This document shows, in pieces, positions 1 to 64,000 of a DNA stretch of 64,000 bases; positions within the stretch are counted from its first letter, which is position 1; each line of letters starts with the position of its first letter. The notes beneath the pieces were generated by a model. It was not told the DNA's origin. It worked only from the letters and a program-made list of their open reading frames with translations, and did not search any database. Origin of the DNA: Ceratodon purpureus (Eukaryota; Streptophyta; Bryopsida; Pseudoditrichales; Ditrichaceae); contig CM026429.1 of NCBI GenBank assembly GCA_014871385.1, positions 1,772,554 to 1,836,553 on the forward strand, read 5' to 3'. The translations under genes and the position numbers were made by a program.

Positions 1-3000
1 GTTCCGCCTCCCAATTCAACTCTGGCCCTACCTATGGAATGCCAAAGGGCCATTCAACGTTGTCACTAATACTCGGAGAAGATTCCCGTTACCATGAGAA
101 AGATGCCATGTACCTCGGAAAGATTCTTCTAATCCAGCACAATTGCCAGATATCTTGAGGTCTACGTCGCCGTACGGATATCAACATGTATTTATACACA
201 TACAATGGCATTTGTACAGAATACTTGTTGTCCATTTGGGCCTTGCGTGATGATGCATCGTGACCTTCCATCGTCACGCACGATCAACGATGCAATTGTT
301 TCTTCCTTGCAGACACCAAGTTCAGGGTTTGGGGGCAAGAAATCGATGAGTACAACTTGGTGATGAGAGAGAGAAGGGATCGGAACGACTTCGAGGCACC
401 AAGAAAGAAGTAGAGTGTTAGAGCCCCTATAGAGTCTCGACAAGGATGCACAGTTTGCTGATTTCTTTTATATATCAATTACAAGGTGATGTCTACACAA
501 CTTTGTTGATGTAGTGGACTCTTGTCAACAAGTATGGAAGAAAAGTGAGATCAAAGTGGTTTGAAGGAACAAAGGGTTTGTGCGGGAAGTCTCAGTTTCT
601 TACAAGGTGAGTTTAAAATATTGTGCCGCTCTCCTTGCAATGTCTGTGCGCGATGTAGGTCTGCGTTGTTTGGACAATGCAACACTTGTAGACTTTGCTT
701 AGCTTTGATGCAAGACGTGAGGTTGCAATGCTCAGAACTTACGGAAACATGGGATACTAACTTGGTAGGAATAAGAACATGGTTGTACATGAGAAAGTGT
801 AAGCAGAGCCTAACATTAGGAGAAATGTGGGATCTCCAAAAGGCCTTGTAAGACAGCCCGAAGTAGGTGAACGTGCTACCCACAGATCCCTCTCCAAGTA
901 ATTCCATTGTGGATATCCTGCCCCCTGACAGCATCAGGAGCTATAGTGTTGGCAGCGTCATTACTGCTCGCAGTGTTTACTACGCTGATAACTTTGGCAC
1001 ATGCCGGCGCTGGCAGCGATTGGCCGGATCCACAGAATTTACTGTTGGCGGCCTAGTGGCACCATTGGTGCCCACAGGATAAAGTGCACGGGTTTCACGA
1101 AAATTTTAGGCACGTGGGAAACCCAAAGGCCTTTTAGAGACCCCCAGATTTCCCCTAATGAGAAGATCTTATGCGTTCAACTTGACTATTCTATTGAGGT
1201 AGGAATAAAAGGTGCTGGAATTGTTTTAAGAGAGGGTTTGTGAGAGAGATTTGGACTAGTTTCTCACACGGTGAGGTTGAACAATATACTACTAGTGTAG
1301 TAGTACAAGATCCTTTAAAAGCATTAGTGTTCGTTGTGTCAATTTTATTTTGCATGATGAGGATGGGGCTTCCTTTTTTTAGATGCACATTTCAAACGTT
1401 TTTTCTAGCAACTTTGCTCAGTTGCAAGGACTTAGGAGGAAGACACGCCACCCATTCGGCTGCATATCAATGTAGATATTGAGAGACTGCTACAGCATTG
1501 AGCATGGTTTGAATTGTTTCAAGGAAATTGATAGCGATAGACATGTATGTCAGTGCGTACTTGTTCTGGGCGTTCAATTTTAGGATGATGGCTTTTTGCT
1601 CTGCAAAGGTAAGCACTTGTGACGACCTTGCATATGTGTTCTAATTGTGTGGTTATATCCTTTACTAAAATGGCGTTGCATAGAAATTTTTTGTTCTCAC
1701 AAACATGTTCTCAATGTAGAAAATATAGTCTTATGGTTAGTGTTTACGTGACTCGATTGTTTGTGGGTTCAGCTAGAGGACCTGGACGACAACATTTTTA
1801 AGGAAAATCATATAGAGTTATAGTCATGGAGTTGTCCAACAACTTCTCTAGCTGTACAATATATAGAATTTAGTGTTTTAAGAGCAATCGTAGCTTGTAT
1901 CTATTGTTGATAAGTAATTTTTCTCACCTTGTTATTAAGGAATTTGTATGGATGCAGATGAAGGGTGCTAAAGTAGATGATGGCATGAATGCATAGTTTG
2001 TCATCCCGACTTGTCAAGTAAGTCCTCCGCAATGTGTGCATTGCTAAAGTACTCTTTGCCTATGACGAATACAACCAACCTTGTTCTCTCCATGTTAGTC
2101 ATTTGATAAATTGCAGCTACTGCCTTTGTGCTGAAGTAGAGGCTCTGAAAACCGCACAGGTCCAGGAACCGCATAGTAGGGGCAATCACCTGATGCTAGA
2201 TTCTAGCTTCCAACTTCAAAATGTAATCTACACGGGAGCTAGATATCAAGGTGAACGGTTTTGGAAACCCCTACAGTTTTACATTGAAAATTTCCATAAC
2301 TAATTCAAAAAGAGTTCAAAAATTATGATTTCATCATCAGTGGCCTCCCACAAACTTTGCAAATGCCTCTAAAAATATACCCTTCACCACTCTTCAATAT
2401 ACTTACCAAATCTAAAATGTGTGCCGTTTCGGAACCCTTGACCTTAGTGCCCTTGCACCTAAGTGCTGCTGTAGTGCTGCACATGTATGTATGTATGTAT
2501 GCATGCATGCGTGTATGTATGGAAGTGTGTGAGTGAAGGCGTCGAGTGATGTGGTAGGCTTAGGATTGCTCTCCCTTCCGTTTTTAGCTTGGAGGTCATG
2601 GTCCATGACAGAGGTGCGGGAGGGAGGGACACACATTGTCAACTCGAATTGAAGCCAAGGCGTTTTGTGGGGTCGTCACTGTCCCTGGCCTTGGAAACCC
2701 TAACTTAACTTGGCAATCCCAACGGGAGGGACTAGAACAAACGGCTTGCTTGGTTACTTGCTAGGATAACTTATATTGTGCGTCTGGAGCGTCTCAACCA
2801 TCACACAACCAGAGGACGACCTTACTTTTTTTATTTAATTTTTATTTTTTATTTTTTTTAATAAATTTTTTACTATGAGTTTTGTGGACTGTGGCATGCC
2901 ATGGGACTAGAATTCTGGCTGTTGGATCGGAAGAGTGGGAAGGAACACGAACAGGTTTGGTCGGAGGATTGTGATTGTACTTGATTGCACTGGAGTGGTG

Positions 3001-4897
3001 AAAATCGGTTTTGGAGAGAGTGCATTGTGTTTCCAATTTTGACGCATGAGCGGGTCAAGGGTTTTGCGGCCTACTTGGAGCACCGTTGATGTTCATGAGA
3101 TAAGGACTTCATTCTCATAGTTTTTTAAACTGGTGGGTTGTTCAGGAGCCTTTCTTTGTAGCCACAGTGTGCTGGTATTGAGGGCAATTGGCTTTTACTA
3201 CTCAGGCTCGGAGAGTTTTGAGGAGACTTGCTGATTAGGTTCAGAGCCCTACTCTTTTCTTTTAACCTCTAAAGGACGAAGCAACCACTTTTGGGTTGCG
3301 CCACATATTGAAAACCTCGTAAAATGCCCTAGAAGGGTCGGATTTGAGTGTTTTTTGTTCCTAACCTCTTTAGAATCAAGTTGGCAATAAGAATATGCTA
3401 AAATTTTGGTGAAAAAGTGAAACCCTGATTTTAGAAAAAAGAAACATCATGGATCGGTGAGGTGTTTCTACGAATCTACGGTGAAGTTAGTGTATTTTCA
3501 GTTACAGTATTTCAACCAAACTTTGAGCACATTGAAAACTGAAATGAAGATTTCTCCTTGTGGATTTTTTTTTCTTAGCATTTTTTTTCTGGGATATGCT
3601 TGTATGACCACTCTTTTATGGCTTCACCGTTTTGGATTTATCAGAATCATAACATACTCGAGAAGAGAATTAGCTTTAGTTGCCAAGTTTTTATAAATTT
3701 TTGAATTAGCAATTTTCAGTCAAACTCGGAAACTCACTGTTAGTATTTCAGAAATTCACTAATCTTCCAAACTTCACATGTTATTATCTCCCAATTCGTT
3801 GCTTCTCCAAACCCAAAATTTGGTATAGATTTTGGTAGCCCACTACTTTCAAAGATGTTACGGTGAAATTGGTTATGGTGATTATCAAATTTGTCTCACT
3901 TTGGAAAATGCAAGAATGGCAGTGTAGGTAGTGAAAAACTGTGGAAAGACCCCTTGGTCCTTGAGGGGTTAAGACAGAGAGAGTGAGTGAATCAATGGCT
4001 TTGGAGGTTGAGGAGGTGTAAGTTAAGGGGAGGCACATAAGTTATCCTCGACTGTGAAGCCTCTCCTCTAAGTTACCACCCACCCTAGGCTCTTCTGGTG
4101 GAGTGGAGCGGTGTGTACCGAGTCGACCGACGTGCTTCCAACAGTGCTTCTGAATTTGTTCCGGACTTGCCTGTCTCTACAGCTAACTTAAGTCGGTAGG
4201 AATGTAGGAATGTAGGAATGTACACAAGGGGCTTTGTGTCCTTGGTCGAGATCTGATCTTTGGGGTGAAGTCTTGGGGAGAGATCTAGAAGATGACGTTT
4301 GAAGCCCTGCGCATGCGCTGCTGTGAGAATGTTTTGCAGCTGCATTCACCATTCACCATTCACCGGGTGGGTGGGTCACTGGGTGTTGTAGTATCCGTTG
4401 CCGGTCTCATTGTTAAGTTTCTGGAAGCACAACTGGAGGTGGTTTAGCTGGGACATCAGAAGGGAGTTGCAAATATGAACGTCCGATGTATGAACGGCCT
4501 GAGAAGTACAATACAAGGGTGTTCAAGGGTTGGCGTCTACGATGGATGGGGTGAGTTCATCCCTTTGACTCTTCATTATTGTTTCCATCATCTATACTCG
4601 TTCAGATTATAGATGCACAACTGAGACCGACGGACTGTGTGTTTTTCTTTGGACTTTTTCCACTAGTATAATGACTAACATTTTGGGAATTGTTGTCTAC
4701 TAGGCATATAATATGGTGTTCTGGTTTTGGGGCTATACCATTTCAGGGGTTGTGGGAATTGTACTAGTCAAAACGGAGCGTGATTTATGTGTGGTAATTA
4801 GTGTGATTGTCGTCCTGGTTGGTGTGTGAATTAGAGTACTGTAATGAATCCCATCAAGGATATCATCATTGTTGGTAATTGTTTTGATTGCGTACAG
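1..4897. other. Region with no supportable gene upstream of the kinase pseudogene
   Basis: Short ORFs occur on both strands, but none shows a recognisable domain, conserved exon borders or coding character. The stretch contains a short TGTA/TGCA tetranucleotide run (about 2483-2520), an A/T homopolymer-rich patch (2825-2870) and a diverged copy of a dispersed repeat (about 2190-2420) that resembles sequence near 31.7 kb. Upstream exons of the LAMMER kinase pseudogene may lie in the last few hundred bases, but I could not identify them. Confidence 0.6.
2190..2420. repeat. Diverged dispersed repeat, copy 1 (related copy near 31.68-31.86 kb)
   Basis: The stretch runs through 'agcttccaacttcaaa', then '..gaacggtt..', then 'ccataactaattcaa', then '..ccaaa..tgtg'. 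The same ordered words recur around 31,680-31,860 with substitutions and small indels. This is the pattern of two old copies of one transposable element or its LTR. No coding remnant is visible. Confidence 0.45.
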
Positions 4898-7800
4898 GGG
4901 CAGCAGATAGCAGTTAATAGTGGGCAGTATGAGCAGCTGGGACTAGGAAGGGGAGTTCCACCAGCAGCAACAGCGAACAGTCCAGAATTCTACAATGGAT
5001 ATGCCAGGGTAGCCTCCCCGGCGTGGCGGGACGATGATAAAGATGGGCACTAGTGACTACATGTTTGAGCTGGGAGAGAATATAACGCCTCGCTGTAATC
5101 ACACCTTTAACCCTGGTCATACTGTCCGTTCGCACGGTTTAGCCTTGCCTTATGTTGCTATAGATCTATATTGTTTTAGATTTCAAGCAAGCATATTTCA
5201 TTTTTGTAAGAATTTTGTAGAATGGTCTGTAACGATAATTGCTGGGTTGTGCAGAACATTTGGTAGGGTGTTGGAGTCCTGGGATAGGGAAGTTCAGGAG
5301 TATGTGGCTATCAAGGTCATTCGCAATGTTCAGAAATACCGAGATGCTGCGATGATTGAGATCGATGTCTACGCACGCTTGCCAAGAACGACAAGACGGG
5401 CCTACGGTCTGATTGTCTCTTGAACCTTACACTTGCTTTGTACAGTTGACTGCCCTTAGTCATTTGGTGCATCTCATGTGGATTCTTGTCCTCTAGGTAC
5501 CTTATTTTGGATACAATTGTAATCTGATTACTATCCAATGGTTGGTTATTGCTAGGAGCTAGCCAGTCGTCTATTTCAAGTGAATGTGGTGCTCATTTGT
5601 TTTATGTAAAGCGTAATTGTATTTTTGGGGCATTTTATGGCTCTGACAAAAGTTTGGTCGTGAATAGCAGATGTGTGCAGCTCAAGACTTGGTTTGACTA
5701 CCGAAACCATGTCTGCATTGTAAGTTCCTTTTCTCTTTTCAAAACAAATGTTAATGTTGAGAGTAGAGAAATGAAGTGATATCATGTCAGCGAACACTTT
5801 ATTGAGCACTAGATGACAAGGGTTTGTGCCAGTACGGGTTGGTTCCTCTTACTGACGTGTATTGTGTGGATTCAGTTGAGTTCCATTTCTTTCTTTAACC
5901 CTACCGCTTCACTGGAAGCTTTGATAATGCGGGTGTTGAAGTTTACGTAGAATCATACTTGGTTAAAATTTTAGTTTCTTCTCTTCTAATTTTGTGAGAG
6001 GGAAACTTGTTGCTGCACTTCATATCTATAGTGTACATGTTGCTGTGATTGACAGTCTTTATTTGTTGAGCTTAGCGTTGTTTATTGACTCCAAGAGTTC
6101 AACGTTAGTAGTGATGGTATATCGCCTGATGTTTTTGGCTAAAATCATGCTCATGCGTTTGCTGAAATCGGGTAACTATGCAGGTATGCGAAAGGTTAGG
6201 TCCAAGCCTTTACGATTTTCTTCGAAAGAACAATTATCGACCATTTTCAGCTGATTTTGTTCGCGATGTTGGCCGCCAACTTCTGGAGTCTCTAGCTTGT
6301 GAGTCATTCTCTTGTATGTCCCTTGATGAGCTGTTGCTTTGAGTTGAAGATATCTTATTCTTGGTGACAGCTTTGTGTCATCTTTGGATTGCTTTTATTT
6401 AATCATAACTAGGTGAGTGGTGAGAGTGCCTGCTCGTCAGTAACGGTGTAAAGATCTGAGCAAGAGAAATCTTAAATTTACAAGGTGGCCCCTCTTTTAT
6501 GGTCTTGATGTGGTTGCTGCGTCAATGGACGAATCAGCTTGTGGATGGAAGTCTACAAGTTCAAGAGAAGAATTAAATCAATTTTTTGGCTGCTTTTCTA
6601 CCAGTTTCATCATACATGACAACTATTCGGCTGATTATGGGTTGCACTAAAGTATCACACAAGTTCTAATGTATTTCACCTTGGCTTCTTAGGCTGTTGG
6701 ACACTTTCTGATAGGAGTTAGTGGATTTATGAATCCACTGTTCCTTTATGCTGTGACCCAGTAACTTATGTCGTTCTTGATTGCAGATATGCATGAGCTT
6801 ACCCTTATTCACACCGATCTAAAGCCCGAAAACATTCTATTGGTCTCCTCGGACTACATAAGAATGCCAGATTACAAGGTGTGGGAATATACTGAGTTTC
6901 AAAGGATTGTCTATTGAAATACTGAGAGATGTCGTTGTCTGCTTTCGATGTCAGCTTCTAACATGTGTTGGATATCTCCTACACTACAGATATCGTTATT
7001 GCTTGGCTCAATGTTTCTTGTTTCTTGTCTAAAGCTGGACTGCATTGTAGCCCGCGTTCTTGCAGATGTTTAGGTCCTTGCTCTTAGGCTGAGTTTCCAA
7101 TTTTTGGTCAGATGTGTTTGCTGCTTGAAGTTGGGACCATTTGGGTAGTCGATTACTTTGCCTTAATGATGTTGGTCATTCGGTGCAATTGGTGACTTCT
7201 GCAGGCTTCAAACACCGGAAAGCACTTTAAGCGGGTACGTACCAAAATCAAGTGACATTAAACTGATCGACTTTGGTAGCGCCACCTTTGACAACCACTA
7301 CCATTGTTCTGTTGTCTCTACTCGCCATTATCGTGCCCCTGAAGTTATTTTAGGTGAGAGTCACATCGTTTTTCATGTTTTGGAGAGCGAGTTTTAGGGT
7401 TCCTACCTGTGATTATGTTCCCGTTTAACGTTTCACTGGAATGCCCCTTTTACATCTCTGGAATAGGGGAAGCGATTCAGGCACAAAAAGAGAGTGGATA
7501 CTCATAAGAACTGCTCTTCTCCCAGGTCTTGGTTGGACGTATCCTTGCGATATTTGGAGTGTGCGCTGCATACTCGTAGAACTGTGTTCGGTATGTGATG
7601 TGGGCATCACGACAGAGCTTCCAGCAATTTCCTTCGGCTTCTTTGCCCTTCAATTTCATTCCCTCTCGTTCTAGTACTAAACCGTGTTGGTCTACTTGAA
7701 TCTTGCCAATTTGAACATTATCTTGTCAATTATCTTTGTTTTGTTTGTGTATGGATAACTCGAAGTCCATATAGCTATTTTTATGATCATGTTCGTTGGC

Positions 7801-8424
7801 CATGGCAGGGTGATGCGCTGTTTCAAACTCACGAGAACCTGGAGCATTTGGCAATGATAGAGCGAGTTCTAGGTCCCATTCCTGCGCACATGATAAAGAG
7901 GGCAGAGTACGTACCATGCTCCTATTGTTTGTTGGGTGTCTTTACTATGTTTTTAGGAATGATGGGTATTGATATTACTATACTTACTGTTACTAGTATC
8001 AGTTGGCTTCTTATAGAATTTTCCTTCTAACTACCTTTACACATAATGTTCAGCCGACGACTAGAAAAGGACTTCAAAAATGGAAGAGAATTGAACTGGC
8101 CGGATGGGGCAGTTTCAAGGGAAAGCATCCGAGCCGTGCGAAGATTACCTCGGCTACGGGTATGTTTTACTTGGCTATTTTTTTCTGGATTTTCTCTCGT
8201 TCTATCGGTAGCTAAGTATCTATGTATTGCGGTTCTATGTGCTACAAAGCTTGAAAAATTTCTCGGTTTCATTGCAGAATCTGATCATGCACCATGTTGA
8301 CCACTCGGGGGGCCTCCTCATTGATCTGCTACAAGGCTTGCTGAAGTTTGAACCGTCAGAGCGGCTTACAGCCAAGGAGGCCCTGAAGCATCCTTTTTTC
8401 AAGGAGTCCAACCGACGTCTGTAA
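4898..8424 (+). pseudogene. Decayed LAMMER-type (CLK/AFC family) dual-specificity protein kinase
   Basis: Homologous exons, in order: 4898-5094, 5255-5406, 5671-5719, 6184-6298, 6787-6878, 7205-7353, 7526-7590, 7809-7906, 8054-8159, 8278-8424. They encode recognisable kinase pieces: the VAIK-type lysine region (YVAIKVIR), HTDLKPEN catalytic loop, DFG (LIDFGSATF), HYRAPEVIL, the LAMMER-like signature [11 protein letters not shown] and the C-terminal KHPFF. In the family this enzyme phosphorylates SR splicing factors in the nucleus. The reading frame is broken. Seven extra bases (5051-5057) bring in stops after RDDDKDGH. The short exon carrying the first half of the glycine loop is not found between 5095 and 5254. 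One base is missing near 5378, and four bases are added near 7236-7240 (a GTAC duplication). The invariant glycine of WSVGC is arginine. All remaining splice sites keep phase. I read it as a unitary or paralogous pseudogene; assembly error at three sites is the alternative. Confidence 0.82.
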
Positions 8425-9098
8425 GATATCAGATATTATTGTTTCTACAGACCACGATGAGCGTGATTTCTTAATTGCTGCAAGACGGGAAATGATTATA
8501 ATAAGACACATTTGAAGTACATTGGCAGAAAGGTCCTATTTATATTGAAAACTGCAGATGATTTATGCTAGTAACGCTGAGTGCAAGAACGCTCTTTCCA
8601 CCCAAGATGGTTCGACACGAATTGAAGTGAGAATATTGATCGAACCTGCTCCAGAAAGCGCCTACCTTCCTGAGGTGTCCCACGCATAAGATGCGTACCT
8701 CTTGTGAGCACTATTCTTTCCACCGGTTTCGCGAACTGCGCCTACCAGGTGCGAGTGTACTTGTATCGTAGGACTTGCCTTGTGAGAGTTTGGCTGTAGC
8801 CTCTGACCTCGGGAACATTGAGGCCCTTCGCTAGGGAAGCACAAGCTCGATGTAACATGGTTCTTAGGATGTTGGTTTTATAAATGATTTTTTTGCTGAT
8901 GTCTGTCCTGGAAGACTTATTGTGCCTCAGCTCTCGTTAATATACTTAGTGAGTTTTTCTCGTCTGCTTCTGTTTAGGTTGTAGAGGGGTTTGAGATATT
9001 GACATGCTCCGCATTTTGTTAAGTTCTTGTATACCGATACATAGGTTGTCTATGCTTCGCAGCACGCTGGATCATCTTGCTGATCCTCTAGCCGGGTG
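8425..9098. other. Intergenic spacer
   Basis: This lies between the kinase pseudogene and the 3' end of the B3 gene. I see no gene, repeat or structured element beyond probable 3' untranslated sequence. Confidence 0.5.
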
Positions 9099-10114
9099 TT
9101 ATTCCCAACATGGACGTAGATCCTCCGGTGACAATGGTTCTGTATCTTGGAGATCAGGCGCTGCTCTTGCCTTCTCGATGTCAACGAAACAATCCGAGAG
9201 ATCCGCGTCAAAGCCTGGCGCCGATTCGTGACTATCATCTGCAAAACCTCTTGCGTAGTTTATGTAGTTCCTCGTTAATACCGAAGGATCCCCATCGTCG
9301 CCAGTGGACAGAATCAAACTGTCCCTCAGGAGACTGTTTCTTAGTGCTGATTCTCTCTGAAGCCGCAAGTCACTGAGTTCCTTCTCAGCATTGTCTCGGG
9401 AATACAGGATAAGTTGCTCTGCAGCCTCTGTTGGATCGCTTAGTCTCCTGATCTCCGACAACCTTAATGTATGTTTCGTTGAGGTCGGGGTCTGTGACGC
9501 AGAGTCTGCCACCATTGGAGGAATCTGCAATTCAGAGGGTCTCCGCGAAAACAAAGTGGAGATTCTGTTTGTTGTTCTTCTGAGGGTCTCTGGGGCCAAG
9601 CTTGGTGTTGCATGAGAGCCGGTGGCATCTAAGGCACTTGTCTTTTGGCAACCGCTTTCATCATAAACCTATACAGAGATTACTAATAAGAGTAAATTCG
9701 AGTTGTCATGAACGACGTAACCAGTTGCAGAATCGCAGGGAAGATCACACCATAACCTGAACGGAATATTATTGCGTATGAATACAGTTCGAATTTTGGC
9801 TGAGATTTTTGAACCTGCACTTGGAAGTGTGAGTGTGCTGGGAGAATGAAACACAGCTGATCCCCCAGTTGCAAAACATGATCTGCCACAAAGCTTTGAA
9901 ACCCCTCTCCGAAGCTGACACTCAAGCTTTCGAACGAACCATCCACCCCTACTTTCCAGTGCTTTCTACTAGGTCCCTCCAGAATCACGCTGCTACTGAG
10001 TAAATTTCCATGTATTCTCACAAAAGACGATGGTAAGTTCAAGGTTTTCATTGGCATTTCTGTGATCTTCTTCAGAAACGAAGGACTATGACAAGCATCT
10101 GCACAGTCGGCCAT
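9099..10114 (-). CDS. B3 DNA-binding domain protein (REM-like)
   Basis: Two exons, complement(9815-10114) and complement(9099-9668), join in phase 0 across a GT-AG intron (CAG|GTTC ... TATAG|GTTT) and give about 289 aa. The first exon encodes one B3 fold at residues ~20-100: LPSSFVRIHG, then LEGPSRKHWKVGV, then FGEGFQSFVADHVLQLGD, then LCFIL and HFQVQV. This is the order of strands and conserved residues in plant B3 domains, which bind DNA as transcription regulators in the nucleus. The C-terminal half has no known domain and is rich in Arg/Ser/Leu, with many RxLSD- and RDSL-like stretches. The length and single short B3 fit REM-type proteins better than ARF or LAV types. Start chosen: the first in-frame ATG before the domain; an upstream exon is possible. 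Confidence 0.75.
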
Positions 10115-12010
<1,896 letters not shown>

Positions 12011-12162
12011 GAGGGGGGGTTAGGTTAATTTAGGGTTGGGTGTGCGATGATGGCCTGAAAGAGAGGGAAATGGTGGTGTGGTGAGGGTTGTTGCGAGAGA
12101 AAAGGGGTCAGATTTTTGGTGAGGGTTAGAGGCGGGAGGACAATTGGCGGGGTGCAATCTGC

Positions 12163-14128
12163 GTGGTTTGGAGGTTGGTGGGGAGTTTGGAGAGTGCCGG
12201 GGTTTGCAAAAAATTGGTCAAGCTGGCGTACCAGGCGCGGCCGACGGTGCTGATGGGGGAGAATTTGGGCGTGCTGCCTATGTCTCTCCAGGGCACGCAC
12301 GACATGAACCACTCTGACTTGGGGGCGCTCACCCCGAACCGCGGCCGAGCGCTCAAGAAAGAGGACCGCATTCCGCAGTGGGGATACCATGAAACGAAAG
12401 AGTTCATTTCCATTCGGGCGGAACTTGAGAAGGACTTCACACAGACCAAGCGCAACAAGACGCTGTGGGAGCTGATTGAGAGGAAGATGAAGGAGAAGGG
12501 CTATCGGAGGAGCGCGGATCAATGCAAATGTAAATGGAAAAACCTCGTGAACCGTTACAAGGTAATACTTTTATGTATTCTATGAAACGCTTAACGCTTA
12601 GGAATGTAGTACATGAAATTTGCATGTTCGCGCATTTTTAAGTAAATGCAATAGACCTTGTCTCGGAAGCTTCTCCTTTGCTCGGTTTCCCAGTTTTTTT
12701 AAGAACACCCACTAGCATGTTTGTCAATTCTTACCTGGCTCTGCAGTCTGGTTACTGCCTTCAAACAGTCCTCTACATCTGCCAATAAGGAATGTTTGCA
12801 GATTGACTCCGCCGGACACTTCTCCTATCAATCCTAGACTGCAGTGGAACATACAGTTAGGAACTCATGTTCTTGATACATATGTTAGTTTGGACTATTC
12901 GCAGCTTGCACAGCGTCCATTGGTTAGCGTTCGATTTTCAAGAGTATTCATATTGAAGTTAGTTTTACGTTACTTGAGAGTCTCACTTCGAGAGTATTAG
13001 ACACAAGCGTTTGGATCGTCCCCAGTTTTCTTCGTCCCACTTATATGGATTACCCACTCTTTTCCTTCGTCATATCATGCTGATTACAAGAAGGCATTAA
13101 ACTTTCCTCAATATCTGATACGTTTATCATCCTATCTACTTTCTCAATTTGCATAAATATCCAGCCTTGTAAACTTCTAGGTTCGTTCCCGCGCACTCTG
13201 TTTCGTGCTTTGTGTGGCTCAAAACATAGCTTTGATCGTAGTATTTCTGGACCTTCTCTCACAAGTTCTCGTGGATGTGTCTGTTTTCCAGGGTAAGGAG
13301 ACGTCCGAACCAGACTACGAGGTATTGTCTACGTCATATTCCTCGTTGCATCATTTACCTTAGCTTCATGTAAATCCATTATACCTGAGCGTCAGATTGT
13401 GGATTAATTCTAATACGCTCTCGTGTTCAAATTTGGTCATTATATTTCATTAGAATCAATCTCTGCTCTTCTGTGTGTCTTTCTGGTGTACAATATTTTC
13501 AAATGATAATGGCTGATACGAATGCGATGTCTTGCCTGCGGACGTACAGTTTACTCAAGGAAAAGACCCCGCCGACCCCGAGAACGGCAGGCAGTGCCCA
13601 TTCTTCGACGAACTCGACGCCATCTTTAAAGAGCGCGCCAAGAACTCCGAGAGACTGTCACTTGAAGCCGAGCCAGGGTCTCGAGCAAAGAAGAAAGGCA
13701 AACGAGGCAAAACTAAAAGCTCGGATGATGATAGTGAGGATGACGATGACGAAGAAGAAAGTGAAGAGGATCGTGTTGTACAGAGAAAGAAGAGGAAAAA
13801 CGAAAAAGACAATAACCGACCGAGGGTAACTGCCGAGAAGTACCGTGCCAACAGCATGCAGGAAGTCCTGGAAGACTTCTTCCAACAGCAGCAGCGGGTG
13901 GAAGAGCAATGGAGAGAGTCCGTCGAGAGACGAGAACAGGAGCGCCGGATGCGGGAGCAAGAGTGGAGAGAGGCGATGGAGAAGCTTGAACAGGAGCGGA
14001 TCACAAGAGAACACATGTGGCGAGAACGCGAGGAGCAAAGGAGAGCGCGTGATGAGGCCCGTGCGCAGAAGAGAGACGAACTCTTTGCGGCCTTGTTGAC
14101 CAAATTGGCGCAGGATGAAGGTTACTGA
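12163..14128 (+). CDS. GT-3-type trihelix transcription factor
   Basis: Exons 12163-12561, 13292-13321 and 13550-14128 join in phase 0 and encode 335 aa. Residues ~67-133 form the trihelix (Myb/SANT-like) DNA-binding domain: IPQWG, then ETKEFISIRAELEKDF, KRNKTLWELI, then KEKGYRRSADQCKCKWKNL and NRYK. The domain continues through the 30-base micro-exon (GKETSEPDYE) into GRQCPFFDELDAIF, the arrangement typical of GT-3a/GT-3b proteins, which bind GT elements in nuclear promoters. Next come a basic patch (KKKGKRGKTK), an acidic run of Asp/Glu, a second basic patch (KKRKNEK) and a long Glu/Arg/Gln coiled coil to the C-terminus, likely for dimerisation. The start is the first in-frame ATG; a later Met (MGENLG or MSLQG) is possible. 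The upstream DNA is dense in G-rich repeats. Confidence 0.88.
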
Positions 14129-16432
14129 GTCCTGTGCATTGAGATCATCACCCGTGTGAATTTCAATTACCAAGTGTCAATGATGTGAGGTGCAGATATC
14201 ATTATATTCACATCGGCGACGAGCGCACTGGTCGCACCTGGCGAGGTGGAAATCTGTTGCAACCAAATCAGGGCACCACATGGCAATCGCCTGTGTAAAT
14301 GGAGCATCTACAGTTTTTCCGCCAATTTGGGTTCTGAAACGAAGTGGAACCAGCAGACAAATGGGAGATAATGCTCGGAACAGTAAAACTCTTAAATCAT
14401 TTTTGCGGATTATGTCCAGTGTGGGTTTGTATCTGGGGTCCAAATGAAAAGGCCCAGACTGATTGTAAGATTGCCAAAGTGTCACACTTCTTGTGCTTCC
14501 TTCTTCCTTATTTATCTGTCTTTCCTGTTTTAACGTTGCATCAACAATGTGTTTACAGTTTTACCTGTGGTTCGGCGCGTGCCAATACATGTAGTTAAAT
14601 CTTTGCTTACATTCTTAGTGCTATCTGAACCAGTGTGCATAGTTCTTTTCTTCAGTACCATAGTTAGGTGTAAATAGCGTGTAGGTGTTAATTCACTTCA
14701 AGCTGGTAGAGATTGCATTTGAGGTTTAAATCTCATATGCTCATTTCAATATTTGACTGTCCAAGTAGGGTTGGCGGTGCCACCATAGATGAGATGCAAC
14801 TCTCGTTTGTTTTTCTACTGTAATTTTTTTTTGAATATTTTTAACAATTCCCCTCGTTAGATGGCAGTACTGAATGAGATGCTTGACGCGGTGATTTGCG
14901 GACGTGGTCTCTCTTGCATGGTTTGCCAAAATCAACGGTGGTATTCATTGGTATGGCACAGATCGTATGGTCTGCAAAACTAGAAGATGGAGTCTTTCCT
15001 CTTGGAGTAGACTCGCTTGACATCATCCTAGTTAAGTTGTGAGGAATCCTCTTGCATGGGCATCTTCGATTCTGTAACGTGCCCATGCGTCTTCCGCTGT
15101 GCACATTCTGGTGCAAGCTAATGTGCAGGGCCAATGGAATCCAAGCACTCTCTAAGCCTGGATGCCGAAATACGGTGGGATCGAGGCATGCCGCAACCAG
15201 GGCGCAACGATGTATGTGACGGATTCTCCTGAAAGTCTGAATACCTGGACCACTCTGCGTTTTATATTGAGCATAACATACTCACGAGAGAGCAATTTGA
15301 TCAACTCTCGGAAAATCAAAATTAAATCATTTTTTATTCCCAGAGTTCTGAAATGTACATCATGACCTCGAATCTGAAGTCCTGCATTAAGTGTCGAGAT
15401 TAGTCCTCTGTTGCTTCTGCCTCTTGTTACATTGAATAAGGTAGGACGGGTATTTCCGTCAGTTTAAGCCATTCAGCATATGTGGGATTGAGAAAATTAT
15501 CGGGATAAACTTTATACAAATAAATCACAAATCTGATTTTTTTTTTAAATTCTAAGAAATTTATCCACTATTTCCATGAGTAGGCACATGCAATACAAAG
15601 ATTCTTGCATTGAGAACATGATAGGTTGTTATGATAGGATTTAGAACTCTGACGGGAATACCCATCTCTGCCGTATATGGTACTGGATCATGCACTTGAG
15701 AATATTGGTTAATTGTACCCAAAAAAATTGAAAACAATTGTGATGCTACCGTGACTAGATTTTTAATCTCACAAAATTTTAAACTGAAGTAATCCACACT
15801 GTTCTTGAAAATCATCATTGCAGTCGACGTGGATGAATCTACCTAATACTGGTAAAATATATACTAAGCTTCTTTACATGGCCTTTTTTAACCTTTACAT
15901 GCTTCCACCTGATCCACCATGCCATCAAGGCATTCCATGCACACATTCACACATTGTAAACAGCGAAAACCAGAAACCTTGGCAGTTTCGACTAAGCAAC
16001 AATGGATATTCAAACTCCGCTAGGGCACTGGTAAATGATGTGAAACATTGTGTACCTTCAATTCCAGCGCAACAATACATCTGGTTCACTAAAATACAAC
16101 GGGAATCTAGCAAATGGTGCATCCAAAAACAATGCCCACGTCAAGGTGAGACACACTCCGCTCCTCCCAGCCGTCATGCCCACCTCAAGGATTGCAACTC
16201 TCCTACCTCTCTTATGCACATCAAATTCGGAGGTCTACACAGTGGTCATGGGTCCAGCACAAACTGAACACTTCCTGACCGTCCCTCGTTAATTCAGTGT
16301 CGTGAACAAGGTTTCTACACAAAAAGACAGGCTTACAAAGCCAGTGAATGTAAAGGAAAACTATTTCCAGTTCAACACTCTGACGACCTAGGAACAACTG
16401 AAGCAGAAAGTAATCAATCTCCAACTTCAATC
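14129..16432. other. Intergenic spacer
   Basis: No gene is supportable. Short ORFs lack domains and coding character. The spacer is flanked by the 3' ends of two convergent genes (the trihelix gene on plus and OEP64 on minus). Confidence 0.5.
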
Positions 16433-19400
16433 CTATATGAGCTTCTTCAGCCTTTTCAGTGCCTCACTGGCTGTTTTGTTGGTGGGTTCAAGAATTAGAG
16501 CTTGGCTAAAATCTGCACATGCACAAAAACACTAATGCATCAGGATTACAGCACTCAGAATCTCCAAATAGTCATTTGGTTATTGATCAAAGCAGTGAAT
16601 ATTCCACCTTGCATCAGTCCATTCACAAAAATGCCGTGAGTGTATTCCCAGTGCCAACCTGCCTCTAGTTACCTCCAATTAAATCTTTATTTTTTTGACC
16701 GAAACCGAACCTTCTAAACTGGGAAATCTCGAAAGTACTAGGCAAGCAATTATTGACCAGCAAACCGCAACTTGACTGTGAAACCAACTGGTGCGTTTGC
16801 CTTACATATAGAGGTGTGAGAAGAAGACACCACATTGGTCTACTCTAATTATGATTTGTTAAAAATGACCTGAGGACTCCGTCATTGACTATAAAGAGAC
16901 TTGGATTATACTATACTTAAATCATCTACTTTATTAAGAGACGAAATCATATAGTAAAGATCGAGGGAACTAACGAGGTGAGGTGTAACATTACTTTGTG
17001 AATACCTTTGCACTAGAATATAAGATTAGGACATCTAAGGAAGCCTGACAATTTAGACAAGGGAAAAAACTCAGCTACAAGCACATGGAAAGGCACGAGC
17101 AGGAGGCGAATGCTTATGACCTTCGTTAGCTCCTTTGTAGTTTCCTACAAATTCACGGGCAGTGCCTCTCCTCAAATAAGCTTTTACACTCTGCAGTCCA
17201 CCCCACCATCAGTAACACGCTTAACACAGGGCATGTACATTTAAATGACAAAGAGATCACATACTGATATTGTCCAACTGCAATTGTTCCATAACAAACA
17301 CGATTCAGCAAGACAGACACTCACCTTCTTATCAATATTCAGTGCCTTGGTGCAATCAGTTGCTGCTTCAGCAAATCTATAAAATATTCAAACTCAAGGT
17401 GAGTCAACGGGTTGAATTTGAACCAGACACGAACGTCAAAACAAATAACAGTTTCATAATAGCAACATTGATCGCAGACACAGCGATTTCACAACAACAT
17501 CGGTTTCAGCAACCAAAAATGCAACACAGAAAACCTACAGAGCTAGTTGAAGATAAGCCATGGCACGATTGTTGTAGTATGTTGCATTGTTCCTGTTTAT
17601 ACGAATAGCATCCGAGTAATAAACGATAGCTTTCTTGAAGTCCTTTTCTTTAAACGCTGAATTACCCTGCACACGTGAACATGACAAAAATATCAAACTG
17701 ATTGCTTCATTTCCAAATAGCGTAGACGATAGTCTACTCTACTCTAAACAAGACATGCAACTTAAAACTTTTCTCTTACATGTCTTCAGAACAAAATCGG
17801 CCTGCAGAGACCATAAGAAAACACCTATCCACAATGGACTACATGTCAAAGGTATGTTTGGAACTAGTACCTTTTCCTTGGCCAATTCTGCAGCATCACT
17901 GTTACCATTACTCAAAGTAGAGTGTTGGTCAACATCGTCCTGATCTTCTTCCTGTATTGAAGAATATAAAGCTAGTACAGTATCAAGTAAAAAGCGGTCA
18001 GATCCCTGTCTTGCGAGGAGAGATACTGCCATAGGCACGTTGTTATGCTCTCCTACTGGCATTGTAACCTGCATTTAATTTAGTTCCTGTCAATAAATAT
18101 AGAACCATAACCGGCCAAAGGAGGGTGAGATATACTAGCATTACCCCTATCCCTAAATTTGCATCTTCTTTAGAGAAAGATGAAATCCATACTGTACCCA
18201 TTCCTCAGTAACAAATGATCATCTCGACAAAGATCTAGATCACAGAAACTCAGCCAACTTCTAGTGAAGCACGAAAAATTGCCGGATGGAGGTGAGAAGG
18301 GACAACCTGACAGCAACCAGACATCCCTGATACACATATCAAATCCAATGTCCTGTTCCGAAACACTTCGAGCTTTTCTGCTTTGGTATCTAGTTTGGGA
18401 GGAAGGTCTGGAATAGTAGGCATCAGCAGGAGTGCATCACTCTGTTCCAACAATACCAACAAAGTCAGCTCTAAAGCAGAATGGTGAAGTTTTACAACAA
18501 TAGCAAAAGTGCACCGGGACGGGACAAATGCCAGTGTGGTTACTGCATGTGACCTTAAGGAGATCATTGATGGCATAGCGAGCCTCGTCCTTGATTCTCT
18601 GGAGAAGAGGCACCAAATGAGAATTTGTCTCAAGCGCGGCTTTTGTTCGTGCAGCTAAAGCAGGTGCTAGTTTGGGCTGTACGGTGGTCAACCAGTCTTC
18701 ATGATTTACCTTGAACTCCCACCTATACAGTAAATGGTTTAAAACAGAATACTTATACTAAAAAACGATGCACTCAATATCGTGCTCACATAGCGTCCTA
18801 TTCTTTGTATTCTTATCTTATGATGTACTTCTCACATAGTTGTATACAGCAGTATGAATTTTGTGATATAAAAATACGGCGAAACAAGGGCCATGCTGAA
18901 CACAAAAGCCAATATGTTCTATTTCAAAAAGTGGCTGCTGTGGCATGGTGCCCACCTCTGAAGTATCTGCATTGTAAACCGAAGCAAGGACAGTGCTCCC
19001 AGATCAGAACCGCCACTAATCTCTTTCTGTAGATCCTTGAGACTTGGTACGGTTCTTTCCACGTAATCTCCAAGATTGATGTGCTGCAATACTTGACCTG
19101 TCGAAACGCAGTAACAATTAACAGCCTAATAAAAAATCTTTTTCAAGATATCTGAACCTGTCAGCATAGTAGAAAGTGACTTTCATTGAATTAACGAGGG
19201 AATTCACAATGCACCAATAATTATAAAGGGAAAATATTTCTCTTGAAAAACTGAACACAAATCTATGAGAGCAATGGGAAAATAGGAAGGAGAAAACAAG
19301 TACGTCCAAGAAGGTTCTCGATCGATCTGATGACTGCCCCCACAGATTGTTCAGTTGGAATTACTGAAAGTTCGAAGCAGTCTTCAGCAATAATAAACCG

Positions 19401-21132
19401 TCGTGGTTGCCTCACATCCGTATACGGAAGCTGAAGCAGAATGTGCCCAACTTCCCTCAAAATTGTTGCATCTCTTGCAAAACAACCTGCAGAACGCGGT
19501 CGTTTGTCTTCAATCCGTAATGAAGAAATTCAGGACAACTAAAAATATCCAAGACTAAAACCTTACATGAGCCAGGAAAGGAGGGTTGCAGCGAACCAAG
19601 AAAGAGAAGAAGAAACCATATGATCGCAGGAAAATGCCAAGAGATTCAAACTGTGAAATGGCCCAGAATAATTCAGAGAGGAAGCAGGGTGTATACCAAC
19701 AGTATCAAAACTTTGTGCCATAGGAATAACTCCAACAACTGTAACAGCTCCATGTGAAGGGCGAAATCCTAGAACTCCACAACAGGCCGCTGGAACTCGG
19801 ACACTACCGGCAGTATCCGTACCTAGCATCCCAAGTGATCATCAGCTTGAGTAATAAACAGGTAAGCAGACCCATTTTCGTGAAGAGGTTCGCTTCTACA
19901 TAGACGTATATGAAATTGGAACACAAATTTCAGGATACACCCACCTAGTGAGAAGTCTACAAAGTCTGCGGCCACAGCAACTGCGGAGCCACTCGACGAT
20001 CCACCTGGCATACAGTTTGGTGCTACAGGATTGACTGGTGTTCCATAGTGCTTGTTATCTCCAATGATGCTGCTCACTCCACATCGACCCAAATTAATAT
20101 TCAGGGTCGGAAGAAATAAATGCATACATTTTAGTGATATTTCTCTGCACTACCCAGTCGCCTCCCCCTCCTCCAAAAAAAAGAAGACGAAGAAGAAGAA
20201 GAAGAAGCAGCAGCTATAGAGTCACAAGAAGATGCACCTGTAAGCAAGCTCATCCATATGAAGCTTGCCAACGCACGTCGCACCCGCATCTAGAAGAAAT
20301 TTCACAACTGGAGCGGTGCGTGTGGCAGGCTCATGCGTCGATGCCCATTCCGGATTACCAAAACCTGTGACATATCCTTCCACATCGAATCTGTTCCATC
20401 ACACCAGTAACACATTAGCGAGGTTCAAAGCTGACTGATTCTATTGGTAATTTGAGTATCATCAACAAAGTAGTAGTAAGCTGCAAAGAAATGCACAACC
20501 TCAGCTGCCAGCTACCCATTCGGGTACTTCAAAGAATCATAATAGCTTGCAGCCAGGAAGATTTTAGTAAAACAACAATGAGCAACCTAAGCCCCCACTG
20601 ATAATCCTGTCAATATTAAATTCTTGCGAGATTTATAACCTAAATCGAATAGAGAACTCTGGACTAAATGTACTACTACTAGGATAATTATTGTCCCGCA
20701 CTGTCTTCGGGTAAACATTGGGCCTCTCCTATCCATCACTGTACTAGAATTGAGTCATATCACAATACTCATTGGTTGAAAGGGCGAGCTCTTCTTCTCT
20801 CGCACCAACAAAGCGCTGGTTTTTCGTGATGAGGCATCAATAACAATTGATATTGCTAGAGTAAAGTAATGCTGTATTATGCTACAAAACTATTCACCGA
20901 AAATCTGAGCTCATACTTACATGTCCTTGATCGCAAATGTGAGCCCTGAAAGCGGATGTGGAGCACTTGGGGGTGCCGGCGGAGGTGGAGGCAGCAACTC
21001 GAAGTACTCTATGAAAGCACCATTGTCCTTCCTCCCTCCCAACCTTAGGGTACGCCGGAGGATAAAAAACCCAGCAATTCCAAGACCTATTAGAACCCCG
21101 AAAGACCTCACCAATATCTTCTCACCCGGCAT
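16433..21132 (-). CDS. OEP64: Outer-envelope protein 64 (TOC64-like): membrane anchor, amidase domain, TPRs
   Basis: Thirteen exons (high to low): 21132-20921, 20390-20238, 20069-19945, 19822-19697, 19486-19304, 19097-18956, 18722-18554, 18441-18307, 18068-17871, 17666-17539, 17376-17325, 17190-17121, 16512-16433. Total 1773 nt, 590 aa, close to the family's ~590. Residues ~8-27 are an N-terminal membrane anchor ([18 protein letters not shown]), followed by a Pro-rich linker and an amidase-signature domain. The C-terminus carries three TPR-type helical pairs ([20 protein letters not shown]; then TKALNIDKK; then [13 protein letters not shown] to [18 protein letters not shown]). In the family the TPRs dock Hsp90-bound preproteins at the chloroplast or mitochondrial outer membrane. 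Unlike typical TOC64, the catalytic residues look intact: Lys in [13 protein letters not shown], and the nucleophile Ser in DTAGSVR. It is head-to-head with its paralogue, about 1.8 kb apart. Confidence 0.9.
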
Positions 21133-22943
21133 GTTTCCTCAAACAATCTCTAAAGAACTCAAAGAGCTCCAGAACTGCACACACCAGGGATGATACTCTA
21201 GGCACCTGAGTATCTCTACAAAGCCTTAATTTCCGAAGGAACCTTCGAAAGCTGATGGCATCTTGGAATCACATTCTTAAACCCCCCTGGCTCAAATACG
21301 GACGCCCGCAAGATTAAGAGTTTGTACTTATTCGTCAAAAACGGTGAGTTGGCACATATCATCTGGTCCTCGTCCGCTTCGAAGAGACAGAATCCGCAAG
21401 CAGAGAAGCCCAAATGAACTGCCCAGCTCCTGGAAATCACATCTCTGCCTCAGCTCTCAATTTGTATTCACTATCCACCATTCACAATATACCAGCCTCA
21501 AGTGCTCTTCCTCCGGAGTCCCCAAATCTCCAACGCAGAAGCTCAATCCCTCCACCTGTTCCTCCTCAACAACAGAGACTCCTCAACACCCCCAACTACT
21601 ATAAACCGCACAAGTCACACCTCGATAAAATCCTACAACCGGACGGAAAGCAATGACCACGAGTACATGACACATCCCCTAAACGCAGCAAAAGCCAAAA
21701 GAATAGAACAACCACAAAGCCATGACTCATGAGGCTCTGGCACTCCGTTCCTGCCCAAATCGAGACACCAGCAAACCAACGGAAAGCTCTGGAACCGCAA
21801 ATCGCGCTTAGAGCTCCAATTGCAGGCCTGCAATCTCCTGCGCAAGCAACTCACGTGCAATGAAAGGGCCCCTTTGCCACTTACCAGGATAATACAACAC
21901 TCCTTCCGAAATTCGAACCGGAGACTCGGCAGCAATCTCTCAATGAGCATGGCTAGCCTCTAGGGTTTAAAGCTACGAATGCCCTTCATCCACCTCTCTC
22001 GCGGTTGCAGCAACCGACTCTTCCAAGTTCCTCTCAGCTCACAAACTCATTGTCGTCACCGCCAAGTCCACCAAGTTTAGTTAGGCTGAGCAAGGCTTGC
22101 ACGAGTGCCAAATCAGAGTGTGGGTCATGTGGGGCATATCTCCAGGCTCACGTAGGTAGAGTTAGTAAACAGTGGTTTAGAGAATCGGGAAGGAATCATG
22201 TATCCAAGGAGTTTCATGAAGTTATTCGAAGCTGGATATGTTGATGTGAGTACGTGAAGTCTTAAAGGTTTGGCACTTGAGTTGATCGGTGGGCGAGAGT
22301 CCGAGACCCGATTGACAGGAATGAGGTCTTCAACCTCGCATAACCTTTGTTAACTGCCGCAAATGGAGGGCCCAGCAGCCGGCTTCTCTTCCCAGCTTTC
22401 TCTTCATCTTTGTTGAGAATATGTCGGCTGAGATGATAGCCTTCAACGAATCCTTGGATCTGGAATGACTACTTAGGGAGTCGGTCGCAACTTGTGGCAG
22501 ACGACTGGCCTGTTGAGGTCTTTCAAGTGACTGAAGATGTTCGGGTCCAGGAATGTGCAAGTGGACATTGATTGCAACGCTTCTAATGTTTAACCCATGA
22601 CAGGAGTAGCTGAGCATTTGCTTGACGCGCAATACAGTATGCTGATGGGATCTTGAGTGAAGTTTCTCGATAGTGCTGTTCTTGGGGAATAGCAATACTG
22701 TGGAGGAGTTCGCTGATTTGTAGTGGTCGAAGGCCGAGCAGAATAAATTGGATCGGGTAGAAGGTGGGAGTGTAGAAAGCAATGGGGCAGATTGGTAGCT
22801 AAGTCAGGATGATGAGATTCTCACATATTGCAAAGTGGTGGAGACGTAACAGATAGAGTCAGTTATTCTGCTCAGATGGCATGGTAAAGTTTCATGTGAA
22901 TCGGGGAGATCATCAATAACGGCGCACCGAAACTCGACGCAAC
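21133..22943. other. Bidirectional upstream region between the two amidase paralogues
   Basis: About 1.8 kb between divergent starts. No separate gene is supportable; ORFs on both strands are short and lack domains. Presumably it holds both promoters and 5' untranslated sequence, but I cannot mark a convincing TATA box. Confidence 0.5.
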
Positions 22944-25900
22944 ATGCCGGAAAGAGTTGAAACGCATGTGTCTCCAGTAGTTGCAGCAAGGGTGCACAGA
23001 ATTCCATGCCGTCCCGCACCGCCACAACCACCACCACCACCTTCGAGATTCCCAGCGCTTGATTGGCAGAGGATTTCGTTTGGCTTACCTCGGAGAAAGA
23101 TCATTTTATTAGGGTTGTCAGTGGTCGGCATTGCAGGTATATACGTGCTTGTGAAGAATGGGAAGTTGACCTTCTCTGACCTGCCTGATTTTCCCGATAT
23201 GCCGGATCTACCCACTCTGCGGCTACCCAATCTGCCCAGTCTCCGTTTGCCCAATCTGCCCAGTTGGCGACAGTTATTCGTCCGAAAATTGCAACCTGCA
23301 GAATCAGAAGAAGAGCCTGAGAAACCAGCAGCTCTGGACCTCGCCCAGTGTAAATTTGGTTATCAGGATGTGTAAGAGTCTTCTTCGATCTGGTTTTGTG
23401 AAAATGATGTGCATATGCATGCCAATGCTTGTGACTTGGGGAATTTTGCATCCTTCATAAATGTCAAAGTTGAAAGTGAACTCTGTAATCTTGGGCTTCG
23501 TTGACATGTATGTCGTGAAGCAGAATAGAATGCAGACTATTCTTACAAATTAGAGGCTTGATTTAATGTGGAACTGACGTATTATGTATGTTTTTGCAAT
23601 GAATAGGTTTGATGTGGAATCAGCAATCACCGGATTCGGAAGCTACGACTGGGAACAAACTCACACGCCGGCCACGCAAACTGCAGTTACAATTAGTCTT
23701 ATCCTTAACGCTGGAGCAGTGTCCACTGGAAAGCAATCCATGGACGAATTTGGCCTCAGGTATCAAATGCTCGTTTAACAGTTTTGAGGAGCTCACGCTT
23801 ACTGACATTCTCATAGCCAGTAAAGGTATTAGGAGAATTCAATTTTTAGTGGGCTTCATAGGTTACATAAAGGTGATGTGGTCAGTAGAATTGAAAGAAC
23901 TAATACTGACCACCTCACCATTATGTAACCTATGAAGCCCACTGTAAATGATCGATTCGACCTTCAAGGTTTTACGAAATAGTGATGGTGAGCATGTCAT
24001 ACGTAGAGTATGCCATGTGACCTTTGGTTATGTTGAAGTTGATGATCTATGTTGGGGAAGCCTGCTTGGACCAAATTAGCATGACAGGAAACGATTGAAG
24101 TATGTCGATGGTGGGGGCAGCTTGTTTGGTAGAAACAAGCGTGATGGCGACGCCGAGAATCCTGTGGCTCCAAAGCATTTCGCAGGCGGAGCGGCGTGTG
24201 GCTCTGGTGTTGCAGTTGCCTCCAATGCCATCGACTTCGCACTTGGTATGTGTACACAACTTGTAAGTCGAACATTACACAATCAACAAACTGTGAATTG
24301 ACAGTAGATTATATTCCTATTCCTTATTCAGCGTGGCAATCAGTCATTGATTTCTATTATAAAGCTCGTCAACATGACCATTTTGTGTGGCAATCTTCTA
24401 CAAATTCCGAATTGGTAACCTTGACTTGTTCGATGCACGAGTTGCAGCGATTGACACGATGGGAGGAGTGAGAATACCTGCAGCGTTTTGTGGCATTTAT
24501 GGTTTCCGGGCGTCTCATGGCGTGATTTCCACTGCAGGGATAATTCCAGTTGCGCCCAGTCTTGATGTTGTTGGTAAGCAAGCATACACCTCTATTTGGA
24601 AACCTCTTAATTTTATTGATGTCTATCTCTTTCTGGACACTAGTACTGCAAGGACTGCAGAAAGCATCAATTACCATCCGTTACTGGTAGTAATACGGAA
24701 ACGGGCTGTTATATTGATCCCTGGCTGTGTAGCCAAGAGTGGTTAATTGTGATCTCTCTGGATGATGTAGGGGTGCTGGCAAGGGATCCCTATATTTTGC
24801 ACACAGTAGCAAAGGTGCTGTTGCAACAACCAGAGTTGGAATGGGGTCTCCCCTCAGCAGTCCTTGTTGCTGACGATTGTTTCGGAATGTCCACAATCTC
24901 GTCTGTTCGAACCGCGGATCTTCTGTCGAGGGCCGTCACCGATACACTAGGACTTAGGTTCATAACTTCAGTTCATTGTCTTCTGAATTGCAAGCGAAGT
25001 TTTACCATCTGATTAGCTGCTGTGATATATTGACCGAATGTTGGTAATTTATAGAAGTTGTGTTCTAGATTGGAATTTTTATCAATGCTAATGTCGAATT
25101 GATCCTCTTGTCAGGCAGTCTCGTAAAACATGTGAATCTTGGGACTCACTTAGCCTCCAATGTGCCAACTCTGCGAAATTTTTTGATGGAGGAGGAGCGA
25201 CTTCTTAAACAAGACACATCCCGATACACGACTTACGATGGACTTCGAGACGCTATGCTATTGATATTGCGGTAAATAAACATCTACTTCATAATCCGAA
25301 AGACCAAATTAGTTTCTAAGAGTCCCTCCAAGAATTCGACTTGACAGCCTTTTCTGTGAATTGACAGTGGGGAGTTCAAAGAGAAACACCGAAAATGGTT
25401 TAAAGAAGTGGATCCAGAGCTACCTCCAGACGTCGACGTGCGAGTGAAATTTGCAATGGCTCCTCATCTCGATGGGTTGCATAGAATGGCTCTTAAGGTC
25501 AAAGATGAAACACGGGCTGTCATCAATGAGCTTCTTCTGGTAATCTGAGCTTCTTGTGTCTCAGGATAAAGTCAACTAAAGTACCTGAACATGTCTAATC
25601 CCTAATTTCAACGTCTCCAGAAGTTGCAATCTGAAATGCTTTGAGAACTAATCTCTTTGAGATCGTAACACAAGTTGACAATGTCACTAATCAAGTCTGA
25701 GGGTAGTGCGTGCTTGCAGATGGATGCATTGCTAGTGTTACCATCAACGCCAAGTTTGCCGCCAATTAAGACAGCTAAGGGGAAAGAACTGGAGATCTTT
25801 GAGTCAAGAGCTTTGAGTATGCTGAGCATTGCAACAATGGCTGGATGCTGTCAAGTAAGTTCGGCAATTACAGTTTTCCATGATATCAATGCGGTGATAA

Positions 25901-26689
25901 AGTATTGAATGTGCTGTTAATTTGCACTATTTTATTGTAGTGACAAATTGCATCTAAACTTCAATATAGGTCACAATTCCCTTGGGAAACGTGCGAGGAA
26001 TACCGATAAGCGTGTCGGTCTTGGCCAGATATGGTGCTGACATCTTCCTACTAGAGTCTTTGATCAAGTTGAACCCAAAACTTCAGTTGGAAGTTGATGT
26101 AAGAGATCGACACGCTCTCAAAAGTGCAGTAAATGCATCTTTCATCCATCATTATACTTGTTATATGCTTGAAGGTATTCACCAGAAGACTTTCTGAACG
26201 GATCTACAATCGCATCTTGCCTGACATCCTCTATCATCACGCTAACACGCAGATTATTCATTGCAACGCAGATCATTAAGCAGAAGAAACCAATTGTGAA
26301 AGATGAAGACGTTATTCCGAGAAACTCAGTTGTAAGCTGCATAAATCTTTGCTCTAGCTCACATGTGTATGCTTCAGTGTCCGAGGATGAATTTTATCTT
26401 CGTAGTCTCTGTGCATTCAGTTAGTGTTAGTCTTACAATCCAACTGTTTTATAATCGTGAATCTGTGCTGAGTACTAATCCAGCGTCGTTAACAGTTGAA
26501 TAATGTCTAATCCTCTCTTTCTGTTGCTTTTCTTTTCTTGAGAATGAACGTGACGTGCCGGCAAGAAGGTCAAATAATCGAACCAGTAAAGGGGAGCGAG
26601 CTGGATCTCGAGCTCAAAGGGACGGCTCCGGAAGTAGAGCTCAAGCATTTCAAGACAACAAGGAAAACAATCAGCCCAGCGGAAAGTGA
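22944..26689 (+). CDS. TPR-less OEP64/amidase-like membrane protein with lost catalytic triad
   Basis: Eleven exons: 22944-23371, 23607-23759, 24088-24245, 24448-24573, 24771-24957, 25119-25271, 25368-25539, 25720-25854, 25970-26098, 26271-26330 and 26543-26689 (last-but-one within a base). Total 1848 nt, 615 aa, all phases consistent. The N-terminus is Pro-rich, then a membrane segment (IILLGLSVVGIAGIYVLV), then Leu/Pro-Asn repeats (LPNLPSL). The amidase-signature fold follows, but the triad is gone: the Lys motif reads FGYQD, the cis-Ser motif GGAACGSG, the nucleophile motif DTMGGVR. The C-terminus lacks TPRs and ends in a Ser/Arg/Gln-rich tail. Exons 2, 4 and 8 have the same lengths as in the divergent OEP64 gene (153, 126, 135), so the two are duplicates. 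A non-enzymatic scaffold or receptor role is inferred. Intron 2 carries a 96-bp hairpin. Confidence 0.85.
23848..23943. repeat. Near-perfect inverted repeat (hairpin) in intron 2 of the amidase-like gene
   Basis: Arms 23848-23887 and 23904-23943 are 40 bases each and differ at only two positions when folded, with a 16-base loop. The arms start with AGTGGGCTTCATAGG and end with its complement. I see no clear target-site duplication. It could be a tiny foldback MITE or a miRNA-precursor-like hairpin transcribed within the host pre-mRNA. Confidence 0.93.
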
Positions 26690-27306
26690 AGTCGAGAACC
26701 CTCTCCGGCTATACTACAGAGAATCCATAGCTTGATATTGTGACTGATTGCACTTTCAGACAATGTTGACAGCTATGAGACAATGACGTGCAACTAAACG
26801 ATAAGAAGAAAACCTTGAAGTGCCAACGGAACACACTCGGGACATGATTTGTGATCAATGAAACTAAAACACACTCAAAACGTGATTTGTTGAAAGATTG
26901 TATTCCCAAAGTCTCGAATTGAAAACCGCCTGATCGAATGCTATGCTATGTGTACCGCTAAACACCTTATTCTTGAATCAATCAGCGTTCAACGAAGCTG
27001 ATACCTGTGAACGCTTTCAAATCATGGCTTGCAATTGCAAACTACACTACATTGATCATCAGAAGTTAATCTAACCGATACATATGTAGTCCCATGAAAT
27101 TGAATATACCAACAGTCTTAGTTAACCATGAATTGGAAAAGCCTTGTATCAAGTAAGGCTTCTCGTCTATAGAGAGCTCGACGAGCAAGATTGGCTTGCG
27201 AGGAAAGAGAGCAGGTTACTCATCTTATCATGCTGAAAGACGAGATCTACAGAATGTACACCCAAATAGTTTAATTGCAAGACAGAAGGTGGAACCTTGT
27301 GACTAC
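26690..27306. other. Spacer between convergent genes
   Basis: This lies between the 3' ends of the amidase-like gene (plus) and the mitochondrial carrier (minus). It probably contains both 3' untranslated regions; nothing else is seen. Confidence 0.5.
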
Positions 27307-29936
27307 TCAGACAGGTCGGATGCCAAGCGCTTTTCGGAACTGCTCGTAAAAGAAGAAAGTGATGATGGTGTGCGGGCCAATTCGCATCCAAACAGGTATG
27401 AATCCCTTGTAAAGGCCCAGTGGTCCTTCCGACCGCAGAGTCTTCCAGAAACAATCGAGAGTTGATGAGTATAATACACCATCGCCTCCACCAACATGGA
27501 CAGCTTGCTGCATTATCCTGTTTTCCAAACATGTTCGCACAAATAAGTATCTACTAGGGACAAATGAATCCTCAAGCCAGAAGCAAGACTATGACACCCC
27601 ACCTGGCAGGCTGGGTTCACAAAGAAACCATTCATTCAATCAAATTATGAATAAGTGACTGAAACTAGACCTAATGCCGTGATATTAATCAAACCTGGTT
27701 TTAATGAGGTCGATGGGTGACATGACGATTGCAGTCACGAGCCCTGCTGTCATTGAAGACACCAAGTGGCATGCAATGCCTTCGTGCATAGCCCCGGACT
27801 TCAAGAGCATGTACTTTGTGTGGTCGTAACTGGGAATCTGTGCTGCGTTGAGTATTGCAGCTCTCTGCATTGTTGGTCCCACTCCACGATACAGGCCCCT
27901 CAAGCCTTCCGTTCTGGCTATGGTGCCAAACGCTTCGAATGGACCACGGTACTGCCAATGTGGAGTTGCCCCTTTGAAAGAAACCACAAGCATCATAAAT
28001 CAGTAACAATGTAGCTATAATTTGTTGCAAGCTTAAGCTCAGCACATAATCATCCGACTACCAAGAATGAGCTTGCAATACACTCTATGAATGAGGCAAA
28101 GAAAAGAAAGAGCCGCAAAGTAGGTACCTGCTATGGCATTGCCAACCACTGGGGCTTGCACAGGAGCTTGCATGCGGATCATGACCACATCAGTCGGATT
28201 GGCAATCGCACTTCCTATGGTCCCTGCCAATGAGCCCGCCGCTACTTTGATCCACAAGGGGCTGTGTGCGGGGTCGTCTGTCCATGCCTGCACCCGCATA
28301 AAAAAATAAATCAACACAACTTGTCTAGAATTCGGTGCAATCTCCATCCTAATCAAACAGAAAAGGTATAAAATCTCTCACCAAAAAGTCTTACATGCTT
28401 CAGAGGCTCATATAAGCCCATTCGAATACTAGAGTACGATGCTTCACGTAGAAGAGCTGCTCCGGTACCACGCCAGAGGCCCTTGACTCCTTCTTCCTTC
28501 CCTATCCGAACCAAGCTTTTGAAAAACCCTGGGTACTGTCGCTCCTGGCAAAGAATGGTTTAGCACACGCCACTGAGTATCTCATTGCTCATGTGATACG
28601 GTGTAAACAACCAATGTCATTGTCAAAAAATTGTGCAGAAAGTGCTGCTTACGCAGCCTTGGCATGAAGTGGAAGGATCTGGGAAACCAGAAGGTTGGGT
28701 TTGATGTTAGTACCGTGGTTGACGAGAGAGCTCCGTCCAGTTGCATACGAACCTTGACGACATTGACGGGATTCGTGATGGCAGCTGCGCACATGTTGCT
28801 GGACCCCGCGAGTCCAAACAGAGTGGCATGCCCCTGCCATCCCTGTACTCGAGCCGTCGCAGCCTGGCTCCCGCTTCTCTGACCTGAGTAGCCATGCCTT
28901 GGGAATTAAATCACATACAGGCTCAGATCGTATTGCAATGACTGAGTACATGTTGCCGAAAATAAGTCTAACAGGCGTAAGTGCTGCTCCCTTTTCTCCA
29001 TTATTCCTTTAGTAGGTTTCTACGATTTGAAAACACGCACAGATCAAACTAGATTTCTCAGCATAGTATGTGAATATGTACATCTTTTTGGTTTGAGTTC
29101 TCTTGTGATTACTTCAAATTAACAATTGTAGAAAAGGCTAGTAATCCCAAAAGCTTTACATTTTAAAATAGACGAAGATGCCCATGAGAAATAAGAATAA
29201 GCTTCGAAATAGGAGTGTAGACATTAGAGCTGCTAACGTGTAAAGTGGACAACTTCGAAGTGGGAATGATGAGCAACCGATCTAGAACTATAGTCTTCCA
29301 GAACGCACTACTCAAACTGAAATTGAACGAAGTAGGGTCACCGGTCCAAATCAGTTCAGAAGCAGCGAACCGGGCGATAAAACAGAGCAACAACTGTTTC
29401 GTTCACATTCAGACATACTTCCAAAGGAATTATACAAAATGCATCGCGAAATACAAACCTGGCGATACAGCTTGCGCTGCAATTGTTTCTTGCGACTGCG
29501 CGCTAGCCATCCTAGCCCTCCCAACGCTCTCTGCCCTTCTCGCAACCAGCCCGGGCGCTTCTCTGCTCCCCCTGCTTCAATTGCACTTCTCTCTCATTCC
29601 TCTCACGCCCCAAAAACCTACCACTTCTCCTCTTCACCGCCCGCCCTCCTCTCCCTCACTCCACCGCCCTCCCCGATCCTCATCTTCCTCCCACTCCCTC
29701 GACGCACCTCACAACCATTCCAAAATCCACGAAGACGAACGACGACTACCACCACCCCCTACGATCACTAGCTCCACGCCAGCAACACCCCACTCAGAAA
29801 CGCACCCACCTGCATGACCATCATCACATCGCATCCTCCGCCCAATCCCACATGTATCCACTCGATCCACTCCAGCTGACAGACTAGACGACGCACCCTG
29901 TGAACCCTGAAGAGCGTAATCGAGATCCAAGCTCAT
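27307..29936 (-). CDS. Mitochondrial carrier family protein (SLC25; UCP/dicarboxylate-carrier-like)
   Basis: Exons 28883-28714, 28544-28395, 28287-28128, 27971-27695 and 27517-27307 join in consistent phase. A proposed first exon, 29936-29810 (GCAG|GTGGGT), supplies the required phase and a Met; with it the protein is 364 aa. Three homologous ~100-residue repeats are visible. Their matrix-gate motifs are NPVNVVKVRMQ (repeat 1; Asn replaces the acidic residue), NPTDVVMIRMQ (repeat 2; Met replaces the basic residue) and the canonical SPIDLIKTR (repeat 3). Each repeat ends with a G.RGLYRG-like segment (GLWRGTG, GLYRGVG, GLYKGF). Such proteins exchange metabolites or dissipate protons across the inner mitochondrial membrane. 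The substrate cannot be assigned; UCP/DIC-like placement rests on overall resemblance. The N-terminal exon is the least certain part. Confidence 0.82.
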
Positions 29937-30520
29937 GATACTAGAACCTAGCAAAGAGCTGCACAAGTAGTAGTACACATCTCACTACTCACAGCGAAGC
30001 AGCTGCTGGACTAATAGTGGGACCAATGCACGAACTGAAGTCATGAAGTGGCCAAGCAGGCAGTCATGGCTCGTTCGTAGGACGGGTACCAGCTTCAGGA
30101 GCCCTGCCTGACTGACTGACTGACAGTGCAATTGGGCAATCAGGGGTGGAGAGTTGAGAGTAATGGAAAAGCCTGAACTCGTCCAATTGGTGCAATTGGG
30201 TGAGGTGAGCGTGACGCCGGATAAGCTCGAGGTGACGAGATGGATGAATCGATCGCCCTGGCCCCTGGGGCCTGCAGAGATGGCTGCAGCATAGCATCGC
30301 CGCGTTCTGCGTCGGCAGCTGTGGGAGTGTGGCGTGCACCCCATCCATCCCCCATCCCCTCGTGCTAACTTCAACTCCTCCTCTCCGTCTCCGTCTCCGT
30401 CTTCTGCCCCTTCCGCCGTGGCCGGCTCTCTGTTCCCTATGTCGTCCCCTCCGTTCCCTTCTGCTCCCCTCTGTTCCCCTGCTTCCCTTTCACTTGCCCA
30501 TTCTTCTTGTCCATGAGACT
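29937..30520. other. Upstream region of the carrier gene
   Basis: GC-moderate DNA 5' of the carrier, with pyrimidine-rich CTCC/CCGTCT stretches at about 30,370-30,500. No gene is supportable. Base composition changes abruptly to AT-rich just after 30,520. Confidence 0.5.
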
Positions 30521-31669
30521 TCCTTTTTATTTTTCAAGAAATTAGGTTTGCGTCTCAATAATTTAATAATTTAATATTTTTTTAGCAAATAGTAACCAAA
30601 AGTAGTCTAGAAATAAAAAAAAATTATTGAAAATAAAATTAAATAAAAAATCCTTTTGTCTTCATAATTTTTATATTTTATGTTTTTTATTTTTTTAATT
30701 ATTTTTTGGACAAACCTACTATGGTGCTGCGATGTCTTTTTAGGTAACTTAAGCTTCTCTACACTATTTCTAGATCAGTTATTTGTTGATAGGGTGCTCA
30801 TTTTCTTGTATATGAAATTTGTTTTTCCATAGGGAATACAAATTTTTCCATGATAATTTTAAAATATTAAATTTTAAAAAGCATAAATATATATAGTACA
30901 ATTTAAAGTTGGAATTATCTTAATTTATGTGAACAGTAAGTTTAAAAATAAAGATAAGTGAAGATTGACTCTCAAAGTAAAATTTTAAATTTTAAAATAT
31001 CAAAATTTGAATTATTCTTAAATTTAAGTTGTAATGTGATTTATTTGATGAACTACTACATGTCTAAATTTAGAAATAAACAAGTTTAAATTTAAACTGT
31101 AGTGTATTTAAACAAGATACTATTGAATTTCTACATTTAGAACAAAAAACATAAAAATATTCTTAAATTTAGATTATGATATAGATATTAAAAATATGTT
31201 ATTGAATTTCTAAATTAAAATAGGAGAATAATAAAGATAATACACTAAATTTAGATTACAATATAATTGTCTTCAAATATACTATTGAAGTCCAAAGCCT
31301 CACGGTTCTTCAAAGGGGTATTCTTAGAAAATGAATTAAGCTAAAAAATTTAACCAAGGGTAGCCCAAGAAAAAAACTAGATGAATGGTTTAAGTTTAAT
31401 CAATACTTTGTGATTTGTACCAAAAGAATAGACTTGAACAGTGTGCAACAAACTGGATTTAAGGGTTTTTCAAGTGAAGCGCTCAACTCGCATCCAACCC
31501 CTCTCCGCCATTAATTCCTTCAACACTTGTTCCATTATCCAGATCAAGGGGTTGTTTGGAGGAACTCATGTGCAAATGCTTTTACACACCAATTCCATCA
31601 AACATATATAGTAAATGGCTCAAAAGTTGGATAGTACCAGGAACCGCACTCTAGACCTATCCAAGGAGA

Positions 31670-31870
31670 GATACATTAGAGCTTCCAACTTCAAATTTCT
31701 ATGTAATCATGGTGTACATTTGAGGCTGAGCGGTTATTGAATCTCCTATAATTTCCCCTTTCAAAACTCATAACTAATTCAATATTAATTCAAAATTAAT
31801 TATTCCAATTGGACTAATTTTCTAAATACTTTACACATCTTCCAAAATGTGATTCCCTTAATAACTCCCC
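31670..31870. repeat. Diverged dispersed repeat, copy 2 (related copy near 2.19-2.42 kb)
   Basis: Shares the ordered words GAGCTTCCAACTTCAAA, then a GCGGTT-containing segment, then CATAACTAATTCAA and a CCAAAATGTG end with the sequence at about 2190-2420. Divergence is high, which indicates an old insertion. Confidence 0.45.
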
Positions 31871-34800
31871 CAGAGCCTGCCAATCTGAAATTTTGAGCCA
31901 CTTACTATATGCAAGTTTGGATAAACACAGAGCTGAACACAGAGCTGCAGGGTAGTTGTGACTAATAATTCTGCACTTCAAATTCAATCTATAATTAGGT
32001 TAAATACTAAATAGCCTCCTGGCAGCATATTGAACTAGTGGAGCAGCAACATGATGTAACTGAAACCATGAATCATACATACACCCAATCTTAGGTGGGG
32101 CTATTTGCAAATTTGCAAGAGTTTGTGGCAAATCTCCGCGAACAGCATGCATGCTTAGAACGAGCTGCACCGCCAAGATTAACAAGCGAACATTACAACA
32201 CAATTTATTGTCATTCAGCCCAACACAAAGTCTAGATCCTAGCTGACCACTACTGAAGCTAGGCAAATGAAATTATGAAACCCATCTAGAATATCATGAG
32301 TCAGTTTAGGACAATTTTGTCTGGGTCTCTTCCCCTTCGAGGAAGAGGGCTGCGCCAGCCAAGGAGGCAATGCTATTCCAAGCATCAAGCTGCTCGACAG
32401 AATCGCACGGTCGCACCCTGGAAAAATTAAATTAATATCGTGAGGCTCGATGAGCTTCGTATCAGATAATAAACTGATAAGAACAGATACTATACTTGAT
32501 CTAATAAGCAAAAGGCCAAGAAAGGTATGCTCATTGTCTCAGCCATTCCCACATGTAGCTGATGCAGCATGCTTGCACATGGCAACCGGCCCAACCCCTA
32601 TGGTACTAACCTTCTATTCCAAACCTCTCGAACTCCACACAAAAAAACAGTCGCAGTGCAAATCCAAAACAAACTCTCCACAGAAACGTCAACTGGCGAA
32701 GCAAATGCGCTCCTCACACTAGTACTGCACACTGCAAGTTCCCCTCCCTTACATCAGTGTCTGGAACAGCAACGTTAAAGCTCGGAGAAAATTTGAGAAA
32801 TGCAACTGGTAAACTAAGAAAATGCATACTTCCCGCACGGGTTGAAGCCGTGGGCTACACATTTGTATATGCAGGCTCCTACTGATTCAAAACAGATGGA
32901 GGGTCCAACTGGTATGGGTAAGCTTTTGTTCGAAGAGCGATTCGGATATGATAGATACCAGCTTTTGATTACAAAAATACCTGGCTTCAGTATGTACACA
33001 GTTTGTCTTCATGCAGCTGTTGATCGTTGATAATATCTATCTGTTCTAGTCTGTGATGAGGTCTTCAACATCCTGGCCTCCCAGACTGCCTTATACATGG
33101 TACGTGCGCACCCTAGGCATTAGCAATCTTTGAAGCACAAAGTCACATTAGGAATGGACAAAACATTGTAGTTCAATATATCTAATTTTCTTTTACCTTT
33201 GAAGCACATTCTTCTGTGGCAAGGTTTGCCCCTCCCTTCAAAATGTAATTACATAACTACGTGAGAAACACTTTCGGCCAACACATCCACTGAAGCTGCT
33301 TCGACGACTTCCTCTTCCAAGACTAGTCTCCTCATCGTTAGCATCGCAATCTTATCTTCTGTGAATCAGAGTTGCTACATGAGCACAACAGCCTTAATGC
33401 AACTGCAATGGGATTACTCAGAGAACTACTTTTAGGCTCTGATGAAGACTGTTCATTTTCATCTACTTGCAATGGTCGGTTAATTGTACATATGAATTAA
33501 TAAATATATATGAAGGTAAATTTAAATCTAACTTCAAGCAATTATTGTGTTCTAGTTTTGATGTTGTATTGTATTCCATTCCTTTATTGTTGCACTTTTT
33601 TTAAATTAAATCTTGTTATATAATTGTAAAAAACTCAAATAAATTATATGTCGTTTAAAATATTTTTTAATTATTTTTAAAGTACTAGTCATAATATTTT
33701 ATTTTTGTTGGTTACATTTTCCTGATTTTTTCAAAGATTGATAATTTGATTTTTTTTAATTTGTTATAAAATAATCATTTCCAAAATAAATCTTATGTAG
33801 TATTGTAAATCATAGAAAAGAAAAAGAACTAAAAAAATAACACCATGCTTATATAACCTAATAGCCTTCAACCATCTTTCAAGTCCTTGAAGGACATTTG
33901 TAGTAGTTTGAAAGCCTTTCACATGTTTTAGAAAAAGTTCACACGTTATTAGAACTTTTTAAGAAACTTCTCCAAGCCAAAAATCAAACAAGAAGTATAT
34001 CAATGATACCACAAGTATGCGCTCAAGTATTCCAAGAACAAATTTAAAAGCTCATTTTCAAATTTGCAATTGAAATGCACATTATAATTGAAATAAAAGG
34101 TTGGAGTACTTAATGGTAGATGGTGTATAAAGTAATTGTAATATGATGAATGATGATACAAAAAAGTATCAATATTTTATCACAATGTTGTAATTCACTC
34201 CAATGTGATTTCAAAACACTTTATGATTTTCAAGTCCAATCATTTTTGAGCTCACAATGAAATTTCAAACTTTTCATAAAAACTTATTCCAAAGAAGTAT
34301 TTGTAAGCATGTTGTACCTAACTGTACTACATCCAAACGGACCAAATACATATGTTGGTATAGCTCTAGCTCCATCATTGAAATGAAAAATGAAAATAAA
34401 TACTACTACATAAGCCATTAAACAATGCAAAAAATTAGGTGGTTGCCTTGCTACAAGAAAACAAATATCAATGTGAAAGACACTTTTATATGAGCAAGGA
34501 ATTCCTTCTAGATTGTATGGAGTACCTTATTCAATGTTTACCATCAAAAAATTAGACAAAAAGGCCATCTAGTGCACTATACAAAAACATATATCAACAA
34601 TACTTCTACATAATGTCTTTGATGTAGAAGTTTTTTCAAAGAGAAAAGGTTAACCTTGGATGCATTGGTGAACAACTACATAATGCCTTGGATGACACTT
34701 GTAGACTTGGAAAAATCTATAATTGATTAGTGCAACATATATTAGCTAAGTTTTGAGATTTTCAAGAATTTTTATGTATAAAATATTACCATGATAGTGT

Positions 34801-36554
34801 AAAGATCCTCCATCACACCCAAACTCTTCTTACTAAAAAAAAAAGTAGATTTCACTGGAAAAATATTATTTTCTAATTTCCTCTAATTTTTTTCATCTTC
34901 TACTAGAAATTATATGGTTGAATAAAACCCAAACCTTATTAAGACTTAATGCCAAAACTTTCATCAAATTATTATACAAATTATTGTTGAACAAAGTTTT
35001 TAAATTCAAAATTATATTGACAAATAATTCAAACATAATGAATCCTAAGACTTCAAGAAATACTACTCAACATTAATCAAATTAATTAAAGTCCACTTTT
35101 AATATCGCTGAACAACTCCTTTGTCCTCCAATTTATTAACTAAAATTTAACCTCAACTTTGACCACAATCATATCTAATCCTCCTCCATCAAATGTCATA
35201 TAAAAACCTTGATATTCCATACCTATGCTAATGGTGATTACCAAATGATACCATTTACAACAATCAGTAGCCTAAAAGAGAATTTTTTCCTTAATATGAT
35301 TAAAATACATGGAATCACAACATCTTTGTTCTTATCTAGCACTCCACTAAAATATAACATTAATAATCCTCCAATATAATATATACGAACTTGACCTTTG
35401 AATAAATCACAAAATACAAGATTTGTGATTATTCAACTAAACATCTCCATCACAGACATCTCTAGTAATGAACGTAACTCTAAAAATGATACAAGTAGTG
35501 ACTCAAATACAATCCAATCACAATTTGACGTGGTCCACAAATATGAAGACAATAGAGGACATCTTATCATCTTCCTTAGCACCAGACTAGAATATCATGA
35601 AAATAATATCCAATAGAAAAAAACAACTCATATGGACTCTATTCATCTAGGCAATCATTTGAAATAAAAATAACCACATATAGCTAAATCAAAAATAAAA
35701 ATACCATAATTTTTTAAATGATACATTAAGACTCATCCAAAACACTCTATTAAGTCCAATATTAGACTTTTTTACAACATCATTCAACATCAATCACATG
35801 TCATTCTTCTCTTCACCAATTAAATATTCTTCGCATTACACACAATTTCACTCATATTTTTTCAAAATGATGTATTTAGATATCTTAAAATATATTTTCT
35901 CATTAAAAAAGGGGATAACACATGTCCAATGTTTACATAATGAAATGGAGGTGCAAGAAGTTGTGCACTAGTCTAAATTGTCTATCAATGATGATCCTAG
36001 CACCATTATTCATTTTCCATATTCATTGTTTATGATGATAATTGGTACCAAAACTTCATCCCATACACTCACCCTTTTGTAGACACACATATAGTTGGAC
36101 ATTTTACCACACACGCTTTAATATATGTTGAGATTGCAATCCCATTTGAACTTAAAAAGCCAAGAACATAGCCAAGAACACCACACATACTATGTGTACA
36201 CTATAAAAAAAACAACATTGGAGCCAACTATTAATCGAATTTAATAATGAACATTGCAAATAACAACTTAATCCAACATACACATGCAAAATTCCTTTAT
36301 CAACCCATGCGTTCCAATTAATTGTGGTAAAGAATGGTCTAAATTAACTCATTGAGTTCCACCAAATCAAGACAAATATACACATGTCCTCTTTTATCAA
36401 AAATCCTTCAACCTAAAACTAATAAACAACAACCATTTATTAAAAATATTGTTGTTAAAGGATGAAAAGTAATTCCACTTATAGTCACTATTGTCAAAGC
36501 AAGAGCTACTACGTTTAAATCGTCAATGAAACATAAACTAGTAAAAGATAAATT

Positions 36555-36635
36555 TAAAAGGCCTATAGGCTCCATTTGACAAAACATCAAAAGATAAATT
36601 AGGCTTATAGGCTCCATTTGACAAAACATCAATGC
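36555..36635. repeat. Short tandem duplication
   Basis: The words GGCTCCATTTGACAAAACAT and, before it, CCTATAG/CTTATAG appear twice about 49 bp apart, so a ~49-bp unit is duplicated in tandem. No coding meaning is apparent. Confidence 0.8.
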
Positions 36636-39600
36636 CATAGCCATTTATCATGCCATATAAATTATCTTTCACAAAAGAAATTTAAAGAATAACCTCTTCT
36701 ATTGTGTCCTACAAATGGAATATTATGAAAAGATAAGAACATATTGCCCTATAGATGCTACAGTTGCTTTGCCCAGTATCTGGTGAGTAATTTAAAAAAT
36801 TGTAAATTTTGATCATGTGCAACTGCATAGTACAGTAACCATGTTTGCAAGAGCGTCTTCAGGGAAAGGTGGACCTGTGTAGGTCCTTAACCCCTAAACC
36901 CCCAAACGACCAAAAACTAGTCGTTTTCATTTTTTCAAGTTCCATAACTATCATCCAAATGACAATTTTTCATCCATTTTTTCATGTTGTAAATTTGTGA
37001 GAAATCTATCTAATCTCATTAAAAATTTCTCAAAATAAAAATTTCATGAATTTTGGTGCCTCCTTAAAGTCAAAAAGATCAATACTGTGTGTGTACTCAA
37101 AAATTCCTTGATATAGACAGCTGAAACACAATTTTGACTATTGGGATGATATTTTTTGCAGCTGAGGTGAACTAATGAAATATAGTTTGGCAAATTTATT
37201 TTCTAGTCCAATTAAATTTTTTGAAAAATACCTAAAATTGAGTGATTTATAAATTATAGATGTTATAAGATGAAGGGGTATAACCGTGGCTACTTCTTGA
37301 TTTTCCACGGTTTTAGGTTTTTTCATCATATTTTTGAATTAAAACATAATTTTTGAGCACGGTAACTAATATAAGGTTTTTGGTTGTCATATTCATCTAT
37401 GGTAAATATTTCATAATTTTTTTAGTATAATATATATTTGATATGAATTTTCTTTGTTTGTTTTTATTTGAAAATATATATTAATTACATTTTGAAACAA
37501 TTAATTTTGATAAAATTATTGCTTGTAGATGACATGTATATCTAGCTAAGAAAAATAAAAGAATCATATTTTACATTATTTAACTTACTAAGTTACTGCA
37601 CATGAAAAAGTTTGATCACCTTTGGTTAGGCTTTGATCAGTACAACTGAATATATTTGGTATAAACAAGGTTATAGTTGTGTGCTGTAAGATACTGCACT
37701 ATACATCTGTACACACATACATAAATTGCTCCTGCCTTTCTGTTTGGAATACATGTCATGAAGAACCTGTGATGATTTCCATCTCCATCGTGGCCGGGCC
37801 ATGGTGGATCAGCCCCCACACTCATATTCCCCTCCATGGATGTCATGGATCCTCCCATTGGGTTCTCATCCGTCATGAATAAAAAGAGGTAATCCATGGT
37901 TTTAACCCATGGTTACCTTGGCATATCATGTGTTAAGTGGAAGAATGGGGTCCTTTTGGACTAATTGTGCAATTGTTTTTATGAACCCACCTCCATTTAA
38001 AGTAACAATTGCAACTTAAACTTGCGTTGCAATGAAATGAGAGGACCAATATTTATTTGTGCACACAAATTGGAGCGGATTATTATCTGTAGCTTCAAAG
38101 GAGATTTGTAATTTAAGCACCATTGAAGCTTTGAATGAGGTATGTTTTACATCTTTAACTCACAAGTTTTGTTTTTTTAATATTTTAGTGCATGCATTCA
38201 AAACATATGCACATTTAAATGGTTTTTATTTGAAAGGCATATTATTGTAACAATTTAGTATTCTTTTTCCTATGCTTAGTGAAGGATTAATGACCGGATA
38301 TAGAGAAATAAATTTGGAAAATTTGTGAAGAATGATTTAATTTTTCATGTAAAGTATAAAATTCATCACCATAGTACCATAACAGGGTTCCCACCCCTTG
38401 CATAAGTATTTATTTATAAAGATTGCAAGAACAAAATGTTGTTTTCTATTTGTGTACATATTGAATTTGAAAAGATATGTAGCTACAATTCTACCAAATC
38501 CACTTCATCCAAAAAAAATTAAAAAAATATACTAGTGTTCTCCAACCTGCGGAAAATCCTCAATAATGACAAAGCTACCTAATCAGCCAATAGCATCTAT
38601 GTCCTAATGGTATAATTATTTCAATTTGGAATTTAAATAAAAATAAATTGTTAGAGATTTATTATTTAATATCATTTTAATTGTCTAAAATTTTCTGACT
38701 ATACTACTATAGTATTATATTATTATGACCTTTAAAAAATAACATTGGTCATTGTAAATTTAAATAATTTTTCAAAGCTGTCTTTTATGAAGTTCTCAAG
38801 TTATGATTAGATTTCTAAGAATAATCATTTTTATGAAAGTAAAGAATTCCTTGTTGAAGAAAAATGCCAATAGTGTTAACATTCTTCAATAGAAATTACA
38901 TTTGTTTTTTGTTGAAAGGAATTTTAAAAAGGCTTTTTATGCATAATAGTTCCAAAATAAATATTGGTAGCCAATCACCTTGCTAAGTTCTTAAAACGAT
39001 CTTACAATATACATATTTAATTTAGCTATACATATTATATTCTTAAATTGAGAGCCTTACATTATGAATATGAGTGGATACTACATCCTTCAATAAACAC
39101 CTAAATCCAAGTATGGCTTGGAAAGAAGGAAAATGAAAATCTTTATATTACTTGTGCCATGATATATGTTGTTGCAACACTTTAAGTTTTGCTAATGTGG
39201 CCAGTGAAATAATGTAATATTCATTTAAAGAACCGAAATTAAATATGATGTTAATCTTAAACAATGTCAAATACTAATTTGCATAGTGATTTATAATTCA
39301 CAAAGACACATTGTGTTTTCAGATTTCATATTGTACGGGTCATGATATAGCTCAAATAGTTATTACATTTTAAGAAAATATATTTAAGCTATATTTTTTG
39401 TTTGGGTTCTATATTTTTTTCAAATTATTCTTCAAAAAATAAGAAACCCTTTTGTGCTCGTATGTACTTAGATGTATTTTATTGCATTTTTGATACATTT
39501 GTTAAGTATTTGTGATTAGATCAAACAAAAATATGTTTTCTCATAGAAAAAGATTGCAATCAAAAAAATTATATTAGATTGGTATTCAATATAGTGATTT

Positions 39601-39659
39601 AATACAATGTATAAAGTGATAAAATAGAAGAGCCTTAGGGACCTTTGAGGGTCACAAAG

Positions 39660-39661
<2 letters not shown>

Positions 39662-39704
<43 letters not shown>
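39662..39704. repeat. (TA)n dinucleotide microsatellite
   Basis: An uninterrupted run of about 20 TA units in the AT-rich region, followed by a short poly(A) stretch at about 39,719-39,732. Confidence 0.95.
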
Positions 39705-39705
<1 letters not shown>

Positions 39706-40045
39706 ATTTGTACCTTCAAAAAAAAAAAAAACAAAAGCTTAGCATGGTTTAAGTTTTTATATATAATATGTTGCCATTTCTAGTGCCACGATGCCATCTT
39801 TAACCCTTAAAATTCCACAAAACCCAAAGTGGGTTGCATGAAACTTCGGCAAGCTACTATAGTTAGGATTTTTAATATTTCTTGACAAGATTTTTTTGGT
39901 GAACATGATAAATCATAATCTTTATGGGGTTGAAATTTCAGCATTTAATTTTTTTAATAAAAAAAAACAGGATTTTTTGATCATTTCAGCATTTTAGTAA
40001 TGAAAATTGGCAAAAACAGCCTGGAATTTTAGGGGTTAAAACATA

Positions 40046-40327
40046 CTCCCTCTGTTCCACTAAAAAACAGTTGTTTGCTTAAAAAATCTGTTCCTAATCA
40101 AGATCGTTGTTTCTAAATTTGACCAACATGTTTCTAAAAATGTAATCTCCCTTAAATCTGATATTATTAAGGTAGAGGGCCCTAGAACCGACCACCTGTT
40201 TCCAAAACCAATCAGGCTAAAATGTACAAACTAGGTACATTTTAGCCTGATTGGTTTTGGAAACAGGTGGTCGGTTCTAGGGCCCTCTACCTTAGCAAAC
40301 AACTGTCTTTTAGTGGGACAGAGGGAG
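40046..40327. mobile_element. Stowaway-like (Tc1/mariner) foldback MITE
   Basis: The 282-bp element starts CTCCCTCTGTTCCACTAAAA and ends with its inverted complement (one mismatch in 20). It is flanked by TA on both sides, the target duplication of Tc1/mariner elements. The CTCCCTC(C/T)GT terminus is the Stowaway/plant-mariner consensus. About 60 bp on each side of the centre form an almost perfect palindrome (GGTAGAGGGCCCTAGAACCG and onward). The left arm carries roughly 85 bp absent from the right arm, so the foldback is asymmetric. There is no transposase, so it is non-autonomous. Confidence 0.93.
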
Positions 40328-40867
40328 TAGCATTCTAGTCCTTGGGAATACGCATTTGTTGTGACTAGTGAGTCACCCAATGGCCCATGGCCCATGGGTG
40401 TTGGTTTTGGATTCCTCTTGGTTACAGCGCCTACTGTAGACCTCATGGAGCACAAATATTATTCCTGCAATAAAGGTGCAGCATTTCTTGAATGCAGTAC
40501 TACAGTGAAATGGATAACTTCAGAGTTGCCTAGAGATCAAGTGATGTGCCATTGCTTGGAGGCAGTGGTTTAAGAGTGCATCGTTGGGGGTGCGCGTAGG
40601 CCTGCCGCGGGACAGGCTGTCAGCCACGAGCAGTACCTCGTTAGGAGCGTAAAGGACACATTCATTGTCCTCTGACGATATCATCCGCCTGAAAATACTG
40701 ACCCGAAGACCAAAAATCGCAGAAATACAGACCGTATAGATATACATCATAAAAATGTAACACATCGAATATCATCCAGTATTCATCCATAAAGATATTA
40801 ATACCATACGATACGAATACAAGATGAGATACGTATAAAATACTGTAATATGATTGACAGAGGGAGA

Positions 40868-40881
40868 TGGCGCCGGCGCCA
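40868..40881. repeat. 14-bp palindrome, exact copy
   Basis: TGGCGCCGGCGCCA in the context gggagat-P-ggtggg, which is shared with the copy at 52935. Confidence 0.95.
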
Positions 40882-41827
40882 GGTGGGACCTCTGCAAGTC
40901 ACGAAGTTGCAACTTTTGTGTACTACTGTCGTCCTCTTTTTTTGGCGGATGATGTGTGGGTATGGTGAGAAAGCGGCGGTGATTGATGTGCATTTCTATC
41001 TTCTTGGTGGACATCACTTTCTCTATCAAGGATTGTTGCAGCTTTTACTCTCTGCAAGTACGTATGAACATGAAGACGCAGTGATTAAAATCGTCGAAGC
41101 ATTACTACTTCATGTGTGTCTGTAAATTATCATGTCTGTCCGTGGGTATTGATTATATTCCGATTTTGAGGCATTAAAGTAGCCGGTGAGTTTGGAGTGT
41201 AGCACAGAAAAATGTGAAATTTTTCAGGCTTTTATAACAATAAAAGAAATCATATTTGTTGCTTGTGATCTTTGTCAGTCAGCTTGCGACTTTTGAAAAC
41301 CAGACCCGTAGACTTGCCTCGGTATGAGCCATGTCCTTGGAACATCATCATTTTGTAAATTTCTATTGATAAGAGAATAATTATAATTATCATTGTTCAA
41401 AGATTCAAATACCATTATGATATCATTATATTAAAATATATTCGTATCCCATTATCATTAAATTAATAAAACTCATGTTAATAGTACTGATTAAGATGAT
41501 TCTAAATATCATTATACATAATATCTTATCTTCATGGTAAAGTGGACTGAAATCTATCCTTCACAGCGTAGAGGAGCATTGCTAATCTAGATACCTTATA
41601 AAGATTCCCAGCAATCGAAAATCCCTCTGACAAGCATAGCCAGTGGGCCACATATGACAAAACATCGCACATGTTGCAGTTTTATCACTAAACTAAATTC
41701 TTTTAATGCTGGTTCACCAGAGCAGTCAATCCGAGCAAAGCTCTTAGGAGCCTCGCCTGCTATACACGGTTCGCAAAAGTCGAATGATAATGTCTGTGAT
41801 GAAAGTTGGCAAAAAGTTCGAGTGTCA

Positions 41828-41841
41828 TGGCGCCGGCGCCA
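41828..41841. repeat. 14-bp palindrome, exact copy
   Basis: TGGCGCCGGCGCCA, intergenic, preceded by 'tca' as in the array copies. Confidence 0.95.
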
Positions 41842-42162
41842 GTTAGGAAAATTATACACAAATTTATGTAAGTCAAGATGCTGCAAGACTTCTGTCTCTG
41901 TGACACTCCCGTTACCCGTTCAACCAAAACATACATTTCCATGAAACAGGAAGTTCAGAAGTAAAGAATCCATATTATGCTGCCTTTGCAGAGCCAAGAT
42001 ACTGCATTGTTACATACTAATACCGTGATATTTATCAAACTGAAGTACCCTAATGCCTTACAGGATTCTACACTGACAACGCTAGCTCCAACTTGCAGAA
42101 TCTCGCGGCAACGTTTTATCCAGTAAGCGCACTTGGAAGTCAAGACCTCACAGCCCCGAGGG

Positions 42163-42176
42163 TGGCGCCAGCGCCA
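42163..42176. repeat. 14-bp palindrome, one mismatch
   Basis: TGGCGCCAGCGCCA followed by TTTGAA, about 250 bp beyond the stop of the 209-aa minus-strand ORF. Confidence 0.9.
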
Positions 42177-42426
42177 TTTGAAGGTGGTATGAGGTGCCCA
42201 GTTTACTGGAAGTAGCCAATCTATTTAATATGAATATTCTGTAAGGTCTCGTGGCCTTGTCAGAATCATGTTAAGTCACACAAATTGTGCACCACTGTAA
42301 AAGGCGAAGTTTTGAGAAACCAGATCAAAACACCTCGAAGTTTTATATGAAGTCACGAACCACAGCTCTCCAACTAAATTGGTGGGGACGAACCACAGTC
42401 CCAACCGGGAAAAGATGGCCGAATTT

Positions 42427-43056
42427 CTAAACTTCACAGTGCGTCGGCTGGACCTCTACTTCCTCCCACTCCTGACCTTGAGCGACTAGGTAACGAGCAG
42501 TACCACGATGAATCCAAGTCCGAGCGCTCTCGTCTAGCTGCCAAAAATGCAAGACTTGCAAATTCAACCGTCCAGTCACATGCCTTGTAATCAGTACCTG
42601 TCTCGGCAGAAGGCTATCCACTTCGCGGTTTAGGTACAATACAACCCGGTCAGAAATCGGTCCAATGCTAGATCGCAGAATCAGGATGTAGTGGGGTTCG
42701 TATGGAAAGGAGTTTACACTGACCCCGTCTCTGATAGAAGACCACGAGAAGCTTTGCTCGGAAGAAGGATCCAAGTGTGGCAAAATCAACACTAGCAATC
42801 TGAACAATCGACTTGAAGTCAAGGCTCGAAACCAACCGAGTGTGAGGACTGGTTTGGAAAATATGGACTCTACATTTGGTTCAAAGTCGGAGTCGCTATT
42901 GTCACTCTCGTCACTAACAATTTGAGCGGTCCTCCCAATATCAGTCCACACCAAAGCATTACCAGCGATCATCGCATTCACTTCCTCGCATCTTGGAGGT
43001 GGACTGAATCTATTACGAACGACAGGGGCCAAACGAGGTCGCTTTCTCTTAACCAT
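42427..43056 (-). CDS. Orphan 209-aa basic/acidic protein with N-terminal KRKRPR
   Basis: Uninterrupted ORF. I start it at the first ATG (MVKRKRPRLAP), since the frame further upstream has only a non-ATG start. Residues 3-8 (KRKRPR) look like a nuclear localisation signal. An acidic Ser/Asp stretch follows (SDESDNSDSDFEP), then a hydrophobic segment with a Leu-rich helix (RLFRLLVLILPHL), then a C-terminal half that looks like a compact alpha/beta domain (HYILILRSSIG; VVLYLNREVD; TARYLVAQGQEWEEVEVQ). I do not recognise the family. The IHRG..RY/F..... W(D/E)E pattern near its end is also seen in the 334-aa protein at 60.5 kb; this may be chance. It lies in the palindrome-bearing block. Confidence 0.55.
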   Translation of the reverse strand: MVKRKRPRLAPVVRNRFSPPPRCEEVNAMIAGNALVWTDIGRTAQIVSDESDNSDSDFEPNVESIFSKPVLTLGWFRALTSSRLFRLLVLILPHLDPSSEQSFSWSSIRDGVSVNSFPYEPHYILILRSSIGPISDRVVLYLNREVDSLLPRQVLITRHVTGRLNLQVLHFWQLDESARTWIHRGTARYLVAQGQEWEEVEVQPTHCEV

Positions 43057-44505
43057 AGCGGCACACAATATCGATAGGGAGGCTATCACCAGATACAATA
43101 AGGCAAGCGAAGCAGTCGCTGAGATTTAAATGTTAGGATGCAATTTAGATCCAAGCATAGCGTCCACAGGCCAAGTCACTAAGTCTATGTTGGAGACAAG
43201 AAGTGATAGTGGGATCTAGTTCAATAAAATTCAATTGATTCAAACTAGTCGCAGGCTGGAGTAAAATAAATGAGACAAAAAGTAGGTAACCTATGTGTAA
43301 ACGTAACAAGCGCTGTCACTTCAAGTCTTTCAACCTTGATGCGAAAACGCTTTTATTATTCATAATCCTCTTTCAAATACTGCCATTACTGCCATATCTT
43401 AAGGGATCACAACGGAAACACATCTACTGACAATTTGGCGCACCTTTAGTATCTTTTCGCATTAAATTCACAACTTCAGTTTTGGCGCTTCTGACCTCAG
43501 TAGTTGTATAACACCAATCCCAGATCACAACTCTCCCAACAATGCGGACCGTGCTTTAACAGTTCATGTATTGCTCTTTGATCAGTGTTTACAATTACCA
43601 CATACCATTAGAGGGGTTAACAGGTCGGAATGGCAAGCACCCGAAGGAGAGCGGAAAGGACTTGTCTGAAGAGGGAGCGAAGAAGATGGCGGTTGCGAGC
43701 TGCTCATATCAGGAGGACTGCGGGCGACAACATGACGGGCGGTGCTGGTACATGATTTTGAGCATCGTCAATATTTTTGTAGCACTAACATGTGTTAAGA
43801 AGCAAATAGAACTGTCCCTCCCACTTTCGTGCTTGTTGTACATTGATCCCCGCTCTTGACTTCGGATGTACAATTAATTCTTCCTCTCGTAACACTTTGC
43901 GATGCAGAGTGTTGCTGCCTTTGCCATGCCAAGAGTCACTGTCCATTTGACTATGATCCCCGGATAACAAGGCAAGACAGCGCAGGAGATATTATGTTAC
44001 AGCAGGTCTCGTCGTTAGCCATTTCGGATGTTCCGGCATTCGATGTCTCCGAAGGTAGAATCAAGCGAGAGAATATGGGTTCTGATCAAGTAGCGGACGT
44101 CTTACATAATATCTCCAAATTCTGGGCAGATATCGTGAGTGAGGATGAGATGGGTGAGTGATCATAGACAGGAGTGTAGTGAGTCTGATTTCAAGCATTT
44201 CAGAATACATAGATCCGGGACATAATTTGAATGTGATGGCTAGCAGATCAGCGCATTAGGTTGTACAAGCATGTTGGGACGATTTGCACTCTAAGGAATA
44301 GCCTTCATTGAACACCGAGTTGTGAAGCCGTGAACAACTGAGTTGAAGGTGGGCGCAGTCGTGTTATTGCAAATATGACAAGGTTTCAGATAAGTTTATT
44401 ACTTATACAGCTGCTAGGCAGAAATTCATCTCTACGTTTCTCAATTCATCTCCCTAAATAACATCTGAACTGAACCTGTCATCATAACGGAGCTTGTCCA
44501 AAATT
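43057..44505 (+). other. Spacer with one possible internal exon (43908-44154)
   Basis: On plus, 43908-44154 is open, follows an acceptor (GATGCAG) and ends at a good donor (GG|GTGAGTG). It would encode a Cys-rich start (CCCLCHAKSHC) and an acidic/hydrophobic remainder (VADVLHNISKFWADI). A nearby upstream frame (about 43,685-43,747) is also Cys-rich (CSYQEDC, then GRC), but I could not join the two in phase. No function is assigned. The rest of the stretch shows nothing. Confidence 0.3.
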
Positions 44506-47500
44506 CTAAGTAGGGGTGTTTGCGATACCATAAGAGGTCCCGCTTATGGAAGGTTTAGACTGCGAGGCTAAACTGCCGACAAGGCCCAGGTGATGTTGCA
44601 GACTCATCTTCCGGTTATCCTCTTCTGCTATATCAATGTCAGGTTCGACGGAAATTTCTTTCAAGAACACGTGAAAAGCTGCTGCATCCTCCTCCATCGC
44701 AAGGATGTGTCTTCCACTTAGTTCACAGGCGGACACAGAGGAGCCTGCAAACGCAAGCAATGGGTAAGATTCTTGCAAACTGCTTCGCAGCTTATTTTGA
44801 ATCAAATAGGTTTAGGTGTTTAGAGCTCAAACTCAAGAAAACCGTACCGACACCGGCAGTCAAGTCAAGCACCGCGCTTCCCCTTTCGGTGCAAATTTCA
44901 ATCATAGACTCCATAAACGCGGGCGACTTCTGTTTTGAGCCGCGGAATGAGTCAACCCCGTCAACTCGCAAAAGGTTAGCGTCGGTCACAACGTTTTGAA
45001 GGACATCAGACTGGTCCGGGTTCCAGTCCATGACTTTACTCGCAATTTCGTTGAAATGGAACGCTTCGTTTTTCATGCTCTTCTTCCGTAGAACCTTAGC
45101 CTTGAACAACCGTTTCTGAACAATGACACAATGACACAGCACGTCATGAGTCACGTAAATTCTTACAACTTAAAATAAAGTCGCATGGATACAATGTTGT
45201 ACAACATTCTTACCCAGGCTGGAGTGAACGGCCTGTGGTTCACGACGTAGAATGTTCGGACGCAGTCCCAATCATGGAGCGAACTAAGGTCCTCGAGCTC
45301 CTCTGCTGGCACAAAGAGAAGGAGAAATCCAGAGTCTGAGAGGACCGCCTCAGCAATGTGAAATATGGCTGCAAAAGTGGACTTCTTCACCATGTTCCAC
45401 GTTGGAACATTTCCCAATACACCAGGCACCCTGTTATTGTCCGGTGTATCGCAAATAATCAAGTCGACGCAGTTGGGGCTAGCTACACCATCATGCTGCC
45501 GGAGAATGCCACCATTGATCTGACAGGTCCACAAAGGCACTATTAGAAAGACAAATTCAAATTATCAAAAGCAAGAATTATACAGCGACCATGAGAAGGA
45601 TGGTCCAATGGCGCCGGCGCCATGCCAATTTTATGAATTAGGTCGGTAAAGAAATGAAAGGTATCTATACGAATCTGCAACACACCATCCTGCCATCAAT
45701 CCATCAGATAACCCCTCGAAAAATTGACTTCGAAGCCAATTAGAAGTGCAGAAAGCATATACTGAATGCGTGCTTCGGCATTTGAGAACCTCTAATTACT
45801 GCATCAGAAATAAATGAGTAAGGGACTTGCTGTTGGCGCCGGCGCCATGTCTACCAAAAGCGATCTCCAGTGATACCTCTAAACAAAAGCTTTACCAGAA
45901 AAACTCGTCAATTATTGACGCAAATTACAGGTTAGGCGCCCATTGACTAGTGAAATGATATTGCGGCCCCCATAAGTAAATCAGAAAATAATCTCACACA
46001 AGTGAGGAGCACTTCGAACAAGCTGAGACGGGTATTCTAGACTGCAGACGGGAATTCAGGAAAATGGTAATCCGAGGCAAACCGAGAAGCTCGAATTAGT
46101 AAAGAGAGCCGTAGGCTTGCAGGTATACGATCACCACAAGAGCGCGGTACACAGACTGCTATATAACCATATGCAAATGAAGGTTTAAAATAACTCACCC
46201 GCTTGATGCAATTCAGGAAAGTGATGAACATCGATCGGTGAATGCCCTCAAGTAGCGACTCAAAGGCAATATTTAGGGACAATTTAACTGTCTCTGCCAC
46301 GCCATCGACAGGGAGGGCCATATATCTAACGAGGGGTATTGCATCCTCGCCAGCTTTATGAAATTTCTTCCCGGACTTCGAAGGCGGTCGTTTATGGGGT
46401 GCCACTTGACTGTTTAAACCGGCCTCCTGCTCACGTGTTTCCTTCACAATACGAGGCCGCAACGTAGGACCTCGACGATCACCCTCACCCTCAGCCGGCT
46501 TGCCAATCGGCTCTCCCTGAGTCTGGCGTAGAAACTGTAAATCGTCGTCTTCATCGGCAGTTCCCGATTTCGACATGTCCCCGAGAACCCCCCTAATGAC
46601 ATCATTCGCGTCTTCGATTTGCGAAATATCTCCCCGTTTTGATGATTCAATTAGGTCCTGCAGCTCAGTAAATAGAATGGGGCCATAATGCATCAGCAAC
46701 CCATTGTTAGTAACCGGGACGTAAACATAACTGACTCTACCCTCAAGCGCACCAAGTAGGTCAGACGATGGGGTGAGAGATACCATGTCACGGGCGCCAT
46801 TTCCATCGCGATCGGAGCTCTCAACCTGCGACTTGACCATCTGCAGTGTCTCCGAAAGAACCGCAGCCTTCTCTGGCAGGGACGCATCCATTGTAGCCTG
46901 GATCTGTAGAAGCACCTGATCTCTGAGGTTCTTGTCCGCGGAGTCGAGGTAGTCGGTAAATCCTTCACTGTCCTCGATATACCATCCTAGGCTCATCAAA
47001 TGCGGAGGATCATAGTGATCCAATTGGTATTGGGTGAAGCAACCGTCGGCGGTTAGACGTCGCCAGTCCTGAAAGACAGGGAAGTCCTTTAAATCCCCGG
47101 TTTCATTCTTTAACAATAGCTGCTCACCGAGCCACCGCACAAACCGCATGACACACCTCTGAACGGCCTTTTCTCCCAAGTCGTACATTGGCTGTTCCTC
47201 CCATGTCTTGTGGCGCAGTGGTCCTTTCTCTCCTGTGAATATCTCTGGGAAGAATCTGTCAAAGCCGAATTTCATTACATCCTCAAAGTAGTCATCCAGC
47301 CACTTCTTAGTGTCAGTCTTCATACGCAGGAAACCAATTCCTTTGTCCACCTTGCTTTTACCGAGAAGTTGCTCGAGTACATCACCAGCCCTCGAACGCA
47401 GCTGCGACACAGACACGACAATAGTCAACATAGACTCACCATAAACAAAAGCATGCAAACAAACCGCATTGAGATCGACCACTCTGAATGCCTGCTGCAT

Positions 47501-50500
47501 GTAATCTCAAAGTCACCAGATTCGAAACCAAGCGTTGCTACGGAAATCGACATGGAGCTCACAGCATATCCGCAATATGTAATGCAAATAATTCCAACTA
47601 GTATTTTAAATGCAATGTCGCAAAACCTAAGTTTCGAAAGAAGGATCTTGATCATTGTGGTAGACTAGGTCACTCGAAAAGGGGGTGGAGAATTTACCTG
47701 CTCCCACCAGGCTCTCCGATTTAGCCACTTCTGAAATGCGGCCCTCGTGAAGTCCAGGTCCGGAAAACTGTACTTCCTCTTCTCCTTACTGCCAGAATTC
47801 CATAACTGCAACACTCTTTTGATGTCAACCCCTTGGGCACCAACGAGAATATTAAGGTTGTCAATGGTCATTAAGCCAACCTTCTTGTCTTTGGCCCTTG
47901 CGCCACTGCGACTGTTGATAACCAGCTCCTCGATTAGATGCGGGTGATACTTGGGGTTGCAAAGTCGGAATATTTTTTTCATATAATCCATTTTTTCCTT
48001 CCGTAGCACCTGGGCCCCTGCGTGCTTCGCTTCCTCGATGGCCAGAGAACTTGGATTGTTTACTTTGTTGCGTAGTCGCTTTACTGAGTCTCGCTCCGCC
48101 ATGCTGATTTCACGCTGCGTTGATATGAACGACAAAAGAAATTAAACTCAAGTCAGTCTGTTGAACACCCCTGTTAAAGCTCGAAAGCGAAGCCAACGAG
48201 AACCTGGATTCGAAGTAAGAATCACTACGGGACAGACGAAGTACAGGAACAATTTATGAATCAGGTCAGTCTGATGGATTGCGAAAGTGTCCTGGGGTCA
48301 TGCCGCCGGCGCCATTTGGACTTAGTCGAAGAGAAGGATAGGGCAAAATGAATAGAAGCTGCTAAGAGACTTTAACGTGCTTATCGTCAGACCTAGTGTC
48401 TTGACCAAAAATCAAATGCCGGCTGCTAGCTGCTAGATGCGTTGCCCCAGTTTTGCAGATTATGTTCGATACAATATTCAAACAGTCTATGGAACGATGT
48501 AACATCCTATATTTTGAGAAAATCACGTATTGAACGTGTTCGAGGATGTATAAATCTGCAGGATCAGGTTAATCGAGTGTTGACATCACCTATACTCTCT
48601 CAGCCCATCTACACAGTTGATTTTGACTGGTGATTTTATCGTGAAGCCCGTTTGACATGTCTGACTTCGTAAGCGATAAAGTCCCCACTACTTTAACATG
48701 GAAACATATTCTATCATCAAACGAATTCCCAAAATAGTGAGCTTGGTAACGAATTATCCTCTGATCACAGATGCCTTTTAAGTTTACTTTTAAATGCCTC
48801 ATCGAAGGTCGTCTAAGCAGAACTGATACAGTTCACTGATAGTTTAGCGATCCTCTTGTCAATATCATGTGAACAGAGCTAATCTTTCACGAGACTATTA
48901 TCATAACACAGAATTCTGATGAACGCGAAAGACTGTTGGCGGCAAACTCACTCAAACGTAATCGACTAGAACATAAGAGTCAAACAGAGACTGGCGCCAT
49001 CTCAAAGAACAGTGCATGGTCTTCTCATCGCAAGCGTACCAACAGCGATCCAATGACAAACTCAGCAAGGAATTTCCAACCACGTTTCATACCTTGAAGT
49101 ATACTTCGCTCACAGCATCACACGTCATCTTATACCAACGCCCCTTGCAAACATCCTTGATGCGCTCAATCTCTGTCTCTGTAAAATAGACCTTGTACTC
49201 AGTGGGATCTCGGCTGGCTATTTGCATTACTTCGAATATTGTGTGGGCCAACTGTTTCTTCACCGTCGAGTTCACCGTGCCACTGAATTCATACAACTGA
49301 ACGTTAAGTTATTGAAACCAAATGATCTGCTACTTATCATCACAGCCAAGCATATCCCGGCCATGGGCATGCAAACCGTGACATACTGTGCAATCGAAGC
49401 TTCACTACAAATATCTGACAATTTTGAAATTATATCTCGAGTGAGAATGAAAGCTAACCACTACAATTTTGGTGGAGTATAGGTTAGAGACATACTCGTT
49501 GATGTCACGCATGAAGTTAGAGATCCAGCCACGGTCCTCTTCGGAGTCATTGAGAACGAAACAGTTCACCGAAATAGGTTCCCCATTACATTCTCTGATG
49601 TGGCGCATCCACGCCAAGGCCCTATGATTCCCATCCCATACATTGACATAGTGTCCTATAATTTTCTCCAAAATCGGCCTGTTTTCGGGGTCAGACTCGC
49701 ATTTCTCTCTCAGTTCTTGGTCGAACTTTGCAGACAGAGCTGCCCACCGCTCATGGTCCTCATGCTCCGTAAGAACGAACGGACCGGGATCCCCGCAGCT
49801 TGTTACCCAAAAATTGGCACCCCAATCGCCAATATGAAAGCCTTCGTACACAATCTGTACATCTGCCTCCAATGCTTGTCGAACCCAGGTCGTCGGCTTC
49901 AATCTACAGAGAGGAATTTGTAAACGAAGTGGCTTTACCTTTTTGACCGCAAGACGCTTATGAATGTTAAGTTGGCTGCATAATGCCTCTTGGAACTGCT
50001 CAAATGTTGACACGGTAGGCTTGTCATCGGGTTTTCTCAAGATGGTTTCGCCAAGTCCGTCGTCATCATTCTCTGGTTCTGATTCTCCATAATCAGCGTC
50101 GCCAACAATAGCAGTGTCAACCTGCGACTGATAAAACCACTAAGTATGAGGTAAATGATCACTGAGGCAACGCTAACATTAATAAATAACAATACAGAGT
50201 AACAGCTGAGAACCCGCAAGGTTGCTGGTAAGGCTGCTGGCAAGAGATATCCTTCATCAATCAAATAAAACGTGGATCAAAACGTAATAAATTCCAGTTC
50301 AATTAGTAGTAGTATCCAAGTACAGAGGTCATTTTCTGATCACTGCACTCGGTAGAAATGGTATCTGGTACTGTCAATGAAACATGAACTGCACGAGCAC
50401 GGGAAAAGGTTAATGTTCCAATTTGTAAGTGTAGTAGAGTTTCCCTAGTCGAAAATAGAAAATAGAAAGGTGCGAGAATTCGAGCTAATGAACAATGATA

Positions 50501-53500
50501 GAAAGGTAATGACAGAGGTAATGAACAAAATAGAAAGGTACGAAAATTCGAGCAAACAAAGTAACCAACAGGCTCTTTTTGTTAATTCGAAGGAAATCGA
50601 GTTGCAAATATATCAAAACAGACTAAAAGAATCCGCAAGCGATCACGAAGCGAAGAAACAATATTCGAAGGGAAAGCCACGAGTTCAGCTGCCAACAGAT
50701 GGTCATGGCGCCGGCGCCACCACTGTCGAATTATTACACAAACAATTCATTCTATTAGCAGCAGAATTCACGGCTCTTGCTAGCAAGCTCCGTATACAAT
50801 GCAAGCAAGTATCAGTTATGAAATCGCAGGCAAACACCAGGCTGCGAGACCGAGTGCGCAGTTACCAGGGTCCAACTGAAATGGAGGCGACGAAGAAAGC
50901 AGTCGGCGAAAATAACTACCAGCATCAACTCATACGACCAAGAGTCAGTTCAACGCTTATGATATGTCCCTGGAATTGCATCCTACAAGCATCAAATGAT
51001 TGGGAAGGGAGATGGCGCAAACAATTCATTTTATTAGCAGCAGACTTCGCGGGTTATGCAAGCAAAGCCCACATGTAATGCAAGCAACGACCACATTCAG
51101 TGCAAGCAAGTAACAGTCATGAATTCGCATGCAAATACCTGGCTGAAAAACCGAGTGCGGAGTTCGAAGGGTCGCACGGAAATGCAGTCTAGAAAGAAAA
51201 ACACAGCCAGCATCAAGTCAAAACAACAACAATCAGTTCAAACCATACGTCATCTGTCGCGAAAATTCTCACGCAGACCAATCCGAGTTTAGTTCAGAGG
51301 AACAGATGGTCATGACACTGCCAAACAGATGGTCATGGCGCCGGCGCGAACACTGTCGAATTAAGATACACAGAATTCATTTTATTAGCACCAGAAGTCG
51401 CGGGTTAATCAACCATGGCCCACATGCAAAGCAAGCAAGTACCAGTAATGAAATCGCAAGCATTTACCAGGCTGCAAGACCGAGTGTGCAGTTACCAGGG
51501 TCCAACTAAAATGGAGGCGACAAAAAAGCATAGGGCGAAAATAACTACGACCATCAAGTCATACGACCAACAGTCAGTTCGATGCTTATGATATCTCCCT
51601 GAAATTGTATCCTTCAAGCAACAAGTGATTGAGAAGGGAGATGGCGGAAACAATTCATTTTATTAGCACCAGACTCCGTGGCTTATACAAGCATAGCAAA
51701 GACCAGGCTGCAAAACCGAGTGCGCAGTTCGAAGGGTCGCGCGGAAATGCGGTCTAGAAAGAAAAACACAGCCAGCATCAAGTCAAAAGAACAGCACTCA
51801 GTTCAAAGCAAAAATGTGTTATCTGTCGCAAAAATTCACCAGCAGACCAATCCGAATTAAGTTCAGAGGATCCTTGAGATTGCACTGCCAAACAGATGGT
51901 CATGGCGCCGGCGCCAACAGTGACGAATTATTACACAAACAATTCATCCTATTTGCAGCAGGATTCCCGGCTTATGCAATCGAGGTCCATATACAATGCA
52001 AGGAATGACCACATACAATTCAAGCAAGTACCAATCATGACATCTCAAACAAACACCAGGCTGAATGACCGAGTGCGCAGTTCGACGGGTCGCACGGAAA
52101 TGCATTGTAGGAAATAAACAATCAGCGTAAAACACTACTAGCATCAAGTCAAAAGAACAACACTCAGTTCAAAGCATATGGCAGTCCTTGCAAAATATCT
52201 CAAGCAGACCTATCCGAATTGAGTTCAGAGAAACATTGAGACAGCACTGCGAAGCAGATGGACATTGCGCCGACGCAAACACTGTCGAAGTAATACACAA
52301 ACAATTCATCTTATTAGCAGCAGGATTCAAAGCCTATGCAAGCCAGGTCCAAATACAATGCTTGCAATGACCACATTTAACGAAAGTAAGCACCAGTGAC
52401 GACATCGCAAGCAAATACCAGGCTGCAAGACGGAGAGCCTAGTTCGAATGATCGCATTGTAACGCAGCTCCGGACAAAAACAATCAGCGGAAAACACTAC
52501 CAGCATGAGGTCAAAAGATCAACACTTAGTTCGAAGCATATGCTATCTCCACTCAAAAATAATCAAGCAGACCCATCCGAATTAAGTTCAGAGGACCATT
52601 GACAATGCACTGCCAAACAGATGGTCATGGCGCCGGCGCAAACACAGTCGAATTAATACACAAACAATTCATTTTATTAGCAACAACATCCACGGCTTAT
52701 GCTAGCAAGCTCCATATACAATGCAAGCAAGTACCAGTCATGAATTCGGAAGCAAATACCAGGCTGGAAGACCGAGTGTGCAGTTATCAGGGTCAAACTA
52801 AAATGGAGGCGACGAAAAAAGCATTCGGCGAAAATGACGACCAGCATCAAGTCATACGAACATCATTCAGTTCAAAACATATGATATTTCCCTGGAATTG
52901 CATCCTACAAGAAACAAGTGATTGAGAAGGGAGATGGCGCCGGCGCCAGGTGGGTGTCATACCCGTTAACAGAAGTCCTAAGGCCAAAAACAAACAATCT
53001 AGACTCAACACATGTTAGGGTTCAGAGACATGAACCGAAATCACAGAGTAAGTTGGCGCCGGCGTCACTTCCATTACAGTCCGACCGATTGCTTGTCAAT
53101 TGAGCGCTCGATTGAGCACCGAATTCACAAGTCAAGGCATACGCAACGAAGCGATTTGCACGGCCTTGACACAAAAAAACTGACTCAAAACTCCGCGGCG
53201 CCAAATCTATTGAGCTACTCCAAGAATCCGATCGCGGAGATGAATAAAGAGCAAACCCAACAAACAACAAAGCAATCTGACCTAAATCCGAAGCGACCCA
53301 ACAAGTGCATCGAAATACCTGGCCATCAGTCTTTAGCTTCTTGCGTCCTCGACCTCCTCCATCCTTGTCCTCCCGCGACCTTCGACGCCCTCGCCTGTCC
53401 ATTGCTTGAGTCATGTTGATGGCTTGAGGCGCCTCTCCAGCAAGGAAGCTATCTAGAAGTCCTCCAACCCTCGACCTCGACCTCGACAAACTCGTACTGC

Positions 53501-53507
53501 TCGGCAT
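44506..53507 (-). CDS. ParB-like motif plus permuted N4/N6 DNA-methyltransferase-like protein, multi-exon
   Basis: Exons I infer (high to low): 53507-53319, 50121-49459, 49296-49093, 48114-47698, 47401-46199, 45519-45214, 45115-44848, 44744-44506. All introns are phase 0 except the last; about 1162 aa. The N-terminus is basic (GRKKLK), then acidic (SEPENDDDG). At ~222-233 lies NVWDGNHRALAW, matching the DGNHR motif of ParB/sulfiredoxin-like nuclease folds. A ~500-residue middle part is unrecognised and ends in a basic patch (KRPPSKSGKKFHK). At ~912-920, VDLIICDTPDN sits where amino-methyltransferases have (D/S)PPY. At ~1060-1098, KSPAFMESMIEICTERGSAV then LDLTAGVGSS and RHILAMEED match the AdoMet-binding motif X/I end of N4/N6 enzymes, so the order is permuted (IV before I). 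DTPDN departs from DPPY, so activity is uncertain. The join of the first exon across a 3.2-kb intron is inferred from phase and splice sites only. Confidence 0.68.
45609..45622. repeat. 14-bp palindrome, exact copy (intron)
   Basis: TGGCGCCGGCGCCA in the intron between exons 46199 and 45519 of the ParB/methyltransferase-like gene. Confidence 0.95.
45834..45847. repeat. 14-bp palindrome, exact copy (intron)
   Basis: Second copy in the same intron, 225 bp from the previous one. Confidence 0.95.
48301..48314. repeat. 14-bp palindrome, one mismatch (intron)
   Basis: TGCCGCCGGCGCCA followed by TTTGG, in the intron between exons 49093 and 48114. A half-length TGGCGCCA occurs near 48,995 in the same intron. 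Confidence 0.9.
50706..50719. repeat. 14-bp palindrome, exact copy (array unit)
   Basis: TGGCGCCGGCGCCA preceded by CAGATGGTCA, first clear unit of the array. Confidence 0.95.
51336..51349. repeat. 14-bp palindrome, one mismatch (array unit)
   Basis: TGGCGCCGGCGCGA preceded by CAGATGGTCA. Confidence 0.9.
51903..51916. repeat. 14-bp palindrome, exact copy (array unit)
   Basis: TGGCGCCGGCGCCA preceded by CAGATGGTCA. Confidence 0.95.
52265..52278. repeat. 14-bp palindrome, three mismatches (array unit)
   Basis: TTGCGCCGACGCAA. The two outer changes are complementary, so outer palindromic symmetry is kept. Confidence 0.8.
52628..52641. repeat. 14-bp palindrome, one mismatch (array unit)
   Basis: TGGCGCCGGCGCAA preceded by CAGATGGTCA. 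Confidence 0.9.
52935..52948. repeat. 14-bp palindrome, exact copy (array end)
   Basis: TGGCGCCGGCGCCA in gggagat-P-ggtggg, the same context as the copy at 40868. Confidence 0.95.
53054..53067. repeat. 14-bp palindrome, one mismatch
   Basis: TGGCGCCGGCGTCA, about 250 bp inside intron 1 from the inferred first exon of the minus-strand gene. Confidence 0.9.
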
Positions 53508-53848
53508 TGTGAACCGCCACCTTGTAAACCGGATCACGGGATGCAGGACCACTGTCGCTATTCCGGGATATGGAGTGCTTCGCAGCTGACAAGTCATGGA
53601 TAAGCATGATTGACCTTTGTCCTATATATAGGACACCAGTAAGGGCCGTTGGCACCACAGTAAATGCCAAACGTAATACGCAACGGAAGCAACTACTCGT
53701 AGATCTCAACGTTAGAAACTATTCTGAGGCACAGCTTCTAGTTTATACGAAATCGGCAATTTGAATTGAACAGGTTAAAAACTGGCGACACTTTTCATCT
53801 CGACCGTTTCAATCGCGCACTTTCAACAGAACGATTAGAATTTGATTC
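53508..53848. promoter_or_regulatory. Shared divergent promoter region with a palindromic TATA
   Basis: About 340 bp (450 if the later Met is used) separate the inferred starts of the methyltransferase-like gene (minus) and the transposase/SWIM gene (plus). CCTATATATAGG at 53621-53632 is a perfectly palindromic TATA-type element that could serve either direction, about 115 bp from the minus-strand ATG and 217 bp from the plus-strand ATG. Confidence 0.5.
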
Positions 53849-56800
53849 ATGAGTCCGTTGCGAAGTCCTAACGACTGTATTAAGACCTGTATAAGTGCGA
53901 CGACATGGTGTCCGCAAATCTCATTCCACCGAACCAAACATAGAAGTTTGCAATTTACGATGGAACCACCAGCAGCTATACCGCGAGTTTTGAATTTAGC
54001 CTTAGCTGGAGGAACTGCGAGATTTGATTGCTCTGGTTACGGTGATTCAGTAGAAACCCAAGAGTCCGATCTAGGGGAGTATTTTAGCCTAAAAATCGGA
54101 ACATTGCATATTAAAAAATTTGATGTACATGGAGCACTCTGCGGTCGATTCTGGCCCGAAGAAAAGAATGGCCAAAAGATCTTCACGTTGCCTTTTACAG
54201 TAGATCATGGCGAAGTTTACCTAGTACATGGGGATCCTCAGATGGGAGTACTACCCCGGGAAGCGGAAATGCAACCAGATAATAAAGAGTATGACGAGCC
54301 TTTGGATTTCATTCTTTTGGAAGATACGTCCTGTGATAGCCCTTACAGCGAGGGGGGGTTTTCTTGTGGAAGTCCTGAGTTTCAAGGGGGCTCTGGTATG
54401 CGCAGGGCAGATGCTCCAGGTAGACGAAACCTCTGCCTCGAGGACTATCCAGTCGAGCCGATTGGTACCATGGATCCTCGGAGCACGGTGGTTGCACCCG
54501 GTTCCCCTGATGTAACAACTCCACAGCAGAGTCCCACGTCAAGCAATCGATCACAATCTCCCCCGTGCGGTCTGACTCCAGTAGAATCCCTGCAAGCGGA
54601 GTCGGAGGGTGAACTCCAGGCTCAATCTTGTAAGTCACCAAGCTCTCCTCCAAGTCAAAGGGCAACGGTAGCTGAGGACGAAGACTCGCCCTTTCCCGGT
54701 GCGTTCTCTATATATCCGAACTTAATGGATCTGCCTGGCAAGGGGTCCACTGGTGAGCTCGCGAGTCTCCCCCTTGTAGATTTCCCACACACAAAATGCA
54801 GGTATCTGCCGAGGGAGTATGACGGAAATCATATTTTCGAAGTTCCTCCAGTGACAGATGACGATTACATCACGACGGATTTATCTTTCGATGGGCATCC
54901 TTGGATAAAATCCAACAGCTACAATTCAGCACGGCTCAAGGACGCAGGGCTGCGTGTTCGAAAGAGTTTTTGTGCCGGAGCATTTGAATGTAGAAACAAA
55001 GATTGCCCCCATGTCGACCTCCATGGTGGACCAAACACACTATATTGGGATGGCCGATGTCATACAAGGCCAATTCCTGGAACAACGCCAACAGACAGCG
55101 ATTGGAGATGTTCCTTTTGTCATTTTACACCATATAGCGTACACCAGTGCAGCGCTGTTCTATGGATTATCAGCCATGAATCAGAGTTTCTAACGCGAGC
55201 GGTTGTGCACACCGGAACACACTCTCATCTCTCACCAGCAGGGCGAAGTCGGGGGGCGTATGTCAACATGACGGATACAATCCACAAGTTTTTAGATGAC
55301 CAGCCCTGGCTGCTGGCTGCACCAGGATGGGTAGGATTTCGATGTGCGCACAGGAACTTCTTTGATTTAGTAATGCAAAGCACAACAGTAGAAGAGAGGG
55401 AGATGCTGAACGAAGAAGACCTTGTCCGCATTCTAGAGGATGCACCACCTTTCCACGACAAGACTCGAGTAAAATATGTCGTCACTAAGTTCAGGTCTGA
55501 CCAAGAGCGCTGCATTTTGGCATTGAAGCGTTACTCCCGGTACTGTTACATTCAAGACAGTCATTTCCCTGGACAGTCAGATGAAGGCATCAAATTTGTA
55601 TTTAAGATGTCGACTGTTGGTGTCGGGAGCGGCGTGGATTTGGTAAGGCGAATGACTTCAGGAGATTTAAAGGATTCATTCGTAATGTTTGACCATGTTA
55701 AACGAATCCATCATTGGACAACAATGGCAGCCCATGTGTATGATCATAATCTTCAGCGGTTACTCACCATAGCGGTTTGTGAGATGAAGTTGGAGAACAC
55801 GGAAAATCAGATAAAATTTTGGAGGCTCCTCAATAGTGCAATACAAAAACGAGGGATGCCTAAACCAAAATTCAAGGGCTTCATGGCAGACGCTGCTCCG
55901 GCGAACTACAACGCTGTAAGGGCAGTTTACGGATTGGTGGAGGGGTTGGACGGAAATCCCGACGACGTTGACAATGATGTCCCCAACCCTGAACATCCTA
56001 TACTTAGAACGTGCTATTTCCACTTCGTGCAAAGCATCCGTGATCACACCAATAAGTGGGTTATGGAGAAGTTCCGAGTTCATCATGTCGAGATGTGCAA
56101 ACGATGGGCATTTGCACCAACAAACATGGAATTCCGACAGATTGCTGAAGAATTAGTAGATTGGTGGCAATCATCTGGAGCAGTACAAAAATGCAACGTC
56201 AAATTCATGCTTGCATGGAAAACGTGGTGGATGGCAAGGAGGACATTATTTGCTTATCACCACGTGAACGAACTTGATCTGGATTTAGAGAGCGAAGCAC
56301 TGATTCCAAGTACAAACTTATGCGAACCCGTCCACAGCTCCATGTGGGCAACATCTGCATGTGGATACAAGGTAAAAATGGATTTATACACCGTGTGTGC
56401 AGAGGACATGACCCGGTCATTACTCCAGCAACAATTCTGTCTAGCGGCCTTTAAAGGCCAACTCAAGGGTTCTGGTCCGTCGAAGGCTGACCTGTTGCTC
56501 AGAAGTGCAGCAAGGTCACACCGGCCAGAAAAAGTCGCAATGGCGGTGAAGGCAGCAGTGAAGGGAACTGAGTTCCATTCCAGAGGCGTCGGATTGGAAG
56601 GAGAGCTAGATAGGACTCAGAGCGTTAGAATCGGAGCAAGAATTGGTAGGCGAACTTCTGCCCGATCGCATCGACCCGATAAAGACAGCCGAACTATCAG
56701 AAGGCCGCTCAAAGATCAACCTATATCTACGCCGCCACCAAGGAAACGAAATGCCTCTGACGTAAATGTACATGAAGTCAGGGATCAAAGGCAGGGCACA

Positions 56801-58234
56801 TTCGCAGCATCAGCAAATCCGCTCAGCAACTCTACCGGGATGGCGCCGGCGCCAATTGGCACTGCATCAACAACAGTGGGAGGGCAATGGCAGAAGGGGA
56901 GTCCATACCAAGGGGGTCCCATGGTCGGCGTTACACCAACAATGAGCGATTTCAGGCTAAATCAACGTCAGAATCAGGCCACTGCGGTTTCAAATCCGGG
57001 CACTAAGAGGCTGCAGTCGCAAGCTGAGTCACAGATATTAGATCCCCATCACGATAGTGATTTTTACCCTGCTCCACAATATTATCCGCAAAGCACTATG
57101 TGGAGGGCCTCTTGCCTTCCGCCTTCTACTCAGCAATATCTTACAACTCAAATATTGTCATCATCCTTAAATCCTACCCATGAATCATACGTGGGGCAGT
57201 CCGGAATTCGAATCCCTGTTCCTAGACCAAACATCTCGCGGCAGAGTTATGGACATGGAAATCATTCCTTTTATGCACCTTCCAACTCAACGCATCAGAC
57301 AATTGTTCGTCCCGGAAACACACAATATCAACACCAGGAAACACTAGTCGCACAGCCTATACTGCAGTTCGGGAAGCCGGTCTTGGAAAGAGAAGTAGAC
57401 CACAATGAATGGGCAATCCGTAGATCCCTACCGGGGGAGGATCCCAAATGTTCAGCATACGTTGATCGAAATGGGAGATGGGAGTCTTGTGGTCGTCCTA
57501 TCAAAGGTAACTCGAATCTCAGTGTCGCTGCTCCATCTTTCTATGGCACATGTGAGATTCGTTTCACAAGGAGCTTCCAAATCTATTGGTTCTGTCCAAG
57601 ATCAGGGTGTGTGGGAAGCGACCATGTTCTCCACATGAGAGGAGGAAAACCGCCAAAACTTCCAAGGGTCTGGCCAGTTGATATGGGTACGAAGGTCAGT
57701 ACCTCAGAGGCCAATGAGCTGGGTAGAGCAGGATTCCTTTTGGTAGATGATGCTTCAGTTGAGGAGCAACTCAAACTCCAACAAATTGAGTTTGCAAGTA
57801 ACGTCTCTCCAATGAATCCGCTAAGAAGACCCCCTCGGAGGGCCGGGAAGAAAGTGAATCGGAGATCATTGACAGACAGTGGGGAGTCCAGAAGGGATAA
57901 CGGGTTACGGATGGTTGCACAGGTTCGGATACTGAGTCAATGCAAGGAGGATTCTGTTTACACGTTCAATTTGCACACTGTGTCAACGACTACGAACAAA
58001 TCTGTAAATTACGTAATCACCATCAGTGAAACGCCGTCATGTACTTGTCCATTCTTTGTAAACAGCGTGTCAGACCACAAGCCTGGTCATTTTTACATGA
58101 CTTGTAAGCATATGTACCACATTTACAACCGGGTGCTCGGAGTACCGCTCACTGATGAGCGGCCACACCAGGCAACATTGAGTCGAGCTGAAGTGGAGGA
58201 TATAATGAAGAGTTGGAGACCTACTCCAACGTGA
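53849..58234 (+). CDS. MULE-like transposase core with C-terminal SWIM zinc finger (1461 aa)
   Basis: A single uninterrupted ORF. Start is the first ATG; MEPPAAIPR at 53960 (residue 38) is an alternative. After a Ser/Pro-rich N-terminal third comes a Cys/His cluster at ~374-450 (FECRNKDCPH, then CSFCHF, ending HTGTHSH) resembling WRKY-GCM1/FLYWCH-type DNA-binding zinc folds of Mutator-like transposases. The DDE-like core follows: an Asp in VMFDHVKRIHH (~615), then hydrophobic strands, then FMADAAPANYNAVRAVYG (Asp ~681), then CYFHFVQSIRDH (~724). A basic/Gln-Pro-rich linker leads to CTCPFF...CKH (C1398, C1400, C1419, H1421), a SWIM finger. In the family such proteins bind element ends or act as domesticated regulators. 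The third acidic residue is not certain. I see no terminal inverted repeats around it. Confidence 0.78.
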   Translation: MSPLRSPNDCIKTCISATTWCPQISFHRTKHRSLQFTMEPPAAIPRVLNLALAGGTARFDCSGYGDSVETQESDLGEYFSLKIGTLHIKKFDVHGALCGRFWPEEKNGQKIFTLPFTVDHGEVYLVHGDPQMGVLPREAEMQPDNKEYDEPLDFILLEDTSCDSPYSEGGFSCGSPEFQGGSGMRRADAPGRRNLCLEDYPVEPIGTMDPRSTVVAPGSPDVTTPQQSPTSSNRSQSPPCGLTPVESLQAESEGELQAQSCKSPSSPPSQRATVAEDEDSPFPGAFSIYPNLMDLPGKGSTGELASLPLVDFPHTKCRYLPREYDGNHIFEVPPVTDDDYITTDLSFDGHPWIKSNSYNSARLKDAGLRVRKSFCAGAFECRNKDCPHVDLHGGPNTLYWDGRCHTRPIPGTTPTDSDWRCSFCHFTPYSVHQCSAVLWIISHESEFLTRAVVHTGTHSHLSPAGRSRGAYVNMTDTIHKFLDDQPWLLAAPGWVGFRCAHRNFFDLVMQSTTVEEREMLNEEDLVRILEDAPPFHDKTRVKYVVTKFRSDQERCILALKRYSRYCYIQDSHFPGQSDEGIKFVFKMSTVGVGSGVDLVRRMTSGDLKDSFVMFDHVKRIHHWTTMAAHVYDHNLQRLLTIAVCEMKLENTENQIKFWRLLNSAIQKRGMPKPKFKGFMADAAPANYNAVRAVYGLVEGLDGNPDDVDNDVPNPEHPILRTCYFHFVQSIRDHTNKWVMEKFRVHHVEMCKRWAFAPTNMEFRQIAEELVDWWQSSGAVQKCNVKFMLAWKTWWMARRTLFAYHHVNELDLDLESEALIPSTNLCEPVHSSMWATSACGYKVKMDLYTVCAEDMTRSLLQQQFCLAAFKGQLKGSGPSKADLLLRSAARSHRPEKVAMAVKAAVKGTEFHSRGVGLEGELDRTQSVRIGARIGRRTSARSHRPDKDSRTIRRPLKDQPISTPPPRKRNASDVNVHEVRDQRQGTFAASANPLSNSTGMAPAPIGTASTTVGGQWQKGSPYQGGPMVGVTPTMSDFRLNQRQNQATAVSNPGTKRLQSQAESQILDPHHDSDFYPAPQYYPQSTMWRASCLPPSTQQYLTTQILSSSLNPTHESYVGQSGIRIPVPRPNISRQSYGHGNHSFYAPSNSTHQTIVRPGNTQYQHQETLVAQPILQFGKPVLEREVDHNEWAIRRSLPGEDPKCSAYVDRNGRWESCGRPIKGNSNLSVAAPSFYGTCEIRFTRSFQIYWFCPRSGCVGSDHVLHMRGGKPPKLPRVWPVDMGTKVSTSEANELGRAGFLLVDDASVEEQLKLQQIEFASNVSPMNPLRRPPRRAGKKVNRRSLTDSGESRRDNGLRMVAQVRILSQCKEDSVYTFNLHTVSTTTNKSVNYVITISETPSCTCPFFVNSVSDHKPGHFYMTCKHMYHIYNRVLGVPLTDERPHQATLSRAEVEDIMKSWRPTPT
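56841..56854. repeat. 14-bp palindrome, exact copy inside a coding region
   Basis: TGGCGCCGGCGCCA within the transposase/SWIM ORF, read in frame as part of Met-Ala-Pro-Ala-Pro-Ile (codons starting one base earlier). It is the only copy inside an exon. Confidence 0.95.
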
Positions 58235-58589
58235 ATAATCGACTACCAATCCTTTCATATGAAAGCGGTGGTTGTCGACTTTAGTCGTTCTCGCAGGCAT
58301 GGACATAGCTGCACAGTCTACAAGTTTAATAGATCAAACAGCAAAGTCATGATGCAACTCTTCGAGTTTGAAGTTTGAAGTACAAATTTTGAACTGATAG
58401 TTTGAAGTACAAATTTTGAACGATTTTTGCTTTTCCGAATATACAATTAAATAAACGACGATGTCGTCATTATATCTCTTGCATAAGGCGGCGGAAACTT
58501 ACTGTCTTTAATTCTGAATCAGTGACCCTGGACTGAGATTTCATGGGCAGTTTCAAATTTGTAAAAATAACGGCCATAATCCTCTCAAA

Positions 58590-58603
58590 TGGCGCTGGCG
58601 CCA
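58590..58603. repeat. 14-bp palindrome, one mismatch
   Basis: TGGCGCTGGCGCCA, flanked by CAAA and TTTG so that symmetry extends to 22 bp. It lies 182 bp upstream of the ATG at 58785 and ~80 bp upstream of the TATA box. Confidence 0.92.
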
Positions 58604-58684
58604 TTTGAATGAAGCTCCAATAGCGAGGCCACTGTTCAATTATGCTGCTTAAGATGAATGTTGAGACGCGTTCCGAATGAACCC

Positions 58685-58693
58685 TATAAATAG
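58685..58693 (+). promoter_or_regulatory. TATA box of the first RING-like gene
   Basis: TATAAATAG, 92 bp upstream of the ATG at 58785 and downstream of the palindrome. Confidence 0.55.
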
Positions 58694-58784
58694 TGTAGCA
58701 ACTCTTCGCAGACAAGTTATCAACGCTTCAAGCGAGTAGGATTTAGATCATTTCGTCTTAGCCAGTGTTGCTTCCAGCTCCGTC

Positions 58785-59868
58785 ATGTCGTCGATTGCTT
58801 TGTCCCAGTTTGGTACGCACTACTCTAGGATAACGTCCATCTGTTACCACAAACATTTGATTGCAACAGAGTCGAAGAGAAAGCTAGATATGTCAGAGGA
58901 GAAATTGAGGAAATTGAAAGAGGAATTTGCGGTGGAGGGGTCCTCGTATACTGAGGAAGGCGGTTGTTTCAACGCCCTCGCTGAGGCGGAGGCTATTCTC
59001 CGTGACACCCACTCACGTTTCTTAGTGTGCTACGAGTCTGTAAAGGATGCAGTTGTGGACGCAGCCATGATTGATAATGCTACAGCTGACCCAGCAGTCC
59101 GATTTGAGACAAGGGCGAACGTGATTGGACTGCGAGAGAAGATGAGACAGTTGAGGGAGGACCGAGCTCGGGCAGAGTCGACACTCCGCAACATGGATGG
59201 GTATGGTTCTTACCGTTCCGTTATTGTCTTACTACTCGAGGCAGAGCGTGAAACTGATATCGTGCGCGCGGAGTGGCATGAGATTGAAGCTGATCAGTCC
59301 CTTACCATTGAAATTCTACGTCGCTATAGCGAACACACACAGTTAACACTCTCGTCCGGAGTTGTACACCCGAGTAGCATTGCTGAAGGGGACACTCGAC
59401 GATGCGAGATGTGCGGAACTGGATTTCCGGCAGCCGAAGTGATTCCTACACCGTGCGGGCACTATTACCATTTGTTTTGTCTCGCAATCCGAGTTGCAGT
59501 AGATCCGGAATGCAGTAACGCTGAATGCAGCCTCCCTTTCCCAATCCCGTGGATGCAAACCTTCGGGTTTCCATCCATTCTACTATCGGAAAACAGCACG
59601 GAGGCAATACAGAGTTCCTCCTCCTCAGAGGAAGAAATTGCTGCCGGTAAGGTCTTAACCTAAGGTCGACGCTGTTTGAATCCTATTTAATTATATATTC
59701 GGAACTCTAGAGACAATGATGCTGATGTTGTGTGTATTTTCATCCTTTCATGTAGCCGACGACAGTGGAGATATTGGTGCAAATGAGCTGGGAACACAAG
59801 AGGTAGAAAGTCCTGCACAAGGAAATTCCTCACCAACACCGCTCCAAAAACGACCTAGGGTCCAATAG
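58785..59868 (+). CDS. Coiled-coil protein with C-terminal RING-like zinc finger, paralogue A
   Basis: Exons 58785-59646 and 59756-59868 (G|GTAAGG ... TGTAG|CC) encode 324 aa. The N-terminal two-thirds are Glu/Arg/Leu-rich helical coiled coil (SRFLVCYESVKDA; ETRANVIGLREKMRQL; ERETDIVRAEWHEIEAD). Next is a cysteine/histidine module at ~205-250: RRCEMCGTGFPAAEV, then CGHYYHLFC, then CSNAEC, i.e. C-x2-C-x12-C-x-H-x2-H-x2-C...C-x4-C. This resembles RING-H2 (ubiquitin-ligase type) with unusual last spacing. The tail is acidic, then basic, ending TPLQKRPRVQ (probable NLS). It is paralogous to the gene at 62570. A palindrome and TATA box lie upstream. An E3-ligase role is inferred only from the zinc pattern. 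Confidence 0.78.
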
Positions 59869-60239
59869 ATTTTATGTTGGGATAGATTGTAAGTCTGGAA
59901 GAACACAGAAGCGGCCGTAGTTTTGTCAAAAATGGCTATCGGATGCACCACAATTACGGATTGTTACTTAGAATGAAGCATTTGCTAGTATCTGCAACAT
60001 CAGATTGGTTGCGGATTTTTTGTGAATACTCGATATAGAATGGAGAACATATGTGAAGATAGATGGCTTTAAGATATCATAATGTAACGGATCAAATAAT
60101 ATAACAGCTCATTCTGTCATCATGAGATTAGCTCTATCAATTAATTGAGGACCTAGATGAAATTCACACAAACTCAGAGCTCTTGTACAATCCCAAATTC
60201 TGAAATAGAAATTGCAGCATCTTGCTCGCTGCCGTGGAA

Positions 60240-60253
60240 TGGCGCCGGCGCGG
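60240..60253. repeat. 14-bp palindrome, two mismatches
   Basis: TGGCGCCGGCGCGG; the left half and centre are intact. Confidence 0.85.
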
Positions 60254-60293
60254 ACTGATACATAGTTGGAGCAAATGACTTCATCGAACCGAT

Positions 60294-60307
60294 TGGCGCC
60301 GGCGTCA
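60294..60307. repeat. 14-bp palindrome, one mismatch
   Basis: TGGCGCCGGCGTCA, same form as at 53054. Confidence 0.9.
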
Positions 60308-60530
60308 AGTGAGACTACTCAAATATTCTGGTAACCGTTGTTGCATTGAAGTCTAAAGGAAAGGGCATAAACGAATCGGTGCACTTAAAACGGTACAAAT
60401 GCCGTACTGCATCACCATAAGCCACAAAGATCCGACATTTTGATTTCCATTATGCGAATCACACAACCCTTTACGACGATAAGTGAATTTTCATACAGCG
60501 AACGACAATAAATCTTTAGCTGCACAGACA

Positions 60531-61535
60531 ATGTGGATGGTCATTCAATCAATTCATATATTCTCTACTTTAATCATGAGTATGGTCATACAGAATTTCG
60601 TAAAGGCTTACCGTCCGGATCCCCCTAGTCCGATAGAAATCGCAAATGTAACACCGAATAACGTAACAATTTACTGTACTGAGAAAGATTCTATAACTGG
60701 GGAGACTCGGCAACAAAACATAATAAACAGTAAAATTTTGAAGAATTCTGTTGTGCAGGTTCGCATTGCGAATCTGGATGACTATGATTTGGCAGACTTT
60801 GGAGAAAGTCAGTATTGTGAGTTTGAGATGTTGTATAGAGGATACAATTGTGCGATCTTATGGAGTACTGACAAGCTCTGTGTTTGGGAAAATCCTGAGG
60901 TTGTGCTCGAACGAAACCGATATTCGGAGCCACACCCCCCAAATTGTCCAATATGTGACGAGAAAGCGATGCTAGGCCACCAGCAGTGTCGATGGAGAGT
61001 TGAGAAAGATGGAGTTTATGTTTCTCAGTATGACATACATCGAGGACGCCATCGATTTGTAAAAAAAGCTGATTGGGATGAGGAATTCCTTTCCGAGGAG
61101 CTAGTCAATGAGTACAACATATCGATTCGGAATAATCTTGAGCATGAGCTGATATTATCTGGGCAAACCGCAGAGGGCACAAAAGGATTGCTCACCCTGC
61201 TCCCTCGGAAAACTGCTAAATTTTCGTTAGTTCGTGGAATAGACGACGAATTTCTTTACACCTGGATCTGTCATTTCCGAGTTGCCAAAACCGGTGCCTA
61301 CCGCAATGGAGTGGTTCTCTGGATTCCACCTCCATACGACAGTCTCTCCCCTATTCGATGTATTGATTGTTCTTGGAAAGTCGACTCCAATGGTATTTGG
61401 CTAGATTCCAGCGGCTGCGGTCGAGTTGGACCAAGCTGGATAAAAATGCATGATTGGCTATTTCATGAGCGCGACTCAGTTGAAAAGTACAGTAAACCAA
61501 GCAAAAGACCGAGACGTGAACACCAAGAACTATGA
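60531..61535 (+). CDS. 334-aa protein with an internally repeated Cys/Trp module and KRPRR tail
   Basis: Uninterrupted ORF. The first ATG is at 60531 (MWMVIQSIHIF); the frame further upstream has only a GTG. The N-terminus has a hydrophobic stretch (VIQSIHIFSTLIMSMVI) that may be a signal or membrane segment, or may be untranslated if a later Met is used. Two similar modules follow, each starting VTIYC/ISIRNN and ending in a Cys/Trp motif: NCPICDEKAMLGHQQCRWRV..DGVYV (~145-175) and PIRCIDCSWKV..NGIWL (~280-300). The tail SKRPRREHQEL is a likely nuclear signal, as in its neighbours. I do not recognise the family; a duplicated beta-rich domain with a possible metal site is the most I can say. 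Confidence 0.65.
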   Translation: MWMVIQSIHIFSTLIMSMVIQNFVKAYRPDPPSPIEIANVTPNNVTIYCTEKDSITGETRQQNIINSKILKNSVVQVRIANLDDYDLADFGESQYCEFEMLYRGYNCAILWSTDKLCVWENPEVVLERNRYSEPHPPNCPICDEKAMLGHQQCRWRVEKDGVYVSQYDIHRGRHRFVKKADWDEEFLSEELVNEYNISIRNNLEHELILSGQTAEGTKGLLTLLPRKTAKFSLVRGIDDEFLYTWICHFRVAKTGAYRNGVVLWIPPPYDSLSPIRCIDCSWKVDSNGIWLDSSGCGRVGPSWIKMHDWLFHERDSVEKYSKPSKRPRREHQEL

Positions 61536-61643
61536 TACATCGAGGTCTTTCTCGGCAGTGCGCCCATTAATATAAATCAAATTTCTTCACCGGAACAGAT
61601 CGGTCAACATAAATTGAGAATGGGAAGTAGTCTAAGTAGATGA

Positions 61644-61657
61644 TGGCGCCGGCGCCG
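61644..61657. repeat. 14-bp palindrome, one mismatch
   Basis: TGGCGCCGGCGCCG, about 110 bp beyond the stop codon of the 334-aa gene. Confidence 0.92.
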
Positions 61658-62047
61658 TTTCCACTTCAAGAATTTGCTTTCCGTTTCTTCTTTTATTCTT
61701 CTTCATAACATGCGATTCTTTCTTAGAAATTTCAAAACAAATAACTTTATTTCATCCGGCTAATTGGTATATTTACTTTTATCAAAGATGAGTGAGTGAC
61801 AAGCCAAAGTTAAAGAATGTAGTGATTACACGATAAGGGTGCTAATTTACTATTATACTATCCTCGTTAGTAAAAGGAGACAATTTAGCTGAAGTTAACG
61901 TTCGAGATAGCAAATGACTTCAATACCAAGGATTTGATAATGGCGATCCATCATAGTCAGTGTACATACCACCATCCCCAGTATTTGCGAAACTTCTAAC
62001 TCTTGAAACTTAATAAATCCCAAATAGATTTTAACTTCACCTTGATT

Positions 62048-62061
62048 TGGCGCTGGCGTCA
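62048..62061. repeat. 14-bp palindrome, two mismatches
   Basis: TGGCGCTGGCGTCA. Confidence 0.85.
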
Positions 62062-62320
62062 TCTGGTGCTCGAGATTGATTTCCTGACACGTCCCGTTGG
62101 AGGCATTAAATGAACTCCCTAAACTGTACAACCACCGGCTGCTTTGTTAAAAAATCTTGGAAAATATAACCATCAGTAATATGGCAGAATTATTAATGAT
62201 GCCGTAAGTACTTCTCGTCGGATTTTAAAAATGCCGTTAGTGCTTCTCGCCGGACAGCGTATTGCAGTTCGAATTTGCAAAGGGCTTACTAGGTTGTTAA
62301 ATGACAAGCTAATGGTCGAA

Positions 62321-62334
62321 TGGCGCCGGCGCCA
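62321..62334. repeat. 14-bp palindrome, exact copy
   Basis: TGGCGCCGGCGCCA followed by ATTGAA, 236 bp upstream of the ATG at 62570. Confidence 0.95.
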
Positions 62335-62569
62335 ATTGAACTCGGGGGGGATCCCAAGGTTGCAACCGTTAAAATCAATCCATCCACTCAAATTCGTTCA
62401 GGAAAGTTATCTCATGAAATGTATATGAGACTCTCTCCAGGATTCTCCGTCACTCCAAATCAGAACAACAAAGAGGAGGCTTGTGATATTCGGTAGACTG
62501 TAGCTTTGGGTCGATCCACATTGTAGCAGATTGAGAAATTGTCCCTTCTGCATCGACGGCATTTCAAGG

Positions 62570-63607
62570 ATGCCGCCATCTCGAATTGCGTCAATACTGG
62601 CCCATAAGGCAGAGTTAGTTATCGATGCAGAACGGCGTGTTCAGATTGCCCGAATTGAAGAGCGCAGTGTTTGTGAGCAATTCGAGTTAGACGTGCCGGA
62701 GCTGCCGGAGGAAGGGGCACAGCGCAATGTCGTGCTGGAAGCGGATGGGGTTTTGCGCGATGTTCATTCTCGATATTTGCTGTGTTTAGCATCAGTTAAG
62801 GATGCCTTAACTCAGGCGCAGAGGATAGATGCGATGACAACCGATGCAATTGTAAGGATGGAAACTAGAGCGAACTTGATGGAGCTAAGAGAGAAGCAGT
62901 TAGAACTTCACCACGACCGTCTGCGTGCGGAGCTTGATTTACGCGCCCTTCCTGGATTCCAGGACTCATCGAGTATCTTAGCAAAGCTTCTGAAAACTCA
63001 AAGGGAGTTGGAGAAACTTCAGGAAGAGTACCAGGAACTTCAGGCCGATCGGCGCATGGCGGTCGACACTCTAAGAAACTACGGTGAACACACTCAGCTC
63101 AGCTTGTCGAAGCGAATTCATCTCCCGAGAATTCCTTTACGAGATGACGGAAGACGTTGCGAGATGTGCAACACTGGATTTCCGGCAGGGGAAGTGGAGA
63201 TTTCACCGTGTGGTCACTTTTATCACATCTTTTGCTTGGCGATTCGAGTCGCGATGTACCCAGAATGTTGCGGTCGTGGGTGCACTGTTCCGTTTCCTGC
63301 ATGCTGGCTTCAGAATTACGGGTTCCCTTCGCAGACAGTCGCTGACTCAGACACGGGCAGCTCGTCTACCGACAACGACAGTATTAACGGTGTGGTTGCT
63401 CCGTCCACCTCATCCTCCTTTTAGTGAAACTTGATCATTTCGCATAATGAGGACTCACTAACTATGAAGGGTCTTGCCTGTGATATTCTTACAGACTTGG
63501 AAGACGTAAACGAGGTGCTGAGTGTTCAAGCTGATCAAGTAGTCCCCGGCCCCAGCACTTGTCGGTCCCCGCCAACGCCGCTCTTTAAGCGGCCAAGAGT
63601 TTTGTAG
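62570..63607 (+). CDS. Coiled-coil protein with C-terminal RING-like zinc finger, paralogue B
   Basis: Exons 62570-63389 and 63495-63607 (G|GTGTGG ... TTACAG|AC) encode 310 aa. I start at MPPSRIASIL, since the frame above has only a TTG. Layout matches paralogue A: a helical coiled coil (SRYLLCLASVKDA; ETRANLMELREKQ; RELEKLQEEYQELQAD), then GEHTQLSLSKR, then RRCEMCNTGFPAGEV, CGHFYHIFC and CCGRGC (C-x2-C...C-x-H-x2-H-x2-C...C), then acidic/Ser-rich sequence and the tail TPLFKRPRVL. Exon 2 is exactly 113 nt in both paralogues and the intron sits at the same codon phase, so they arose by duplication after the intron was present. E3-ligase or DNA-bound scaffold roles are both conceivable; neither is shown. 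Confidence 0.78.
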
Positions 63608-64000
63608 GCTTGGTTTGCTGTACCCGGACCAACTTACAAACTCGGATCTAGTTACAAACGCTTTCTTTATGATGCAAGCGTTTTTTTAGGCACACTCAAG
63701 CGAATATACAGTTTTTACCGAATTAGATCCTGTCGCAGTCATTCTTACTATTCTTAATGTTCTGTAATATTTTTAATATTTATGGTCCCATTTCATATAC
63801 AAAACTGCCATGTATGACCTCTACCATTTATATCTGTATTATCATTTAGAATGTGGCAATCTGGTCAACTCTGAGGGAGGTAGCACAGCAGGAGCCCTTG
63901 AGCATTATGAATCTTTCCTTTTCATTGGCATAATCCACATGTTCATAGTGAGACTTATGGAAGAGTGTATGACTGCCCTCTGGTCGCCGGCGCCATCTTC
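63608..64000. other. Spacer running off the window
   Basis: Nothing recognised except one more palindrome at the extreme right end, so the palindrome-bearing block probably continues beyond the window. Confidence 0.6.
63982..63995. repeat. 14-bp palindrome, two mismatches
   Basis: GGTCGCCGGCGCCA; the right half is intact. Confidence 0.8.

Follow-up and report, generated by a model that had tools for sequence, protein, structure and literature searches.

A dispersed 14-bp palindrome, candidate recognition site of a ParB-methylase protein, in a gene block of the moss Ceratodon purpureus

The 14-letter palindrome TGGCGCCGGCGCCA is repeated in a 64-kb stretch of Ceratodon purpureus DNA, hereafter called the window. 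Twenty copies with up to two mismatches were found by scanning the window, all located between positions 40868 and 63995. They are interspersed with the genes of a block that may be a giant transposon-like element. The palindrome is somewhat probably recognized by a dimeric protein that the block encodes, most likely a ParB-methylase.

Copies and symmetry of the palindrome

Only 0.04 copies with up to two mismatches are expected by chance per window. The original prediction had listed 21 copies, had judged that they could not be due to chance, and had reported no full copy in the first 40.8 kb. A site is present at every one of the 21 positions, and no match with up to three mismatches precedes 40868. 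The maximum in 100 shuffles of the window was one copy. The sites are the following:

40868-40881, exact, intergenic; 27-bp context identical to 52928-52954
41828-41841, exact, intergenic
42163-42176, one mismatch, intergenic
45609-45622, exact, intron 5 of the ParB-methylase gene; palindrome extending to 16 bp
45834-45847, exact, intron 5 of the ParB-methylase gene
48301-48314, one mismatch, intron 3 of the ParB-methylase gene
50694-52954, degenerate repeat array in intron 1 of the ParB-methylase gene, with sites 50706, 51336, 51903, 52265 and 52628, and with 52935 at its edge
53054-53067, one mismatch, intron 1 of the ParB-methylase gene
56841-56854, exact, the sole coding copy among the 21
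58590-58603, one mismatch, located 195 bp before the ATG of RING1; flanks TCAAA/TTTGA
60240-60307, two sites (60240, two mismatches; 60294, one mismatch) upstream of the S1-like gene
61644-61657, one mismatch, intergenic
62048-62061, two mismatches, intergenic
62321-62334, exact, 249 bp upstream of the RING2 ATG
63982-63995, two mismatches, intergenic

Nine of these copies are exact, eight have one mismatch, three have two and one (52265) has three; the distribution of site quality is bimodal. When three mismatches are allowed, 23 matches are found in the window against 0.92 expected. The two additional ones, at 46786 and 47892, each fall within a predicted exon; they are counted in the 23-site figure and left out of the 21-site statistics. 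Some copies are not independent of one another. A tandem array of period 362 (51763-52730) contains the sites at 51903, 52265 and 52628, and those at 50706 and 51336 sit in additional copies of the same repeats. Two collapsed half-site relics are also found in the intron-1 array, at about 51012 and 51639. The contexts of the 52935 and 40868 sites have 27 identical bases in common. Apart from the array and this pair, the view that the motif is a piece of a longer dispersed repeat was rejected. Sixteen sites were taken as roughly independent. With local base composition allowed for, the block is expected to receive a share of about 0.53 of the sites arising by chance, and the probability that all 16 lie in it is about 4e-5. 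Chance and GC content are ruled out as the origin of the motif by the shuffles and by this composition-aware probability.

The conserved flanks are symmetric as well, and read TCAAA...TTTGA around the motif. They were analyzed at 15 sites, omitting 52935, 63982 and all array members except 51903. Outside the array, the information carried by the flanks drops close to the null level past about 5 bp. A symmetry of 22 bp had been noticed at 58590; the flanks are indeed symmetric for 5 bp on each side, for a total of 24 bp, but one pair is broken in the centre of this copy. Isolated half-sites are rare. From the symmetric conservation of the flanks and the rarity of lone half-sites it follows that the unit is the full two-fold-symmetric site, as would suit a sequence recognized by a DNA-binding protein of two-fold symmetry, a dimer. 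The exact 14-mer is not mentioned in the searched literature, nor is the 12-mer as a palindrome.

Under our gene models, in which the transposase-like gene was taken to start at its second ATG (53961), a single gene has ten of the 21 sites in its introns, ten more are intergenic and one is coding, in agreement with the 20 non-coding copies originally counted. Across all 23 matches the non-coding fraction is 20/23. Several copies had been placed 180-300 bp upstream of an ATG. This is correct for 58590 (195 bp), 60240 and 60294 (291 and 237 bp) and 62321 (249 bp), but 48301 is intronic in the gene model.

Limits and genes of the block

The block holding all sites spans 40573-64000; the left edge is approximate, and the right edge is past the window. 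In non-coding DNA, with sites masked, the CpG observed/expected ratio is 0.875 in the block vs 0.643 on its left side; the medians over 1-kb intervals are 0.889 and 0.626, respectively (Mann-Whitney p 7e-8). The best 3-mer change-point is at 42.0 kb, and the eight best are all located at 40.5-44.0 kb. Exons in the left flank match ordinary host families. No terminal inverted repeats with target-site duplication were recognized among the 25 longest of 69 repeat pairs at 38-64 kb, the right end being outside the window. The features of the block, besides the sites, are:

42427-43059, minus strand, single-exon ORF of 210 aa, starting MVKRKRPRL (NLS-like by eye)
44506-53507, minus strand, ParB-methylase gene, 8 predicted exons, 1146 aa, open spliced frame
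53319-53507, 49496-50121, 49093-49282, 47698-48114, 46199-47401, 45214-45519, 44848-45115 and 44506-44744, minus strand, predicted exons of the ParB-methylase gene
49496-50121, minus strand, ParB/sulfiredoxin-fold exon (VWDGNHRALAW), with 9 homologues at E<=1 and fold matches
44506-45519, minus strand, exons of the N6/N4 DNA-methylase domain (PF01555, 28.5 bits vs cut-off 26.7)
53508-53848, intergenic (promoter) region from which the two large genes diverge, holding the 18-bp palindrome TGTCCTATATATAGGACA at 53618
53849-58234, plus strand, transposase-like gene; 1461 aa if translated from its first ATG, second ATG at 53961
58785-59868, plus strand, RING1, encoding a RING-like protein in 2 predicted exons; C-terminus KRPRV
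60531-61535, plus strand, S1 self-incompatibility-like protein gene (PF05938, 23.9 bits vs cut-off 24)
62570-63607, plus strand, RING2, RING1 paralogue

The ParB-methylase gene lies beside the transposase-like gene, and the two are divergent, on opposite strands. All seven introns predicted for the former have GT..AG borders, and it is this predicted splice model that joins the ParB and N6/N4 methylase domains in one protein. One of the nine ParB exon homologues is from C. purpureus; a phage origin of the exon was discarded, as tblastn against phages gave no match. The methylase domain has weak matches to DpnA (E 0.0065), CcrMI and RsrI. Its motif IV is degenerate, reading by eye DTPD, which is aligned to DPPY of DpnA at -3.2 bits. 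No HTH was found in the protein. Its introns are those that hold 10 of the 21 sites, six of which are in or beside the repeat array.

The divergent 1461-aa protein is weakly suggestive of a transposase. An N-terminal Cys/His region, a DDE-like core and a C-terminal SWIM-like CxC..CxH motif may be read in it by eye only, because the AF2 model was too poor for a fold search. Its homologues are P0001 and P0002, found with query region 540-1000, and L001. A search with the whole protein as query, which takes its words from the N-terminal 500 residues, returned no homologue. L001 matches PF00872 (Transposase_mut) weakly and below cut-off (E 0.038), and no PF00872 match was obtained for the window protein, P0001 or P0002.

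RING1 and RING2 share 121 of 273 aligned residues (44%). Matches to Pfam RING models are all below cut-off, for RING1 (best E 0.011) as for RING2. The regions upstream of the two paralogues are similar solely at the motif site, which is retained in promoters that are otherwise unalignable; when the site is kept, aligning them gives a score of 65, and the highest score among shuffles is 64. The 210-aa ORF belongs to no Pfam family. Other Pfam matches below cut-off (Terminase_3, TehB, Seryl_tRNA_N, Beta-lactamase2, CDC13_N and others) were disbelieved.

The putative binder and comparable systems

A dimeric binder encoded by the block had been among the options of the original prediction. A ParB-fold/methylase gene and a weakly transposase-like gene are found in the block, and the reading with the best support is a two-fold-symmetric protein-binding site linked to proteins of this block; binding itself we infer. 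The likeliest binder would be encoded by the block, and foremost would be the 1146-aa ParB-fold/DNA-methylase protein, whose own intron 1 carries the amplified site array. Nothing was found in favour of the recombination site also suggested. By occupying many sites, the protein would label all of the element as self, and as a result a presumably mobile element might be kept expressed or unsilenced, or be modified, or have its genes co-regulated, as may be compared with VANC on Arabidopsis VANDAL elements. A more specific version is tentative, and on the whole doubtful: the palindrome would serve as a parS-like self-address for a eukaryotic ParB-methylase, which would load at the intron-1 array and at the dispersed sites and coat or mark a giant transposon, so that self-recognition and anti-silencing in a moss would rely on a bacterial-type DNA-partition fold. 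In the bacterial ParB-parS, Noc-NBS and KorB-OB systems, a ParB-fold protein similarly has short palindromes as its sites, and a replicon often carries several of them; the block protein differs from these in being eukaryotic, fused to a methylase and devoid of a detected HTH.

A closer parallel in gene content is the 21.5-kb giant transposon Sola1-1_Ec32 of Ectocarpus, in which a ParB-methyltransferase accessory gene lies opposite the transposase (PMC12477816). The element and the block both extend over about 20 kb, and each encodes, on the strand opposite the transposase or, in the block, the transposase-like gene, a protein with ParB-like and N4/N6 methylase parts whose length is close to 1100 aa (1104 vs 1146). 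The block differs in its land-plant host, in a transposase-like protein lacking a Sola1 assignment, and in the extra RING-like and S1-like genes. It has been suggested that the Ectocarpus ParB-methylase binds and modifies the element encoding it; no target sequence is named in the passages of PMC12477816 on this element, and the block has a candidate one. Such a 14-24 bp target turns the suggested self-binding into a simple binding test. The block appears to bring the ParB-methylase transposon system into land plants.

VANDAL elements of Arabidopsis carry the anti-silencing protein VANC (PMC5735166, PMC10398659). There too an element with several genes has a short motif at high density outside coding sequence, in introns as well as upstream regions and partly in tandem, but the VANC21 motif YAGTATTAY has 9 bp and is arrayed in one orientation (PMC5735166, PMC10398659), unlike the 14-24 bp palindrome of the block. 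None of the scanned block proteins had a Pfam match to DUF1985/DUF287 (VANC) at E<=10. If our interpretation is true, this would be a second, unrelated case of VANC-like, motif-based self-recognition of a transposon.

Other explanations

It is rather unlikely that the sites are operators through which a transcription factor of the host, such as one of the E2F/DREAM type, co-regulates a lineage-specific cluster of host genes, the block being immobile. Such a factor is proposed because GGCGCC is an E2F core and TTTGAA is a CHR element. The RING1, S1-like and RING2 genes each have sites 195-291 bp upstream, which would suit it, as would the TTTGGCGC words at 43434, 43481 and 62046, with a reverse complement at 53198 and none in the left 40.5 kb; yet only one of the 21 sites (62048) has this E2F-type context. 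Nor are operators expected from the many intronic copies in a single gene, from a divergent promoter region (53508-53848) free of sites, or from a left flank which has ordinary host-family exons and no sites. Sites for the transposase of the block, internal or subterminal as the TNPA binding repeats of En/Spm, are improbable: a transposase-like gene is at hand, but the repeats are spread over 23 kb, mid-intron as well, rather than clustered at ends, and no element ends were recognized in the repeat pairs inspected.

Little probability is also given to passive spread, in which a satellite-like or micro-mobile repeat multiplies by duplication with no bound protein. The five array sites, the 27-bp context shared with a distant site and the bimodal site quality are in its favour, but outside the array the conserved part is short and symmetric, and the site persists in two promoters that have no other detectable similarity. 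Very improbable is a methylation target, a word held abundant by the methylase of the block, to be compared with HIP1, an abundant word of cyanobacteria. A N6/N4 methylase domain is encoded and the motif core is rich in cytosines, but motif IV is degenerate and predicted coding DNA is avoided by the sites. An endogenous giant virus was set aside provisionally: four of four queries lacked relatives in viral contigs in searches requiring short exact peptide patterns, and the predicted genes have introns. The extended 24-bp motif has no match in these contigs.

Abundance and confinement of the palindrome

The 14-bp palindrome TGGCGCCGGCGCCA is found 20 times in the whole window when up to two mismatches are tolerated, and 23 times with up to three, against expectations of 0.04 and 0.92, respectively, in shuffled sequence. 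The original prediction that the word is too frequent to be due to chance is therefore borne out, and the 21 positions assigned to it are all right, nine corresponding to exact copies. Matches with up to three mismatches all start at 40868 or later and, as had been claimed, the first 40.8 kb host no copy. All sites are contained in a transposon-like gene block, which extends from about 40573 past the window end. Base composition by itself predicts that 53% of chance sites would fall inside the block. The sites are cleanly set apart by a position matrix derived from 15 of them: scores of 10 or more were obtained at 22 block positions, 20 of which exceeded 18, the remaining two scoring 11.4 and 11.5, while the left 40.5 kb yielded none that reached 10. 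As the matrix was trained on the same sites, only the zero on the left side and the score gap from 11.5 to 18.7 are informative.

Placement relative to genes

Gene models in the block were derived from splice signals and open frames alone. The predicted genes are:

42427..43059, minus strand, ORF of 210 aa
44506..53507, minus strand, ParB-methylase gene (8 predicted exons, 1146 aa)
53849..58234, plus strand, transposase-like gene (1461 aa)
58785..59868, plus strand, RING1, RING-like
60531..61535, plus strand, S1-like gene
62570..63607, plus strand, RING2, RING-like paralogue of RING1

According to these models, 10 of the 21 sites are located in introns of the ParB-methylase gene (seven in intron 1, one in intron 3, two in intron 5), 10 are intergenic and one is coding, in agreement with the earlier statement that 20 lie in introns or intergenic DNA. 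Because 48% of the block DNA is coding, such scarcity of sites in coding DNA is improbable by chance (P = 2e-5). Five or six sites are part of one degenerate array in intron 1 of the ParB-methylase gene, and independent sites are thus about 15-16; with 16, P is 4e-4. When all 23 matches are counted, three are coding (P = 5e-4). Codon constraint alone could also cause the depletion. Array units at 51012 and 51639 carry collapsed half-sites, in which ATGGCGC or ATGGCGG is fused to AAACAATTC, a structure that a deletion between short direct repeats could have produced.

RING1 and RING2 share 44% identity at the protein level. No similarity was found between their upstream regions when these were compared with the site masked; the site is kept in both, 195 bp (RING1) and 249 bp (RING2) before the ATG, and TATA-like words were spotted by eye 94 and 99 bp 3' of the site start, respectively. 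The divergent promoter region between the two large genes features a different, perfect 18-bp palindrome with a TATA core, TGTCCTATATATAGGACA, at 53618-53635.

Symmetry of the site and its plausible role

The palindromic core is flanked by symmetrically conserved tracts, TCAAA on the 5' side and TTTGA on the 3' side. Flank columns carry 0.21-0.55 bits each (null levels 0.16 at 95% and 0.29 at 99%), and four of the five reach about the 99% null level. Half-sites standing alone are almost missing. Symmetric flanks and scarcity of lone half-sites match the needs of a dimeric DNA-binding protein, the putative binder. This would be encoded by the block itself, the foremost candidate being the ParB-methylase.

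Parallels with known elements point in the same direction. In a 21.5-kb Ectocarpus transposon, a 1104-aa ParB-like/DNA-methyltransferase gene is described on the strand opposite to the transposase, and its product was proposed to bind the transposon that carries it and to modify it (PMC12477816); the moss block features a similar pair of predicted genes in the same arrangement. Arabidopsis VANC proteins are reported to bind short motifs, often organized as tandem repeats, that VANDAL elements carry in their introns and upstream regions, and to cause loss of methylation in these elements (PMC5735166; PMC10398659). In the light of both parallels, the simplest and probable reading of the palindrome is that a giant transposon-like block uses it for self-recognition, through one of its own proteins.

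The ParB exon has nine homologues at E<=1. The single named one, Ceratodon purpureus locus M758_UG071500, is a short form devoid of the GNHR residues; it resides on a 112-Mb record which, judging from the locus tag, is taken to be the U chromosome. Contig CADCWO010000080.1 (L001, 1-4101) of an uncultured Synechococcales MAG encodes a gene related to the transposase-like one and apparently split by an intron near 2090-2180; the contig is probably eukaryotic contamination. The S1-like protein scored 23.9 bits, just below the cut-off of 24; the S1 family is reported as limited to tracheophytes and mosses (PMC10619864). Together with the U2 snRNA-like and Stowaway-like sequences described below, this protein marks the window as plant DNA, most likely from a moss. 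By eye, KRPR-type NLS-like stretches are common to RING1, RING2, the S1-like and the 210-aa proteins, and are unexpected in the S1-like protein, the N-terminus of which is a signal-peptide-like segment.

Block edge and neighbouring DNA

CpG and 3-mer content place the start of the block at about 40.5-42 kb. CpG depletion is milder in the block than to its left (o/e 0.875 vs 0.643), a level that fits a long-unmethylated element and, equally, a foreign origin. Exons left of the block match the ordinary families Myb_DNA-bind_4, Mito_carr and Amidase (three of four left-flank pieces scanned). The adjoining 34000-40000 region is very AT-rich (26-31% GC), with a CpG o/e of 0.2-0.3. Just left of the block edge, at 40044-40329, an inverted-repeat element with TACTCCCTCTGTTCC ends, which we take to be Stowaway-like, includes a nested 60-bp perfect inverted repeat. 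Farther left lies one RNA-like feature, perhaps a pseudogene:

32345-32528, minus strand, U2 snRNA-like sequence (93.2 bits)

The hexamer AGGCAC is repeated in about 80 perfect copies at 10844-11322, where both strands are open in several frames.
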